Of a DNA stretch of 64,000 nt, positions 1 to 64,000 are shown in pieces. The notes under the pieces are model-generated. The model saw nothing but the letters and a program-made list of their open reading frames with translations, did no database searches and was not told the DNA's origin. The DNA is from Adhaeribacter pallidiroseus (GTDB lineage: Bacteria; Bacteroidota; Bacteroidia; Cytophagales; Hymenobacteraceae). The number at the start of each line of letters is the position of its first letter. Position 1 is the first letter of the stretch. Location of the stretch: contig NZ_QASA01000002.1 in the NCBI RefSeq assembly GCF_003340495.1, forward strand, positions 1 to 64,000, given 5' to 3'. The translations under genes were made by a program, and so were the position numbers.

Positions 1-2
1 GG

Positions 3-278
3 TGGCGCATTGATGGAGAGCTTAGCCTGGCTAAAGTCATCACGTCGAGTAGTTCTTTTTCGTCCAATCGCCCGGGGATAGATCGGACGGTTTTGGCTAA
101 AGGCTTGTACCAGGTACTTGACCGGGAAGTGGGAGCGGCTTACCAGCAACACGGCTGGTTACCGACCCTCAACGTGTACCTGGTCTACCAATTATGTAGG
201 AGAAATAAGTACGAAAAGGTTGCTCTGTTAATCAATGCTAATAACAGAGCCAGATCAAACTTTTCTCACTTAACATAA
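3..278 (+). CDS. 3' end of an unidentified protein (partial)
   Basis: The frame is open from the left window edge to a stop at 276-278, about 91 codons, with an internal ATG at 93. I do not recognise the product. The residues are soluble-looking with no membrane segment. The gene probably begins outside the window. Its stop is within a few bases of a dif-like XerCD site, so the open frame could simply run into a recombination boundary. It may also be a chance frame. Confidence 0.3.
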   Translation, partial: WRIDGELSLAKVITSSSSFSSNRPGIDRTVLAKGLYQVLDREVGAAYQQHGWLPTLNVYLVYQLCRRNKYEKVALLINANNRARSNFSHLT

Positions 279-294
279 CGTACTTATCGGACAG
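268..294 (-). other. dif-like XerC/XerD recombination site (site A)
   Basis: Read on the minus strand the site is a XerC-type arm (CTGTCCGATAA), a short centre and a XerD-type arm (TTATGTTAAGT). The XerD arm differs by one base from the arm TTATGTTAAAT of E. coli dif. The centre is 5 bp rather than 6, or one base has been lost from the XerC arm. It is weaker than sites B and D but has the same layout and orientation. Confidence 0.45.
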
Positions 295-299
295 GTAAT

Positions 300-590
300 T
301 TATTCCTTAGGTATTTCAATGTAAAAAGTAGTGCCTTTATTTTCCTGGCTTTCAAACTAAATACGGCCATCGTGTAATTCCACGATATTCTTGATGATGG
401 ACATACCTAAGCCGACACTTTTTTCTCCCCGAATACCGGGACGACGGGCTTTGGTGAATTTATCAAATAAGGTAGCTTGTACAGATTCCGGATACCAATG
501 CCATTATCGGCTACGGTGATAAAGATCGTAGATTCCCGCTCCTCTAGGGTAAGGGCAATGGTACCCTGATCAGGCGTAAATTTAATAGCA
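300..590 (-). pseudogene. histidine kinase C-terminal ATPase fragment
   Basis: The reverse strand encodes a HATPase_c segment (NAIKFTPD, then DNGIGIP, then GEKSVGLGMSIIKNIVELH) that ends in PKE. It is almost the same as the C-terminus of the intact kinase at 22864-23955. Everything upstream of NAIK is missing: no HisKA or sensor part exists. It also has an in-frame TAG where the intact copy has Trp (near 356-358) and a one-base deletion near 490-495. This is a dead remnant of a duplicated kinase, truncated at the junction with the response-regulator remnant next to it. Confidence 0.8.
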
Positions 591-595
591 TTAAA

Positions 596-938
596 ATATT
601 GTTGGTAGATGATGATGCTACTGCTACTTTCTTAACCCAAAGAACGCTGAAGAAATCCGGGATTGGAGTAGATGTTTTAACGGCTGCTCAGGATTAGAAG
701 CCCTACAAATTGTAAAGCGCGTATGTCAAGAGGAAGAATGTCCGGAATTAATTCTACTGGACCTGAATATGCCCGTTATGGATGGTTTTGAATTTCTAGA
801 CGAACTTCAAACATCGGCCGATTTAAGTAGTGCGGATATCAAGATCGTATTGTTAGTAGTTTCAGACATCACATGGATCTGGTCCGGGCTAATAATTACC
901 CGGTAATTGATTGTATTGAAAAACCGCTAACTACATAA
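596..938 (+). pseudogene. response regulator receiver fragment
   Basis: The plus strand encodes a CheY-like receiver starting at KILLVDDDAT and containing the phosphoacceptor motif LILLDLNMPVMDGFEFL and a C-terminal lysine motif EKPL. It is similar to the intact receiver proteins at 21470 and 21984. There is no start codon, and the frame is broken near 690 and again near 865. The 5' end abuts the truncated kinase fragment on the opposite strand, so one deletion or rearrangement probably created both ends. Confidence 0.75.
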
Positions 939-1100
939 CGGCACTTAATTACTTGTTAATAGCAAAAGAATCTATATAAATTAATATGTATTGATAACTT
1001 AATAGCTAAATTTGAAGATCACATTTTTAGAGTCAGCTGATAACAAAATTAAGTTTTGGATCTGCTTCATATATACCTTTTACTCTCACTCAACTAACTT

Positions 1101-1958
1101 ATGCAATCTTCAACCATTTCTTCTTGAAGAAAAAGAAAAAACAAATTTTGGAAGCCTGGATGAACAATCAGCTGGCGGACGCTACCTTCGGGAAGATTTA
1201 ATTTCGAATGACGATCTCCAAACCCCAATCCGAGGACTTACTAAATGCCCTTTAAAGGCATTAAATATGGGTACCACAGATTTAGAAGCAGAATCTTTAC
1301 AACCAGTTATTGATATATTAAGTGACTTGTCCATTACTCGGGCGCGCCAAGGCTTTACGCCTCGGGAAACTAGCCTCTTTGTATTTAGTCTCAAAAAAAC
1401 CTTTAACCAGATTTTACAACAAGAGCTAAAGGATAATTTTCAACTACTTTATCAGGAGACTATTGAGATAAGCAATATGCTTGATAGTTTGAGTATTGTC
1501 ACCACGGAAACTTTTATCAAAGGAAGAGAAGAGGTTATTTTAAGGCAAACCGATGAGATCAGTGAAATTTCTACCCGGTGATTCGGGTGTGGGAAGGCAT
1601 TCTAGCTCTACCCATTATTGGTACCCTGGATAGCGCCCGCACCCAGGTTGTAATGGAAAACTTGCTGGAGAAAATTGTGGAGACCGGTAGCCGGATTGCT
1701 ATTCTGGATATTTCAGGCGTACCCGCGGTTGACTCCTTGGTTGCGCAACATTTAATCAAAACGGTAAGTGCCACCCGCCTGATGGGGGCAGAGTGCATTA
1801 TCAGCGGTATCCGCGCCGAGATTGCCCAAACCATAGTGCACTTAGGTATTGATCTTTCTAATATCCATACCAAAGCCTCCTTAGCCAGTGCACTTAAATT
1901 AGCTTATAGCATGCTGAATATAGAAGTACGTCGGGGCGAAAAGAAATTTCAAGGTTAG
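1101..1958 (+). pseudogene. rsbR: RsbR-like stressosome protein, frameshifted
   Basis: RsbR proteins form the stressosome core with RsbS and hold RsbT until stress. The N-terminal part shows RsbRD-type sequence in pieces across three frames (ILEAWMNNQLAD, LREDLISNDD, QSEDLLNAL). The C-terminal STAS domain is in one frame from about 1578 (LALPIIGTLDSARTQ, LDISGVPAVDS). The break at 1573-1577 is repaired by one added C, and about four more single-base losses are needed between 1118 and 1255. A continuous frame at 1012-1581 arises only because these shifts partly cancel. The start chosen is the ATG at 1101, which gives a typical RsbR N-terminus. Confidence 0.75.
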
Positions 1959-1966
1959 ATATTGTC

Positions 1967-2363
1967 ATGGATAGAATACCCATTCTGAAAATGGCGAGTT
2001 TTTACTCGTAACCATCCAGGTCGATTTATACGATCGCCTGGCTTTAACCTTGGAAAGTGATTTAATGAATATGGTCAGTCGCACGGAAGCCCGGGGCGTA
2101 CTGATTGATATTTCGGCGGTAAGTATCGTTGATTCTTTTATGGGGCGCATACTGGGCAATATTGCTTCTATGTCTAAATAATGGATGCCGAAACAGTAGT
2201 AGTAGGCATGCAACCGGCAGTAGCTATAACCTTAGTAGAATTAGGTTTAACCTTGTCCGGGGTACATACGGCTTTAGACGTAGAGATGGGGATGGAACTT
2301 CTTCGTAAAAAAATTGGCCCTACACCAACCGACGAGGAAGATCTCTATGATGACATTATCTAA
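1967..2363 (+). pseudogene. rsbS: RsbS-like STAS protein, frameshifted
   Basis: This is a single STAS-domain anti-sigma-factor antagonist, the RsbS partner of RsbR. The reading is MDRIPILKM, then GEFLLVTIQVDLYDRLALTLE, then the conserved phosphoserine segment SIVDSFMGRIL, then [17 protein letters not shown]. Two one-base deletions break it, one in a G run near 1991-1995 and one in an A run near 2173-2177. Repairing both restores a protein of about 132 residues, the normal RsbS length. It begins 8 bp after rsbR and overlaps rsbT, so it belongs to the same operon. Confidence 0.78.
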
Positions 2364-2759
2364 GGAAAACTTCGAGATAAAGCGGGAGCCCGATGTCATT
2401 TTGTACCGGAACCGAGCGAAAGAATTAGCGGCCAAAATTGGCATGAGTCTAGTGGGGCAAACGAAGCTTATTACCGCCGCTAGTGAACTGGTGCGCAACA
2501 TGCTCCGCTATGCCGAGGGGGGAACGGTACCATAGAAGTAGTTGTTAGAAATAACATTAAAGGTATCCGGCTAACCTTTGCGGATAAAGGACCTGGCATC
2601 AAAGACTTAAAATTAGCCATGCAGGATGGATTCTCAACGGGGCGCAGTTTAGGCTTAGGCTTGCCCGGAGCAAAGCGCTTATCCAACGAATTTGATATTA
2701 AAAGCGAACCCGGAAAAGGAACCACGGTAACGATCATACGCTGGAAGAATGGATTATAA
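2347..2759 (+). pseudogene. rsbT: RsbT-like serine kinase (GHKL ATPase), frameshifted
   Basis: RsbT phosphorylates RsbS and RsbR and, once released, switches on a downstream phosphatase or kinase. Motifs seen: SELVRNMLRYAEGG (N box), FADKGPGIKD (G1 box), GRSLGLGLPGAKRL and a KGTTVTI ending. The frame breaks near 2529 where one A is missing; adding it restores about 137 codons. The start overlaps the end of rsbS and the stop overlaps the start of the next gene, which is typical translational coupling of stressosome operons. Confidence 0.78.
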
Positions 2760-3773
2760 CTTGCACGTGCGGTTTGAATTGGTAGATCGAAGTTTTGTAA
2801 ATATCGTAAAAAGGGATATTACTAAACTGGCTAGCAGTTTTGGGCTTTCGGAAGTAGAAATCGGCAAAGTTAATATTGTCATTGCCGAAATGGCCAGTAA
2901 CTTGATTAAGCATACGCCAAAGGGGGGGAGATTCTGGCCAAACCGATAACCAATGAAAATCAAATTATAGGCATTGAAATACTTTGCTTGGACTTAGGGC
3001 CTGGGATGTCGGATCCCAAGCGAATGCTGGAGGATGGCACTTCTACTTATGGTTCCCGGGGAGAAGGCTTAGGCGCGATTAAACGCGTAGCCGACGAATT
3101 TGATCTTTACTCTCGCCGGGAGTCGGGGACGGTGCTTTTGGCCCGTTTGTATAAGAAAGGTCAGAAACCCAAAGCGAGTCAACGCAGTAAATTTGACTTC
3201 CACGCGGTCATGGTAGCCAAACCGGGTGAATCCGAATGCGGTGATGGCTGGACCATGGTGCAACAAAACGGGGTTTGTCAAATTCTAGCGGTTGATGGTT
3301 TAGGTCATGGGGAGAATGCGCACATCGCTGCTAGTGCCGCCGTAGCTTCTTTTCAAAAGCAAACGCCCTCTCCTCCCGGTATGCTGCTTCGGAAAATACA
3401 CAGCGATATGCTCAAAACCCGGGGCGCAGTGATGAACGTTGCCAGTATTGACCTGAAAAGTAATACGCTCACTTATTGCGGAGTAGGTAATATCGCGGGC
3501 CGAGTCTTGGCGTCGGATGGAGCAAAAAGTGTGATGTCTTACAATGGCATCGTGGGGCATAATCTGCCTAATACCATTAATGATCATCAAATAGTCTGGA
3601 ACAATACGCAGATTTTGATCTTGCATTCCGATGGTTTAAAAAGCCGGTGGGATTTGACCAAATACCCGGACTTGCTGCAACACGATACCAGCATCATTGC
3701 GGCGGTAATTTATAAAGAATTTACCCGAAAAACGGATGACACCTTAGTGCTGGTGGGCCGAACCCGTCCCTAA
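2749..3773 (+). pseudogene. anti-sigma-type ATPase fused to SpoIIE/PP2C phosphatase, frameshifted
   Basis: The N-terminal about 130 residues are a HATPase_c_2 (RsbW/RsbT-like) domain with EMASNLIKHT and DLGPGMSD. The C-terminal about 200 residues are a SpoIIE/RsbX-like phosphatase (VDGLGHGENAHIAASAA, HSDGL). RsbX-type phosphatases reset the stressosome by dephosphorylating RsbR and RsbS; here the phosphatase is fused to a second ATPase. The break is in a seven-G run near 2926-2932, and one added G joins the two halves. The gene overlaps rsbT and is joined to the kinase gene by a TAATG overlap. Confidence 0.75.
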
Positions 3774-5121
3774 TGAAAATGAAAAAGGAAGTTATTAAAA
3801 TAAAGATAGAAAACGAGCTAGACGTGGTTTTAGCCTACAAACGATCCATGCAATTAGCGGGATTTTGTGGCTTACCGATGGCTGGGCAGACGAAATTTGC
3901 TACTGCTGTATCGGAAATTTGCCGCAATGTATTAGAACACGTGGGTCACGGTCAGATTGGGTTTAACCTTATAGAAAATAAAGGACGATTATTTTTAGAG
4001 GCGTTGATCAGTGATCGGGGCCGGGGCATTGCCAACGTCGAAGAATTGTTAGCGAACCATTACCGGCCATACTCTAGTAAAGGCTGGGTATCTATAATTC
4101 TAAGAAACTGGTAGAACAATTGTTTATTGAAAGTGATAGTGAAAAAGGAACCCAGGTGAAGCTGCATAAAGCCATCCCTCATAACCATCCGCCCATCAAT
4201 AATGCTATCATACAAGGCTGGATTCAACATTTTGCCAGCGAAGCAAGCGTTTCTCCCTACGTAGAGATAAAAAATCAAAACATGCAGCTGCTAGAACTAC
4301 TCGACCAGCTACGATTAAAGAATATGGAAGTGGAGCATCAGTTAACCGAAATTCAAAATTTAAATACGCAGTTACAAGCTTCTAATCACGAGATAACCCA
4401 ACTATTACAGGAACGAAATTTAGCTAACGAGCAACTTACGGCTATTAATCAAGAGCTTGATAAATTTGCTTACATCATCTCGCATGATTTAAAATCTCCC
4501 TTATTTAATATTTTATCCTTAACGAGTATTATAAGCGAGGATTTAGAGGAAAATAACTTTACAAATGTAAAGAAGTCCATCGGGATGGTACTGGGCCAAG
4601 CCAAAACCATGGATAAATTTATTACGGATGTATTAGCTTATTCCAGCATGGGACGGCATACCATTAATAAAAATAGAGTAGATTTAGGAGAGTTGTTACC
4701 GCAAATTATTAGCTTTTTAAACGGGCCAGCTCACATTAAAATCGAAGTAACTGAAAACTTACCCGTTCTGTTTACCGAAGAAATTTACCTGCAACAGATT
4801 TTTACCAACTTACTTAGTAATGCCATTAAGTACAATGACAAACCGGACGGGTTGATTCAAGTAAGCTGCCAGCGGGTAGATTCCTTTCTGCAAATATCTG
4901 TTGCTGATAATGGGCAAGGCATTCCTTTGGAGGATCAAAATAGGATCTTTGAAGCTTACCAAACAGGTAGCCGGCACCGCAATTCCAGCACCGGATTAGG
5001 GTTGTCTATTGTTAATAGAATTATGCAGTTAAAGGGCACCGCTATTTGGGTCGAATCAACGGGTAGGAATGGCACCGTTTTTCATTTTACTTGGCCGATT
5101 GCAGAACTGGTTTTATCCTGA
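3773..5121 (+). pseudogene. GHKL ATPase-histidine kinase fusion, frameshifted
   Basis: The first about 110 residues are a RsbT-like ATPase (SEICRNVLEHVGHG, DRGRGIAN). They are followed by a long coiled coil (about residues 170-225), a HisKA domain with the phosphoacceptor FAYIISHDLKSPL, and a second HATPase_c (NAIKYND, DNGQGIP, STGLGLSIV). One base is missing near 4083-4090 (SSKG to LGIYNSKKL). If intact, one polypeptide would carry two GHKL ATPases and link stressosome output to a phosphorelay. It is the last gene of the operon. The soluble architecture suggests it is activated by protein partners rather than by a ligand. Confidence 0.7.
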
Positions 5122-5309
5122 ATTAAAGATATATTTTACTTATGTCTCATCCGAAAATCAATTGACGGTGCAAGCCCCGTTGAATAAGAAAGACAACAAG
5201 GCAGATGGAAAGACGAAATATGGCGCTTAAACGTAAGTCAGCATGAACTTGAAAAGCTTTTCTCTAGGACCTCTATTTAGCTACTTAAAATTGAGTTGTA
5301 TAGAAATGC

Positions 5310-5458
5310 GTTGACCAAACTCGTCTCACGAAACGACGGAAAAAAGATATTGAAAAGACCTGGTTACACTAGGTCTTTTTTGCTGTATATCCAATCTCAA
5401 AGGATCATCTCACAAATCAAAACCATTTTTGCATTTATTAGACGGTATTCGTGAGATA
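5310..5458 (+). repeat. intergenic repeat element, copy 1
   Basis: Conserved parts in order: TTGACCAAACTCGTCTC, the core CTCACGAAACGACGGAA, a hairpin with T-tract (5353-5379), ATATCCAATCTCAAA, then an ATCTCAC/GTGAGAT pair about 35 bp apart. Related copies lie at 16665-16799 (minus), 44250-44385 (plus) and 54151-54283 (minus), with a core-only piece at 41994-42029. This copy lies between the kinase operon and the serine recombinase. Confidence 0.7.
5353..5379 (+). terminator. hairpin with T-tract inside repeat copy 1
   Basis: The arms AAAAGACCT and AGGTCTTTT enclose a 9-base loop and are followed by further T residues. It could end transcription of the stressosome/kinase operon, although it lies about 230 bases after the last stop codon. 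Confidence 0.65.
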
Positions 5459-5543
5459 AAAACAATTGCTATACTTGGGTAAGTATCCAAAACATTAATT
5501 ATAATTTTTAACCGATATAACCCAAAAGAGAAGAATAGACGAT

Positions 5544-5589
5544 TTTGGCACTGTGTAAAAAAACGAGGGTTTTTCTACACAGTGCCAAA
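5544..5589. repeat. 20-bp near-perfect inverted repeat with IS-end-like tips
   Basis: The left arm begins TTTGGCACTGTGTA and the right arm is its reverse complement, with 19 of 20 positions matching and a 6-base loop (CGAGGG). The outer tip GGCACTGT matches the start of IS6-family terminal repeats (IS26 begins GGCACTGTTGC), but no transposase or target duplication is visible. It lies 90 bp upstream of the serine recombinase, so a recombination site is an alternative. Confidence 0.5.
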
Positions 5590-5678
5590 TAACTGAAGCG
5601 TTTACTAAAATTTTGTTTATATTGCTATGTATTATTTCTAAATGTATTTTACTTTCTTCCATTGAGTTTCTTACATAG

Positions 5679-6287
5679 ATGACCAAGATTGGCTATGCCC
5701 GGGTTTCCACCCTTGACCAAAACTTAGACTTACAACTTGACGCATTAAAGAGCGAAGGCTGCAAACAAATATTCACCGATAAAATCTCGGGTGTGAAAGC
5801 CAGCAAGCCACAATTTGAAAAGCTGCTCGACTATGCCCGACCGGGGGATACGATAGTAGTTTGGAAGCTGGATCGTTTGGGACGAAATACTGTGCAACTA
5901 ATACAATTAGTTGAAGAGCTGAAGAAAAGAGAAGTAAATCTAAAATCCTTGAGCGAAGCCATTGATACAACCACTGCTATGGGTAATTTGTTCTTTCAAT
6001 TTATGTGCATTCTAGCAGAACATGAACGCAACATCATTAGGGAAAGAACCCAAGCTGGTTTAAACTCCGCTCGGGCACGAGGAAGAACAGGAGGGAGGCC
6101 TTCAGGTTTAAACGAACGTTATAAAAGAATAGCACCAGAAGTGAAAGAAGTGTACGAGAAGAATAATAGGAGTACCGAGGAAATTCGTAGCATGTTCCAT
6201 ATTAAAAGCCAACCTACACTTTATAAAATATTAGAATTTGCAGGTGTGGATGTAAAGGGATTTGTAAAAAAGAGAAAAAGTCAATAA
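5679..6287 (+). CDS. serine recombinase, resolvase/invertase family
   Basis: A site-specific serine recombinase that cuts both strands through a phosphoserine link. The N-terminal catalytic domain (about 1-140) begins IGYARVSTLDQN with the nucleophile Ser in RVST. It also has the conserved KLDRLGRN and the helix motif AEHERNIIRERTQAGL. The C-terminal 60 residues are a helix-turn-helix (STEEIRSMFHIKSQPTLYKIL). At 202 residues it is the normal length for a Tn3-resolvase/Gin-like enzyme. It stands alone at the left edge of the defence island with an inverted repeat just upstream, and is probably responsible for inversion or resolution of the mobile segment. Confidence 0.93.
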   Translation: MTKIGYARVSTLDQNLDLQLDALKSEGCKQIFTDKISGVKASKPQFEKLLDYARPGDTIVVWKLDRLGRNTVQLIQLVEELKKREVNLKSLSEAIDTTTAMGNLFFQFMCILAEHERNIIRERTQAGLNSARARGRTGGRPSGLNERYKRIAPEVKEVYEKNNRSTEEIRSMFHIKSQPTLYKILEFAGVDVKGFVKKRKSQ

Positions 6288-6610
6288 TTCATATCTATTC
6301 AGTTTGTAATTGAATCCAAAAGTGAAAAAGAGATATTTGAAAAAGCATAGTTGAATATTTTTAAAAGATTTCAGTTCCAAGTTTTAATAATTAGTTTACA
6401 GAAGGGGAGAAGGCCTGAAGAATCAAAAGGAAATATATTTAAATAGGATTTAAACAGTATCTTTAATAGAATTGGAAAAACCTGAAATCAATTGAAATAA
6501 TCTTGAAAGCGTTGTGCGGTTAAATAAAGTTCATCATTGTTGACCAGTACTACATGACTAACACGATTATGCAAATATAGAAGGTTGAATTTAAACGATT
6601 AATAAAAGAC
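6288..6610. other. AT-rich intergenic region
   Basis: 323 bases between the recombinase and the Argonaute gene. I see no open frame of note, no hairpin and no convincing TTG/TAnnTTTG promoter pair, although the Argonaute operon must have its promoter here. Confidence 0.5.
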
Positions 6611-8661
6611 ATGAGTAGCTTAATCATAAATAGGTTAAAATATAAGATTTCAATAGAACAGTTTATTTTGGCACTAAGTGTTAAGCAACCATTATTGTTC
6701 TCTAAAAATGCAGATTTTCTGTTCAGTAAAATTGCCAATAATGACTTTGAGAACATTATCTTTCATTTAAAGCAACAACTACCAGAAGTTCATGATAATG
6801 CAAAGTCTAAAGTATATTTTGATTTCAATAACTCACATACTCCTGATACTTACTTTAAAAAATTAGACATAAAGTATTTAGAATTACCATTTTTAAGGAG
6901 AGCTTACATTAAAAAAAAATTAATAGAGATTTTTTCGTTAAAAAATTTCTTAATAGAGCCTTTTCCTACAGGTGTAGATCTTGCAATTTTTCAAAAAACA
7001 AATAATTATAACTCAGAATGGGCTATTTATACTAGATTTGATGTTGTAATATTTCCATATGAAAATGAAATATCATTAAGTATCGGAAGTACTGATACTC
7101 TAATAAGTAATATTAAACATGACTTTAATAGTGAAGTTGATCATTTAAAAATAGTAGATTCAGAAGATGGATTCATAAAAAGAGCAAAATTCAACATTGG
7201 AAATCAAAATGGATTAATTATAGCAAATGCAGACAAAAGAAAACAATTAAATATTAGAAATAAACCTCAAAAATATTTTTATCAAAATCATTTTAAAACT
7301 ATTAATGACATCTATTCTATACTATTAAATGAATCTGATAATGAGAATGGATTACGATTTGAGAGTGGAGGATTCAAAACAGTGCATCCAGCTGATGTTG
7401 ATCAAGTGGATTTTGATAAAAACCAAATACTATTTGGTAAGGGCTTGACTGACGTTAATGCGGCAAGTGGAATGCGAGATGGTGGGCCTTACGAGGTGCC
7501 AAATGGAATAGCAGACAATTTAAAAATTTTATTTATTTATCAAAATAGAGAACAAGCTAACAATCTTTTTCATATATAAAGCAAGGTTATAAACATTATC
7601 CAGGATTATTGAGCTATGCTGGTATTTCTGTGAACATTGCTAATGAAAGATTGCAATATTCAAACAAAGAATCTTTATTAAATGAATTCAATAATTTTAT
7701 AAATGGCGTACTGACAAATGAATCATATGCGGATTACTTTGCATTGGTAATTTTACCTTTCTCAAAAGAATCTGCAGATTTATCAGATAACAAATTATAT
7801 TATTTAATAAAAGAAAAACTTTTAAAAAAAAGTATTGCTTCGCAATCAATAGATAGTACAAAAATAAACGGAGCAAATTTTCATTATCATCTTCCTAATA
7901 TTTCTGTTGCCATTTTAGCTAAAGTTGGTGGCATACCTTGGAAACTTAAAAGAAAACCATATAATGAATTAGTTGTTGGTTTTAATGAAGAATATTTTGA
8001 AGAAAATCTTGTTCTAGGAACTGCTGTCTATTTTGATAATAGTGGAAAGCTTAGGCATGTTAAATCCTTTAATGGCAATAATAGAAATGACTTAATAATT
8101 GCTTTAAAGAACTCGATTCAAAATTTTTTAGAAGCTAACCAAAATAATCCTCCGGATCGACTAGTCATACATTACTATAAACCACCTCGCAAAGAAGATG
8201 TAGATAGGATTGATAAGTTGATTAGAGATGAATTCAGGTTTAATCTTCCTTTTGCATTGATAGAAGTAAATGATACAAAAGTAAGTACAGATATATGTTT
8301 TGATGTAAAGTTTAATTACGGGATGCCCATTAGTGGAACTTTTGTTAGATTAAGAAAAACTAGTAACGAGTATCTGTTATTCAATAATCAAAGATACTGG
8401 AAAAATCCACTTAAACCAATTAGTGCAGAGGAGTATCCTATCAAAGTTAAATTGTATAATACTGAAACTGGGGGTTTTAGCCATAAAGAGCTACTGAGTC
8501 AAGTTTATGAGTTTTCTAGATTGTATTGGAAAGGACTTAAACAAAAAAGTCAACCTGTGACAACTCAGTATTCAAAGATGATTGCTGAGTTTGCAGTACA
8601 TTTTGAAAATGGTAGGATTCCTGAAAACCGAATTTCACAAAAAACAGCTTGGTTTATTTAA
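6611..8661 (+). pseudogene. catalytically inactive long prokaryotic Argonaute (MID-PIWI), one frameshift
   Basis: Argonautes use a guide strand to find invading nucleic acid. About 683 residues are restored by adding one T to the run at 7566-7570; otherwise it reads as 322- and 350-residue parts. The first half has N/PAZ-like regions and the second half MID and PIWI. The PIWI core is recognisable from KVGGIPWKL, LVVGFNEEYFEENLVLG, RLVIHYYKPPRKED and the ending PVTTQYSKMIAEF. The catalytic Asp positions are lost: VGFN replaces VGID and VIHYY replaces VIHRD, so no slicing is expected. The next gene starts 1 bp later and encodes SIR2. This matches the long-B Argonaute/SIR2 type, in which the Argonaute senses and the SIR2 protein depletes NAD+. 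Confidence 0.8.
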
Positions 8662-8662
8662 T

Positions 8663-9942
8663 ATGGATATTAAACAAGCTATAGATAAAAGCCTATTTAT
8701 ATTTGGAGCTGGTGCTTCCTATGATGCTGGTTGCAAAATGTCAGGAGATATGCTGAAAGCGTTGACTGAAATTATCTGCTTGAATCAGGAGGATCCTTTT
8801 ACAGAAATCGAAAGAGAAACCATAAAGTTTTTACTTACTTGTTTAAATTATCATTCAGAATGGAAAACTTGGGAAGTAAATAGAGAATATTCATTGCAGC
8901 CTAATATTGAAGAATTAGCACTTTTAATCAGAAGAATAAAGAACCGAGATAATTTTTTACCTTATCCTGTAACTGGTAATTGGGCTGATAAACTTCTTAG
9001 ATTAGAAGCTCAATTCAAAGAGCAAAATAAGTTTGGCCTTTATCATAAAATTGAAGATACAATTAAAAATAAGCTTATTCCCCAATGGCTTGAAGTTAAA
9101 CAAACAGATTTCTTAAAGCCACTTGATGATTTCTTTCAAAGAAATACAGATAAAAGAATAACCTTTGATATTTTTTCTATGAATTATGACAAGGTAATTG
9201 AACAACATTTTTCTGAACAAAAAGCGAAGCCATATAGAGGATTCTATAGTGGCGAATGGAGAGGATTTAATGTGTCTGATAGTATTGATGAATTTAATAT
9301 TATTAATTTATACAAATTACATGGGTCATTAGATTGGACCAGGCTTATAGATGGAACTGTTTTAGAAAAATCTGATATTGATGAATATTACGAAGATATC
9401 GAAGGAGAAAATAGAATTGAACATGATCCAGTTATAATATTTGGGCATGGCACAAAGTTTTTTCTGTAGAACCTTTTTTCAGCCTAATTCAAAATTTTAG
9501 CAATAAATTAAAAGAAAGAAATTACTTTTTTATTATTGGCTATAGTTTTTTTGATCCATATATAAATAATTTACTTATTCAAGCTGTAAAAGATGGTGGT
9601 TATAAAAACAAAAAGATCATCATAGTAAATCCATCTTTTGCATTTAATCCACCCTTAAAGGTAGATCATTTTATAGATCATGATCTGTATGGTTGCCATC
9701 TTAATGAAAATAACTCAGAAGCAAAGAAAATCCTAACTAATTACATAGAAGATATACAACGGAATGCTTTTTATTCAGAATTGCCTGAATTCAACATCAA
9801 ACAAGTTCCATCCGAAGCTTTATATTATTTAAGAATGGGTACAAAAGAATTCTTTAATCGTTTTTTTAATAATTCAGGTGAGGCTTTTTTAAAGCTTATT
9901 GAAGATTTTGAAAGTCAAGGTGAGAAGTCTTTACCATTCTAA
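8663..9942 (+). pseudogene. SIR2-like NADase effector of the Argonaute system, one frameshift
   Basis: The N-terminus carries the SIR2 nucleotide-binding motif FIFGAGASYDAGCKMS, followed by SMNYDKVIEQHF and KLHGSLDWTRL. After one added T in the run near 9456-9461 the frame continues with the SIR2_2-type segment FFIIGYSFFDPYINNLLI and KKIIIVNPSF, giving about 427 residues. Sirtuin-like effectors of defence systems hydrolyse NAD+ and stop growth of the infected cell. There is no APAZ domain, so this is not a short-Argonaute fusion. The ATG at 8663 is 1 bp after the Argonaute stop, so the two are co-translated. Confidence 0.8.
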
Positions 9943-9987
9943 GATATTTATTACTAATTATGTAAAAGCTCTAGAAGAGTTAAAAGA

Positions 9988-11100
9988 ATGCCAATAGAAA
10001 GTGTTTACATAGAAAATTTTAAATCCATTCGTGATAGTGAGAGAATATCAATTAAGCCGATTAATATTTTAATTGGGCCTAACGGAGTGGGGAAAAGTAA
10101 TTTCATCAGTTTTTTTAAATTACTTAACAGCATTTACCAACAAAGACTTCGTAAATATGTAGCAGATAATGGGTATGAAGATCGTATTTTATATTTTGGC
10201 CGTAAAGTATCTGAATATCTAGCAGGGGGCATTGTTTTTAAACCAAATGATAATAATGTTAATAACCGATATGATTTTAAGTTAGTACCACAAGCTCAAG
10301 ACAGCGGATTCTATTTTGAGGAAGAAACAGCTGGTTATAATGTCTTCGCTTATCATTACGGTGAAAAATGGCATTACATGGATTTAGATACTATTGGTAA
10401 ACCTGAAAGCAACTTAAAAGACCACGGGGCAGATCGCAGTTTTTACCTAAGTAATTATTTTGAGGACTTTAAAGTATTTCACTTTCACGATACGAGTGCA
10501 AATTCCTCTTTGAAGCAAGTAGCAAAAACGCAGGATTACGCTTATTTGCGAGAAGATGGCAGTAACTTAGCTGCCTATCTGTTTAAAATCAAAGATACTC
10601 ATCCCAAACATTTTAGAATGATTGAGCACACCATTCGTTCAGTGGCGCCGTTTTTTGATCGGTTTAATTTAAAGCCTGATGCTAAAAACGAAAACGTAAT
10701 TTTCTTAAACTGGTTAGAAAAAGGGTCCGACGAATATTTTAATGCACATAATCTATCTGATGGTACTCTGCGCTTTATTGCTTTAACTACTTTATTACTA
10801 CAACCAGATATTCCAAAAACCATTATAATAGACGAGCCAGAATTAGGATTGCACCCTTTTGCCATTCAGAAACTAGCCGCTATGATAAAAAGTGCTTCTT
10901 CTAAATCACAAATAATCGTTTCTACTCAATCGGTAAACCTGGTAGATGAATTCTCTGCTGATGATATTATTGTAGTAGACCGAAGGGACAACCAAACAGT
11001 ATTTACCCGTCAGTCGGAGGAAAGTCTTCGTGAATGGCTTAAGGATTACACCTTAGGGGAGCTTTGGGAGAAGAATGTATTGGGAGGTCGGCCCAGATGA
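9988..11100 (+). CDS. AAA/ABC-type ATPase, PARIS AriA-like
   Basis: A RecF/OLD-like ATPase of 370 residues. Visible are the Walker A motif GPNGVGKSN (about residue 30), an ABC-signature-like LSDGTLRFIAL, the Walker B motif TIIIDEPELGLHP and a switch segment STQS near the end. The next gene is a DUF4276 protein that overlaps by ATGA. ATPase plus DUF4276 is the make-up of PARIS, in which AriA holds the toprim nuclease AriB until a phage anti-restriction protein is sensed. As I recall, the characterised AriA is longer, so this is a compact relative. The start is the ATG at 9988, 45 bp after the SIR2 gene. Confidence 0.75.
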   Translation: MPIESVYIENFKSIRDSERISIKPINILIGPNGVGKSNFISFFKLLNSIYQQRLRKYVADNGYEDRILYFGRKVSEYLAGGIVFKPNDNNVNNRYDFKLVPQAQDSGFYFEEETAGYNVFAYHYGEKWHYMDLDTIGKPESNLKDHGADRSFYLSNYFEDFKVFHFHDTSANSSLKQVAKTQDYAYLREDGSNLAAYLFKIKDTHPKHFRMIEHTIRSVAPFFDRFNLKPDAKNENVIFLNWLEKGSDEYFNAHNLSDGTLRFIALTTLLLQPDIPKTIIIDEPELGLHPFAIQKLAAMIKSASSKSQIIVSTQSVNLVDEFSADDIIVVDRRDNQTVFTRQSEESLREWLKDYTLGELWEKNVLGGRPR

Positions 11101-11759
11101 GAGGACTATACATTTTAGCCGAAGGACCTACCGAAGAAGAGTTTATCAATGAAGTGCTCAGTCATTATTTTTATGATAAAGGCATATATGATGTAAGGGC
11201 AATTTTAATGAGCACTAGCCCTGGTTTTAAAGGAGGAGATGTTACTTACCAACGTTATAAGCTAAATGCCGAAAACCTATTAAAACGGGAACAAGATATA
11301 ATTGTAACTTCTTTAATTGATTATTTCCGATTACGAACAGATTTTCCGGAATATGCTCAAGCCCAAACTATAATTGACAAATATAAACGAGTTGATTTTT
11401 TGGAAAATGCTGTAGCTAACGATATTAATAGCCACCGTTTTTTGCCTTATATTCAATTGCATGAGTTTGAAGGATTATTATTTTCCCATACGGCTGGGTT
11501 TGATTATTTGCCTGATTTATCGGACGCAAACAAGCAACAATTGTACAGCGCTGTACAGGAACATGATAATCCGGAAATGTTGAACGATGGAGCTGAAACA
11601 GCCCCATCTAAACGATTGGAAAAACTTATCCCAGGGTACAAGAAGACCTTACACGGTCCAGTTATCGCTACTGAAATATCACTTTCCATTATTATGCAAC
11701 GCTGTATTCGGTTTAATAACTGGATTCAGGCTTTAACCCAAAGAATGCAGCAAAATTAA
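11097..11759 (+). CDS. DUF4276 toprim-like protein, PARIS AriB-like
   Basis: 220 residues. The DUF4276 pattern is clear: LYILAEGPTEEEFINEVL (toprim-type acidic motif) at the start, SLIDYFRLRTDFP in the middle, then RFLPYIQLHEFEGLLFS. In PARIS this subunit is the released nuclease that causes abortive infection. The start chosen is the ATG at 11097, which overlaps the ATPase stop by 4 bp; an upstream in-frame TTG at 11064 is less likely. The acidic residues expected for metal binding are present, so it looks active. Confidence 0.8.
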   Translation: MRGLYILAEGPTEEEFINEVLSHYFYDKGIYDVRAILMSTSPGFKGGDVTYQRYKLNAENLLKREQDIIVTSLIDYFRLRTDFPEYAQAQTIIDKYKRVDFLENAVANDINSHRFLPYIQLHEFEGLLFSHTAGFDYLPDLSDANKQQLYSAVQEHDNPEMLNDGAETAPSKRLEKLIPGYKKTLHGPVIATEISLSIIMQRCIRFNNWIQALTQRMQQN

Positions 11760-11904
11760 TGAAACTATCCAATTTAGTGAATACTTACAGATTGATCCTA
11801 ATAAAATGGGGGTCTGGTACTTCAACCTGCTATGGGTGAACCCCAATTAAAGTATTTCATATTATTCTGATTCAGAAATAGTTTTGATAAAGCTTCAAAA
11901 CATA

Positions 11905-12162
11905 ATGCCAATAAAAGCACTTAGACCAAGATATCAGGAAGGGTACTTAGTTGGCAAATATCCTTTTAGACCTATAAAGACCCAAGGGGACGACTTGGCA
12001 AACCGAATGGTAGCAAAATTTTTTGTTGATAATTCTGATGGAAAATTTTGGGATACATTTTTTCTACCTATGCCGAATGAAGTTATATATCCAGAAAATG
12101 ATGAAGTTGGAGTGGAACTGAACAAGATTAAACTAGAGTTCAATAAAAAATACCACTGTTAG
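11905..12162 (+). CDS. small protein of unknown function in the defence island
   Basis: 85 residues from the ATG at 11905. It is soluble and rich in charged residues, and I recognise no family. It lies between the PARIS-like pair and the Shedu gene, 145 bp after the former and 56 bp before the latter, on the same strand. It could be an accessory or regulator of either system or the remnant of a larger gene. The coding call rests only on frame length and position. Confidence 0.45.
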   Translation: MPIKALRPRYQEGYLVGKYPFRPIKTQGDDLANRMVAKFFVDNSDGKFWDTFFLPMPNEVIYPENDEVGVELNKIKLEFNKKYHC

Positions 12163-12218
12163 CAAGAGGTTCATTTTACATTATAAATTAAGCTACCGTT
12201 CACAGAAAAAATTAAGAA

Positions 12219-13373
12219 ATGGATAATTACGAAAATCCAAAGGAAGGTAAAACCTATATAAGTCCTAGTTTAAAGAGTTTTGGCAATTTAAATAGGAAAA
12301 TACGAATTGCTTCGAAGGTGATTAACTCACCCGATACGTATGCTTTTGGTATAATAAAAGATGAAGTTGTGCTTAGACATGGAATAAATGCACAATCCTA
12401 TATAAGTGCAAAATTCATTGAAGATGACAGAAGAATTTTTGTTTTGAATATTCAAGGCTATTCAGTTGGAACGGACAAACCGCGTAATGCAAGTTTTGCT
12501 TTTATCGGAGATGAAATAAATAAACTTTTTGAATTTTTAAAGAATATTCAACATGTAAAGCTTGCAGATAGTAAGCCAATCAATATAAGTGATGAAGAGC
12601 TTAAAAAATTGATAATTTCAGATAATCAAGCTAGAAGCTTATTACATGATAATCAAGAAATTTTTACTCAAATAATAAGGTCAGAAATTACGAAAGAAGA
12701 TATTGTTGCAATAGGATATCGTAAAAAGCAACTTGGAAATTACCAAAATTTATTATCAGATAGAATTTTTTTTGAAAATGCAAAGACCAAAAACAATTTA
12801 ACGGATGAATCTCTTTGGCAAAAATTCTTTGAGAAGAATCAATGGGTTTTTGGATATGGGTTAGGTTATATATTCTTGTCGAGTCTTGATGATAAGAAAT
12901 TAGAACAAGTTGTTCAAGGCCATAATGTTAATAATTATGGAAAACGTGTCGATGCTTTAATGAAGACAAATGGTATTATATCAAATTTATGTTTTGTTGA
13001 AATTAAAACAAATACTACACCTTTACTTGATAACAAACCTTATCGTTCAGGCTGTTGGGCTCCTTCAAGAGAATTAGCTGGAGCCGTAGCTCAAATTTAA
13101 GGTACTGTTGCTTCAGCAATAAAGTCTTTATCAGAAAAAATAATTACTGAAGATCAGGAAGGAAATCCAACTGGAGAAGAAGTTTTTAATTATCAACCAA
13201 AATCATATCTAGTAATAGGGAATTTAAGCGAATTTTCAAGCGAACATGGTATAAACAAAGACAAATATCGTTCTTTTGAACTATATAGAAAGAATACTAC
13301 AAATCCAGAAATAATAACTTTTGATGAGCTTTACGAAAGAGCAAAGTTTATTGTACACAATAACGAAAACTAA
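12219..13373 (+). pseudogene. sduA: Shedu nuclease (DUF4263), one in-frame stop
   Basis: Shedu is a single-gene anti-phage system whose C-terminal DUF4263 domain is a PD-(D/E)XK nuclease. The nuclease core is visible at about residues 245-300: GKRVDALM (Asp) and CFVEIKTNT (Glu-x-Lys), followed by the family motif ending SRELAGAVAQI. The next codon at 13098-13100 is TAA where Gln is expected. The same frame then stays open for 91 more codons with good DUF4263 sequence (GTVASAIKSL, YLVIGNLSEF) to the stop at 13371. No base is missing; this is a C-to-T type nonsense change, unlike the deletions elsewhere. The product would lose the last quarter. Confidence 0.8.
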
Positions 13374-13494
13374 GGATGTAAATAGAGATAAATTAAGTAA
13401 GAAATTAAAATCTTATATTTTTATCAGCGATTTTGCAGTTGAAACAAAAATATTGATCAATTATTTGTATAATAATTAATATAATATGCTTTCT

Positions 13495-13522
13495 ATTTAA
13501 CATAATACTAGTTATTAGGACA
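13495..13522 (-). other. dif-like XerC/XerD recombination site (site B)
   Basis: On the minus strand: XerC-type arm TGTCCTAATAA, 6-bp centre, XerD-type arm TTATGTTAAAT. The XerD arm is identical to that of E. coli dif. It is nearly identical to site D at 49651-49678, including flanking bases. It lies just right of the defence island in non-coding DNA. Confidence 0.65.
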
Positions 13523-13533
13523 ATGACTGCGTA

Positions 13534-13743
13534 ATGAAATCAATATTAATGGCAAGTTTATATTTCTTATTAATAACCATATTGTCTAATAACCAGCTTG
13601 CCTGGATTGTTGCTGCTTTTTTTATAACAGATGTTCTCGGTAAAATTGCAGCAATCAAATATTTAATAAACTACAATACAATAAGCTTCAAAAAAGCTGT
13701 TTCAGCATATATTGAAACAGCTTTTTTGAAATTAGCTAATTAA
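13534..13743 (+). CDS. possible small membrane protein
   Basis: 69 codons predicting two hydrophobic helices (about residues 5-20 and 22-40). It begins 12 bp after dif-like site B. Its last third is made of the perfect 18-bp inverted repeat at 13687-13730, which is better explained as a terminator, so the frame may be fortuitous or a truncated gene end. Confidence 0.3.
   Translation: MKSILMASLYFLLITILSNNQLAWIVAAFFITDVLGKIAAIKYLINYNTISFKKAVSAYIETAFLKLAN
13687..13730. terminator. perfect 18-bp inverted repeat, bidirectional terminator
   Basis: Left arm 13687-13704 and right arm 13713-13730 are perfectly complementary around an 8-base loop. The stem core is AAAAAAGCTGTTTCA, so either strand ends in a run of T. 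It lies between the defence-side genes and the convergent lipoprotein gene that stops at 13736. Confidence 0.8.
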
Positions 13744-14380
13744 CTGTAAAAGCATAAACATTACCTTGCTCTCCTACTGGACCATCCGACCACTTTTCCA
13801 TTAAAGCAACACTTGCCTGATGATCATTTTGTAAGCTGATGCTAAAAGTAGCCCGGTCGCAACGATCTTTCCCTTTTATCGCACGACTATCGCTGTATGC
13901 ATTACTCAACAAAAAAGCATAATTACCTTTCTTCTTCGGTACAATGGCAATCTTCATTTCGTATTTACCATTCGTTTCCACGTACCTAACTCCTTCAGCT
14001 GCTTCCGGAACGGGTATATTTGTGGAATTAAATGCTTCGCCCTTCATAGCTATAAAGTCAAAGTCATACACATACCACTTACGTTCTTTATTGGGCAAGT
14101 ATTCTACAATGGTAATAGCACTGCCAATAGTTGCTGCATTTGTATAATCTACAGGAGCTTGACTACCAATGGGAGTTAGGGTACTAGGAAATTCGGATAC
14201 TAAATAAATAGTATCACCTACTTGCACTTTATCTTTATCTGGCGTAAAAGCTGCAGTCACCCCGAAGCTGTACTTGGGGTTTGGATTCAAACAACCGGGA
14301 TCAGGGCAGCCGCTTAGCATTACGCTTAAGCAAATAAAGCCAATTAGATGAATGAATTTATGTCTCTTATTGATAACCAT
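13736..14380 (-). CDS. lipoprotein of unknown function
   Basis: 214 residues with a lipoprotein signal ending in LSVMLSGC (Cys at about residue 25), so it is probably anchored in the outer membrane. The rest resembles an extracellular beta-sandwich (VGDTIYLVSEFPS, KGNYAFLLSNAYSD). I recognise no catalytic motif. Its start overlaps the end of the metallopeptidase lipoprotein by 14 bp, so the two are co-translated and likely work together. The bidirectional hairpin at 13687-13730 follows it. Confidence 0.8.
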   Translation of the reverse strand: MVINKRHKFIHLIGFICLSVMLSGCPDPGCLNPNPKYSFGVTAAFTPDKDKVQVGDTIYLVSEFPSTLTPIGSQAPVDYTNAATIGSAITIVEYLPNKERKWYVYDFDFIAMKGEAFNSTNIPVPEAAEGVRYVETNGKYEMKIAIVPKKKGNYAFLLSNAYSDSRAIKGKDRCDRATFSISLQNDHQASVALMEKWSDGPVGEQGNVYAFTVN

Positions 14381-16358
14381 ATTGTCTAAATAAATCTCTA
14401 ACTTGGGTTGCTTGATTATTACTGTTTTCGGATAAAAGCCGTTCCCGGTATAATTGCGGCGATCTTATCTCCGAATCAATGGCATTTATTAATTGTAGAT
14501 TGGTATATAAAGAAACCTGATCATTAACTGTAATTTCACCTGGTGTATTGTCGATTAAATCCTGAAAAAGTCCTCTTGGAATCCATTTGAAAGGATCATC
14601 AGGTAAAAGTGGATTAAACGCTTCTAATGCGGCTATATGCGGCCTTATAGTACCATTAGAGCAAGTACTGGTTTGATAGTCTTGCACCCGTACACAAGAG
14701 CTGTTAGTACCGTATCTCGCATCAGCTAGAAATTGTCCATAGTGGCTGGCCCATCCTTCATTTAAAGCAATAATTGGCGAACTACTCGTGTTTCCCCGGC
14801 CATAAGGGTTAGGTGAGGAAGAAACAGTAGCGCTAATAATTTCATTAATCGTAGCATCAACGGCGGCGGTGTACCAGAGATTACCAGCTTGGGTATACAG
14901 AGCCGTGTGCGATAATTCATGAAAAATTGTTTCTACCACTAAATCGGAGTTAATCTTAGTATAATCGCTTACGTTATAATTGTACACTACATCTATCTGC
15001 CGTTTTAAGTAGCCAACCATCGTGTTAAATCCACCCGCAACAGGATTGACAGCGGAAGCAATAAAGTTATTGACAAAAGCGGTTTCTAAACCATCCCAAA
15101 ATCTAATACCAAATAGAGGCGCAGCACCCGTTCCACCTAAAGATCCCCAGTTGCTGATTAAAATTCGTAAACCGGCTGGCGGCGCACTAGTTCCCTGCGC
15201 AATAATTAAAGATCGGTATTGTTGTACGGCATTGTGCGTAGTAGCGGCTACCCAATCCCGGGTTTGTAAAGAATTAACATCATTATTTCTAACGAACGTA
15301 TAAGCCGGTATGTTATTAATCTGGCTGCCCGAAAACTTACCAAGCACTTTCTTTACTGAGGAAATTACTTGCCAAAAACGGACACCGCGGATGCTCCGGA
15401 TACTGGCGTTTTCGTTTTTAAACTTGAGAATTACTTTAACTTTATTCCGGAATTTTGCAGTAGAAGTAAAATTACCGGTGCTATTAGTATACATGCGCTC
15501 TATCTTGAACCACCTCTTAGCCACTACCCGCAATTTTTGTAGTCCCTGCACTCCTAATTGCGTATCCTGCACATTAATTTTACCGATGGTCGAAACAGCG
15601 GGTGATGGCGGAGTAACCGGAGCCGATACGCATTTCTTTAATACATCATCCCAGACGTAACCAGTAGGGCAACCATCCGGCACACACTTATTTAGATCGT
15701 AGTCAAAATGGTAACCTGGGTTACAATCAGGTATCCGTTGGGTTATCGCGGCTGCGTTGCCGGCTAAATCATCGCCATCAGCGTTTAAACCAGCTAGCCG
15801 TTCGGCTTCAACTTCTACGGCTATGTCAGTAGGGATATGCACCGAAGCTAAGGTTTGATACGTGATTCCGGCTGGAAAAGTAAAATTGGTGGGCACTACT
15901 GCATATTGCCAAGTTATTTGGTCGCTAGGCACAGCCGGGTCCTGATAATAATCACCTTCGGTTATTACCTGATAATCCAATGGTTCATCAAATAAATCTA
16001 AATCCAGAGTTTCTTCGAGGGTAATTAATTGCTCTTTAGTAGTAGGCTTAAACCGAACGTACAAATTAGTAGCGGCCAACGTGGTCCAAGTGCCGCCTTT
16101 TACGTTGGTATACGCCCGGCGCATATTAGCTAGTAGATAAGGATTGGGTAACTGGCTACCTAAAACAGTGGGTTGTTCAGTATTGGGGTTAATAACATTA
16201 GCGCTGGTAGTAGTTTTCACTTCCGGTTGCCAACCTTTTTCCGGTTGGAGGCTACAGGCATTTAAGAATAACAACCCCAAAGCTAGTAAGCTGGAAAAAG
16301 CATAATTTTTCCAGTTACCATGCCATAAGGCCTGGCAAAAAAAATAGATTTTTTTCAT
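14367..16358 (-). CDS. putative zinc metallopeptidase lipoprotein
   Basis: 663 residues. The signal segment ends in LFLNAC (Cys about residue 35). In the middle are two Cys-rich segments (CNPGYHFDYDLNKC, CPTGYVWDDVLKKC) that resemble short disulfide-bonded repeats. The C-terminal third has the zincin motif HELSH followed about 55 residues later by NEGWASHYG, where the Glu may be the third zinc ligand. A surface-exposed protease is inferred; the substrate is unknown. It is the first gene of a two-gene unit with the lipoprotein at 13736. Confidence 0.75.
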   Translation of the reverse strand: MKKIYFFCQALWHGNWKNYAFSSLLALGLLFLNACSLQPEKGWQPEVKTTTSANVINPNTEQPTVLGSQLPNPYLLANMRRAYTNVKGGTWTTLAATNLYVRFKPTTKEQLITLEETLDLDLFDEPLDYQVITEGDYYQDPAVPSDQITWQYAVVPTNFTFPAGITYQTLASVHIPTDIAVEVEAERLAGLNADGDDLAGNAAAITQRIPDCNPGYHFDYDLNKCVPDGCPTGYVWDDVLKKCVSAPVTPPSPAVSTIGKINVQDTQLGVQGLQKLRVVAKRWFKIERMYTNSTGNFTSTAKFRNKVKVILKFKNENASIRSIRGVRFWQVISSVKKVLGKFSGSQINNIPAYTFVRNNDVNSLQTRDWVAATTHNAVQQYRSLIIAQGTSAPPAGLRILISNWGSLGGTGAAPLFGIRFWDGLETAFVNNFIASAVNPVAGGFNTMVGYLKRQIDVVYNYNVSDYTKINSDLVVETIFHELSHTALYTQAGNLWYTAAVDATINEIISATVSSSPNPYGRGNTSSSPIIALNEGWASHYGQFLADARYGTNSSCVRVQDYQTSTCSNGTIRPHIAALEAFNPLLPDDPFKWIPRGLFQDLIDNTPGEITVNDQVSLYTNLQLINAIDSEIRSPQLYRERLLSENSNNQATQVRDLFRQYGYQ

Positions 16359-16998
16359 GAAACCAATAAGTATAAGTGGATGATTATTTGCCTTAAATAT
16401 AAAACAATATCGTTAATAAACAATATAAATAAAAGGTTATATTTATTAATATTTATATATTTGTTTGGGTAAGAACCTTTTTTATGTTAGAAGCAAAATT
16501 CATTGCATTTCTTAATTTTAGGCTGTCAATGAAACTTTTGTGAAATAGTCCAACGCTTATTTTGAAGTACTGCTAAATATTTTATTGAGCGCACCTTGCT
16601 GGGTACTTTTTTCAAAACGTGTCTATATATTTTCATCAGAGATAATAATTACTATCTCCAGTATGCATCTCAAAAACACAGCAGGGTTTTTATTTTAAGA
16701 GATGCTTTTTTAAGATGGCTATAAACCAGAAAAGACCTAATGATACCAAGCTTATTCTAGTATCATTATTCCGTCCTTTTGCGAGATGAACTTGGTCAGC
16801 TCATTTTCGGATTAGATATCCTATATTACTTATATCAACCGCTATTCAAAATTTAGTTTAAGTTAGCTAAAAGTAAATTCACATTTTGCGGAGACTTCAC
16901 AGAACCAAGTAAATACGTTTATGCCTATATTTACTAAATTTGATTTAACTGGTTTTTAAATTATTATAAATATTCCTCTTCATTCCTTTGTTTGTTCC
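16359..16998. other. AT-rich intergenic region with repeat copy 4
   Basis: 640 bases between divergent genes. The only structure I see is the repeat element at 16665-16799. The rest is AT-rich and must contain the promoters of the two flanking genes. Confidence 0.5.
16665..16799 (-). repeat. intergenic repeat element, copy 4
   Basis: Read on the minus strand: CTGACCAAGTTCATCTCGC, a degenerate core (AAAAGGACGGAA), a hairpin (ATGATACTAG to CTTGGTATCAT), AGCCATCTTAAA, and a GCATCTC/GAGATGC pair. The order of parts is the same as in copies 1-3, but the hairpin bases differ completely. Confidence 0.55.
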
Positions 16999-17427
16999 AT
17001 GATATTATTTGACGATGGATCTTTTCTTCTGGATTATGATTCGGCTTCGGATACGATATTTGTCACGTTACCTGATATGCGAATGCATAAATTAAGTGAA
17101 GCCGAAGAATGTTTTAGGATTATGGTAAATTATGTCAACGATTACCAGGTGCAAAACATACTCTTGGATTCTAGCCGGGCAATGGTGGAAGTAGAAGATA
17201 CGCAGTACAATCACCTTATTTACCGCGTGTCCCTCCAACTCAAGCAAACGCATTTAAAAAAAGTAGCGCGCTTGGTGAGTTCTATCCCAAAACTAGAAGC
17301 CATGGCGCACTGGATACAAGCTCAAGTCTTAACTACCCCACCATCCAGTTATTTGATTAAAAACTTTACCAGCAAAGAAGCTGCTTTGGAGTGGTTAACA
17401 GGCACCTCCTCACGTTCTCAATTATAA
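16999..17427 (+). CDS. STAS/SEC14-like small protein
   Basis: 142 residues, soluble, alternating strands and helices. The segment VQNILLDSSRAMVEVED matches the position of the conserved LxD motif of SpoIIAA-like (STAS/SEC14) folds and ends with a family-like KEAALEWLTG. The lengths and the ending resemble the two paralogues at 23978 and 55562, although identity is low. It precedes a multi-PAS kinase by about 530 bp. A role as a phosphorelay or anti-sigma partner is inference. Confidence 0.6.
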   Translation: MILFDDGSFLLDYDSASDTIFVTLPDMRMHKLSEAEECFRIMVNYVNDYQVQNILLDSSRAMVEVEDTQYNHLIYRVSLQLKQTHLKKVARLVSSIPKLEAMAHWIQAQVLTTPPSSYLIKNFTSKEAALEWLTGTSSRSQL

Positions 17428-17961
17428 TGGCTTCTGTAAATTAATGATAAATTTCGTTGGGTCGTTTGCCATGGTAGAATCTTCATACATGGGGGTTACA
17501 GATTATATAAGCGACAACGAGCAGGTGAAAGCTAGTTGAAATTTGTTGAGAAGTGAACAAAACTGATCCGATTAGAAAATAAAGCCAGTAGCTAGCTCTT
17601 TGATTGCCTATGGAAGATGGTGGCTTGTATCCATTCAATCTATTAAACGCATCTCTAAAATCAAACAGGCACATTAATTTAAAGAATGGCTTTATGGAAT
17701 GTTTTCATCAACTCCAAAGCTTCCCTGTTTTTTGTGCATTCTTCTGCTTATTACCCCGTTTTCTAATGGATCAGGTGAACTTTAGGTTTACTGGACAATT
17801 ATTGAAACATTAAACAAGCAAGTTTTCCCTTTTACTAATCATAATATCAACTAAAACAAGCAAATACAGTATAGAATAAATTTGCTAATTTGGGGGTAAT
17901 AAATGCCCTAGTGGCACTTCTTATCTTAACGAATTTCTTTAGATACTACTTTTCCTATTTG
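17428..17961. other. intergenic region before the multi-PAS kinase
   Basis: 534 bases. Two short opposing frames here look like chance. A Bacteroidota -7-like box TAAATTTG lies at 17877-17884, but I find no clear TTG at -33. Confidence 0.4.
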
Positions 17962-20900
17962 ATGTCTGCTTTTTCTTCAGCTACTAGCCATGATGCTATT
18001 TTTAACGCCTTGCCTGGTGCCTTCTTGCTGCTCTCTGCCGAGTTATTAATTGAAGCCGTTAGTGATGATTTTTTAGTTGTGTCGTTTTCTGACCGGGAGC
18101 AATTAATCGGTCATTCTATTTGGGAGGTATTCCCGGATAATCCCCAGCTAGCGGGGGTGAAAGGAACGGCTAATTTGCGAGCCTTATTGGAAAAAGTATT
18201 AAGAACGGGTAAACGTCAACAAATACTTCAACAGCGATATGATGTAGCAGATCCTCTGCATACCGGGAAGTTCTTAGAACGCTATTGGCGGTTGGATAGC
18301 CGGCCTGTAGTAGATGAACAGGGTCGGGTTACCCAGATTATCCATTCGGTTACGGATATAACCGAACAAGTACTGGCTGAAACACGAGTGCAGCAGAGCC
18401 TAACTCGGGAACAAGCCGCCTACGCCGAAGCCAATCTGCAAAAACGGCAACTACACAGTATCTTGATGCAGGCACCCGCTCTGATCTGTATTTTTCAAGG
18501 ACCAAACCACGTTTTTAAACTGGTTAATCCACCTTATCAGCAGTTAGTGGGAAAACGACCTTTATTAGGTAAATCCATTGCACAAGCCATGCCGGAACTA
18601 GCCGGCCAGCCCATCTTTGGTTTATTAGACAAAGTGTATCGCACCGGAGAGAGCTTTTATGCGCACGAAATGTTGGTGCAACTAGACCATGAGAACTCCG
18701 GCAACGAACTAGGGCACAATTATTATAACTTTATCTACCAGGCCACGCGCAATTTAGCCGGCCAAGTAGATGGTATTATGGTGTTTGCCTATGAAGTAAC
18801 TCTTCAGGTAAAAGCCCGCCAGCAGCTAGAGGTGAGCAGTAAACAAATCCGAGAACTCAATGAAGAGCTTCAAGCAATAAACGAGGAATTACAGGCTAGC
18901 AATGAAGAATTAATAAGTACAAACCTAGAGTTACAGCAAGCTCAACAAGCCTTGCAAGAACTTAATAAATCCTTAGAATCGCTTGTTGCGGCTCGTACAG
19001 AAGCCTTGCAGCAGGCTTTACGGGAAACCCAACAACAACGGGAACAATTACGCGAGCAGCAAGATCAACTCCAGCAAATTTTAGGGCAGGTGCCTGCTTC
19101 TATTGCTACTTTAGTGGGTTTGGAGCATCGCTATAATTTCTTCAATGATTCTTACCAAGCCCTTTCGGGTAATCGCACAAATTTAGGAAGGACTGTGGCG
19201 GAAGTGTTTCCGGAAGTAGTGGAACAAGGCTTTATTGCTTTGTTAGACCAGGTGTATGCCACTGGTATTCCTTTTCGAGGAACGGAAACGCCGGCCCAGC
19301 TTTATGACCAAGCAACGGGTAAACCCGAGCTACTTTACGTCGATTTTATCTACCAACCCCTAAAAAATGAGTTTGGGCAAATACAAGGGGTTCTGGCCTT
19401 TGTCGTAGACGTTACGGAGAAGGTATTAGCCCGGCAACGCGCGGAAGCTTTACAAATCGAATTACTGGCTACCGCCCAAAGAATGGTTCAGGAACGCGAA
19501 ACGTTTTACCAAGTATTTGCGAGCACGCCCGCCGCTATTAGCATTAATCGCGGCCCGGAACACCGGTTTGAATACTTTAACGCCGCCTTTCAACAAATTT
19601 TCACCGGGCGGCCGTTACTCGGATTACCCATCGCCCAAGCTTTACCCGAAGCAGCGCCCGGCGGCTTCGTGGCGCTTTTGGATCAGGTCTACCAAACAGG
19701 TGAAACTTACTTTGGTCATGAGTTACCCCTACTGGTAGATCAGCCGGACGGAAAACCCGCGGTAGAAAAGTATTTTACTTTTACCTACCAGGCTTACCGC
19801 GAAAACAACCAGATTGCGGGGATTTCTACTTTTGCTTACGACGTTACCGAGCAAGTACAAGCCCGACGGCAGCAGCAAGTGCAGCAAAAACAGCTGCAAG
19901 CCCTTTTTGAACAAGCTCCCGTGGCGGTAGCCATTTTCCGGGGTGTGGAATACGTGGTTGAAGTTGCCAATACCCGGGTAGCGGCCTTGTGGGGCCGGAC
20001 TCCGGAGCAGGTATTAGGCAAAGCTATATTTGAAGCGTTGCCGGAAGTGCGCGACCAAGGTTTTCGAGAATTACTCGATCAAGTAATGCACACCGGAGAG
20101 CCTTTTGTAGCTAATGAAGTAGCCGCCTTATTCCAGCGTAATGATCAATTGGAAACGGTGTATCTCAACTTTGTTTATCAACCTTTACATGATGATCAAG
20201 GGCGGGTGATGAGCGTAGCGGCCGTTGCTACGGACGTCAGTGAGCAGGTAAAAGCCCGTCAAGCCAGTGAAGCCAGTGCCCGACAGCTCCGGCTTATTAC
20301 GGATGCTTTACCGGTACTCATTGGCTACTTGGATCTGGATGAGAAATACCGGTTTGCCAATCGGGCTTACGAGAATTGGTTCAACCGTAAAGCAGCAGAT
20401 CTATTAGGTCAACCCATCCGCGAGATAGCGGGGGAAAAAGCTTATCCTAACATCAAAGGATATATCGACCGGGCTTTAGCCGGCGAACGCGTAGATTTTG
20501 AAGCTACCATGCCGTTCCGGGAAGACTTTACGAAACACATTCGTACCAGTTATATCCCGGATCGTCAGAATGGGGAAGTAATCGGTTTTTACACTTTGGT
20601 ACAAGATATTACCGATCAGGTGGAAGCTCGGGAAGCTATTGAGAAAAGTGAACAACAAGCAACGGCTCTAGCAAATAGTTTATTGAAGGCTAATGAGCAA
20701 CTCCGGCGCGTGAACGTGGACCTGGATAATTTCATCTACACTGCTTCGCACGACTTAAAAGCCCCTATTCTCAACATTGAAGGTTTGATAGAGGCCCTGC
20801 AGGATCAGCTTTCTCCCGCTAGTCTGCAAGAAGAAGACGTGCAGTACACGCTGCATTTAATCTTAGATTCGGTGCAGCGTTTTAAACGCACGATTGAACA

Positions 20901-21405
20901 TTTAACCGAAATCACCAAACTGCAAAAAGAAAATAGCCGCGAAGCCACCCCCATCGACTTAACCGCCTTGATCCAGGAAGTGCGGTTAGACTTGGCTACT
21001 AAAATACAAGCTTCGCAAGCGCAAATAGAAGTCGATGTAACTCACTGCCCCACGATCCGGTTTTCGCCCAAGAACTTACGCAGCATTATTTATAACCTAC
21101 TGTCTAACGCTATTAAATACCACTCCTCTTTACGTGCCCCGTTAATTCGTATCCATTGTGCCGAAACGGAAGAATACCAAATACTTTCGGTGCAGGATAA
21201 TGGCTTAGGCCTGGATCTTTCCGGTAGTACCAAGCTTTTTACCATGTTTAAGCGATTGCATAATCACGTGGAAGGAACCGGTATTGGCTTGTACATGGTC
21301 AAGAAGATCATGGAGAATGCCGGTGGGAAAATTGAAGTGGAAAGCATTCTCCATCAAGGATCCACGTTCCGGGCTTATTTTAAACGAGACCAACCAGCCA
21401 GCTAG
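17962..21405 (+). CDS. multi-PAS sensor histidine kinase
   Basis: A soluble hybrid sensor of about 1147 residues from the ATG at 17962; an upstream TTG would add an unlikely hydrophobic stretch. About six PAS domains follow one another, most ending in a DVTEQV- or DITDQV-like linker. A coiled coil rich in Gln and Glu separates the second and third. The HisKA domain has FIYTASHDLKAPI with the phosphoacceptor His near residue 935. The HATPase_c domain has NLLSNAIKYH, DNGLGLD and GTGIGLYMV. There are no membrane segments, so it senses cytoplasmic signals. Two receiver-only proteins follow on the same strand and are the likely phosphate acceptors. Confidence 0.92.
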   Translation: MSAFSSATSHDAIFNALPGAFLLLSAELLIEAVSDDFLVVSFSDREQLIGHSIWEVFPDNPQLAGVKGTANLRALLEKVLRTGKRQQILQQRYDVADPLHTGKFLERYWRLDSRPVVDEQGRVTQIIHSVTDITEQVLAETRVQQSLTREQAAYAEANLQKRQLHSILMQAPALICIFQGPNHVFKLVNPPYQQLVGKRPLLGKSIAQAMPELAGQPIFGLLDKVYRTGESFYAHEMLVQLDHENSGNELGHNYYNFIYQATRNLAGQVDGIMVFAYEVTLQVKARQQLEVSSKQIRELNEELQAINEELQASNEELISTNLELQQAQQALQELNKSLESLVAARTEALQQALRETQQQREQLREQQDQLQQILGQVPASIATLVGLEHRYNFFNDSYQALSGNRTNLGRTVAEVFPEVVEQGFIALLDQVYATGIPFRGTETPAQLYDQATGKPELLYVDFIYQPLKNEFGQIQGVLAFVVDVTEKVLARQRAEALQIELLATAQRMVQERETFYQVFASTPAAISINRGPEHRFEYFNAAFQQIFTGRPLLGLPIAQALPEAAPGGFVALLDQVYQTGETYFGHELPLLVDQPDGKPAVEKYFTFTYQAYRENNQIAGISTFAYDVTEQVQARRQQQVQQKQLQALFEQAPVAVAIFRGVEYVVEVANTRVAALWGRTPEQVLGKAIFEALPEVRDQGFRELLDQVMHTGEPFVANEVAALFQRNDQLETVYLNFVYQPLHDDQGRVMSVAAVATDVSEQVKARQASEASARQLRLITDALPVLIGYLDLDEKYRFANRAYENWFNRKAADLLGQPIREIAGEKAYPNIKGYIDRALAGERVDFEATMPFREDFTKHIRTSYIPDRQNGEVIGFYTLVQDITDQVEAREAIEKSEQQATALANSLLKANEQLRRVNVDLDNFIYTASHDLKAPILNIEGLIEALQDQLSPASLQEEDVQYTLHLILDSVQRFKRTIEHLTEITKLQKENSREATPIDLTALIQEVRLDLATKIQASQAQIEVDVTHCPTIRFSPKNLRSIIYNLLSNAIKYHSSLRAPLIRIHCAETEEYQILSVQDNGLGLDLSGSTKLFTMFKRLHNHVEGTGIGLYMVKKIMENAGGKIEVESILHQGSTFRAYFKRDQPAS

Positions 21406-21469
21406 TAAAGCTGCTTATTAATACTATAAAGATTAATAGAAACTATAAAGATTAATAGAAAAATAGAAC

Positions 21470-21871
21470 ATGCCTAAAATTACTTGCGCCTTGCTGGTGG
21501 ATGATGACACTACTGCTAACTTTCTGAACAAACGTTTGTTTCAAAAGTTAGACGTAGCTGAAAAGCTATTGGTGGCACTGAATGGCTTAGAAGCCTTGCA
21601 ACTTCTTCAGGCCAACTGCCCCGGACCGGAATGTCCCCAGCTCATTTTATTGGATATTAATATGCCCGTGATGGATGGCTTTGAGTTTCTGAAGGCCTAC
21701 GAGCAACTAGAACTGGCGCAGCGCCAATCCGTGGTGATTATCATGCTTACTACTTCTTTAAACCCCAATGATGTTGAAAAAGTAGAACGCGCCCAGATTA
21801 CAGGATTATTGAATAAGCCTTTAACGGAAGCCGCTTTAAGAAGAATTTTGGACGAGCACTTTGAAGATTAA
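21470..21871 (+). CDS. single-domain response regulator (CheY-like)
   Basis: 133 residues comprising a receiver only. The acidic pocket is VDDD, the phosphoacceptor Asp is in LILLDINMPVMDGFEF, the Thr/Ser switch is in IIMLTTS, and the Lys is in LLNKPL. There is no output domain, so it relays phosphate or binds a partner. It begins 65 bp after the multi-PAS kinase and is probably its direct partner. This family (Rcp1-like receivers) is often paired with PAS kinases. Confidence 0.92.
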   Translation: MPKITCALLVDDDTTANFLNKRLFQKLDVAEKLLVALNGLEALQLLQANCPGPECPQLILLDINMPVMDGFEFLKAYEQLELAQRQSVVIIMLTTSLNPNDVEKVERAQITGLLNKPLTEAALRRILDEHFED

Positions 21872-21983
21872 AAAGCTTCTTAAGTAAATATAATAAGCCC
21901 CAGGTTAAGCTCTTTTCTTATAAGTACAATCCCTTTAAGTTATTGTACATTATTAGAATCCAATAAAACGACCTCCATTTAAT

Positions 21984-22382
21984 ATGAAAAAACTTAATAA
22001 AATTTTATTAGTGGATGATGATCCCACCTCAATTTATATCAATGAAAACATTTTAAAGAGAATGGAGATTAAGCACGAAGTAACTGTGCTTACCAACGGG
22101 AAATTAGCTTTTGACTATCTGATAACTAATTGCAGTTCTAACTCAAATAATTGTCCGGCTTTTGTGATTTTGGATCATCATATGTCCGTCATGGATGGGA
22201 TGGAGTTGATGGAAGCCTTAAATAAGATAGATCTTCTAAGGAATAATAATGTCGTCTTTTTGCTTTTAGCCATTAACACAACTCCCCAGCAGATAGAAAT
22301 ATTCAAAGACTTAGGCGTTCAGGAATTCACTTCCAAGCCTTTGTCGAAGCAAACAAAACAATTCGCAAAGCCAGGTGTCTGA
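21984..22382 (+). CDS. single-domain response regulator with altered C-terminus
   Basis: 132 residues, receiver only: LLVDDDPTS at the start, phosphoacceptor in FVILDHHMSVMDGMEL and Lys in FTSKPLS. The last about 12 residues run into a convergent receiver gene and do not resemble the family, so the native helix-5 end has been replaced. The switch Thr/Ser is replaced by Ala in FLLLAINTT, which may weaken phosphorylation-dependent switching. It is the second regulator after the kinase at 17962. Confidence 0.82.
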   Translation: MKKLNKILLVDDDPTSIYINENILKRMEIKHEVTVLTNGKLAFDYLITNCSSNSNNCPAFVILDHHMSVMDGMELMEALNKIDLLRNNNVVFLLLAINTTPQQIEIFKDLGVQEFTSKPLSKQTKQFAKPGV

Positions 22383-22629
22383 GATTAGGTGCGTTTTGGA
22401 GTTCCTCTAAGAACTTAATTTCGTCACGGTGGTAACTCTGAATATCTAAAAAAATTACAGTAGGGCATTGCTCCTGGGAACAATCCGTTCGCACTAGGTT
22501 TAAAGCATCCTGACCATTTTGAGCCATCTGCACCTGAACTTCCTTGGTAATGCCCTTAATAGCTAAGTGGGCTAAGAAAAGAGCCGTGTGATCGGCATCG
22601 ATCACGAGAACTTTTTTGGGCAATAACAT
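22327..22629 (-). CDS. truncated receiver-domain protein
   Basis: 100 residues with a receiver fold that starts VLVIDADHTALF (only one of the usual acidic pair remains) and has VIFLDIQSYHRDEIKFL around the phosphoacceptor Asp. The protein stops where beta-5 should be, and the Lys motif is missing. It overlaps the opposite receiver gene by 56 bp. Both ends look cut and joined, so this is probably a non-functional or partly functional remnant. Confidence 0.65.
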   Translation of the reverse strand: MLLPKKVLVIDADHTALFLAHLAIKGITKEVQVQMAQNGQDALNLVRTDCSQEQCPTVIFLDIQSYHRDEIKFLEELQNAPNLRHLALRIVLFASTKAWK

Positions 22630-22863
22630 CGGGTTTAAAGTTTCTTATTCTAGTAAATCAAAACCGGCGGATGGTTAGTTCCTATGTCGCAACATATCTT
22701 TGCTGAGTAATTATCAAACCAAAAAAAGGCTTTCGACTTACTTCTTATAGTGCGAGAAACTTCTTGTTTTTATGCCATTCCCGTTGGCTAAAAAGTCAGT
22801 ATACGGAGTTTGCCTAGACGACCCTTTATTTACCCGAACCTATTTTTGCTAGCGCCTCCCAAC

Positions 22864-23955
22864 ATGAAGATAAACCACGATGCCCTTTTAATTGCAAATT
22901 TTCAAGCGACTACCACCCAATTCGGCCAACTCTATTTTTCCTATAACCTAGCCGAAGACCAGTTTTCTTACATCAGTCCCGCTTTTTGGGAGCTCTGTCA
23001 AGAATCACCCGAGCGGTTTCTGGTAGAGCCTGATTTACTCTTGCCTTTGATCTATCCGGAAGATAAGACCTATATGGCTCAGGAATACCAAAAGTTAAGA
23101 CAATTGCGCACCCCAGTACAATTAGAATTCCGCATTATTGCTCCCAATCAAACCATTAAGTGGCTCAGCCTAAACGCGCACATCGTCCAACACGAAGAAC
23201 AAGATTATATCAGCGGCTGGGCTTATGATACCACGAGTAGCAAAGCCAATATTACTACGTTGCAGAAATTTAACGCCAAGAAGGACTCGACTCTAGAAAT
23301 ACTTTCCCACGATCTAGCCAGCCCCTTTGCTAATATTCAAGGCCTAGTACGGGCCTTAGAGGATCAAATTAAAGCCGGGAATCTGGACGTGGATCAAATT
23401 ATGAGTATGCTAAAAGCCGACGCCAAACGGGGATCTGATTTAATCCGGGACTTTGTTAATAACGAATTTTTAGAATCCTCCCAAATCAACCTCAACAAGG
23501 AACGGGTTGATATTGCCCGGGCCATTGCCGACATGATGAACAACTATAAAACGGGAACTACTTTAATCCCCAAAAACTTCGCGTTTATTCCTTCTCAGAT
23601 ACCCATTTTCATGCAGGTGGATGAACTCAAGTTCATGCAGGTATTAAACAATCTTATTTCCAACGCTATTAAGTTTACACCCGATAAGGGCACCATTTCC
23701 CTTGTTTTAGAAGACCGGGATCCTTACATTCTCATTACGGTGGCCGATAACGGTATTGGCATACCGGAGTCCTTGCAAGCTACCTTATTCGATAAGTTCA
23801 CCAAGGCTCGCCGACCGGGACTTCGGGGAGAAAAAAGCGTGGGCTTAGGTATGTCCATCATCAAGAATATCGTGGAACTCCATCAGGGAAGGATTTGGTT
23901 TGAAAGCCAGGAAAATCAAGGCTCTACCTTCTTTATCGAGGTACCCAAAGAATAA
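22864..23955 (+). CDS. PAS sensor histidine kinase
   Basis: About 363 residues from the ATG at 22864. An N-terminal PAS-fold domain (about 1-130; YFSYNLAEDQFSYISPAFW, WAYDTT) is followed by HisKA with LEILSHDLASPFANIQG and HATPase_c with NLISNAIKFTPD, DNGIGIP and VGLGMSIIKNIVELHQGR. It is soluble. The C-terminal 100 residues are nearly identical to the dead fragment at 300-590, so the two derive from one duplicated gene. The STAS/SEC14-like gene at 23978 is convergent and ends 23 bp away. Confidence 0.92.
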   Translation: MKINHDALLIANFQATTTQFGQLYFSYNLAEDQFSYISPAFWELCQESPERFLVEPDLLLPLIYPEDKTYMAQEYQKLRQLRTPVQLEFRIIAPNQTIKWLSLNAHIVQHEEQDYISGWAYDTTSSKANITTLQKFNAKKDSTLEILSHDLASPFANIQGLVRALEDQIKAGNLDVDQIMSMLKADAKRGSDLIRDFVNNEFLESSQINLNKERVDIARAIADMMNNYKTGTTLIPKNFAFIPSQIPIFMQVDELKFMQVLNNLISNAIKFTPDKGTISLVLEDRDPYILITVADNGIGIPESLQATLFDKFTKARRPGLRGEKSVGLGMSIIKNIVELHQGRIWFESQENQGSTFFIEVPKE

Positions 23956-23977
23956 GAACAAAAAGGGAATTGTTACT

Positions 23978-24406
23978 TTAATTATTTTCCTGCAGCCAAG
24001 CTAAAGCGGAGTCTACATCCAGAAAGAAGTCCAGGTGAAAAAGCTTCTTGCTGGGGAAAGGATTCCCTGTATTGTCATGCAGGGGTTTTTGGTCGGTCAT
24101 GATTAAGGTCTCAGGTTGTAAGACAATCGCCATCCGTTGCAACTTACCTCCTTTTAGCAAAGGCCGCATTTTAGCGTACATCCAGTGTTGATCCGCCTGG
24201 TGCAGGTACAATACTTGCCGGGAATCCGTTAACCAGTACAAGGTTCTGTATTCTAAAGCCAACAGGATGGCCTGATGATAACCCATTCGGTATTCAGGAC
24301 TACTAGGTTGCTGTTTCCAATCCAGGCGTAGTAAAGATAAATCCAGCTCCAGGTAAATGGTAAGAACTTCATTTTCGTACAAGCGGCGGGTAGTAGACGT
24401 ATACAT
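23978..24406 (-). CDS. STAS/SEC14-like protein, paralogue 1
   Basis: 142 residues. A central block of about 50 residues (WLTDSRQVLYLHQADQHWM and on through the LQPETLIMTDQ segment) is identical to the protein at 55562-55993 apart from the last residues, whereas both ends differ. This suggests recent duplication with gene conversion or strong constraint. The fold resembles SpoIIAA-like proteins that bind or report on phosphorelay partners. It is convergent with a PAS kinase; the other copy also borders a PAS kinase. The function is not known to me. Confidence 0.65.
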   Translation of the reverse strand: MYTSTTRRLYENEVLTIYLELDLSLLRLDWKQQPSSPEYRMGYHQAILLALEYRTLYWLTDSRQVLYLHQADQHWMYAKMRPLLKGGKLQRMAIVLQPETLIMTDQKPLHDNTGNPFPSKKLFHLDFFLDVDSALAWLQENN

Positions 24407-24669
24407 TATCGGCGAGAATTTGGCTAATACTAAGAGAGTGGCTTAAAATATCAAAAAAGAAACGAGCCGAGCAATCAAGTGGATTGCTACGGTTGGCTTA
24501 CTACGTCATACAATAATTAACTCACCTCATAATGCCATGGCTTTCTTGTTATTATCCTAAACAGGCCACAATAACAGCATAGTTTTAGCAACCGTAAAGT
24601 ATCATTGTAGAAAAAACAACGTTGTTACAAATACGGATTACTTAAACCGGAAGAAAGGACAGCAGGAGC

Positions 24670-24921
24670 ATGGAGTTAAGAAGAACCAAACAAGCAATCT
24701 ACGAGTATTTAATTACTCCTTCCCCGCTGTTTTTAAAGCAGGTAGTAGAAGTTACCGAAACCAAGACCTATATTTTGGTACGCAATACCCGGGAAATGAA
24801 AAAAAGAGCGATACCGGATGCCGTTATTCTGCAATTGGAAGATCGCCTCCAGCACTTAGGCTCATTTACCTGTCGCGGTGAAGCCTATGATGGGGTCACT
24901 TATTTACTAATCGAAAAATGA
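24670..24921 (+). CDS. small conserved-looking protein of unknown function
   Basis: 83 residues, basic N-terminus (MELRRTKQAIYEYL), no membrane segment and no motif I recognise. Codon content is coding-like. It is convergent with the small gene at 24955, with 33 bp between the stops. Confidence 0.5.
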   Translation: MELRRTKQAIYEYLITPSPLFLKQVVEVTETKTYILVRNTREMKKRAIPDAVILQLEDRLQHLGSFTCRGEAYDGVTYLLIEK

Positions 24922-24954
24922 TCCCAACATTAAATCTACTCCTGCCTCTAAATT

Positions 24955-25179
24955 CTAGGACCAGCGAATCGGTTGCAAGAAAAGCTGTTCTTTCTTAAAA
25001 GTAAACCGCGTATCTAAATTGATTTGGCCATTCCGGTCTAACGCATAACATCCCAATTCTTGATGCTCCGCTGCCGCTTTGAAAGGCGGGTATTTAGCGG
25101 TTTCGTACACGTATACTTTATCCGTATCCCGGTGGCGCACAATACTATATTGGTTTAAATCAATGTTAGCTAAACTCAT
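24955..25179 (-). CDS. small protein of unknown function
   Basis: 74 residues from the ATG whose complement is at 25177-25179; an upstream start at 25215 is possible. The sequence (DTDKVYVYETAKYPPFKAAAEH) is soluble. I recognise no family. Confidence 0.5.
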   Translation of the reverse strand: MSLANIDLNQYSIVRHRDTDKVYVYETAKYPPFKAAAEHQELGCYALDRNGQINLDTRFTFKKEQLFLQPIRWS

Positions 25180-25410
25180 AATAACCGTTGTAAAGTAACT
25201 GCTTTCTTTTAGCAAACTAGCTCTAGTCTAATTTCCCGCTCTTCTTGCATTAGATTAAAATAACCCCTGTATTAGCTATTGAGTTAGCTCAACTTTCTTA
25301 CCACCCTTTAGCTGCTCGAAATCTTACAGCTTAAACCTAAAAAGAAGTGAACTTGTATATTTCGCTTAGTTGGAAGTATAAACTTTCAGCCATCAGGACC
25401 TTAACTTAAA

Positions 25411-26001
25411 CTACATTAATTTTCGCAGAAGTTGCAAAGCAGACCGAGCCCTGGTTTTCACCGTACCCAAAGGAATCGCCAGTTCTTGAGCAATCTCACT
25501 TTGCGTATACCCTTCAAAATACATCAAATCAATAACAATCCGCTGGGATGGAGCTAACTGATCCACTAGTTTCCGCAGCCCCATATGTTCCGGCTGGAAA
25601 CCAGGGTACCCCACTGGCCAGTGGCTTGTTTCTATTTTTTGGGTTCTTAAATCTTCTAAATAACTCCGGGAACGAATTTTATCAATGGCTAAATGCCGGG
25701 CAATGTTAATTAGCCAAGTAAACAATTTGCCCCTGGCTGGATCATACTGACCAAAAGATTGCCAAATCTTCAGGAAACACTCCTGCAGAATCTCTTCTGC
25801 CAATGCTTCCCCTTTCACGATCCGGAGAATAACGCCGTACAGCGCAGGCGCATACGCCTCATATAAATTCCTCCAGGCAGATTCCTCTTGCGCCCGGAGT
25901 GCTCGAACAAGTTGGTGTTCCGTCCTTTCTTTTATTGCAACTGCAGTAGTGTAATGGTCTTTTTCGAGATCAGGTAGCACGATTAGGGAATCTGGTAGCA
26001 A
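25411..26001 (-). CDS. ECF RNA polymerase sigma factor
   Basis: 196 residues. Sigma region 2 is seen in WRNLYEAYAPALYGVILRIV to FTWLINIARHLAIDKIR. Sigma region 4 is seen in APSQRIVIDLMYFEGYTQSEIAQELAIPLGTVKTRARSAL. This is the sigma-K-like ECF type. No anti-sigma gene follows; the divergent neighbour is an esterase lipoprotein whose promoter could be a target. Given the many STAS and anti-sigma-like proteins in the window, control by such a partner is conceivable but not shown. Confidence 0.92.
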   Translation of the reverse strand: MLPDSLIVLPDLEKDHYTTAVAIKERTEHQLVRALRAQEESAWRNLYEAYAPALYGVILRIVKGEALAEEILQECFLKIWQSFGQYDPARGKLFTWLINIARHLAIDKIRSRSYLEDLRTQKIETSHWPVGYPGFQPEHMGLRKLVDQLAPSQRIVIDLMYFEGYTQSEIAQELAIPLGTVKTRARSALQLLRKLM

Positions 26002-26205
26002 GGAATGTACAGTTAAAGCATTTTATAGCAAACAATTTAAATGATTTGAGCACGCTAACAACCAGTTAGACCATAAACAAAAGGAGTTGCGGATAGGCAA
26101 CGGTAGTGAAAAAAGTTTTTCTTTCCAGCCAAGAAAAGCAAACAACTTACCCGTTTTTATACGTACGTACTTCCTAAATAAAAGTCGCTTCTAACTTATA
26201 AAAAG

Positions 26206-27381
26206 ATGAACCAAAAACAGACGCTTAAACTGCAAACTTCCTTTGTCCGATACCGTATTTTGTTGCTTAGTATAGGTCTATTTGTTGCGGGTTGTAATTC
26301 CCCGCAGAAGGAAACCACGGCTAATGCAGCCAGCACGACAGCTGATTCGGTAGCTAACGCCACGGATAGTCTGGCCAGCACTGGTGCGTTAACGCCCAAA
26401 GGACCGAAACCGACCTGGGCGCCCGAAATAACGGCTCCGATGCAAGTAGTGCTGGAGAAATTAGCTAGTTATAAAGCCCCGCCACTGCCTACCTTGTCCG
26501 CCCCACAAGCCCGGCAGCAGCCGAGTCCCACGACGGCGGTAATGGACGTGATGCAAGAAAATAATATCCCCGTGCCGCCGGCGCAGGTCGATACTACGGG
26601 TAAAAGCATCCCGGTAGCGGGAGGTTCGATCCACGCCCGGGTGTATACACCCCAAACGGGGCCGGGACCTTTCCCGGTGATTGTCTATTACCACGGGGGA
26701 GGCTGGGTCATTGCCAACTTAGATACCTACAACGCTTCCGCTCAAGGATTGGCCGAGCAGGCCGGGGCAGTAGTAATATCGGTAGCTTACCGGCAGGGGC
26801 CCGAACATAAATTCCCCACAGCCCACAATGATTCTTATGCGGCATATGAGTGGGTACTTAGAAATGCGACTTCCCTCAAAGGGGATCCCAAGCGGGTGGC
26901 CCTGGTAGGCGAAAGTGCCGGGGGCAATTTAGCCGCGGCGGTGAGTATGATGGCCAAGCAAAAAGGGGCCATGGTTCCCATTTATCAAGTGCTCGTTTAT
27001 CCAATCGCTGGCTACGATACCAATACCAAGTCCTATCAGCAATATGCCAGCGCTAAACCCTTAGATAAGCCTATGATGGAATGGTTTTTTAAACAATATC
27101 TTCGTAGTGCCGCAGATGGCAACAATCCTCTGATTACTCTAGCTAAAGCACCGGACCTAAAAAGTATACCTCCTACCACCATTATCAATGCGCAGCTGGA
27201 TCCTTTACTAACGGAAGGCGAAATGTTAGCCGAGAAGTTAAAAGCAGCGGGGGTTGCGGTGAATCAAAAGACGTATAACGGTGTAACGCACGAGTTTTTC
27301 GGTATGGCTACCGTCTTACCGGAAGCTAAAGAAGCGCAGGCTTTAGCCGTGGCAGATCTCAAGAAAGCTTTTAGTAAATAA
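26206..27381 (+). CDS. alpha/beta-hydrolase lipoprotein, HSL-type esterase
   Basis: 391 residues. The signal peptide ends in the lipobox LFVAGC (Cys about 31), so it is a surface or periplasmic lipoprotein. The hormone-sensitive-lipase family motifs are all present: oxyanion-hole YHGGGW, nucleophile GESAGG, acid in AQLDPLL and base in VTHEF. It should hydrolyse short-chain esters. A Thr/Ser/Ala-rich linker follows the lipid anchor. The gene stands alone and is followed by a strong terminator. Confidence 0.9.
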   Translation: MNQKQTLKLQTSFVRYRILLLSIGLFVAGCNSPQKETTANAASTTADSVANATDSLASTGALTPKGPKPTWAPEITAPMQVVLEKLASYKAPPLPTLSAPQARQQPSPTTAVMDVMQENNIPVPPAQVDTTGKSIPVAGGSIHARVYTPQTGPGPFPVIVYYHGGGWVIANLDTYNASAQGLAEQAGAVVISVAYRQGPEHKFPTAHNDSYAAYEWVLRNATSLKGDPKRVALVGESAGGNLAAAVSMMAKQKGAMVPIYQVLVYPIAGYDTNTKSYQQYASAKPLDKPMMEWFFKQYLRSAADGNNPLITLAKAPDLKSIPPTTIINAQLDPLLTEGEMLAEKLKAAGVAVNQKTYNGVTHEFFGMATVLPEAKEAQALAVADLKKAFSK

Positions 27382-27401
27382 AGACGGAATTTTGTTTTTT
27401 T

Positions 27402-27434
27402 AAAAGAGATTGACTCTACCAGTCAATCTCTTTT
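27402..27434 (+). terminator. Rho-independent terminator after the esterase
   Basis: Perfect 14-bp stem (AAAAGAGATTGACT / AGTCAATCTCTTTT) with a 5-base loop and flanking A and T runs, 20 bp after the stop codon. Confidence 0.9.
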
Positions 27435-27439
27435 GCGTT

Positions 27440-28866
27440 TTAGAAAGATCCCGGTCAAAATCTATCCTGCTTATATTTAATTGGGCTCATTGTGGAGAAG
27501 CAAAGATAAAAAATCAACGGGTGGAGATTGGTAAATACCAGCAGCAATCCAATCGTACCATTTCATACCAATTGTGATGTTGTTTAAAGCAAATTTGAAA
27601 GCATTACTATTGTAGCTAAATTAAAAATATATAAACTCTAATTTATAATAATTATCTGTAGCCTGTTCAGCAAAATTGGCTTATAACCACTTTTATCCTA
27701 TGTTTGCTTTGATGCTTATATTGGGATAAAAGAGAAGAAAGGAAGGAGTAAGATTCGCAATTTTATTAGGTCTTAAGAACCTGTTTTACATGATAATCCC
27801 CTTCCTTTTTTATGGGTACTTTGAACAGTTCCATGAAGCCTAAAGAGCTTGCAAGAGGATAGAGAAAGCTACCATTACTCTTCTTTCTTTTTTAGTCTAC
27901 CTTTTGGTTAACACTTTAAGCTATGATTCTATTCGCCAAACAAAAAGTAATTGGTATTGATGTAAGTAAAGATACCTTAACGGTATGCTTCTCCCTAGTG
28001 GATAAGCTTCAGCACCTGGAAGTAGGTAATAATAAAGCTGGTTTTGTTTTCAAAAGCTGGTGAAACAGTGTGGTATCGAGAGTCTTTATGTGATGGAAGC
28101 GACCGGAATTTATTACTTGCAGCTAGCTTACTTCTTATATGAACACGGCACGCAAGTAGGGGTAGTGAACCCGGTTGTTATTAAGCGTTACATCCAAATG
28201 CACTTGGGCAAAGGAAAAAGTGACAAGAAGGATGCGCAATGGATCAAGCGCTATGGGGAACAGAACCAGGTAGCTTCCTGGCAACCGGAAGAGCCAGTGA
28301 TCGTGGAATGTCGGCAGCTAGAACAGGTTACCGAGCAGCTCATCCGGCAAAGAACCATGGTCATCAACTCCCTGGCGGCTCTAGAGCGGCAACCGATAGT
28401 TAGCGCATTAGCCGTAAAAAGCCTGAAGCAAACTTTAAAAATGCTCGATAAGCAAGTGAAGCAAATCCAAGAAAAGCTACTAGCCACTCTGGAGGATACT
28501 TTTAAAAAGGAGATCCAATTACTTTCTTCTATTCCAGGGATTGGTAAAAAAACAGCCGGCATGTTGCTTTTATTTGCTGGCAGCTTTCAGAAAATGGATA
28601 ATTACCGCCAGTTGATTGTTAAAGCTGGCCTCTCTCCCCGGGAATATACTTCGGGCACGAGCATCCGAGGAAAGACGCGCATTACTAAAATGGGTGGCAG
28701 CTTAATTCGAAGCAAATTATATGTTTGCAGCTTCTCGGCAAAGAAATCCAATGCAGCTTGCAAGGCCCTTTATGAGCGCTTGGTAGCAAAAGGTAAGAAT
28801 GGCAAATTAGCTTTGATTGCGGTTTGCAATAAATTACTTAAACAAGCTTTTGGCCTCCGGTGAATC
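27440..28866 (+). mobile_element. IS110-family insertion sequence (left end uncertain)
   Basis: The transposase at 27923-28863 is preceded by about 480 bp of non-coding DNA, as expected for IS110 elements, whose left non-coding end encodes the bridge RNA. A candidate structure is a stem of AAAGGAAGG (27738-27746) with its complement at 27800-27808, with an inner hairpin around 27768-27782. The right end is placed just after the transposase stop, where it replaces the end of the opposite gene at 28834. IS110 elements have no terminal inverted repeats, so the left boundary is a guess. Confidence 0.6.
27923..28863 (+). pseudogene. IS110-family transposase, one frameshift
   Basis: A DEDD-type transposase that excises a circle and inserts it with a bridge RNA. 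N-terminal motifs are VIGIDVSKDTL (Asp), VMEATGIYY (Glu) and GKSDKKDAQWI (Asp). The C-terminal Transposase_20 domain has SIPGIGKKTAGMLL and GTSIRGKTRITKMGGSLIR. A one-base deletion at 28047-28052 (GFVF to QKLVKQCG) separates the first 42 codons from the remaining 267. One added T restores about 313 residues, the normal length. Immobile as written. Confidence 0.88.
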
Positions 28867-29541
28867 GATGGGAGCAGGTGCTGCGCCGAGTAAGCGCTCC
28901 TGTTCCGCCATAAATTTATCATACTTCTCTTGTGCCACGGCTCGTTCTTCTTCGCTCATCCACGGATCGTCCACCGGCAGTAACAAATACCCGTAATAAC
29001 CCGGTAAATGGTCCTCGGCCAGTCCGTGTGCGTACCAAATTAACTTCGCCTGGTTTAATTCCAGAATGAATGGGTCCAGCTCCAGACCACTCGCCGTTAA
29101 GCTAGCGATGGCCGCGGCACTTAAACAAAAATTCTTTTCAATCCGCTCTATCGCCCATTCAAGGTAGTCCAGGTGCTCCTGGCAGATCTCTTCGACGCTT
29201 AAGCCCTTGTATTTGCCCCAGAATAGACGGTAGTGCAGCTCGTACACTTGACCTTCTTGCTGGCCTCGCTGGTAAACGCTTATATCCGCATCGGGTACGT
29301 ACTCCCACACCCGCTGATTGGCCTGGGGAATAGTGCGTTCCTCTCGCCAGGGGGCGTACCCTTCAAAGATCCGCACCAGCTGTCCTTGTTTGGTGGGAGC
29401 CCCGGTAGCAATGCGCCGGAATTGATCCAGTCCTTCCACTAGGACGTAGTACTCGCGCGACCAGGTGTTTTTACGAACGGCAAAAGGCAGCGTGAGCTGG
29501 TGTTGCTTACATAATTGCAGAATGGTTTCTCCAGTAGACAT
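28834..29541 (-). CDS. unknown protein with IS-disrupted 3' end
   Basis: About 235 residues from the ATG at 29541. The protein is acidic, with repeated aromatic residues (YRLFWGKYKGLSVEEICQEHLDYLEWAIERIEKNF), and resembles no family I can name with confidence. Its last codons (after about APAPIDSP) lie inside the right end of the IS110 element, so the natural C-terminus is lost. It is divergent from the XRE regulator gene, with two palindromic operators between them. Control by that regulator is likely. Confidence 0.6.
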   Translation of the reverse strand: MSTGETILQLCKQHQLTLPFAVRKNTWSREYYVLVEGLDQFRRIATGAPTKQGQLVRIFEGYAPWREERTIPQANQRVWEYVPDADISVYQRGQQEGQVYELHYRLFWGKYKGLSVEEICQEHLDYLEWAIERIEKNFCLSAAAIASLTASGLELDPFILELNQAKLIWYAHGLAEDHLPGYYGYLLLPVDDPWMSEEERAVAQEKYDKFMAEQERLLGAAPAPIDSPEAKSLFK

Positions 29542-29580
29542 ACTATTCAAGATTGTGATGCCCACAAAGATACAAAAATT

Positions 29581-29594
29581 CGGACTATAGTCCG
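29581..29594. promoter_or_regulatory. palindromic operator 1
   Basis: CGGACTATAGTCCG is a perfect 14-bp palindrome, 40 bp upstream of the minus-strand gene and 49 bp upstream of the XRE gene. It shares the GACT/AGTC half-sites with operator 2. Confidence 0.6.
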
Positions 29595-29624
29595 TAGAAT
29601 GCAAGTATTTTTCGCTGCTTTTTT

Positions 29625-29639
29625 GTGACTCATAGTCAC
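29625..29639. promoter_or_regulatory. palindromic operator 2
   Basis: GTGACT, a 3-base spacer, then AGTCAC. It lies immediately before the ATG of the XRE gene and has the same half-sites as operator 1. Binding here would block transcription of the regulator itself. Confidence 0.55.
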
Positions 29640-29642
29640 CAT

Positions 29643-29900
29643 ATGCAGGAGCGTTCTTTTGGGTCAGTTTTACGGGAGCTCCGCCAAGCCAAAAAGATCA
29701 GTCAGGAAGCTTTTGCTTTCCAGGTCAATCTGGATCGTTCGTATATTTCCTTGTTAGAACGGGATTTACGGGTTCCCACGCTCCATACCTTGTTTAAGAT
29801 CGCGGCCATCTTAGAAATCCGGCCGGAAGAAGTGATTGCCCGCATGCAAGTGGATCTGAGCCGGTACCAACCGCCCTTGGATGCCGCCACCGGAACTTAA
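29643..29900 (+). CDS. XRE-family transcriptional regulator
   Basis: 85 residues with a helix-turn-helix (about 10-65): LRELRQAKKISQEAFAFQVNLDRSYISLLERDLRVPTL. The start is the ATG at 29643, because an earlier GTG would place coding sequence inside the operator. The divergent gene and paired palindromes suggest autoregulation and control of the neighbour. A toxin-antitoxin or restriction-control role is possible but not supported by a known partner. Confidence 0.82.
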   Translation: MQERSFGSVLRELRQAKKISQEAFAFQVNLDRSYISLLERDLRVPTLHTLFKIAAILEIRPEEVIARMQVDLSRYQPPLDAATGT

Positions 29901-29925
29901 AGGTGCGCGAGCAAGCCGCCCGACT

Positions 29926-31426
29926 TATAAATCTGGCCCAATTGAAACACGCTACGACCGGTTGTTTTCGGGTAGGATTCTGTCTATTTCGCCTTTCTTT
30001 CCTACTCAGATATCTCTCTTTTACCCGGTGCACTTGCACCCTACAGGTAGCGCGTGTCGTGGGATAGAAAGGGATTTCTACTGGTTTTATGGATGATCTT
30101 TCTATAGAATACTTACTATCAGACACTTACCTGCTTACCCTTGGAAAGAGGGATGTTAAAACCTGTTATATGATTGCTTTGGCACTTTAGATGGCATTTT
30201 TCCCTAGGAAAACGGCGCCTTTTCTCTCCTTTTAACCTACCAAAGCCGTTTGCCGATCGCCTATTTTCCGCGCCTTACGACTCTTAACGAAGCCGCTTAT
30301 CGGGCTCACTACCCGCCCTTGGAAATCCGTAAATCTTGGAAGTTGTAACAGCTAGGGCCGCTAGAACAGCCGGCGCCGGTTGCTTGCAGGAGCCCTAGAT
30401 CCGACCCGTTTATCCCTCTTTACTCCGGTCTGCATCCTCAGATATCCGCTTTTTGATAAGTGCAATTGTGCCCCTCCTGTAGCGCGGGCCGTGGTGTTGA
30501 GCGGGAGAAATCCCGCGTTTTTACCTGTTCCTTCTACATGGTTCTTATTATCAATCACTTACTTGTTTACCCCCGGAAATACACCACGCAAATGTGTATA
30601 TCCATATAGGCATTTGCGGCAATTACTAACTTTTACGGCGCCATTTGGCCCCTTGTAGTCGGAATAGATCTTCTTTTCTGATCGTTAATAGTTATTTTTT
30701 ACGAGACAAGACTGCTCCATTTAGTAGCAATTAACCAGTGTGCTCTCTTCCGTAAATCTTGGAAATTGTAACAAGCTTCTCGGTATTCCTTAGCCCACTA
30801 TAATGGACTACCTCGAACGGCAGGACTACTCAGATATCCCCTTTTTTGGTGGGTGCAATTGCACCCTTAACTTAGCGCGGGACGTGGTGTTTAGCGGGAG
30901 AAAACCCGCATTTTTTGATGTTTCACTTTTATTTCCCTTATTATCAATTGGTTATCTATTTACCCCCGGAAATACCACCCTTCAAATATCAACATTTATG
31001 TTGATATTTGCGGAAATTGCGCTCTGATTACCTTGCAATTTGGTCCATTTGAGGCGAAATGACTCCCGTTTTTTGGATTTCTACTCGCTAGTTTTCGCGC
31101 GGTCATACCCCCTCTCCTACTCCCTTCCGCCCTGCTTAGCTCCGATAATCTGGCCGGTAAAAATCTTCGTAATTGAAACAAGCGCCTCGGTCCTCCGCTG
31201 CTCCTCTGGTAGACTACTGCGGACCACCCGAACTAGGCATATATTGGCTTTGGGAGGGGGGCCATGGCCCCTAGTTCTACTCGGAATTTTGACTGCAACG
31301 TTCGGGTGATTACGTCCCATGGCCCTTTTTGTGGTTTTCGGGCGCGCCTGAAATCTGCTCCTTAACCAAAGCAAAACTCCTGACGGGGATCCAGGAGTTT
31401 AGTAAAAATCTTAGAAATTGAAACCA
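29926..31426 (+). repeat. tandem array of about 400-bp structured non-coding units
   Basis: Five copies of a motif like GTAAAAATCTTGGAAATTG(A/T)AAC start near 29926, 30327, 30750, 31154 and 31402 (spacings about 401, 423, 404 and 248). About 80-110 bp after the first three comes CTCAGATATC, then a GTGCA-centred palindrome (GGTGCACTTGCACC, AGTGCAATTGTGCC, GGGTGCAATTGCACCC), then TAGCGCG and TGGTGTT. Units 2 and 3 add a GCGGGAGAAA(T/A)CCCGC hairpin with a T-tract. Later hairpins differ in sequence (CGCAAATG/CATTTGCG in unit 2; AAATATCAACA/TGTTGATATTT in unit 3). Unit 4 has a GGGGCCATGGCCCC palindrome within a larger stem. Open frames here are short and not shared in start or length, so I read it as non-coding. 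Confidence 0.65.
30829..30916 (+). ncRNA. candidate structured RNA in array unit 3
   Basis: From CTCAGATATC through the GGGTGCAATTGCACCC palindrome to a GCGGG/CCCGC hairpin followed by six T residues. A sigma70-like TATAATGG lies at 30799-30806, about 25 bp upstream. The corresponding stretch in unit 2 runs from about 30436 to 30530. Transcription is inferred only. Confidence 0.4.
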
Positions 31427-31476
31427 CCCGTACCGGCTAGTTGGCAACGGTGGCGGATCTTGAGGGAGCCCGGCTT

Positions 31477-31842
31477 TTAACCAATTAAATCGTACTGCCA
31501 CCAGGTGTTGTACTTGACATTGAGCGCCGGTTGCCAGGCTTTAATGCAGCGCTTTTCGTAGCGTAATGCGTCGACTTTAGTGGCAAATTCTTTGATGTAA
31601 ATTTTTGTCTGGGGCGTGATTTTGCGCCGGTGTTTCACCATACGCCAGTAGAACGATCCAGTGCAGCCAATGTAGCGGGGCTTGAAGTCGGACGAGTGGG
31701 GATCTCCTTCAAAGATGAAGTAGACGATAAAAGTATCCCGGAGTAGTTTCCCCTTTTTGAGTAAATTCTGGCGAGTATATTGCCTCATTTCTAAATGGAA
31801 AGCATACCAGTCATAAAGTCTTAATCTAGAAAGTGTAATCAT
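31477..31842 (-). CDS. GIY-YIG domain nuclease
   Basis: 121 residues from the ATG at 31842; the longer open frame upstream runs through the repeat-rich region and is not protein-like. The GIY-YIG pattern is FIVYFIFEG, then PRYIGCTGSFYWRMVKHRR, then a Glu in RYEKRCIKAWQPALNV. Small GIY-YIG nucleases of this type resemble homing endonuclease or UvrC-type catalytic modules without a DNA-binding tail. It sits between the tandem structured array and the origin repeats. A role in spreading or processing the array is speculation. Confidence 0.75.
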   Translation of the reverse strand: MITLSRLRLYDWYAFHLEMRQYTRQNLLKKGKLLRDTFIVYFIFEGDPHSSDFKPRYIGCTGSFYWRMVKHRRKITPQTKIYIKEFATKVDALRYEKRCIKAWQPALNVKYNTWWQYDLIG

Positions 31843-31958
31843 ATTATGATAAATAGGGATTGAATTTTGGGAATGAGAGAGAAATAGTTGCGAGCAATTT
31901 AGAGGAAGTCGTCTTAAGCGCCTATTGTAAGGAGAAAAAGGGGGCCCCTGTTGCTCTT

Positions 31959-32430
31959 TGGTTGCTCGAGCAACCAAAATAAGGGCGTTGGCAACAAAAA
32001 ATGAAGCGAGCAACAAAAAACAGGGGGTCAGCAACAAAAAAGCAACAGAATAGCAATAAAATTAGCGCGTGTTGCAACAAAAAACAGGGTGTTGTAACGA
32101 AAAGAATACTGCGGATCACTCCGTTCCTAAGGAGAGGCGATGCTCCTCTCCTACCTAGCCCAGATTTATCAGTAGCAATAGGTTAAATGGTTATTCTTTC
32201 CAAAGAATGGAAGGAGGTTTGCTACTAGCATTTTAATAAAATACCTTTCAAGAGGTATAATTTTAAGAACGCAAAACTAGCGGGTGGTTGTGCGTTTGTT
32301 GCAACAAACGCACAACCTAATAACAAACGCACAAAAAGGCCTAAATACACCCTTTAAAGCCATGTTTCGCCTATTCTCTCGGTTGTTGCAACAAAATAGC
32401 AACAGATTAGCAACAAAAAAGCAACAAAAA
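31959..32430. repeat. GCAACAAAA repeat field with palindromes, downstream of rep
   Basis: Many copies of GCAACA(A)AAA occur at about 31991, 32010, 32031, 32042, 32073 and 32390-32430. There are also a TTGGTTGCTCGAGCAACCAA palindrome at 31959-31978 and a perfect 28-bp palindrome at 32288-32315 centred on GTTGCAAC, with a half copy at about 32322. Its position beside the initiator gene suggests a second binding region for Rep, a copy-control site or a single-strand origin. Confidence 0.6.
32288..32315. promoter_or_regulatory. perfect 28-bp palindrome
   Basis: Every base pairs across the centre at 32301/32302; each half contains TGCGTTTGTTG. The half TAACAAACGCACAA is repeated just downstream. 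Palindromes of this length are usually operators or cleavage sites for replication or recombination proteins. Confidence 0.65.
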
Positions 32431-32537
32431 GAGTGGCCACTTTAGTTGTTTCTGGTGTAGGAGCTTTATTTTAAAAAGTGTGTTATAATGGCTTAAAAAA
32501 TACCTTAAACAAAGTTGTTAAATCATGTAAAGCAAAA

Positions 32538-33464
32538 TTACCGGATACCTAATATTTTTAGCAATAATCCGCCAGCATTTTTATCCGCTTTTGTTCGGCC
32601 GGTTTTTAGGTCGTAATTAAATTTAAATAAGTTATCAATTAGATTCTTTTCGGATAATATCTGATTGATGATTTTAGAATCTTTAATGCCTAAGGTTTCT
32701 AAGATTTGCCGAGCGGTTTGGATTCTGGCTTCTTCTATAGGTTCATCAAAATTAATTGGTAGTTGTTGAGGTGCCTGTTTAATAATATAAAATCGAACGC
32801 TTTGGAATGCCCGGCCCTGCTTGATTAGTTTATAGCCGATATTTAAATCAGTGTGTTCATTGATTTGACGTACAGCAATGTCTAAGACATACTTCTTCAG
32901 GTCGTTTACCCGCTCAAATTGCTCTTCCTTCTTTCCAGCTGGATCTTTTAGCTTCAGCATGATTTTGAATTCATCGATGCTGTACTGCTTTGTCTCCCCA
33001 ATGTCCTTCCACTGACTAGCTAGCTGGTAAATGCGTTTTGCGTACTTGCTAGAGAGTTTCAGAGCCGAATGCAGCTGGTAAGAGGTGAAATTATCCTTTA
33101 GCTCAAACAAGTACGGCCTTATGTCCTCAGATAGCTTTATATTGAAGTGACCTTTACCGTGCATATATTCTACTTTCTGGAACATCCAAATTTGCTTATA
33201 GCTTTGGTCTGTGTTTACCTCAAACATGCGAGAGCCCATATCGGAAGTAGCTTCCCGGAGCTGCTGGTAGTTCCACTGCCGGCCAGTAATAAATTCTACC
33301 TCGCTCACATATATTTGGTATTCGTGGCTAGAAGTATCTTCCTTTTTAAGCTTGGATAACAGGTAAAACAAGATATCCAGTTGACAAGCGGAATAATCGT
33401 ACCTGGCTGTGGTAATGGCGTTATGCTGCCGAATTTCCAGGTGAGCGTCTTTCTTTCTTTTCAT
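32538..33464 (-). CDS. repB: plasmid replication initiator, Rep_3 family
   Basis: 308 residues. The protein has the two winged-helix halves of Rep_3/RepB initiators: ITTARYDYSACQLDILFYLLSKL at the start, LSSKYAKRIYQLASQWKDIG in the middle, and the second domain with RVNDLKKYVLDIAVRQINEHTDLNIGYKLIKQGR. It binds origin iterons and loads the host helicase. The start is the ATG at 33464. Five iterons lie directly upstream, which allows autorepression as well as replication start. This gene is the best evidence for plasmid DNA. Confidence 0.92.
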   Translation of the reverse strand: MKRKKDAHLEIRQHNAITTARYDYSACQLDILFYLLSKLKKEDTSSHEYQIYVSEVEFITGRQWNYQQLREATSDMGSRMFEVNTDQSYKQIWMFQKVEYMHGKGHFNIKLSEDIRPYLFELKDNFTSYQLHSALKLSSKYAKRIYQLASQWKDIGETKQYSIDEFKIMLKLKDPAGKKEEQFERVNDLKKYVLDIAVRQINEHTDLNIGYKLIKQGRAFQSVRFYIIKQAPQQLPINFDEPIEEARIQTARQILETLGIKDSKIINQILSEKNLIDNLFKFNYDLKTGRTKADKNAGGLLLKILGIR

Positions 33465-33528
33465 AGAGACCTTAAAGAAAGTAAAAACGAGTTTAATTTA
33501 CAAGTATCGTTTATAATACACGTTATTT

Positions 33529-33628
33529 ACTTATAAAAACTCGCTCTTCCACTTATAAAAACTCGCTTTGAGCTTATAATAACCCGTAACTTACTTATGA
33601 AAACTCGTACTTAGCTTATATAAACTCG
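33529..33628. repeat. five origin iterons
   Basis: 15-bp units of consensus (A/G)CTTATAAAAACTCG at 33529, 33551, 33572, 33593 and 33614. The period is 21-22 bp, two helical turns, so Rep would bind on one face. A perfect inverted copy lies at 33822-33836. Confidence 0.85.
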
Positions 33629-33663
33629 TAGTAAATAGAGTTTATAGGTTGATTGATAATAAG

Positions 33664-33672
33664 TTATCCACC
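33664..33672 (+). promoter_or_regulatory. DnaA-box-like site
   Basis: TTATCCACC differs from the consensus TTATCCACA by one base and lies 36 bp after the last iteron, the usual arrangement in Rep_3 origins. Confidence 0.5.
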
Positions 33673-34224
33673 CTGCAAATAGAACAAAGAATATAAAATA
33701 CACAAATTTGTGTTACTATAATGGATTAGCGTTTAGGATTGTGGTTCAAGCCAAAATAAAAAGCAAAGACAAACAAAAACAAAGATCTAGATAATGAAGG
33801 TAAACTCGGGTCCGCGAAAAACGAGTTTTTATAAGTATAATTAGTTCTACTTTCTAGGAAATACTATAAAAGCGAAGAAAAAACCAAATTTTATAATTGA
33901 CTACTTTGGGAACTATTCCTCTTTATTTTTCTAAAATAGTTTTCTGCATGCTGCATCGGCTAATTACAATCTGCATACATACTAACTAATCTTGAGCTTT
34001 ACCAAAAGTTACATTATCAAACTTTTAGCTTTTTCATAGGGGTAAGTGCTTAAATCAAGCTGTTGTAATCTTTTTTAATATTTACATGATTCAAATGCTA
34101 AAATTAATTTTTAGCTAGTATTGATTCCTGATTTATAAAATACAGAAAATATAGTGCTATAATTAGCATTATTAAGTTTATAACTTTTTAGTTGTTATAT
34201 AATTATACCGAAATATCATCTACT

Positions 34225-34430
34225 TTACACTTCTAATTAGGTGTAAATATAGGTGTATATACAAGTGTAAATAATCGTTTGTATTGTCACCTATATCTAT
34301 TTCCTTTTAGATTGGCTTTGATATTTTTTAAGCAAAACAAACTTGGTTTTATTGAAAGGTGCCTTTATTGGTGTATATTAGCACCTTTATTCAGGTGTAA
34401 TTAAGCACCTAAAATTACACCTAATTATAA
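34225..34430. promoter_or_regulatory. par operator / centromere-like repeats upstream of parA
   Basis: Repeats of AGGTGTA and its complement TACACCT: TTTACAC/GTGTAAA around 34225-34247, direct copies at about 34239 and 34251, and a second cluster of GGTGTA/AGCACCT copies at 34365-34423. These are likely binding sites of the ribbon-helix-helix partner of ParA. Confidence 0.65.
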
Positions 34431-34434
34431 ATAA

Positions 34435-35079
34435 ATGATCTACACAATTGGCGGAATTAAAGGTGGTACTGGCAAGACTACTGTTGCTACTAACCTAGTG
34501 GTATGGTTAGCTAAAAAGGGAAAAGATGTTCTTCTCGTTGATGCAGATGAACAAGAGTCAGCTACCGATTTTACCACTTTTCGCGAAGACACGCTCCAAG
34601 GAGAAATCGGCTATACAGCCGTTAAGCTTACCGGATCTGGTCTTCATACCCAAATTACAAAACTAAAGAGTAAATATGATCATATCGTTATTGATTCTGG
34701 TGGTCGGGATACGGTGAGTCAACGCGCCGCTCTTGTTTCTTCAGATATCGTTTTGATACCTTTCCAGCCTCGTAGCTTTGATTTTTGGACAATTACTAAG
34801 GTGCAGAACTTATTAAGCGAGATTCGGGCTGTAAAACCAGTAGAATTGAAAGCATTCGTTTTTCTTAATCGCGCTGATGTACGTAGTGCAGATAACAGGG
34901 ATGCTGCAGAAGCGCTCAGCCAAACAGAAGGTATTAATTTTATTAATATGCAGTTGGGAAATAGGAAAGCCTTTGCTAATGCAGCTGGACAAGGATTATC
35001 GGTTATAGAATTAAATCCTCCAGATGAAAAAGCGAATACGGAATTGAATGCTCTTTTCACCGAACTCACAACGAAATAG
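34435..35079 (+). CDS. parA: ParA-family partition ATPase
   Basis: 214 residues. Deviant Walker A KGGTGKTT at about residue 9, Walker A' VLLVDADEQ, and Walker B-like HIVIDSGG. The short form lacks an N-terminal DNA-binding domain, which makes it a type Ib ParA (ParF-like). It forms ATP-dependent gradients on the nucleoid to separate plasmid copies. The partner gene starts 4 bp after its stop. Operator repeats lie on both sides of the pair. Confidence 0.93.
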   Translation: MIYTIGGIKGGTGKTTVATNLVVWLAKKGKDVLLVDADEQESATDFTTFREDTLQGEIGYTAVKLTGSGLHTQITKLKSKYDHIVIDSGGRDTVSQRAALVSSDIVLIPFQPRSFDFWTITKVQNLLSEIRAVKPVELKAFVFLNRADVRSADNRDAAEALSQTEGINFINMQLGNRKAFANAAGQGLSVIELNPPDEKANTELNALFTELTTK

Positions 35080-35083
35080 TATT

Positions 35084-35413
35084 ATGGCAAAGATTAAGTT
35101 ACCACCAGCAAAGAATCCCAAAGAAGCGCCTACTCCGGAAATTTCGAAAGTTGATGAAAAGAAAATACTGAATGTAATCAATAAAGGAGGTAGTACTACC
35201 AAGAAAGCTGAGCTCGATACTGTTCCTCCAGAAGAGGTTATCAAAAACTTCAACATTAAGTTATTGGAAAGCGAATTAAATATTATTAATGATTTAAGGA
35301 AGAAGAGGCCCAAGGCCAGAGGGCAATCACGTTTGGGAATTTCGCTTCAGGGTTGGATGGAAGAAGCTATCCAAGAGAAAATTGAAAAGGAAAAGAAAAA
35401 GTATAAGATATAA
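35084..35413 (+). CDS. small ParB-like centromere-binding protein
   Basis: 109 residues from the ATG at 35084. The N-terminal half is disordered and Pro/Lys-rich, as in ParG-type tails that stimulate ParA. The C-terminal half (NIKLLESELNIINDLRKKRPKARGQSRLGISLQGWMEEAIQEKIEKE) looks like a ribbon-helix-helix or MobC-like DNA-binding helix pair. Its place directly after parA makes it the centromere-binding partner. Confidence 0.75.
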   Translation: MAKIKLPPAKNPKEAPTPEISKVDEKKILNVINKGGSTTKKAELDTVPPEEVIKNFNIKLLESELNIINDLRKKRPKARGQSRLGISLQGWMEEAIQEKIEKEKKKYKI

Positions 35414-36661
35414 ATATAAGGTAATTTTGCATCAACAAATTGGTGAAAATTAAGATGAGCCAGCGAGAGCTGCGTTTAATGTATATTCAAATAGCTTTAG
35501 GTTAGTAGATAGGTTTATATATAGGTGTAAATATACACCTGCAATTAAGTGAAAAGATTAATGTTAAATGCACCTAAATGCTGTATTTTATAATTAGGAA
35601 ACAACCTGATTATTAAAAATTTAAAACATTAAATTTACTGGCAGAACATTCTTGATAAGCTAAGAAACTAAAATATTTCAACGTTTTTGGAATTTGCTTT
35701 GGTTTTACCCTAATTATTGGATACTACCTTCAATGAGTCAATCAAATCCAAACTTGAGTATTCCCATTTAAACGGTGGTTGCGCAGTTTGAATTAATATG
35801 AAAGGGCAACATAATGAAAAAATAGGTAAGTTCATTAGTGCCATCAAGAAAGATGCCGCGGATGTTCACGGCGTTTTAGATGGTATTACTTGTAATAGTC
35901 AAGATAAGGTCTGACAATTGTGGCTTATCTGCCAGGTAAATACCTTGAGATATTGTTGCCAGAGCCAGTTTAGTCGGAAACATTCTTTTCTGCAACATTC
36001 CTTCATGTTAAGGAGAAAGGTCTGGTTCCGAGAAAAAATGAGGCAGGTTGTTAGGCTAAAGTATGCAAAATTTTATTCAACTCTAAAAAAATATTTACGC
36101 CCAATTACTAGACCTAATTTAAACCAATTAACACACCTTTAAATAAACCTATATAAAGGTTTATTTACGCACCTATTTGTACACTTTAACATTTTTTATT
36201 TATGTCTGATCTATGCGTATTTACTCAACATCAACGCACGTTATGACATCTAAAAATTATCGCTTACGAGTTTCTAATTTAGTAAGAATGTGGTGATACT
36301 ATATCAATTGGGGTACATCAGATTTTGGCCAAGCCTATTGATATTGCCTAGTCCTGGAATACGTTGATTAAAATCGTTTTACAAAATGACCATTTCCCAG
36401 TAGTTGAATTAAGCCATTTTACATAATTCAACTTATAGGACTGGCCGATCGAGTAGGAGGGGAGAGTTAAGGGATTATGGTTTGCCCCTAGCCAGATGGT
36501 TTAGGGAATGAACGCTACAGCAACGCCCGCTAGGTATTATTCCCTGAGTACCGCTGTCAGCAGCATGCAGGTTTACGGCAAACGGATGTTAGGCGTTCGT
36601 TCTTAATCGTCCAAGTATCAGCTTCCCGCTCCTTTATTTATGGTCTGTTATGGTCTGTCTG
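35414..36661. other. par-distal intergenic region with decayed sequence
   Basis: About 1.25 kb with no solid gene. It holds par-type repeats at 35523-35540 and 36134-36175, a 38-codon frame at 35798-35914 (MKGQHNEKIGKF), and a stretch around 35900-36060 that has protein-like pieces in more than one frame and may be a dead gene. Nothing else is visible. Confidence 0.45.
35523..35540. promoter_or_regulatory. par operator-like palindrome downstream of parAB
   Basis: AGGTGTA, 4 bases, TACACCT: a perfect 7-bp inverted repeat of the same unit found upstream of parA. More degenerate copies (CACCTTT, AACCTAT, GCACCTAT) lie at 36134-36175. Confidence 0.6.
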
Positions 36662-37021
36662 CTAGTAAGCATCTTTGAAATAAGCGGAAGACTTGGGTAT
36701 AAAGAGAAGAAGCGAAACGATGGCTAAAAAAACAAAGTGGGTCATCATTTCGGCGGTAGAATGATAGAAACTGAGAACGCAGTGGTAGGCCAGCCAAAGG
36801 ATGGCTAACCAGCGCGCCGCCGGGACTCTTCGAAGCAGTAATACACCGCAAACGATGGCCAGGATCCGAATAAAAAGAACTCCCACTAATTCGTATGGAT
36901 TAGAATTTGGTTTCCAGTAATCGGTGGCGTGATAGAGGATGCCTACGCCACCCGCTAGGATGAAAATAAAAGCGACTAGGCTGATAGCAAGCGGACGGTT
37001 TCTCATTACTGCTATTTTCAT
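36662..37021 (-). CDS. small integral membrane protein
   Basis: 119 residues with four predicted hydrophobic helices (LAISLVAFIFILAGGVGILY, LVGVLFIRILAIVCGVLLL, LAILWLAYHCVLSFYH, FVFLAIVSLLLFIP). No catalytic motif. Family not recognised; similar short four-helix proteins of unknown function are common in Bacteroidota. Confidence 0.75.
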   Translation of the reverse strand: MKIAVMRNRPLAISLVAFIFILAGGVGILYHATDYWKPNSNPYELVGVLFIRILAIVCGVLLLRRVPAARWLAILWLAYHCVLSFYHSTAEMMTHFVFLAIVSLLLFIPKSSAYFKDAY

Positions 37022-37162
37022 GTTTCAATTTTTGTTTCCGACACCGATCGAGGAGGAAGAATACTCTTGGTTATAAGCCGAAAGAACCAGAAAGGTTTTA
37101 GAGAAGAAGGGTCTTTATAAAATGCCAAAAAACAGGCCTATCTAGAACGCTGATAATCCCCT

Positions 37163-37190
37163 TTCTTCGATAACGAACATTATGTTAAAC
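37163..37190 (+). other. dif-like XerC/XerD recombination site (site C, inverted)
   Basis: XerC-type arm TTCTTCGATAA, 6-bp centre CGAACA, XerD-type arm TTATGTTAAAC. It is in the opposite orientation to sites A, B and D, and lies in the gap between the membrane protein and the T9SS gene. Confidence 0.5.
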
Positions 37191-37428
37191 AGGAACGGTT
37201 TTCTGGATTTTGTACTATTATGAAATAGTACGAGGTAATACAACTGTGCCCATGTACGCAAATGGCTAGACGAGCTTGAAAAATACCAAAACTTAGGTAT
37301 TGCTTGCAGTAGCATATAACCATAATATTGTAAGATCTCTCACAATAGGTTATAAACTGCTGTTGTACTTTTCTCTAAGTTGCTCATTTGGTTGTTCTAC
37401 TCGAAAATAACTTCTTATTTACAGATTT

Positions 37429-40400
37429 ATGAAAATACTTTTTACTTACTATCATCGCCTACATTGTAAATTTCCGCTGCGCTCTAAGTGGCAGAAGTTT
37501 ATTAGCCTTGTATTAATATTGAGTTTTAACCTCTCATACTTGCAAGCGCAAACGGTAGAGTGGGATAAAACCTTGGGGGTGATAGTTGGGATGAAAGACC
37601 GCTGGTACAACTTACTAGCGACAGGGGCTATTTGCTGGGTGGACGCTCTGCTTCGGGCAAAAGTGGAGATAAATCAAATGAAAAGCCCGGCTACTGGTTT
37701 GTGAAGCTGAATGCTCGCGGCCAAAAAGAATGGGATAAAATTATTGATGCCGGGGTGGAAGCGATGGAAAAAACCAGTGATGGTGGATATATTTTGGGAG
37801 GTAGTAAAACGGGAACCGGTAAAAACGATAATGTCGATTACTGGATTGTAAAAATAGATGCTTCGGGCAACAAGCTGTGGGAAAAAACCTATGGCGGAAC
37901 AGGCGATGATCTTCTTTCTGCCGTGAAGCCCACAGCCGATGGGGGGTACATTTTAGGAGGGACTTCTTACTCTACTAAAGGGGGCGACAAATCCGATGAT
38001 GGGAAAGGAGGTAGAGACTACTGGATTATTAAAGTGGATGCCGCAGGGATAAAACGCTGGGATAAAGCCTTGGGTAGTGCAGGAGATGAACAATTCCTTA
38101 ACCTGCAGCTAACCCAGGATGGCGGTTACATACTGGGTGGCTGGTCAGGGTTTGTTCAAGGTGGCGATAAAACTGAAGCAAGCAGAGGTGAATGGGATTA
38201 CTGGATCGTCAAGCTGGACGCTTTGGGCAATAAAGTATGGGATAAAACCTTAGGCGGTAAAGATGCAGATTACTTAAAAGTGGTACAGCAAACCCCAGAT
38301 GGCGGTTACTTGGTGGGAGGAGATTCTCAATCTAATAAGAGTGGCGATAAAACAGAAAATAGAAGAGGTAGTGATGATTATTGGGTCGTAAAACTGGATG
38401 CTCAGGGTAATAAACAATGGGATAAAACCCTTGGCGGCAATAGGGAGGATCGATTAACTTCTTTACTGTTAACCAACGATGAGGGATTACTTTTGGCGGG
38501 AAGCTCCGGCTCCGATATTAGCGGAGAGAAAACCGATCCGAGAATAGGCTATAGTGACTATTGGCTGGTAAAATTAAGTTCTACCGGAGAAAAGTTATGG
38601 GATAAAACCATTGGTGGTAAAGAAGGCAACTTTCTAACCTCCGCGCAAGTCACTGGTCCAGGTCAATACATTCTGGCTGGTTATTCTGATTCTAATAAAA
38701 GTGGCGATAAAACAGAAAATAGCCGTGGAAATTATGATTATTGGGTGGTCAAAGTAAAACCAGGGCCTACCCAGGCCCAAACGATTGCTTTTGATTCTAT
38801 CCCGGATAAAATCATTGGCAATCCTTCCTTTCCAATCAAGGCTTCCTCTAGTTCAGGCTTACCGGTTAGCTTCAAAGTATTTGGACCCGCCACGATTAAA
38901 GGCAACCAAGTAATCATTACTGGCGGCGGCCGGGTAACCATCGAAGCTACGCAACCAGGTAATAACATTTACAAACCAGCGCCGGTAGTTACCCGTTCCT
39001 TTTACGTAAACTTCGAGATAAGCCAACTCTGGGATCGGACCTTGGGGGGAAGCCACAACGATTTTCTCCGCGCCATGGTTCCTACCCCGGATGGCGGATA
39101 CCTGCTGGGGGGAACTTCAGAATCGGGTAAAATCTGGGATAAGAGCCAGCCCAGTAAAGGTGGTACTGATTACTGGATCATAAAAATAGACAGCAGCGGC
39201 AGTAAACTCTGGGATAGATCCTATGGGGGTTCTGCTATTGATGATCTGAAAGCTCTGGTTGCTACTCCGGATGGCGGCTACCTACTGGGCGGTACCTCCG
39301 CTTCGGGCAAAAGTGGAGACAAAAGCCAGGCTACCCGTGGCAAAGAAGATTACTGGGTAGTAAAGATAGACAGCACTGGTAACAAACTCTGGGATAAAAC
39401 TTTTGGCAGCGATGTGGCAGATAATTTTACTTCGCTCATCGCTACCCCGGATGGCGGTTACTTGCTGGGTGGTTACACCGCTGGTGGTAAGAGCGGCGAT
39501 AAAACCGAACTCAGCTTGGATGCCATGGATGTATATACCGACAGGCTGAACAGCAACGATTATTGGGTGGTGAAAATCGATAATAAGGGCGAGAAAGAGT
39601 GGGATAAAACAGTTGGGGGCAAATACCAAGACGAGTTAACCAGCTTAGAAGTAACCGATGATGGCTATTTACTGGCAGGCAGATCTAATTCCTACGCCAG
39701 AAATGCAGATCCGGATAATTTCGATATCCGGATTGATATGCGGGTATTTAAAATTTCTACCACCGGGCAGGTTCTCTGGGACAAAAGCTTTTCCGGAGGA
39801 GGATTATTACAATACTACGAAGCCAACATTATTGCTACCACCGATGGGAATTATTTAGTAGGGGGCAGCGCTTACAATGATGATTATAGCGTTTTTTCCG
39901 TCTTAAAAATTACCAAAGCAGGCGAAAAAATTTGGGCTTATGAATATGGTGTTAACCAATCGGGAAGTGCGATGATAAATACACCCGATGGTGGTTATCT
40001 GTTAGGAGGATCACAAGGAAATGGCGAGAAATACTACTTTATTGTTAAACTAGATGCCGATGGCCATAAAATTTATACCAACTCTTACAACAGAACGGAT
40101 AAATATTCTAGTCCTGATAGTTACTTAGAAGCTTTGCTGCCAACACCGGATGGTGGTTACTTGTTAGGTGGGGCTTCTGATTCGAACCAAAGTGCCAATA
40201 AAAGCGAAGACAGCAAAGGTGATTTTGACTACTGGGTATTGAAGATTAAAGAAGCCGATACGCCACCAGTGGCAGACATCGCCTGGAACCAACGCTACGG
40301 GGGCAGCTGGCACGATAAACTGACAACCACCATCCGTACTTATGATGGCGGGTATGTAGCGGCTGGTTACTCCCGCTCGCCCAAGAACGGCGACAAAACC

Positions 40401-41915
40401 CAGTCGCGCATTGGTCTGGAAGATTATTGGCTCGTGAAAACGGATCAACAAGGCAAAAAGCTCTGGGACAAACGCTTCGGCGGTCCGCGCCACGATTTTC
40501 TCAACCGAATTATTCAAACCACAGATGGAGGCTATTTACTAGGGGGTAGCTCAGATTCGAATAGCGGCGGCGATAAAAGCCAGAACAGCCTGGGAGGAAG
40601 AGATTACTGGGTAATCAGGCTGGATAAGAACGGCAACAAGCTTTGGGATAAACGCTATGGGGGCTCGGGTTACGATGAACTCCGGCAAATCAAGCAACTG
40701 CCTTCCGGTGGTTACCTTTTAGCTGGTTACAGCAACTCGTCCGTCAGCGGCGACAAGAGCCAACCCAGCAAAGGTGGCATGGACTATTGGGTTGTGCAGA
40801 TTAGTGCCAATGGCGAGAAACAATGGGATAAGACTTACGGTGGTTCCGGTAATGATTTCTTGCAAGACGTGGTACTCACCAGTAGCTACCTACCTAATTC
40901 TGGTCATTATCTGGACGGAGGATTTCTCTTAGCGGGTAGTTCTAACTCCAATAAAAGCGGCAACAAAACCCAAGACAGCCGGGGTGGACTAGACTTTTGG
41001 ATTATTTGCGTGGATAGTACGGGGCAGAATGAGTGGGATAGAACTTATGGCGGCAAAGGACAGGATGAATTTGTGGCTCTAACCACTGATTCTGGCATTC
41101 GATTTTACTTAGCCGGAAACAGTGATTCGCCCGTAAGCGGGGAGAAAAGACAACCGGGTAAAGGACAAACCGATTACTGGTTAGTAAGAATTAATAGAGA
41201 TGGTCGGAAAGAAGCGGATTATACTTATGGCAGCAGCGGCCCAGAAGAGCTGCGTTCCCTGTTATCTGTATATGACTCGGATTACGACCAAGATGGTTTC
41301 ATATTAAGCGGCACCTCGTACTCCGGTCAAAGCGGCGACAAAAGCCAGGAAAGTCAAGGTAGTGGCGATTATTGGGTAGTACGAACGAATCGTTACGGCA
41401 AAATGCTCAACGACCAACGTTTGGGCGGCAGCGAATTAGATGAACTACGTAGTGTGATTCAAACCGATGAGAATCAATTCTTATTAGCAGGTCGTTCCGA
41501 GTCGGGGATCAGTGGGGATCGTACCCAAGCCAACCAGGGACAGAGTGACTACTGGCTTATTCATACTACTCTGGGTGCCGAACCCCTAGCAACTGAAAAA
41601 GCCGCCACTCTAATTGCCGAGCGAGCAACAACAACTGCTGCTCCAGCAACTTTAGTAAAAAACTTAATGGCTTATCCTAATCCTTTTCAGGACAGAGTAA
41701 CTATAAACTTTACTATACCCGAAACCCAGCCTGCGACCGTGCGGGTACTCGATGGTCAAGGCCGGGAAGTTATTACGCTGTTCCAGCAGGAAGCACAAGC
41801 GAACCAGACCTACCAGGTAGAATGGCAAGCCCAAAACCAAGTAGATGGTTTGTACTTGCTGCAACTGCAAACCCCTACTCAGCAAAACACCCAGAAACTG
41901 CTTTTGAGTAAGTAG
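37429..41915 (+). pseudogene. giant repetitive T9SS-secreted protein, one frameshift near the start
   Basis: A signal peptide (KFISLVLILSFNLSYLQAQ) starts at the ATG at 37429. After about 50 codons one G is missing near 37573-37577. The other frame then runs from before 37632 to the stop with about 20 repeats of some 65 residues (pattern TPDGGYLLGGxSxSxxSGDK, DYWVVKID, GxKLWDKTxGG), which probably fold as beta-propeller blades. An Ig/MBG-like insert lies near residues 380-460. The last 80 residues are a type A T9SS sorting domain (AYPNPFQDRVTINFTIPE ... GLYLLQL). The mature protein would be secreted or held on the surface. About 1,495 residues if repaired. Confidence 0.85.
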
Positions 41916-41936
41916 TATCTCTCTTTGTTTGCAAAG

Positions 41937-41971
41937 AAAGCCGGATAGCATTAATTGAACTATCCGGCTTT
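41937..41971 (+). terminator. terminator after the T9SS protein gene
   Basis: 12-bp perfect stem AAAGCCGGATAG / CTATCCGGCTTT with an 11-base loop, followed by a T-rich stretch, 22 bp after the stop. Confidence 0.85.
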
Positions 41972-41993
41972 GATCTTTTTATAAGCAGATTTT

Positions 41994-42029
41994 ATCTCAC
42001 GAAACGACCGTTTTCTTGAGATTGGATAA
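41994..42029 (+). repeat. core-only fragment of the intergenic repeat
   Basis: ATCTCACGAAACGACCG, then TTGAGATTGGATA. It matches the core of copy 1 (CTCACGAAACGACGG) but lacks the hairpin and distal part. Confidence 0.45.
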
Positions 42030-42084
42030 AGCCATTTTACATATTCTTACGTATAGGCCTACCTAGATATCATGTGCCGGCTTT

Positions 42085-42528
42085 TTATTCTTCAAAATTA
42101 TCGTAATAGGTAAAGTCTTTAACGATTTTTCCATTTTCAATTGTAAAAATTGTGCATATTGGAAGTTCCAATTTAGAATCATCTGGCGCGGTTCCGCTCG
42201 ATACAAATTCCACAATAATATGGTTTTCGCCTGATGGGTATACCTGGATAACATCATCTTTCAAATCAGGAAAAGCTTCATTTAATTCACTATACTTTTG
42301 AGCAATCTGTTCACGCGTCTGTTTTACAATTCCTTGTCCAAGGGAAGGGTCTTTAAACGCAGTTGTTTCTGAATACATTTCCGCCATCTTCTCCCAATCG
42401 TGGTTGTTAAAATGTTCAAAGTACTGCTTTACTACATCCATGTTTTTAGTGTCCATTGTTAGTTGGATTTGGTTGTTACAAGAATTCAACACTACTAAGA
42501 TGACTAAGATTATCAGGCTTTTTTTCAC
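42085..42528 (-). CDS. SnoaL/NTF2-like lipoprotein
   Basis: 147 residues. The signal ends in LVVLNSC (lipobox Cys at residue 17). The mature part has the cone-shaped NTF2/SnoaL pattern: VVKQYFEHFNNHDWEKMAEMYSE, then FPDLKDDVIQVYPSGENHIIVEFVSSGT, then ENGKIVKDFTYYDN. SnoaL-like proteins bind or isomerise small hydrophobic molecules; the substrate is unknown. Single gene, not in an operon. Confidence 0.85.
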   Translation of the reverse strand: MKKSLIILVILVVLNSCNNQIQLTMDTKNMDVVKQYFEHFNNHDWEKMAEMYSETTAFKDPSLGQGIVKQTREQIAQKYSELNEAFPDLKDDVIQVYPSGENHIIVEFVSSGTAPDDSKLELPICTIFTIENGKIVKDFTYYDNFEE

Positions 42529-43090
42529 TGGTCGGTCAGCTTAAACTATTTATTGAAAAGGCAGTTTCCGCATTTTGTTTTATTAGAATACCAATATGAA
42601 TACTAGCAGATAGCTAAAGTAATTCCGGTTACTTGCATTATGGATGGAGAGTTGCCGAAGGCCTATTCTGCGAACCAATTTTTTACTGGAGTAGTGGCGG
42701 CTCTCTTGCTCCTTCTTTGGCCAATTTAGTGAATGCTTTTTTAATTCCAGCGGCCAGCGGGAGCTCCGGGCTATTCCGGGTGTTTTAACTACTGCTAGTG
42801 CCAGACCTTTACTTTGTTTTCCTTTCCCTTACATATAACGAAAGACAGAAAACGACCTTTATTGAATATAATAGTGGGTATACCTTTTTGTAAAGCAGTC
42901 CGCGAAACTTGATTATGTAAAATTAAGAAGTATAGTAATCTCCTTCTATTTTCAGCAGTTATAATCGGTATAAAATAAAAGTAGATAATCGGCGTCCTTA
43001 CCTCGTATTCGGCTAAGTATATTCTTAAAGGAAGATATTTAAAGCCGGAAAAGCTACGGACTGCTCGTTTGTTCTTGTACAAAAAAATCC
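42529..43090. other. intergenic region without a clear gene
   Basis: 562 bases. A 95-codon minus-strand frame (42795-43082) is AT-rich with no family resemblance and is probably spurious. No terminator is obvious. Confidence 0.4.
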
Positions 43091-44008
43091 TTATGTTTTT
43101 CGCCGGAAAAGCCCGATAACGCTGGCGATTAACACCAGGCCAATTGCCAGCTTAAAGAATACTTTACGGGGAGAAGTTCGTTGAGTGCTTTGGGCCGGTA
43201 AACCACCCAATAGCAATTCACCATTAATTACTGCTAGCACTAGGCGCACTGTTTGGGTAGGGGCATCCCACTGGGGAAAGTGGCCGCAATCATTAAACCA
43301 ATGCAGGTGAGCGTCGGGAAAAGCAGCTAAAGCCCGCGTTGCTTGCCGGGGAAGACAAACCCGGTCCTGCCGGCCCCAGCCAATGACCAATGGTTGCTTA
43401 ATGGTTCCCGGAGGAACCCCTTGTTGTCGCTCTCCGTGAGCTAATTGGTCTAAGAGTTCATCAAAAGAAGGGGAGCTGGCAAAAGTGCGCATTTCGTCGC
43501 CTACTAAGGTAGCCGGTAATTGCCAGGGACGAGCAGAAAACTGAGCTAATAGGGCCGTACGGCCAATGGGGTTTCCCAAGAGGGTTGGCATTATCGGTTG
43601 CAATAACCGCACTAGGCGCACGGAAGTAGCCACTGAATAATAAAAAAAAGGTACTTCCCAGCCCCGCCAAAATCCGCCGGGGTCCAATGAAACAACGGCG
43701 CCTACTATTCCCCCGCGTCGAGCTAGCTCTAGTACCAGGCGAGCACCCATGGAACTACCTACCGCATCAATACCCATTAAATCCTGTTTTTGCAGAAAAT
43801 CTGTAACGGCATCCGCCAGCGTACGGATAGATACTTCCCCTCGCAAGGCCGGGGTAGCCCCGTGGCCCGGTAAGTCAACGGCAATAACTTGCCGACCCGC
43901 TTCAACTAGGGCATCCAGGATCAGATGCCAAGAACGCGAGCTACCGCCAATTCCGTGAATAAGTAATAGCGGCTTACCGGTGCCGCGGCGAATGCAGTGC
44001 ATATCCAT
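43091..44008 (-). CDS. alpha/beta hydrolase with C-terminal membrane anchor
   Basis: 305 residues. The oxyanion region is LLLIHGIGGSSRSW, the nucleophile elbow is VGSSMGARL, the acid Asp lies in GWGRQDRVC and the catalytic His in NDCGHFPQWD. The fold is that of the AB-hydrolase_1 family; the substrate is unknown. The last about 30 residues (VFFKLAIGLVLIASVIGLF) form one hydrophobic helix followed by RRK, which suggests a tail anchor. It stands alone. Confidence 0.88.
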   Translation of the reverse strand: MDMHCIRRGTGKPLLLIHGIGGSSRSWHLILDALVEAGRQVIAVDLPGHGATPALRGEVSIRTLADAVTDFLQKQDLMGIDAVGSSMGARLVLELARRGGIVGAVVSLDPGGFWRGWEVPFFYYSVATSVRLVRLLQPIMPTLLGNPIGRTALLAQFSARPWQLPATLVGDEMRTFASSPSFDELLDQLAHGERQQGVPPGTIKQPLVIGWGRQDRVCLPRQATRALAAFPDAHLHWFNDCGHFPQWDAPTQTVRLVLAVINGELLLGGLPAQSTQRTSPRKVFFKLAIGLVLIASVIGLFRRKT

Positions 44009-44508
44009 AAGATATTGGAATCAGGAGCTATGGCGTAATAGCTTAGGACTATTTACGGAGTTAGGGACAGTCAAGTTGGTGTAGCCGTTGATTAGCGCAG
44101 GGAAGGACCATTACTAGGAAGGGTCTTTTTATTGCAGTCGATAAACGATGGTCCTATTAAGTCATTATTCTCCTTTAAAGTTACAATGTTAGTTTATTAA
44201 CTAGCTTGATGGTAAGTAGCCATGCTTTGTCTGTCTTGTCCAGATATAGGTTGACCAAAATCATCTCTGGAAACGACAGAAAAAAGCGATGAAAAAATTG
44301 GTATTATTTACCTGGTTTTTTTATTGAAAAAATATCTCAAATATCCATCTCATGAATCAAGGATACAATTTGATTTATGAGATGGAATTAATGAAATTGG
44401 TATACGATTTTTGTATACCAATTTGCGCTATAGGATTATTTATACCTGAGACTTTAAAGTATTGCTCTTCCTAACTATTGGAAACTTACGAATAGGTATA
44501 TAGCAAAT
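44009..44508. other. intergenic region holding repeat copy 2
   Basis: 500 bases between the hydrolase start and the higA stop. It contains the repeat element at 44250-44385. Otherwise only AT-rich sequence is seen. Confidence 0.45.
44250..44385 (+). repeat. intergenic repeat element, copy 2
   Basis: GTTGACCAAAATCATCTCTGG, core GAAACGACAGAAAAAAG, a hairpin with T-tract (AAAAAATTGGTA/TACCTGGTTTTTT), ATCTCAAATATCCATCTCA, then a CATCTCAT/ATGAGATG pair. Same order as copy 1 with a different hairpin sequence. Confidence 0.7.
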
Positions 44509-44901
44509 TTAGAGCGAAGTAGCTTCTAATATTTTGTCATTAATAAAAACTTCCAAAGGAATATTTAATGCTTTATGAAGCTTATTGATTTGCTCTAGTG
44601 TAAAGTAACGTTTTCGGTTTAATATTTCCGAAACTCGAGACTTAGGTCCTATAAATGGCTCTAAATCTTTGTTTTTCAATCCTTTTTCTTCCATCACGTA
44701 TTTTATTGCTTCTATCGGGTCGGGGGTATCAATAGAGTAATGAATTTCTTCGTATGCATGTACTAGCGTAGACAGCAACTCTAGTTCATCGAAAAGGTCA
44801 GTTCCAGGTTCAGGATTTTGCTCTAAAATGGTATCTATGCGGCTCATGGCCTCTGTATACTCCATTTCTGTTTTAACTTTATGAATTATTAATGTTAACA
44901 T
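44509..44901 (-). CDS. higA: HigA-type antitoxin, XRE domain
   Basis: 130 residues. The N-terminal part is the partner-binding region; the C-terminal helix-turn-helix is GLKNKDLEPFIGPKSRVSEILNRKRYFTLEQINKLHKALNIP. This is the HigA/COG5499 type found after HigB. It neutralises HigB and represses the operon. The toxin gene precedes it by 38 bp, the reverse order typical of higBA. Confidence 0.9.
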   Translation of the reverse strand: MLTLIIHKVKTEMEYTEAMSRIDTILEQNPEPGTDLFDELELLSTLVHAYEEIHYSIDTPDPIEAIKYVMEEKGLKNKDLEPFIGPKSRVSEILNRKRYFTLEQINKLHKALNIPLEVFINDKILEATSL

Positions 44902-44939
44902 AGTCGGGGGGCTCTGATGTTAAAGTAGGGCTTTTATTA

Positions 44940-45233
44940 CTAAATTGTATTGGCATTGATTTTATCGTATTCGGCATGGGTGCCTATCCACCTTATGTAT
45001 ACTGTTTGGTTTGCTACTAGAACTACTGCAATTAAACGATAGTTATTCCCTTGAATATTAAAAATCACTCTATTGTTTCCTATCACATCCACGGAGTTAG
45101 CTACATTTCTTAACTCATTCAGGTTTGTAATTTTAAGAGCTTTGATTCTTGATATAAACAGTTGTAAGCCAGTTTTAGAATTTGCGTGTTTAGTATAAAA
45201 TTCAATTATACGCGAAGTAGATATAATTCTCAT
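44940..45233 (-). CDS. higB: HigB-type mRNA interferase toxin
   Basis: 97 residues from the ATG at 45233; an upstream start at 45320 would place coding sequence through the operators. Family segments: ELRNVANSVDVIGNNRVIFNIQGNNYRLIAVV and YIRWIGTHAEYDKIN, with the basic catalytic patch and the His of GTHAEYD that is characteristic of HigB_toxin. It cleaves mRNA at the ribosome. It is the first gene of the higBA operon, regulated from the palindromes at 45254-45312. Confidence 0.9.
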   Translation of the reverse strand: MRIISTSRIIEFYTKHANSKTGLQLFISRIKALKITNLNELRNVANSVDVIGNNRVIFNIQGNNYRLIAVVLVANQTVYIRWIGTHAEYDKINANTI

Positions 45234-45253
45234 GCTAATACAATATGCAATAA

Positions 45254-45312
45254 AGTTACACAAAATGTAACGAATTAGCAAGCATTTAGTTACATTTTGT
45301 GTAACTAAATGC
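45254..45312. promoter_or_regulatory. higBA operator palindromes
   Basis: Two inverted repeats share GTTACA/TGTAAC half-sites: GTTACA-5-TGTAAC at 45254-45270, and a 13-bp perfect arm pair (GCATTTAGTTACA and its complement) at 45282-45312. They lie just upstream of higB, as expected for HigA autorepression. Confidence 0.75.
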
Positions 45313-45349
45313 TTGGGCATATAGATATAATTGCTGGTAAAAGGGAAAT

Positions 45350-46012
45350 TTAATTACTATTACGAATATGTATACGCTGGACCTGATTTGCTTGAAATTG
45401 TCCGCCGCGGCTAGCTTTAAATCCTGCTTCGTTCAACTTCTCCGCAATAGCCATCCAGGTTAGTCCCTGTGCCCGGTAGAGGTTTACCATGGCAGCAGCA
45501 CGCTTGTTATTTTCATTAGTTACTGCTTTTTGTCGCATCACTTGGGCCCCAGTTACCCGGTCCTGGTAGGTTAAATTTTCTGGCTTACCTAATCTAGCAC
45601 CTTGGGCAATCTTAGCTTGCAGAGCTGCCTTAGTGCGGCTACTGATCAGCTCCCGTTCGTGTTGAGCAAGAACAGCAAAGATGCCAATAGTTAAGGTGTT
45701 AGCATCGGGCATATCGGCACACACGAAGTCTACCCCACTATCTCGTAAGGTAAAAATAAAGGCAGCATTACGACTGAGCCGGTCAAGCTTGGCAATGAGT
45801 AATGTTGCCTTTTGTTTTTTCGCTTCTGAAATAGCCAATAGCAGCTGGGTGCGATTGTTCTTTTTGCCCGATTCCACCTCCGTGTACTCCGCGACAATTT
45901 GAGCGGCGCCTTTCACAAAAGCGCTGACGGCGTACTGCTGCGCTTCGAGGCCCAAACCCGAAATACCTTGTTTGGCGGTGGAGACCCGATAATAAGCGAC
46001 GTATCTTTTCAT
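45350..46012 (-). CDS. serine recombinase, resolvase family
   Basis: 220 residues from the ATG at 46012 (MKRYVAYYRVSTAKQGISG); an ATG at 46027 is an alternative. Catalytic Ser in YRVST, then LIAKLDRLSRNAAF and LAQHERELISSRTKAAL. The C-terminal part includes a recombinase-type helix-turn-helix (GLTWMAIAEKLNEAGFKASRGGQFQANQVQRI). It differs from the recombinase at 5679 and belongs to a group often carried by plasmids and integrative elements. The preceding gene ends at 46029, so the two are likely co-transcribed. Confidence 0.9.
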   Translation of the reverse strand: MKRYVAYYRVSTAKQGISGLGLEAQQYAVSAFVKGAAQIVAEYTEVESGKKNNRTQLLLAISEAKKQKATLLIAKLDRLSRNAAFIFTLRDSGVDFVCADMPDANTLTIGIFAVLAQHERELISSRTKAALQAKIAQGARLGKPENLTYQDRVTGAQVMRQKAVTNENNKRAAAMVNLYRAQGLTWMAIAEKLNEAGFKASRGGQFQANQVQRIHIRNSN

Positions 46013-46028
46013 TTCTTCCTGAACCATC

Positions 46029-46451
46029 TTAAAATGTGTGAATGAGCTGAGCGGGTGCCACTGGTAAATCATGGTTTTCTGGCCGTTGAAGAAACTTAAT
46101 CTGGTGCTTAATTCTTTCCAGCACTTGAGTAATATCAACACCAGTAATCTGGTGAACTCCTTGCATTAAAGGACCCAAATCAACTTTTTGACGAATGAAA
46201 TCCCGAACCCGGTAAAGCTCCAGTTCTCCAAGTTCGGTTACTTCGTGGTGCTTGATAAACAAATCTAAGTCAAATTGGTGCGCCCCATACCCGGAATACC
46301 GGCGCACAAAGGGCAGGACCACACAAACGGTATTCTGGGAAATAGCTGGGTCTTGGAACTGCTGCTCCAGGTAAGAGGCTTGGTGAATGATCGGCCATAT
46401 TTCCGCATCGTCGTAAAACTGCTCGATGTAAGGAGTAATCTGTTCAGACAT
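46029..46451 (-). CDS. unknown protein upstream of a recombinase
   Basis: 140 residues, mostly helical and acidic (MSEQITPYIEQFYDDAEIWPIIHQASYLEQQF). I recognise no family. It precedes the recombinase gene with a 1-16 bp gap, so it may regulate or assist the recombinase. Confidence 0.6.
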   Translation of the reverse strand: MSEQITPYIEQFYDDAEIWPIIHQASYLEQQFQDPAISQNTVCVVLPFVRRYSGYGAHQFDLDLFIKHHEVTELGELELYRVRDFIRQKVDLGPLMQGVHQITGVDITQVLERIKHQIKFLQRPENHDLPVAPAQLIHTF

Positions 46452-46614
46452 GTTAGATTCGCTTTGATCGGTAAAGTGTCAATTAGTATAAAATGACACC
46501 TGGATCTAACAGTAAAGATAGGGTATTTTCCAATTTTACAAAACTTAAACGAGCGTTTATGATTTGTAAAACATCCGTGAATTCGTATTCCCACAGGCTT
46601 TAATGTTTCTTTAG

Positions 46615-47664
46615 CTATGTTAAGAGAGTAAAATTGAAATTGATATTATCAATTTCGTAGACACCTACTTTTATACATTCAAATTTTTCCGGATTAAAAA
46701 TGGCTAAATTATATCCTTGAGAATATAAAGAACTTTGGAACATAACACCATCATAGCCAATAGACTTTATATATTCTGATAAATATTGAGTAGGTAAATA
46801 ATCTAATTCATTATCATCCCGACGTTTTGGTTTGGATAGAGTTGATTCCAGTTTAGAAATAAAAGGAAGATGAATCAAAAAATCTTCTAAATCTTCTTTT
46901 TCCGCTAAAACAATTGGGTCGTAGGAATTACCTCTTAAATTTATTACCTTAATATCCTCCTTAAGTCTAAAATCTCCAATTGCTACATAGTCAAATAAGG
47001 AGGCTCGTGCTTCATATAAGGTAGTGGTAACCTGATCCGCTAAATAAAGATATGATATCCCTAAAGGATTAGCTCGACCTGATTTAGTTCTATCAGCAGG
47101 AGGGTGGCCCATTTCTGAAATAGAAAACCCATCTTTGGAGGATATGCGGGCTCGATAAAATTTGCGTCCTTTAGTTATAGGATTTTCATAGCGGCTTAAT
47201 AGAACTTTAAGCTTCTCTAAGTCCATTACATTCTGTAAATGAAATCTATTTACAGATTTTATCTCGTCAGCAAATCTTTCCCAAGTAATTTGAAGGGGTT
47301 TAACCGTTTCATCATTGCTGGGATTATTAATACAGCTTAAAATTACTGGATTATTAAATATTTCTTGGTAACTAGTAAAATCATCCGCAATTATTTCCTG
47401 TAGTAATTCTTTTATATTTTTATTGACCTTACTAGAGAATATCTTATTAGTAAAGTCTTTCTCAATTTGAAAATCAATAGGAGACCCCTTTTCATTGATC
47501 TCGTATAAATTTAGAATGTTTTGAAAGAAGAAGTTTAGTTCACGAGGGTTGTATATTAAAACCTCTTGAGATTTGCAATAATCGCAATTACCGGTAGTAG
47601 AAGTATTACGGTGAATAATATCCTTCAAATATGGATTGGAAAAGCACTCCGAACAACAATTCAT
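46615..47664 (-). CDS. HEPN/RES-type NTD plus RES domain protein
   Basis: 349 residues. The N-terminus has two CxxC pairs (CCSECFSNP, CDYCKSQ), a zinc-knuckle-like module seen in RES proteins with a HEPN-like N-terminal domain. The C-terminal half is a RES domain: Arg in FYRARIS, MGHPPADR, SGRANPLGISYLYLA, Glu in LYEARA and Ser in FQSS. RES toxins degrade NAD+ (ADP-ribosyltransferase-like fold). The start at 47664 lies 1 bp after the sce7725 gene, so three genes are translated together. The usual RES partner (a Xre antitoxin) is absent. Confidence 0.82.
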   Translation of the reverse strand: MNCCSECFSNPYLKDIIHRNTSTTGNCDYCKSQEVLIYNPRELNFFFQNILNLYEINEKGSPIDFQIEKDFTNKIFSSKVNKNIKELLQEIIADDFTSYQEIFNNPVILSCINNPSNDETVKPLQITWERFADEIKSVNRFHLQNVMDLEKLKVLLSRYENPITKGRKFYRARISSKDGFSISEMGHPPADRTKSGRANPLGISYLYLADQVTTTLYEARASLFDYVAIGDFRLKEDIKVINLRGNSYDPIVLAEKEDLEDFLIHLPFISKLESTLSKPKRRDDNELDYLPTQYLSEYIKSIGYDGVMFQSSLYSQGYNLAIFNPEKFECIKVGVYEIDNINFNFTLLT

Positions 47665-47665
47665 T

Positions 47666-48610
47666 CTAAATCAAACCAATAACTAATTCGATATGATTCA
47701 TTACAGAAAGTTTTTTAACGCTTCCTAATCCAGGGAAATGACCGTTACTATGAAGTTCCTTGAATTCTTCTATTGCTCTAGTATTAAGAGAACTAGTTTT
47801 GCTCCAGTATATTAATTTATTTAGTGCCTCCTCAAATTTCCCACCGATATCAGAAGTGTCCATATTAGAATCTGATACAAAATGTTTAACCCTGATTTTT
47901 TTTGTCGAATCAGCATAAGATAAGTGAATTGCAATTGCAAAAGGAAGGAATCCACCATCAGAATAATTATCACCAATCGTTAAAAAATCGGAGAAACCCT
48001 TGTATCCATCATTTTTATAAAATAAATGTTCCTCAGAAAATTGACTTTCCCCAATCGGCAAATAATCAGAATTCTTTTGCTGGCAGCAGAAAAAATCATC
48101 CAGAGTAACTAATGTAGCAGAGTCAAAATTTCTATAATAACGTCGATTTGTTTTTCCAGAATTAATTATATTATTAATAATTGGTAATTCACTTTTATCT
48201 TCAATTATGGTTAAAATATTTTTTATGTTGTCATTAACAGAGTTATGTATTAAGGTTACTCCCGAACAAGATAATTTATGGTCCCGGACCAAATCTCTGT
48301 AAAATCTAACATCTTTGCTTTCATCAATAATAATTGCCATTTGGTAATTAGAATATCCATTAAGCTCCTTGTCCAGTAATTCCATTATGCCTGCAGAAGA
48401 ACCAATCAAGTCACCAACAACGGGGTTGATAATAACATTAAAGTTGATTTCTTCGCGACTTAATTCCGACAATACTTTTTTTAAAGTAGGAGAATTTTTT
48501 ACTGGCTCAATAATTGGAGAAACTTTGGTATTATTCCCAGCCAAAATATCTCGGATTTCTCGGAGAGCAATTAGTTCAAACTGTTTACCCCGGATATAAG
48601 GAAAATACAT
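47666..48610 (-). CDS. sce7725-family (beta family) protein
   Basis: 314 residues. The family signature is the start YFPYIRGKQFELIALREI followed by a TIM-barrel-like middle region (NVIINPVVGD, GVTLIHNS). No catalytic motif is clear. Proteins of this family are typically found beside sce7726, as here. The start lies 1 bp after the sce7726 stop, and the stop 1 bp before the RES gene. A sensor or scaffold role in an NAD-depleting system is inference. Confidence 0.7.
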   Translation of the reverse strand: MYFPYIRGKQFELIALREIRDILAGNNTKVSPIIEPVKNSPTLKKVLSELSREEINFNVIINPVVGDLIGSSAGIMELLDKELNGYSNYQMAIIIDESKDVRFYRDLVRDHKLSCSGVTLIHNSVNDNIKNILTIIEDKSELPIINNIINSGKTNRRYYRNFDSATLVTLDDFFCCQQKNSDYLPIGESQFSEEHLFYKNDGYKGFSDFLTIGDNYSDGGFLPFAIAIHLSYADSTKKIRVKHFVSDSNMDTSDIGGKFEEALNKLIYWSKTSSLNTRAIEEFKELHSNGHFPGLGSVKKLSVMNHIELVIGLI

Positions 48611-48611
48611 G

Positions 48612-49478
48612 CTAGATTATTTCATTTAAGAAGTTGTATAGGTCTGAATATTCCTTTTCTGAAAAGTCCATTGTGTAACAGATATGCTTTAGTTCATAAG
48701 GAGTATGGTCTGACATTAGCAATTCAGGGCACCTAATTTTTCTGCCTTTTAATTGATTGAATGCCATTTCTTGAAAATCTACAACATTTATCTCTTTTGC
48801 CAAAGAAAAACACTCTCTAAATATCTTAGTACTTGGGACCTCCGGAACTTCACCAAAATAATCTTTTATGATTTCTAGGTATTCTGCTTTGCGAAGAGTT
48901 TTAAAAATAATAGCATGATCAAAATTTTCCCTATTTACCTCTGCCTCCTTAAGTGTATTTAAATTTTGATTATGTGTGAATTCAATAATACCAATGGCTG
49001 TACTATTATACTTATCTAAAAGCTTATCTGTATGTTTTGAGCAGGAAACTATATATACTTTATCGGCGAATTGGGTATAATCAAATACTTGTTTTTCTAA
49101 TTTTGCTAGACTATCTAAATCTGTTTTAATTTCAAATACACGAGCCTCACCATTCAATAAGACAAAGTCAGCAATGGAGCCGCCAATCTTAAATTCATTT
49201 AATACAGAAGTGGTATTTAGACTGTATTTGCCTAACAGTTGATTATTAAGAAGAGCATTTTTATAAAAGTATTCGCAGCGGTATGTATCATGTAATTCTT
49301 TATATAAGAATTGAAGGATATAATTATACGATTCAGAAAAATCAGCATTGATGTGCTTTTTAATACTGTAACGAATAAATTTATGATCCTTCTCCCTTAC
49401 AATTTTATTGAAGATAGAAGGTGTAAAAATTTGAGATAAACTTCTTAAGCAGCCTGTGCTCTTCTGTATGACATACAT
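48612..49478 (-). CDS. sce7726-family protein, PD-(D/E)XK nuclease-like
   Basis: 288 residues from the ATG at 49478. The segment SIADFVLLNGEARVFEIKTDLDSLAKLEKQ gives Asp, then Glu-x-Lys, the PD-(D/E)XK pattern, followed by VYIVSCSKH. The rest is helical. It is the first gene of the three-gene operon. A -7-like TACCTTTG (complement at 49485-49492) lies directly before the ATG, so the message may be almost leaderless. No -33 TTG is evident. Confidence 0.72.
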   Translation of the reverse strand: MYVIQKSTGCLRSLSQIFTPSIFNKIVREKDHKFIRYSIKKHINADFSESYNYILQFLYKELHDTYRCEYFYKNALLNNQLLGKYSLNTTSVLNEFKIGGSIADFVLLNGEARVFEIKTDLDSLAKLEKQVFDYTQFADKVYIVSCSKHTDKLLDKYNSTAIGIIEFTHNQNLNTLKEAEVNRENFDHAIIFKTLRKAEYLEIIKDYFGEVPEVPSTKIFRECFSLAKEINVVDFQEMAFNQLKGRKIRCPELLMSDHTPYELKHICYTMDFSEKEYSDLYNFLNEII

Positions 49479-49650
49479 TTTGGGCAAAGGTAATAAAATC
49501 TTCCGTTTTCCTAATTTACGTAAATATTAACAGTAATATAACAGAGTTAGAAAATTAATCATTCCAATATTTAAATATTAGGCTCTTAACTACTGCTTAG
49601 ATACCTAAAAATAATTCTAAACAAATTACTTTTATAAAATTTAAGTTCCT

Positions 49651-49678
49651 ATTTAACATAATAGTAGTTATCAGGACA
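49651..49678 (-). other. dif-like XerC/XerD recombination site (site D)
   Basis: XerC-type arm TGTCCTGATAA, centre CTACTA, XerD-type arm TTATGTTAAAT (identical to the E. coli dif arm). It differs from site B at only two positions over 28 bp and shares flanking bases. It lies 173 bp beyond the start of the RES/sce7725/sce7726 operon. Confidence 0.65.
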
Positions 49679-49789
49679 AATTTTTCTTTGGCAGATCTTC
49701 TTTTATTTCATATAGATGGCATTCTTTAAAACTTTTATTTAGTTAGTGAATTCTATAATTTAAGCTGTTGAAAACTAAACACTTGAATT

Positions 49790-50239
49790 ATGAAATATCT
49801 ATTATTATTAGCTACTCTTCTATTCTCTACTCTGGGTTTCGCTCAAGAAAACACGGCTTTGCAGCAGGAAATCGAAAAACTGGATCTGGCTCATGCGGCC
49901 GCTATCTTGAAAGGGGATGCAGTAGCACTTAATCAGTTAATGGCGGAGGAGGTGACGGTTAATCATCCCACGAACCGAATTGTCAATGAAAAGAAAGAAC
50001 TGCTGCAATTAATTCAAAAAGGAGTCATCCGGTATACTTCTTTTAAAAGAGTGCCGGAAAAGTTTCTCTTCTTTCCCGACATGGTGGTGGTAATGGGCAG
50101 AGAAGAAGTGATTCCCGCGACAGGAGCTCCCAATGCCGGAAAGCAATTAAATCGAAGATATACTAATATTTGGATGAGGAAGGATACAAAATGGAAATTA
50201 CAGGTTCGGCATGCTAATAATGTTTGTTCGCAGATATAA
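49790..50239 (+). CDS. secreted NTF2-like (DUF4440) protein
   Basis: 149 residues with a cleavable signal peptide (MKYLLLLATLLFSTLGFAQ). The mature part has the DUF4440 pattern: LAHAAAILKGDAVALNQLMAEEVTVNHPTNRI, MVVVMGREEV, and a WMRKDTKWKLQVRH ending. Such proteins bind or process small ligands; the substrate is unknown. The gene begins 112 bp after dif-like site D. Confidence 0.88.
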   Translation: MKYLLLLATLLFSTLGFAQENTALQQEIEKLDLAHAAAILKGDAVALNQLMAEEVTVNHPTNRIVNEKKELLQLIQKGVIRYTSFKRVPEKFLFFPDMVVVMGREEVIPATGAPNAGKQLNRRYTNIWMRKDTKWKLQVRHANNVCSQI

Positions 50240-50438
50240 CTTCTTGCTTTAGCCCGGTTATAGATCCAGGGGCCAAAACTACCTAAAAACAATGGTGGGT
50301 TTCCTCTTCTTCCTGACACTGCTTCGTAATTGGAAAGAACACCTGTTTTAACAGCTCTATCTCTCCTGGCAGGAAGGATTGTCCTATGGTCAGAGATTTA
50401 TTCCTTATCTTAGAGGTTGTCAAGCAAACGATCTAACC

Positions 50439-51149
50439 ATGATTCATCCTAAAACTTTATTTTTCCTCGTAGGAGCCTTTCTGTTGTATTCCTGTTCCGG
50501 CAAGACCACCAGCAAGCCGGAAAAGCAAGCCCAAGAGCAGCCAGCAGCGGACTGGGTGTTACTTGCTGAAGGCAATAACCTGGAGCACTGGGAAATGTAT
50601 AACCAAGGCGAAATAAAAGGTTGGGAGCTCATTAACGGTGAATTGCATGGTTCCGGTGCCGGCTGGGACGCCAACCAAGATTTGATCACCAAACAAGCCT
50701 ATGACAACTTTGAATTATCTTTAGAATGGAAAATTGCGCCGGCTAACAGCTCCGGCATCTTTTTTTATGTTCCCAAAGGCAGTGACCAGCCCATCTATGA
50801 TCTCGCGCCGGAGTATCAGATCTTGGATGATAAAGGCTGGCCGAAGAAAATGCAGCCTAATCAGTATACCGGCGGCAGTTACGCTATGTACGCGCCCGAG
50901 GGAGCGGAAGTGAAACCGGTGGGAGAATGGAACACCACCCGCATCCTCGTGAACTACCCCTACGTGGAGCATTGGTTAAACGGCAAGAAGGTAGTGGCGT
51001 ATGAGATTGGTAGCAAAGATTGGCAGGCCCGCAAAGCGGCCGACAAATGGGCGCAGGTGCCGCAATACGGGGTAGCTAAATCCGGGCATATTGGTTTGCA
51101 GAATGCCGGCAAAGTCACTTACCGGCACATCAAAATCAAAGAATTATAA
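50439..51149 (+). CDS. DUF1080 / 3-keto-disaccharide hydrolase family lipoprotein
   Basis: 236 residues from the ATG at 50439, whose signal ends in the lipobox LLYSC. The mature part is a concanavalin-like jelly roll: WVLLAEGNNLEHWEMYNQG, then DNFELSLEWKIAPANSSGIFFYV, EYQILDDKGW, and EWNTTRILVNYPYVEHWLNGKKV to GHIGLQNAGKVTYRHIKIKEL. Some family members cleave 3-keto-glycosides at the cell surface. A longer frame from 50379 lacks a better start. Confidence 0.88.
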   Translation: MIHPKTLFFLVGAFLLYSCSGKTTSKPEKQAQEQPAADWVLLAEGNNLEHWEMYNQGEIKGWELINGELHGSGAGWDANQDLITKQAYDNFELSLEWKIAPANSSGIFFYVPKGSDQPIYDLAPEYQILDDKGWPKKMQPNQYTGGSYAMYAPEGAEVKPVGEWNTTRILVNYPYVEHWLNGKKVVAYEIGSKDWQARKAADKWAQVPQYGVAKSGHIGLQNAGKVTYRHIKIKEL

Positions 51150-51283
51150 TCCATTCCAGCGCAGTTGTTCCTGCTAGTAAAACAGATCAGATTCGTCTGC
51201 CCTTTACCCCTACAACAATCCAGATCTTAGCTACTTTCCACTAGTTCTGTGAAGCAGACTTGGTTCTATTTTTTAAAGTAAAA

Positions 51284-52462
51284 ATGAAGACTATTAAGGA
51301 ACCACTTTTCCAATCCTTCCTAATGGGCGGATTTGAAGGCGCTTGTCACGTGAATGGGCAAGGCCGGCGGTTAGATATGATTCGGCAGACCCAGCACGAT
51401 CTGCAGGTGCAGCAGGACTATGCTTTGGTAAAAAGTCAAGGCATCCACACGGTGCGAGATGGCGTGCGCTGGCCGTTAATTGAAAAAGAGCCGGGTGTGT
51501 ACGACTTTTCCTCTCTAGAACCGATGGCGGCCGCTGCCCAGAAACAAGGCGTGCAAGTGATCTGGACCTTGTGGCACTACGGATGGCCCGATGACCTAGA
51601 TATTTTTAGCCCCGCTTTCGTCACCCGCTTCTCCGCTTTCAGCCAAGCGGTGGCTACTTTTCTAAACCCCTACAGTGACGGTTTGCCTTTGTTCACGCCC
51701 GTTAATGAAATCTCTTACTTCTGTTGGGTCGGCGGCGAAGTGGGCACTGTTCATCCCTATGCTAAAAGCCGGGGTTACGAAATGAAGTTGCAATTAGTGC
51801 GCGCAGCTTTGGCCTGCATGGATGCTATCTGGAAAATTAGTCCCGAAGCTCGTTTCGTGCACGTCGAGCCCCTCATTCACGTGGCGGTTCCACCAGATCG
51901 TCCTGATCTAAGAGAAACCGCTTATGCGGATCACGCCACCCAATTTGAAGCCTACGATATCATGGCGGGACTTCGGCATCCGGAAATGGGGGGTAACGTC
52001 AAATACTTGGATATTATTGGTTGCAACTTCTATCATGATAACCAATGGTTTTGTCGTGGGGCTTACGTTCCCTGGCAGGAAGAAATCTCGGATCCCGATT
52101 GGGTGCCGCTACATCGGTTGATCCAGCAGATCTACCTACGTTACCAACGACCGATTATCATCAGCGAGACCAGCCACTACGGCGGCAACCGGCCGGCCTG
52201 GATGCGCATGATTACCCGCGAAGTACAACAAGTGCTTAGCCGGAAAATTCCCTTGTTAGGCGTTTGCCTGTATCCTATCCTGGATCGTTCGGATTGGGAA
52301 AATGATGATCATTGGCACAACAGCGGTCTCTGGGATTATAGTCCGGGAGAAGAGGGACGCCACTTGCGGGTACTGGCACCAGAATATAAAATTGAAATAA
52401 AACACGCACAGCAACTTTTTTCCCAAGCTGCTACCAATGAGATACCCCAGCCGTCCGTTTAA
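51284..52462 (+). CDS. glycoside hydrolase, beta-glucosidase-like (GH1-type clan A)
   Basis: 392 residues from the ATG at 51284. It is a (beta/alpha)8 retaining glycosidase: VRDGVRWPLIEKEPGVYDF, LWHYGWPDDL, acid/base Glu in FTPVNEIS and nucleophile Glu in IIISETSHYGG. The similarity is to beta-glucosidase-like (COG2723) proteins. It has no signal peptide, so it acts in the cytosol. The DUF1080 lipoprotein upstream and the methyltransferase downstream share the strand, but the gaps of 134 bp and 64 bp leave an operon uncertain. Confidence 0.82.
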   Translation: MKTIKEPLFQSFLMGGFEGACHVNGQGRRLDMIRQTQHDLQVQQDYALVKSQGIHTVRDGVRWPLIEKEPGVYDFSSLEPMAAAAQKQGVQVIWTLWHYGWPDDLDIFSPAFVTRFSAFSQAVATFLNPYSDGLPLFTPVNEISYFCWVGGEVGTVHPYAKSRGYEMKLQLVRAALACMDAIWKISPEARFVHVEPLIHVAVPPDRPDLRETAYADHATQFEAYDIMAGLRHPEMGGNVKYLDIIGCNFYHDNQWFCRGAYVPWQEEISDPDWVPLHRLIQQIYLRYQRPIIISETSHYGGNRPAWMRMITREVQQVLSRKIPLLGVCLYPILDRSDWENDDHWHNSGLWDYSPGEEGRHLRVLAPEYKIEIKHAQQLFSQAATNEIPQPSV

Positions 52463-52526
52463 GATTTAAGTATTACAAATGAGTTGCAAAGAACTAGCAA
52501 CATCCTTTATCCTAAAGGCAAACAAA

Positions 52527-53291
52527 ATGAGTAAAAAACAGTGGTACGAAGAGTTGTTTGAGAATTATGGTCAAAAGTACGATCAAGAAGGATTTACGCA
52601 AGGAACGCTGGGAGAATGTGACTTCCTAGAGCAGGAACTGCAGTTTAATAAAAGCTTGCGCATCTTAGACGTTGGCTGTGGTACGGGTCGCCATGCTATC
52701 GAACTAGCTAAGCGAGGGTATTCCGTTACCGGAATTGATCTATCCGAATCTTTGCTCACCAAAGCCCGCCAAAAAGCAGAGGATAATCAGGTGCAAGTTG
52801 ATTTCTTACGGCAGGATGCCCGTCATTTAACTTTTAAGCAAGAATTTGAAGCAACGATCATGCTCTGCGAGGGCGGATTTCCGTTGATGGAAACTGACGA
52901 GATGAACTTTGCTATTCTACAGAATGTCACCACCGCACTCAAAAGCCCGGGAAAGTTCATCTTTACCACGCTTAACGGTTTATTTCCTTTATTTCATTCG
53001 ATTGAAGAATTCTTAGCTAACCCGGCCGAAGGCAACGCTACTTACCGGGATAATACTTTTGACCTGATGACCTTCCGGGAGCAGAGCATTACGGAAGTAG
53101 AAGATGATTTAGGCCAAAAGAAAGTGCTAGAGGTCAATGAACGCTACTACGTACCCAGTGAGATAACCTGGCTGCTAAAATCCTTAGGCTATCGGAGTAT
53201 CGAAATTTTTGCCGCTAAATTAGGCGCCTTTTCTCGCCAAGATCGTTTAACTACGCAGAATTTTGAAATGTTGGTGATTGCCGAAAAATAA
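52527..53291 (+). CDS. class I SAM-dependent methyltransferase
   Basis: 254 residues from the ATG at 52527. Motif I is LRILDVGCGTGRHAIELAKRG, motif II VTGIDLSESLLTKARQKA, then FLRQDARHLTF. The family is Methyltransf_11/25-like; the acceptor is unknown. The NTF2-like gene follows 29 bp later on the same strand. Confidence 0.9.
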   Translation: MSKKQWYEELFENYGQKYDQEGFTQGTLGECDFLEQELQFNKSLRILDVGCGTGRHAIELAKRGYSVTGIDLSESLLTKARQKAEDNQVQVDFLRQDARHLTFKQEFEATIMLCEGGFPLMETDEMNFAILQNVTTALKSPGKFIFTTLNGLFPLFHSIEEFLANPAEGNATYRDNTFDLMTFREQSITEVEDDLGQKKVLEVNERYYVPSEITWLLKSLGYRSIEIFAAKLGAFSRQDRLTTQNFEMLVIAEK

Positions 53292-53320
53292 AAGTACTTT
53301 CTCCTAAATTTTAATCAAAA

Positions 53321-53752
53321 ATGCGTCACGAAATCCAAGCGATTATCGATAACCGGGTCCAAGGCGTTAAAAACAAAGATGTGAATCAAGCTACCCGAGA
53401 TTACAGTCCAGAGGTGATCTTGTTTGATATCGTGGATCCTTTAGAAAGGCAAGGAATAGAAGCGGTTAAAAGCCGTTTACAAGAATGGTTGGCTTCTTTG
53501 GCCGAGATCAAGAATTTTGAAATCCAAAATAGCCAGATCCAAGCGGCCGACGATATTGCGTTCGTTATTAGCTTTAATCATATTGATGCGGTCAATACGA
53601 ACGGCAATCAACTAAATATGTGGTGGCGAGAAACAACTTGTTACCGGAAGATGAATGGTAAATGGCAAATAACCCACGCCCATAGCTCCGTGCCTTTCAA
53701 CCCTCAGGATGGTCAAGCCTCTCTGGGCTTAAAACCGGAACGTATGAAGTAA
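53321..53752 (+). CDS. NTF2-like (SnoaL/DUF4440) protein
   Basis: 143 residues, no signal peptide. The pattern is IIDNRVQGVKNKDVNQATRDYSPEVILFDIVDPLE, then RLQEWLASL, then WWRETTCYRKMNGKWQITHAHSSVPF. Proteins like this often protect against or isomerise small organic compounds. It lies 29 bp after the methyltransferase and is probably in the same transcript, ending at the hairpin at 53794-53819. Confidence 0.87.
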   Translation: MRHEIQAIIDNRVQGVKNKDVNQATRDYSPEVILFDIVDPLERQGIEAVKSRLQEWLASLAEIKNFEIQNSQIQAADDIAFVISFNHIDAVNTNGNQLNMWWRETTCYRKMNGKWQITHAHSSVPFNPQDGQASLGLKPERMK

Positions 53753-53793
53753 ATGGTTCCTCGGCCTCGAAGTAGGCCATTACTCAGCAGTAA

Positions 53794-53819
53794 CCCCAGA
53801 ATGCTTCTAAATTCTGGGG
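53794..53819. terminator. hairpin between convergent genes
   Basis: Stem CCCCAGAAT / ATTCTGGGG with an 8-base loop, 42 bp after the plus-strand stop and 23 bp before the minus-strand stop. It lacks a strong T-tract, so termination is likely but may be weak. Confidence 0.65.
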
Positions 53820-53841
53820 TGATGCTAGAGGCAAGCGTTCG

Positions 53842-54087
53842 TTATTGCACCTGGTCGTTGGCTGCAGTATCTTCTTTTTTTCTCCGGCCGCGGTACCCGC
53901 CTCTTTTTTTAATCTTCAGTTGACCGGAACGAGCTTGATTTACCAAATTTTTTAGTTCGGCTAAACCGCTTTTTTGACCAGCCACGTAACGCTCCAGACT
54001 AGTGGTTAGGGCTTCTAAAAGTTCTTTGTTTTGCTGCGCTTCCTGCAGGGTTTGTACGATCTCGTTAATGTTTGCTTCTTTGGCCAT
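53842..54087 (-). CDS. small basic-tailed protein of unknown function
   Basis: 81 residues. The N-terminal half is a predicted coiled coil (INEIVQTLQEAQQNKELLEALTTSLERYV). The C-terminal third is highly basic (KIKKRGGYRGRRKKED), which suggests nucleic-acid binding. I recognise no family. Confidence 0.6.
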   Translation of the reverse strand: MAKEANINEIVQTLQEAQQNKELLEALTTSLERYVAGQKSGLAELKNLVNQARSGQLKIKKRGGYRGRRKKEDTAANDQVQ

Positions 54088-54150
54088 TGAGGTAGAGTTT
54101 ATCCAGAACCAAATATATGGCTAGAAGACTAGAAAACAGGGACAGCAAAC

Positions 54151-54283
54151 GCATCTCATAGATTATAAATTTAACTTAATAAATGAGATGCGCTTTTGAG
54201 ATGGATATCCTGTAAAAAAGGTTAGTAGCTACTAGGCTTTTCTTTATCCCAAAATTCTGTCGTTTCGCGAGACGTTTGATCAA
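54151..54283 (-). repeat. intergenic repeat element, copy 3
   Basis: Minus strand: TTGATCAAAC, core GTCTCGCGAAACGACAGAA, a hairpin with AGTAGCTACT and a T-tract, GATATCCATCTCAAAA, then GCATCTCA ... TGAGATGC. The core CGTCTCGCGAAACG is nearly palindromic here. This is the most complete copy. Confidence 0.7.
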
Positions 54284-54398
54284 TTGACCCATCCTAAAAA
54301 ACGTTGACCAACCTATTTTCGTACTTGACCGATTATTCCTTCCTTAACTAGCTTCTACCTTTTAAGATTCGTTTAGTGGAATGGGTAGAAGGAAGGTA

Positions 54399-54620
54399 CT
54401 AGAGTAAAAGTAAAATCATCTGAAGCTCGGCTTTGGGCACGAGAAATGATTTCTGGGGGTTCATTTTACCGTTGGCCATGACGGGATAACATTTATAAAG
54501 ATCGGTATCAGCCGCCGTATCAAAATCTTTATTCTCCGCCACCCGAAAAGCCAAGTACCCCTGGGTGGGCTCATGTTGGACCGGAACATACTGGTCAAAA
54601 TCTATTTTAAATTGCATCAC
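54399..54620 (-). CDS. small protein of unknown function
   Basis: 73 residues (MQFKIDFDQYVPVQHEPTQGYLAFRVAENKDFD). Soluble, no recognised family. It follows the gene at 54648 by 27 bp on the same strand. Confidence 0.5.
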   Translation of the reverse strand: MMQFKIDFDQYVPVQHEPTQGYLAFRVAENKDFDTAADTDLYKCYPVMANGKMNPQKSFLVPKAELQMILLLL

Positions 54621-54647
54621 TTATGAGGCTAGAAGTACCGAATAATG

Positions 54648-54851
54648 CTACTGGCAGTATTTAACAAAAAAATGCGGATGTTGTAGTACCTGGTAGCCAT
54701 GTCGGTAAGCATCCGAGCAGCTAGCAAAATTACCCAGCAGGACTTCTTCCCGAAAAAGCAAGTACCGGCCCACACACGCTTGCTTTAGCTCGGGCTCATG
54801 CTGATAGTAAAACAAAATACTCGAAAGAATTCCTTTATCTAACAAACCCAT
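54648..54851 (-). CDS. small protein of unknown function
   Basis: 67 residues, aromatic-rich (ILFYYQHEPELKQACVGRYLLFREEVLLGNFASCSDAYRHGYQVL). No recognised family. Probably co-transcribed with the gene at 54399. Confidence 0.5.
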   Translation of the reverse strand: MGLLDKGILSSILFYYQHEPELKQACVGRYLLFREEVLLGNFASCSDAYRHGYQVLQHPHFFVKYCQ

Positions 54852-55263
54852 GGACCAGTGGTGGTTTTAGTGCGATAAAGAAGTTACAAAAAAGAAAAGC
54901 AACTGGTTCTTTCCAAGTTCTATTTTCCGTACTAATCACTGATTTTTAAGTGTTTACCTGCTTTAGTTCGTAATAATACGCGTCTGGAAAAAACCGCTAG
55001 CCATTATGCATCTTATAGTCAAAGTTCCGCGTTGGGCTGTTCTAACTACCTGTACTATTTATTCGTTTAAGGAATTATCCGATACAGATGTTTAACCTCC
55101 TTTTATTTAGAGTAATTTACTAATTTAGACTTGTATAAACAAATAAATAATAAATTTAACTTAAGAAGGAAAAATATACCACTTTATACACTCGCAATTC
55201 CGGGTTTATACTACTACCAGGAGCTAACTTGTTCATTTACATTTACTTGAAAATTAATAAGCT
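54852..55263. other. AT-rich intergenic region
   Basis: 412 bases between divergent small genes. I see no repeat or terminator. It is AT-rich towards 55150 and should hold two promoters. Confidence 0.4.
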
Positions 55264-55461
55264 ATGACGGGGTTAATCGATTATATTGTAGAAAGCATAG
55301 AGGTGGATCAATTAACCTTAGGGGAAGTGGATGAAGCCTTGTTTTACATTGACTTGCACTTGGATCAAGATGGCGATATCTCGGAGGTAATCCATCTCTT
55401 CCACTTAAAAAGCAAACTACTCGATCATCTAACGCAATTGGAAAAGAGGAAAACGAGCTAA
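55264..55461 (+). CDS. small acidic protein of unknown function
   Basis: 65 residues, acidic, with a helical pattern (YIVESIEVDQLTLGEVDEALFYIDLHLDQDGDISEVIHLFHL). No recognised family. Convergent with the STAS/SEC14-like gene at 55562. Confidence 0.5.
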   Translation: MTGLIDYIVESIEVDQLTLGEVDEALFYIDLHLDQDGDISEVIHLFHLKSKLLDHLTQLEKRKTS

Positions 55462-55561
55462 GATTAAACCCCTTGTTCTTATCCCTTTTCACCCAGAAAA
55501 GCTAGCCGCTATTAGCCATTGTACGCTACTATAAGGTTAGAGCACGAAAGAGAACCGGCTC

Positions 55562-55993
55562 TTATTTTTCCTCTTGGAGCCAAACGAAAGCCGAACCTAC
55601 ATCCAAAAAGAACTCCAGGGGAAAAAGCCTTTTTTCTTGGAAAGGATTTATGCCCTTTTCCCGCAGCGGCTGTTGATCGGTCATGATCAAGGTCTCGGGT
55701 TGTAAGACGATGGCCATCCGCTGCAGTTTGCCACCTTTGAGCAAGGGACGCATTTTGGCATACATCCAATGCTGATCCGCCTGGTGCAAATACAGGACCT
55801 GCCGAGAATCGGTTAACCAGAACCTGGTTTTATGTTCCAGCGCCAGCATAATACCCTGCCGGTAACCTTGCCGGTACTGCGTACTAGTGGGTTGTTGTTG
55901 CCAGACTAGGCGCAGTAAGGATAAAGGAAGGTCTACATAAATAATGAGGGCTTCATCTTCATAGACCTGACGGGTAGTAGCGGTATAAACCAT
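55562..55993 (-). CDS. STAS/SEC14-like protein, paralogue 2
   Basis: 143 residues. The central 50 residues are identical to those of the protein at 23978-24406 (for example LYLHQADQHWMYAKMRPLL and LQRMAIVLQPETLIMTDQ), while both termini have diverged. It follows the PAS kinase gene at 56369 on the same strand after a 375-bp gap. The repeated association with PAS kinases suggests a signalling role. The exact function is unknown. Confidence 0.65.
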   Translation of the reverse strand: MVYTATTRQVYEDEALIIYVDLPLSLLRLVWQQQPTSTQYRQGYRQGIMLALEHKTRFWLTDSRQVLYLHQADQHWMYAKMRPLLKGGKLQRMAIVLQPETLIMTDQQPLREKGINPFQEKRLFPLEFFLDVGSAFVWLQEEK

Positions 55994-56368
55994 ACTGGTA
56001 AAATCTCCTGTCAGTTAGCTAGTTACGGTAAGATAGTAAATACAAACAAGAAGCCTAATAAATCGGATTTAGCCGCTCCTATAACACCAAAAAACGAGGA
56101 TTAGCATTAAAATAATACAAACACTTCCTTTTTATTATGCCAAACACAACAAATCGAATCTGTCTTTATATTTTTCCTGGTGCCTTTATAAGATTATGCC
56201 TCTAAATAGCTCTTCTTCTTTAAACTAGCAAATCGCTTTTCGCGTAATATAATGGCTTATAGTTTTTTTCGGAGTTAGGATGGTAGAGCGGCTTTCGCCA
56301 AAGTGGTAGGAGCTTCTCTTCCTTCCTATTTTTTATTCCTGTCTACTACTCTAACTCATTAAGCTGTT
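55994..56368. other. intergenic region between kinase and STAS-like gene
   Basis: 375 bases, AT-rich. No clear promoter or hairpin was identified. Confidence 0.4.
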
Positions 56369-59332
56369 TTAAGCAGGAACGGGCAGCTGAATTACCACTA
56401 AGATACCCTTGCCGGAAGGGGATGCGGTCAGGATAAAGGTACCATTAAGTAGTTTGACCCGGTCGGCAATAGTACGCAAACCCAGACCTTTCTTTTTACC
56501 ATTTTCCGAGCTAAGACCTTGGCCATTATCCCGCACCTTCAAAGTAATCTGTCCGTCTTCCTGCATGAGCAGCAAATCCACTTCCGTCGCTTGGGCGTGC
56601 TTGGCCACATTCGTTAGTAGTTCTTGGGCTATGCGGTAAATGGCTAGTTCCAGGTAAGACGCTAAGCGCTCTTCCAGATCTACTTCACAGTTCACCGTCA
56701 GCGTACTGGGTATATAGTTCCGGCATAACTCCTCCATGGCCCGGGTCAGACCAAAATCTTGCAGCACCATCGGTACTAGTTCGTGCGACACCCGCCGGGT
56801 TTCCTGAATAGCGGCCGATAAGAGTTTTGCCGTGGGCGCGATCATCTCTTTGGATACTTGTTCGGCTATCTGGTCCAGGTTTAATTTAGTCGCGTACAAG
56901 ATCTGACCTACTCCGTTGTGCAGGGCCTCCGAGATTCTTTTTCTTTCTTCTTGCTGCACGTCCATAATAGCTAACAACAAGGCTTTCTGCTGTTCTAAAC
57001 GCATCACTAGATTCTCTTGTTCCAGATTCTTTAACTGAGATACATCTAAGTCTACCCCCATCATTTTGTAGGGGCGTTCTAAATCATCCCGCAACACAAT
57101 CGTTTTTACCTGTAAGGTAATTACCTGCTCCTTTACCCGGATACGCAGGGTTTCTTCCAGCGCTTGCGGGTGATTTTTGATGGTATCAACCAGCTTCTCG
57201 GCGATGGCACGATCTTCCGCTAGCACGTACTCCAGGTAAATTTCCGGACTCTTCTCCCGGTCTACTGGTAAGCCAAACAAATGGTACATGCCTTCCGACC
57301 AGTAGAACTGCCCGGTGATATAATCATATTCCCAACTGCCCATGCCAGCTACTTCTTCGGCTTGTTTGAGAATGGTCAAATTGCGGGTAAGTTCGGCTTC
57401 CGCCAGCTTCCGTTCCGTAATATCCAGGTTACTGGCCACCAGTCCATCGTCCATTTTCACGAACATGGCCGCGTACCACTTGTTAAACCCTTCGTGGGGG
57501 TAATAATATTCTACCTGGTCCGGCTCGCCCGTTTCTACCACCCGAAGCATCAGATCATATAAGCCGGCTGGTTTAATGCCCGGAAATTCTACGGAATACA
57601 GCTTACCCACTAGGTCTGGCCGTCCGGTTTCCCGCGCTAGTTCTTTGTTTACCAGCACGATCTTAAAATCAGTCAGGGCTCCCTTTTCATCCCGTACGGC
57701 CTTGAGAACCGAAAAACTGAGTAGGGTAGTATCGAAAACAGATTGCAGCAGGTCCCGACTTTCACTTAAAGCTTGCGTACGTTCGACCACCTGTTGCTCC
57801 AACAACTCACTAAACTGTTTAAGTTTTTCTTCGGCTTGTTTTCGCTCCGTAATATCATAGGAAATAGTAATTACGGAGGAATTTACCCCCGTTGAGTCTG
57901 AGAGCGGTACCCCGCGTGATATGAATACCCGCCCGTGCGCCATATGTTCGTGTTCAAACGGCTTACCGGCCAGTGCCTGCTGGTATTTTTGCTCGTAGAC
58001 GGTCGCCATTTCGGGGGGCATGGCCTCAGCAACGGTGTGTCCCACTAAATCCTGCGGGGTAAAGCCGGCTGTGATTAGGGCCTCGCCGGCGGCAACCAGG
58101 TAACGCATTTCGCGGTTAACTACGAACACCGCTCCTCCCGGTAAATTTTCAATCAGGGCTTGCAGCCGGTCTTTGGTAATTTGCAAGGCTTCTTCCGCCC
58201 GTTTGCGCTCGGTGATGTCGCTGGCAGTGCCAAACCACTCTATAATGTCGCCGTGTTCGTTTAAAAACGGCACGGCCCGCGAAAACACCCAACCCAAACT
58301 GCCGTCCACGCGAATCACGTGATGTTCCAGCTCGAACGTGGATTTACTCTGGATAGCGGCGGTAATAGCTGCTTGTACGAGAGCCATATCGCTGTTCGGA
58401 ATGTATTCTGCCAGCCAGGTCAAACTCGGGTCCCGGGTGTCCGCCAAAAACTGCTTGCCTTCCAGAGAGTACATCTGTTGCCAATCCGGACTCATGCGGT
58501 AGACGATCTCGGAAGTAGCCGTGACAAACAGGCGAAAGCGGGCATCGGCTACCCGCAACGCTTCTTCCGTTCGCTTGCGTTCCGTAACATCGTTAAACAG
58601 AATGGCCACGTGCTGTTCTGCCGGGGCATCTATGCGAAAGGCATACCCCTCGTAATAGTGCCCCAGGGCGCGGGCCGCATTTTCAAACCGGGCCGGTTCC
58701 CCGGTTCTTGCAATATTCCCATAAAGATCAAACCAATGCTGCTCGTGGGCGGGTGCCATCTCCTTCATCGTTTTGCCCACCGCCTGCGCTAAGCCCGTTT
58801 GTTTTTCAAAAGAATAATTGGTTTCCAGGAAACGGTAATCAAACGCCTGACCGCTGGCATCAAAGAGTACTTCGATGATGCAAAAGCCGGCATCCAGGGA
58901 GTTAAACAACGCCCGGTATCTTTCGGTAGCCTGTTGGTTGGCATCAGGCAGGTTCCACTCGGCTTTTTTGAGGTCGGTCAGGTCCCAGCCAATGGCCAGC
59001 ACACTCGCCACTTGACCATCAGGTCCGAGTTCGGGCAAAAAGTAGATGTGCCAGAATACTTGCTCGGTGGGGGTAGGAAACAAATGGTGATGCTCCGCCG
59101 GTTGCCCCGTATCCCATACCTGTTGCAGCTTCTCCATCCAGGGAGCCGTAATGGCATCGGGCTGCTCCATTTCCCGGATGGTTTTACCCCCCAACTGGCC
59201 CAGATCGAACCCGGTCTTACCCACAAAGGCCGGGTTGGCAAAAAGTAATTGGAGATTCCGGTCCCAACGGCTAATAGCCGCGGGCGGATTTTCGACTACC
59301 AATCGGTATACATCGTCAGTTTGGTTCGTCAT
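56369..59332 (-). CDS. multi-PAS sensor histidine kinase, HisKA_3 type
   Basis: 987 residues. About six PAS/PAC modules in series (repeated SDITERKRAEEAL, SYDITERKQAEEKL and NLDITERKLAEAEL linkers), with no membrane segments. The last third is a NarL/DegS-type kinase core: QQEERKRISEALHNGVGQILYATKL with the phosphoacceptor His, then HATPase_c with ELLTNVAKHAQAT, DNGQGLS and GLGLRTIADRVKLLNG. A NarL-type regulator is expected as partner, but none lies next to it. Cytoplasmic sensor of unknown signals. Confidence 0.92.
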   Translation of the reverse strand: MTNQTDDVYRLVVENPPAAISRWDRNLQLLFANPAFVGKTGFDLGQLGGKTIREMEQPDAITAPWMEKLQQVWDTGQPAEHHHLFPTPTEQVFWHIYFLPELGPDGQVASVLAIGWDLTDLKKAEWNLPDANQQATERYRALFNSLDAGFCIIEVLFDASGQAFDYRFLETNYSFEKQTGLAQAVGKTMKEMAPAHEQHWFDLYGNIARTGEPARFENAARALGHYYEGYAFRIDAPAEQHVAILFNDVTERKRTEEALRVADARFRLFVTATSEIVYRMSPDWQQMYSLEGKQFLADTRDPSLTWLAEYIPNSDMALVQAAITAAIQSKSTFELEHHVIRVDGSLGWVFSRAVPFLNEHGDIIEWFGTASDITERKRAEEALQITKDRLQALIENLPGGAVFVVNREMRYLVAAGEALITAGFTPQDLVGHTVAEAMPPEMATVYEQKYQQALAGKPFEHEHMAHGRVFISRGVPLSDSTGVNSSVITISYDITERKQAEEKLKQFSELLEQQVVERTQALSESRDLLQSVFDTTLLSFSVLKAVRDEKGALTDFKIVLVNKELARETGRPDLVGKLYSVEFPGIKPAGLYDLMLRVVETGEPDQVEYYYPHEGFNKWYAAMFVKMDDGLVASNLDITERKLAEAELTRNLTILKQAEEVAGMGSWEYDYITGQFYWSEGMYHLFGLPVDREKSPEIYLEYVLAEDRAIAEKLVDTIKNHPQALEETLRIRVKEQVITLQVKTIVLRDDLERPYKMMGVDLDVSQLKNLEQENLVMRLEQQKALLLAIMDVQQEERKRISEALHNGVGQILYATKLNLDQIAEQVSKEMIAPTAKLLSAAIQETRRVSHELVPMVLQDFGLTRAMEELCRNYIPSTLTVNCEVDLEERLASYLELAIYRIAQELLTNVAKHAQATEVDLLLMQEDGQITLKVRDNGQGLSSENGKKKGLGLRTIADRVKLLNGTFILTASPSGKGILVVIQLPVPA

Positions 59333-59807
59333 GCCGGGTAATCTCCGTCCTTAATTTAAGTAACAAGCTAAGAATGATTAACTTTTTGGTAAGATAGGAA
59401 AACCCTCTATTATAAAGAATCAGCGGGTATATTTCCTTATCTGAAATATTGTGATAGCTTCTCATACGGATAAAAGTTGCAAACACCCTAGTTGCAAACA
59501 CCCTAGAAAAATAACGTTCGCCTTAATTACTAATACAAGCCACATATACCCGTAAAAAAGACGCTCCTTTTATCGGCATATTCCAGGTATATAGGGCAAA
59601 GGACCGGATGGCTAACTCAGATATATGCGGTTATTTACACCAAGCAGTTATCTTGTGAAGGAAAATTTAAACAAAAGTTTCGAACTATATGGCTGCTACT
59701 CTTACTCGACTAACTGGGTCCTATAAGTAGACATTATGTAAAATAGCCTTTAAAAACAAAAGGCTTACTCATACGAGTAAGCCTTTTTAAAACAGCCAGT
59801 AAGTCAA
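59333..59807. other. intergenic region with terminator
   Basis: 475 bases between the kinase start and the PorP-like gene stop. The strong hairpin at 59758-59787 is the only clear element. An 18-base direct duplication near 59475-59505 (GTTGCAAACACCCTA twice) is also visible. Confidence 0.5.
59758..59787 (-). terminator. terminator of the T9SS adhesin/PorP operon
   Basis: 13-bp perfect stem (AAAAGGCTTACTC and complement) with a 4-base loop, 20 bp after the PorP-like stop, with T runs on the minus strand. Confidence 0.85.
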
Positions 59808-60779
59808 CTACCAAATGGCAACTTTTTTACCTGATCCATTATAGTTTAGGGGTACCAGGTTGTAGGTAAGTACCAGCTCATTGCTGTTTCCATTTCGCAT
59901 TTGTTTCGCATCACCTGTTACGGATTCGTAATTATACCCAAGCTTAACTTGGTTTAACCGAACGCCAGCCGTTAAGGTATAAGCTAAATCTTTGCGATAA
60001 CCTGCGCCAGCCCAAAAAGTATTATTAAAAACACCTTTTACCTGCCCTTCCAGAGTTTCTTTTAGTTTAGCGTCGTAGCGATAAAGGCCGTTTACCACCA
60101 GACCAAATTGCTCCGACAATCCTTTCCGGAAACCGGCTTGTACCACGTGCTGCCGCGAAAAAGCATTGTTCAGGTAATCGCCTTTGGCTGTCAGTTTTCC
60201 TTCCGCCGCATCCTGCAAAGCATAACCCACATAGTAGTTTTCTGCTACTAGCGTTAAGCCCACATTTATATCTACTTTATTAATCTTGTTATTATCGCTG
60301 TTCATCAATTCTTGGAATTCTGGATCATTACTTTGATCAAGCGTTAGGTCCATATAATCTAGATAGATGTTGTTGTAAGTTGCCGCCGCACCAGCCCGCA
60401 AGCTTAACTTCTCCGATAAGCGTACCTGCGAACTATAACTTAAGAACAACTGATTCTCGCGGTAAGGTCCAAACGAATCGTGCAACAACGATAAGCCAAA
60501 AGCATTTTTAGCGCCCAAGGTTCCCGTTTCCGATTGACTGCTGGATTGTTTTAAGCCAACTAAATCAAATTCGCCTGATATAAACAGCGTTTTTGGGGCA
60601 TCCTGAAAGCCGGTCCATTGGTCCCGGTATAAAGCTTTTAACTGCGAACCTTCCATACCGGTCATAGATGGGTTAAAATACTGCCCAAACTGAGAAAAAC
60701 TGGCCAGGTGCTTGCGGCTTTGAGCTTTTACGCCCAATACCGATAGAACCAATATTGATAATACGATAAATTTTTTCAT
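59808..60779 (-). CDS. PorP/SprF-like type IX secretion outer-membrane protein
   Basis: 323 residues with a signal peptide (KKFIVLSILVLSVLGVKAQ). The family pattern is FSQFGQYFNPSMTGMEGSQLKALYRDQWTGF, then LSLLHDSFGPYRENQLFLSYSSQVRLSEKLSLRAGA, and repeated beta-barrel strands to the end (KLGYNYESVTGDAKQMRNGNSNELVLTYNL). PorP/SprF proteins help anchor specific T9SS gliding-domain adhesins. It follows the adhesin gene by 28 bp, the usual gene order. Confidence 0.92.
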   Translation of the reverse strand: MKKFIVLSILVLSVLGVKAQSRKHLASFSQFGQYFNPSMTGMEGSQLKALYRDQWTGFQDAPKTLFISGEFDLVGLKQSSSQSETGTLGAKNAFGLSLLHDSFGPYRENQLFLSYSSQVRLSEKLSLRAGAAATYNNIYLDYMDLTLDQSNDPEFQELMNSDNNKINKVDINVGLTLVAENYYVGYALQDAAEGKLTAKGDYLNNAFSRQHVVQAGFRKGLSEQFGLVVNGLYRYDAKLKETLEGQVKGVFNNTFWAGAGYRKDLAYTLTAGVRLNQVKLGYNYESVTGDAKQMRNGNSNELVLTYNLVPLNYNGSGKKVAIW

Positions 60780-60807
60780 CTTTAAAATCCTTGCTAAGTT
60801 GCTTTAC

Positions 60808-63800
60808 TTATTTCTTTAAAACCGTAACCACGCCTTTCTTGGTCAGCTTGATATCTTCTACCTGGATGAGGTATAAGTAAGCCCCCGGCAGAACTTTTCC
60901 GTTTGAATTTTGGCCATTCCAGCCATTTTCGGGGTTTGTAGTTTGAAACAGTCTTACCCCGGAACGGTCGAATACTTCAATGTTCACTTTGTTGTAAAAC
61001 TTCAGCTCGGGTACGGTCCACTCATCGTTCACGCCGTCACCATTGGGCGAAAAGGCATTCACTATTTTGAGCTGATCTACGGCTTTAGCGTAAGCGGCTT
61101 TGGTTAAAGTAAAGCTTTGTTCAAAGCTATTATTGTAAGTATCAGTAGTTCTTACCCGAATGGTAAACTGCGTTTGACCCGACAAACCTTGATTCGATTT
61201 TAAAAACAACTGGTCCTGGCGGATTTCAAACAAGCTATTATTCGTGTCACCTGCCCCACTCACTAAAGCATAAGTAAACTCCTGGTCATCCGGATCTACG
61301 GTGGAGAAGCTACCCATGGCCTCATTCGACGTTATACTCGGGTTGAAATTGGTGGCACTCAATGCCAAACCAGTAGGTACTTTATTCGGTTGTACTTCTA
61401 CGATTATGCGGGCTTGCAGATTATTTTGGTTGCTGGTACCCGGAGCTAAGGTAAGTATACCGGCTATCTCGTATTGCCCCGCCATGTAAGCGTTGTAATT
61501 ACCCGGTTGCCAGGTTACGGCAAGCTGTTGTTTGGTATTATCTGAGTATATTACTTCTACCGTTTGGGGCAATGAAACTTGCAGGAACGTGGTACGGATA
61601 GGTACCTGGACAATGGCTAGTGGCGTAACCGAAATAATATTACGGGTGAGCTTTTCTACCTGATCTGTTACCTCTTGGCCTTTATTCCCAACGGCATCTT
61701 GTTGATAGAAAGTCAGGGTTATTTGACCGTCAGCTAAACCAGTTACATCTAAGCCGATAACTTCAAATTGGGCATTGGTTACCTGGGCCGTACCCGTGAG
61801 TGGGGTGCCTGACATAGAGGTGATACTATAGAAATAAGTGGATCCTACTTCTGCGCCGGAAACTTTAAATGAAACAGTAGTCTGGTTATCAAAGTCTATT
61901 TTCTGTTGATTAAAAGCTACTGTGTATCCAGCTGGAGCCACATTGTCAAACAGACGGGTTAAAACTACTGAGGCTTCGTTTCCATTAGTAGCAGCATCTT
62001 CCGCTACGTTAGCGGCTAAATTTATCTGAACCTGGCCCTGTGCTTTAGGGGTAATGGTAGCAGTATAGGTTGTCGCGCTAACTGAAGTAAATTCACTTAC
62101 CTCAGCATTAGTTACCGTAATATCTTCGCCCGTAAAGCCCGTTACTTTTTCGCTAAACTGGATGTTTACAGCGAAGGAAGCATTGGTCGGATCAGACGCG
62201 GTGGTAGTCAGTTCTGCTGTCGGACGAATAATATTGTATTCGCGGGTTAGTGCAGCAGAAGCCAAATTATCATTGCCAACCTGATCTTGTGCTATAGCCG
62301 CCGCTAGTGCCACCGTAACACTTCCATTGTTGGTCGGGGAAATAGTAGCCGTGTACGTTTTGTTATCAGCCTTAGCAAAGGCACTAATCGTAGCATTTGT
62401 TAAGGTTACATCTTCCGGAGCAAAACCAACCACATCTTCCGAAAAAGTAAAGGCTACCGTAAAAGCTTTGTTCAAAACCGTAGGGGCCGTGCTACTTATT
62501 ACAACGGCTGGAGCGGTAGCATCATAAAGAATTTTAAACTCATTGGAAACCGTATTTGCATTACCATTCACATCGATTAAGGTGCCAGCTTTTACTTGCA
62601 GACTTACTTCGCCATCCGCAGCAGGAGTAATTGTAGCCGTAAAAGTGATGTTATCCTGTGTTTGTAGATTAGAAACCGTGGCATTGGCAGTTGTTATATC
62701 TTCTAAGGCAAAATCTTTGACTGCTTCACTGAAAGTAAAGGTAACATCAAAAGCTTCTTTAGCCGGAGATGCTTGACCGGAGGAAATGGTGACAGTCGGA
62801 GCGGTAACATCTTTTACGATAATGGTAAAGTTTTGATCAGTGGTTTCCTTTCCATTCGATACCCCCAAACTTACCTGGTAGGCTCCAACATCAGAGTGTT
62901 TCGGGGTGCCGCTTAAAACCGCACCTGTTTCTAATTTTAATATTTTGTTTCCTCCATTATCACCAAAAACAAGGCTGCCTGATGGAGTTAATGACATTCC
63001 CCACACACTGGTATTAGCACTCACCTGAATATAAGAAGATAAATCCGGTTTATATTTACGCACCCCACCGCTAGAAGAACTTACATATATATTATCATTT
63101 TCATCTATTTTTATATCACTAGCCTGAGCAATTCCGGTCAGTACATCCAACAAGTTTGCTCCATTATATTTATAAACTTTTTGATTGTCCCAAGAAGCTA
63201 TATATAAGGAGCCATTCTTATCAAAACCCACCCCGAAGGCCCGATTAACACTAACGTAATCTGTAAAGGTTTTAGTGGTCGGATTTATTTTAATAATTTT
63301 GCCGCCATTGTATAAAGCCGCATATAAAAAATCATCTTTAATTCCTATAGAGAGCGGGGATGAAATGCCTGTAATAACATCGGTTTCTCCGGAACTAGGA
63401 TTGACTAAGCTTACTCGAGTTATTTTATTTTGAGAAAAATTAGAAATATACAAGTAATCTTGGTAGACCTGCATCGCATATACCAATCCTGTGCTGCGGG
63501 TAAACCAAGAGGAAGTAGTACCATCTTGGTGTATTTTATAAATGATATTACCGCTCAAACTAGTTACATAAATATTCCCACTAGCATCACCAGCTACTCC
63601 CCCAGGACTGTTAATAGTTCCTCCAAATTGGGTAGCTGAATTTTGTCCTTGGGTCAAGCTAAGCCAAGCTGGTAAAGTTGGGGTAGTAAAAGTCAACTGA
63701 GTGTTTGTTCCATCAACGGCCGATAAACTATAGCTATATGGCACGTTTTCGATAGCATCTGTTACCGGAGTAGAGGTAAATTGGGGAACAGCCGGTGCTT

Positions 63801-64000
63801 CCGGCAGGACGTTAACAATGGTGGATTTAGCGCCTTCCCCATTAGCGCTTACGGCCGTTACTGCATAGTAATAGGTAGTGCCATTCACCGCCGTATTATC
63901 GGTGAAAGTCGTACTGGTCAATAGGGTAGTATTCATTTTTTCGGTTACTGTAGTAGCACTAGTACCACGGTACATATTATAACCGGTAACATTGTCAGTA
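60808..64000 (-). CDS. T9SS-exported adhesin with gliding-motility C-terminal domain (5' end outside the window)
   Basis: At least 1,063 residues; the frame is open to the window edge, so the true start is outside. In order: a fibronectin-III end (VNGTTYYYAVTAVSANGEG), a cadherin-like putative Ig segment, an NHL-like six-repeat stretch (GVAGDASGNIYVTSLSGN, IKIDENDNIYVSSSSGG), then four Ig-like_3 repeats (VTFTFSEAVKDFALEDITTAN pattern), an Ig/cadherin-like region, and the C-terminal gliding-motility type domain AFSPNGDGVNDEWTVPEL (type B T9SS signal). It would be secreted and bound at the cell surface with the PorP-like protein encoded next to it. Confidence 0.92.
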   Translation of the reverse strand, partial: TDNVTGYNMYRGTSATTVTEKMNTTLLTSTTFTDNTAVNGTTYYYAVTAVSANGEGAKSTIVNVLPEAPAVPQFTSTPVTDAIENVPYSYSLSAVDGTNTQLTFTTPTLPAWLSLTQGQNSATQFGGTINSPGGVAGDASGNIYVTSLSGNIIYKIHQDGTTSSWFTRSTGLVYAMQVYQDYLYISNFSQNKITRVSLVNPSSGETDVITGISSPLSIGIKDDFLYAALYNGGKIIKINPTTKTFTDYVSVNRAFGVGFDKNGSLYIASWDNQKVYKYNGANLLDVLTGIAQASDIKIDENDNIYVSSSSGGVRKYKPDLSSYIQVSANTSVWGMSLTPSGSLVFGDNGGNKILKLETGAVLSGTPKHSDVGAYQVSLGVSNGKETTDQNFTIIVKDVTAPTVTISSGQASPAKEAFDVTFTFSEAVKDFALEDITTANATVSNLQTQDNITFTATITPAADGEVSLQVKAGTLIDVNGNANTVSNEFKILYDATAPAVVISSTAPTVLNKAFTVAFTFSEDVVGFAPEDVTLTNATISAFAKADNKTYTATISPTNNGSVTVALAAAIAQDQVGNDNLASAALTREYNIIRPTAELTTTASDPTNASFAVNIQFSEKVTGFTGEDITVTNAEVSEFTSVSATTYTATITPKAQGQVQINLAANVAEDAATNGNEASVVLTRLFDNVAPAGYTVAFNQQKIDFDNQTTVSFKVSGAEVGSTYFYSITSMSGTPLTGTAQVTNAQFEVIGLDVTGLADGQITLTFYQQDAVGNKGQEVTDQVEKLTRNIISVTPLAIVQVPIRTTFLQVSLPQTVEVIYSDNTKQQLAVTWQPGNYNAYMAGQYEIAGILTLAPGTSNQNNLQARIIVEVQPNKVPTGLALSATNFNPSITSNEAMGSFSTVDPDDQEFTYALVSGAGDTNNSLFEIRQDQLFLKSNQGLSGQTQFTIRVRTTDTYNNSFEQSFTLTKAAYAKAVDQLKIVNAFSPNGDGVNDEWTVPELKFYNKVNIEVFDRSGVRLFQTTNPENGWNGQNSNGKVLPGAYLYLIQVEDIKLTKKGVVTVLKK

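What the first reader, a model, noticed from the sequence alone, without database searches (positions are those of the whole stretch)
268..49678. Four dif-like XerC/XerD sites that divide the window into modules
Sites at 268-294, 13495-13522, 37163-37190 and 49651-49678 share an 11-6-11 layout and a XerD-type arm like TTATGTTAAAT, the same as E. coli dif. Sites B and D match at 26 of 28 positions and have similar flanks. All four lie between genes. A and B bracket the stressosome/defence segment; D lies beside the RES/sce7725/sce7726 operon; C is inverted. Together with the nearby rep and par genes this looks like pdif-type modular exchange on a plasmid, which I know mainly from Acinetobacter and not from Bacteroidota.
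Basis: partly seen in the sequence, partly recalled or inferred. Interest (0 to 1): 0.8.

Follow-up and report, generated by a model that had tools for sequence, protein, structure and literature searches.

The report
XerC/XerD site-bounded modules on Bacteroidota plasmids
This soil-bacterium plasmid seems to be put together from DNA blocks that meet at short copies of the chromosome's own dimer-resolving site, a block-swapping scheme known mainly from Acinetobacter, and it also carries a second, different set of probable swapping sites.

Summary
The four sites are real and above chance. The window is part of a circular 74.4-kb Adhaeribacter plasmid (P1) whose contig was left untrimmed: window 1-28772 is repeated at the contig end, and site A's odd 5-bp spacer is 6 bp in the other copy. 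P1 has seven candidate sites (A-D, a doubtful one at 36417, E and F beyond the window); a sister plasmid (P2, 35.3 kb) has four. The chromosome has one exact match, intergenic and near a GC-skew sign change: the likely dif. The six tyrosine-recombinase matches are chromosomal, among them a XerD and a XerC-like protein. In relatives, blocks of 1.3-27.5 kb stop at such sites (14 of 71 sites have an alignment end within 30 bp; 2.7 expected). Identical spacers are 8 times commoner than expected. E and F share a spacer, are inverted, and bracket a par-rep replicon. So pdif-type modular exchange is well supported for this genome and genus; for A, B, C and D themselves no clear breakpoint was found. 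None of 35 held papers with 'pdif sites' is on Bacteroidota by title. A second site family, probably for serine recombinases, also bounds blocks; one 2.3-kb cassette is 99.65% identical on P1 and P2.

The parts
268..294 (+). Site A (pdif-like, XerD arm to the left, XerC arm to the right); 27 bp as assembled, 28 bp (spacer CGGTAC) in the second copy of this stretch at C2:74682-74709
   Evidence: kinase remnant and stressosome locus start just inside it
13495..13522 (+). Site B, spacer TACTAG
36416..36443 (+). Doubtful dif-like site, XerD arm ATTTTACATAA, spacer TTCAAC, about 25 bp from what looks like a decayed serine-type site (composite class)
37163..37190 (-). Site C, spacer TGTTCG; full type II element with conserved flanks on both sides (about 37081-37233)
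49651..49678 (+). Site D, spacer TAGTAG, the same spacer as the P2 site at C3:17703-17730
300..5121 (.). Histidine-kinase remnant and stressosome-type genes at the A end of segment A-B; the stressosome locus is chromosomal in relatives
6611..13100 (+). Defence-type genes (Piwi, SIR2-like, AAA_21 + DUF4276, Shedu C-terminal) at the B end of segment A-B
32538..35079 (.). First replicon of P1: Rep_3 initiator (-) and ParA-like ATPase (+); a second Rep_3/ParA replicon lies between sites E and F beyond the window
46615..49487 (-). RES / sce7725 / sce7726 operon ending 164 bp before site D; a relative (G009) carries it on a chromosomal stretch that also has a pdif-like site and DNA similar to a serine recombinase gene
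42002..44277 (.). 2276-bp cassette (SnoaL-like + alpha/beta hydrolase) 99.65% identical to P2 23184-20909; the alignment starts inside a serine-type core (41994-42008) and ends at the last base of another (44263-44277)
5323..5337 (+). Serine-type site core, upstream of a resolvase-family gene (5679-6287)
54259..54273 (-). Serine-type site core

Best explanation
The sites are plasmid copies of the host dif site (pdif). XerC and XerD encoded on the chromosome pair two sites, one recombinase at each arm, and exchange strands at the edges of the 6-bp spacer. Sites with the same or nearly the same spacer recombine: direct pairs excise or integrate the DNA between them, inverted pairs flip it, and pairs on two molecules fuse plasmids. 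Over time this has built the two Adhaeribacter plasmids, and parts of chromosomal islands in relatives, from interchangeable blocks. Shown here: the sites, their excess, a likely chromosomal dif, chromosomal XerD and XerC-like genes, block ends at sites in the genus, recurring spacers, and a second replicon bracketed by an inverted same-spacer pair. Inferred: that XerC/XerD act on these sites, that spacer identity governs pairing, and that P1 arose as a fusion of two replicons.
For: Excess of sites. Likely chromosomal dif ATTTAACATAA TATATA TTATAGGACAA, intergenic; GC skew is +0.034 in the 20 kb before it and -0.009 in the 20 kb after; 10 of 295 other Bacteroidota genomes have one strict match each, with spacers beginning TAT. 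All six PF00589 matches lie on the chromosome; one passes the XerD cut-off (356.9 against 329.6 bits), one is best to XerC but below its cut-off (305.9 against 335.15). Block ends: P2 16436-17730 is 87% identical to an A. radiodurans chromosomal island and similarity stops at the end of the site in both; an A. swui plasmid block of 3.4 kb, 85% identical to another such island, runs from a serine-type site to pdif site 114017; a 27.5-kb block, 93%, shared by the A. radiodurans plasmid and G009_C2 stops at a pdif site in both, the G009 one with two mismatches. 14 of 71 sites against 2.72 expected. Pairs of sites with flank similarity are mostly one-sided: 31 XerC side, 11 XerD side, 7 both sides, of which 5 are overlap copies, overlapping sites or my mislabelled record; about 3 pairs per side are expected by chance at the threshold. 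Identical spacers: 30 pairs among 70 sites, 3.57 expected, maximum 11 in 2000 shuffles.
Against: No relative close to P1 was found, so no gain or loss at A, B, C or D was seen. Of P1's sites only F and A (alignment starting at 300; A was not in the counted site list because of its indel) have an alignment end beside them: at A it is also the end of a kinase remnant, and at F the relative's own site is about 260 bp away. Orientation does not alternate throughout (A, B, 36417 all +). In the P2 / A. radiodurans example the XerC arms are identical while the spacers differ, which a simple exchange at the spacer does not explain. Part of the one-sidedness of type II flanks is a threshold effect. One of 15 settings of the first alignment-end test was weak (at least 300 bp, 85%, 30 bp: 2 against 0.42, p 0.08), and alignment ends are not independent. 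Many dif-like sites of the 'AC' spacer class are tied to serine-type sites and may not be Xer sites.
Confidence: 0.8

Rival explanations
1. The sites serve only plasmid (and chromosome) dimer resolution by XerC/XerD; several copies per plasmid are remnants of plasmid fusions, not a working shuffling system.
For: Ten sites, chosen because they look alike, among them the likely own dif and one in G034, share a XerC-side flank (mean pairwise identity 0.73 over +1..+30, against 0.30 on the XerD side), as expected of a resolution site with an accessory sequence. P1 carries two replicons.
Against: P1 has up to seven sites and P2 four, with many different spacers; blocks without replication genes also end at sites (P2 16436-17730); chromosomal islands carry several sites; spacers recur between unrelated flanks. 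The shared flank is present at only 2 of 20 dif-like loci with TAT-type spacers that were fetched.
Confidence: 0.12
2. Module borders are made mainly by the second, serine-recombinase-type sites, and the dif-like sites are passengers at the borders.
For: Alignment ends fall within 30 bp of 10 of 19 serine-type sites (0.82 expected), a stronger enrichment than at pdif sites; the recent P1/P2 cassette ends at serine-type cores, not at pdif sites; 8 of 20 'AC' dif-like sites sit 25-26 bp from a recognisable serine-type site, against 0 of 69 others.
Against: Several block ends lie at pdif sites with no serine-type core recognised there (P2 17704, Arad 98762, G003_C2 29287); spacer recurrence and inverted same-spacer pairs are expected of Xer sites.
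Confidence: 0.08
3. Chance matches to an A+T-rich motif, or a repeat unrelated to recombination.
For: With 2 mismatches allowed the whole genome shows no excess (317 hits against 337 in the control).
Against: Exact matches are concentrated on the plasmids (8 of 9), eight genomes of the genus give 59 exact hits against 6 in the control (overlap copies counted), and alignment ends coincide with the sites.
Confidence: 0.01

Closest known systems
pdif sites and dif modules of Acinetobacter Rep_3 plasmids (PMC13141974, passages read; PMC6449649 and PMC5790767, search listing with abstract start only)
   Same: 28-bp 11-6-11 sites like the host dif, several per plasmid, no tyrosine-recombinase match on the plasmids, Rep_3 replicons, recurring spacers, a plasmid with two replicons, blocks ending at sites
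   Different: Host is Bacteroidota (Adhaeribacter); intervals between sites on P1 are about 0.7-23 kb; orientation does not alternate strictly; the second replicon is in a XerD-inward (D) interval whereas the Acinetobacter backbone is a C module; some sites have long conserved flanks, one kind shared with the likely own chromosomal dif; a second site family coexists
cer/psi-type plasmid dimer-resolution sites (recalled, not looked up)
   Same: XerC/XerD core with a conserved sequence on the XerC side (type I sites)
   Different: Many sites per plasmid with different spacers, and blocks ending at them
dif-integrating elements, such as Bacteroidetes microvirus proviruses (PMC3091885, passages read)
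   Same: Use of dif-like sequences by mobile DNA without its own integrase in Bacteroidota
   Different: Here whole plasmids are subdivided by many sites; this is not one element inserted at the chromosomal dif
Small serine resolvase sites (for the second family; general knowledge)
   Same: Short core with a variable 2-bp centre, in some cases just upstream of a resolvase-family gene (P1 by Pfam, Arad and G003_C1 by annotation; G003_C2 and G029_C2 by DNA similarity to those)
   Different: Cores bound cassettes found in different places; no test was made that a resolvase acts on them

Membership tests
pdif sites / dif modules | 28-bp site, 11-bp XerC and XerD arms, 6-bp spacer, similar to the host dif | tested here: met
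   B, C and D; A only in its second copy; likely host dif found
pdif sites / dif modules | Several sites on one plasmid, in excess of chance | tested here: met
   Seven candidate sites on P1, four on P2; shuffles
pdif sites / dif modules | Recombinase supplied by the host chromosome | tested here: met
   6 of 6 PF00589 matches on C1, none on C2 or C3; XerD above cut-off, XerC-like below cut-off; action on the sites not tested
pdif sites / dif modules | Sites alternate in orientation (C and D modules), fused CD modules being the exception (PMC13141974) | tested here: inconclusive
   C-, D+, E-, F+ alternate; A, B and 36417 are all +; P2 is -,+,+,-
pdif sites / dif modules | Blocks found in other contexts with ends at the sites | tested here: met
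   14 of 71 sites, base-level examples; not shown for A, B, C or D
[quoted passage not shown]
   Spacer recurrence and the inverted E/F pair fit, but no rearranged form was seen
pdif sites / dif modules | Rep_3 family replicon | tested here: met
   P1 two, P2 one Rep3_N match; nearest NCBIfam model repM_Acin, far below its cut-off
cer/psi-type dimer-resolution site | One site per plasmid with an adjacent accessory sequence (recalled) | tested here: not met
   P1 and P2 carry several sites; type I flanks were seen on relatives' plasmids and the own chromosome, not on P1 or P2

The most novel reading that the evidence does not exclude
Adhaeribacter plasmids are shuffled by two site-specific systems at once: host XerC/XerD at pdif sites, and serine recombinases at a second family of short sites that bound cassettes. 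The two kinds of site can be coupled in composite elements at a fixed spacing of about 25 bp, and a single block can have one end at each kind (A. swui plasmid 2, 110634-114038).
Probability: 0.4. Interest if true: 0.8.

Novelty: new variant of a known kind. Interest (0 to 1): 0.62.

Why it matters
If right, modular plasmid assembly with borrowed dimer-resolution enzymes is not an Acinetobacter speciality: it works in a distant phylum, moves stress-response and defence genes, and links plasmids with chromosomal islands. It would give a second, independent lineage in which to learn what pdif modules need, and why some sites keep long conserved flanks.

Tried and rejected
Megablast of three stretches (window 1-25000, 25001-50000 and C2 60001-75000; P1 50001-60000 was not searched) against the plasmid collection found no relative close enough for a gain/loss comparison. 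Blastn of the type II element around site C and of the chromosomal dif flank found Adhaeribacter swui plasmids and one weak match in a Listeria record. A phylum scan with a strict pattern (296 genomes, own included) found single matches in 10 other genomes and no second multi-site genome; the pattern was strict, and the family scan shows multi-site genomes in a second genus group. The idea that the 2276-bp P1/P2 block moved at pdif sites was dropped: its ends lie at cores of the second site family. The idea that site A has a natural 5-bp spacer was dropped. The ATATGT sites in G029 were taken as chance and removed before the counts, as were overlap copies of G009_C2, and one palindromic partner; possible contig-end copies of one G014 site were not removed. 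Searches used the uncleaned list. In one search a record meant to be the chromosomal dif was by mistake another locus holding a P2 site; it adds one 'both sides' pair, which I do not count. The first form of the composite-site count was recounted at fixed spacing.

Literature. Searches: 141 papers, 20 listed; 132, 40 listed; 21, 15 listed; 77, 20 listed; none on plasmids by title; 17 listed; 35 listed; 20, 15 listed. Of the 35 with 'pdif sites', 34 name Acinetobacter in title or listed abstract and one is on Proteus mirabilis. Items touching Bacteroidota in the listings were Microviridae proviruses, a Flavobacterium phage and a study of large replicons; I saw none on plasmid modules. Passages were read of PMC3025954, PMC3091885, PMC13141974 and PMC13342612; of all others only listings. 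Preprints and most subscription journals are not held, so novelty is not proven.
Full report
What was checked. The four reported sites are in the sequence at the reported coordinates. The window is the first 64 kb of contig C2 (103,146 bp) of a 6.43-Mb genome in three contigs. C2 and C3 look like circular plasmids left untrimmed: C2 74414-103146 repeats C2 1-28772 at 99.7% with 76 gaps, and C3 35267-66047 repeats C3 1-30786. I call the units P1 (74,413 bp) and P2 (35,266 bp). Site A has a 5-bp spacer in the first copy and a 6-bp spacer in the second, so its odd length is best read as an assembly indel. The few DNA matches in the plasmid collection are to Adhaeribacter (none).

The sites. Read as XerD arm, spacer, XerC arm, P1 has A (+, CGGTAC), B (+, TACTAG), a doubtful site at 36417 (+, TTCAAC), C (-, TGTTCG), D (+, TAGTAG), E (-, TAGGGG, C2 66626-66653) and F (+, TAGGGG, C2 72680-72707). 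P2 has sites at 1151 (-, TACCAG), 17704 (+, TAGTAG), 24405 (+, CAGTCG) and 28583 (-, CACTGG). Against 300 dinucleotide-preserving shuffles: P1 exact 3 (0.003 expected) and with one arm mismatch 6 (0.17); P2 2 (0.010) and 4 (0.09). Twenty chromosomal stretches totalling 400 kb, which by design leave out the dif core, hold none. In the genus (8 genomes) the exact pattern gives 59 hits against 6 for the reversed control, overlap copies included. With two mismatches the genome shows no excess, so only strict sites mean anything.

The host site and enzymes. The single exact chromosomal match, C1 2123160, is intergenic and reads ATTTAACATAA TATATA TTATAGGACAA. Of 20 sampled stretches, GC skew is positive in the three before it and negative in the six after it; stretches at 1.6 and 4.3 Mb break the wider pattern. 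Many genomes of the same family have the same XerD arm with spacer TATAAA, and in a phylum sample 10 of 295 other genomes have one strict match each, with spacers beginning TAT. I take it as dif; function was not tested. All six tyrosine-recombinase-domain matches are chromosomal. One passes the XerD model; one is nearest to XerC but under its cut-off.

Breakpoints. I fetched plasmid contigs or parts of them from relatives, 21 sequences and 1.33 Mb together with P1 and P2, and compared all with all. Of 71 strict sites, 14 have the end of an alignment of at least 200 bp within 30 bp (2.72 expected, maximum 8 in 300 shifts); for alignments of at least 1000 bp, 9 (1.05 expected, maximum 5). A first form of the test on the uncleaned list agreed in 14 of 15 settings and was weak in one (p 0.08). 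Base-level examples: P2 and an A. radiodurans chromosomal island share about 1.3 kb (87%) that runs to the end of site P2:17703-17730 and stops; the arms match almost fully, the spacers differ. A. swui plasmid 2 and another A. radiodurans island share 3.4 kb (85%) from a serine-type site to a pdif site. The A. radiodurans plasmid and G009_C2 share 27.5 kb (93%) that stops at a pdif site in both, the G009 one with two mismatches. For the window's own sites the evidence is thinner. Similarity to the stressosome region of G019 and G034 begins 5 bp beyond site A, but that is also the end of a kinase remnant. The RES-sce7725-sce7726 operon beside D is found on a chromosomal stretch of G009, but its end there is not at a site. 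F has an alignment end 10 bp away, with the relative's site about 260 bp off.

Site types and spacers. Three kinds appear. Type I sites share a XerC-side flank with the likely own dif; for ten such sites, chosen for it, mean pairwise identity is 0.73 over the first 30 bp on the XerC side, 0.47 over the next 30, and 0.30 on the XerD side. Similarity of 1.2-1.6 kb on the XerC side joins several of them. The flank is not general: of 20 fetched dif-like loci with TAT-type spacers and enough sequence, 2 have it (the own dif and one in G034). Type II sites (ten on the plasmid set, among them C and two P2 sites) have conserved flanks on both sides; half elements that switch at the core also occur (G014_C41 387 on the XerD side, E 0.0015; G019_C24 on the XerC side, weak, E 0.03). 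The third class has a spacer ending in AC: at a fixed distance of 25-26 bp, 8 of 20 have a recognisable serine-type site (at most 12 of 25 letters differing) against 0 of 69 others, so their nature is open; site A belongs to this class by spacer but has no such neighbour. Identical spacers occur in 30 pairs of 70 sites (3.57 expected, maximum 11 in 2000 shuffles); a few pairs may be contig-end copies of one G014 site.

Two replicons. P1 has one Rep_3 initiator with a ParA-like gene in the window and a second ParA-Rep_3 pair between E and F, whose spacers are identical and inverted. This fits a fused plasmid with an invertible replicon block. It is inference.

A second system. P1 42002-44277 and P2 23184-20909 are 99.65% identical over 2276 bp; the alignment begins inside one 15-bp core GTCTCNNGAAACGAC (one mismatch in it) and ends at the last base of another. 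Nineteen such cores with up to one mismatch lie on the fetched plasmids; 10 have an alignment end within 30 bp (0.82 expected, maximum 4). Some stand just upstream of a resolvase-family gene. The pattern without its first base occurs 26 times in eight genomes, overlap copies included, against 3 in the control. I think serine recombinases act there; no test was possible.

Comparison with the known. Defining features of Acinetobacter dif modules were taken from passages of PMC13141974. Arms, number of sites, chromosomal enzymes, Rep_3 replicons and block ends are met; strict alternation is not, and actual rearrangement could not be tested. I therefore call this pdif-type modular exchange in Bacteroidota, a new variant of a known kind. 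Among 35 held papers with 'pdif sites' none is on Bacteroidota by title; for most only listings were seen.

Noticed in passing
window 41994-42008, 44263-44277, 5323-5337, 54259-54273; P2 6044, 20909, 23178: Second family of short sites (GTCTCNNGAAACGAC, some with one mismatch), probably for serine recombinases, bounding a 2.3-kb cassette that is 99.65% identical on P1 and P2.
   Followed up: partly
window 36416-36443 and sites in relatives: 8 of 20 dif-like sites with a spacer ending in AC have a partly decayed serine-type site at a fixed 25-26 bp, against 0 of 69 other sites: a composite element of unknown function.
   Followed up: partly
window 1-28772 (= C2 74414-103146): The contig was not trimmed at its circular overlap; the two copies differ by many small gaps, so frames and spacers in this stretch should be read from both copies.
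   Followed up: yes
L001 and plasmid contigs of relatives: The likely own dif and a site on several relatives' plasmids share a XerC-side flank with an inverted repeat, possibly an accessory sequence; most fetched dif-like loci of other genomes lack it.
   Followed up: partly
L146-L152 (chromosomes of G003, G009, G024): Chromosomal stretches of relatives carry pdif-like sites, in several with serine-type sites and DNA similar to the plasmids: probable integrated or exchanged plasmid blocks.
   Followed up: partly
window 1012-5121: Stressosome-type genes are on the plasmid here; in six relatives the matching locus lies on a chromosome or a larger contig, and this genome's hit list shows no comparable chromosomal match.
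   Followed up: no
G009_C2 6173, 48064, 151790, 177497; G009:C1 5395132: Repeated elements begin with the same TGGCTGTTGCACAAC end one or two bases from the serine-type core, as if an insertion sequence targets these sites.
   Followed up: no
L118 1453-2469 (-), chromosome: Third tyrosine recombinase, 338 aa, best NCBIfam match integron integrase but below its cut-off.
   Followed up: no
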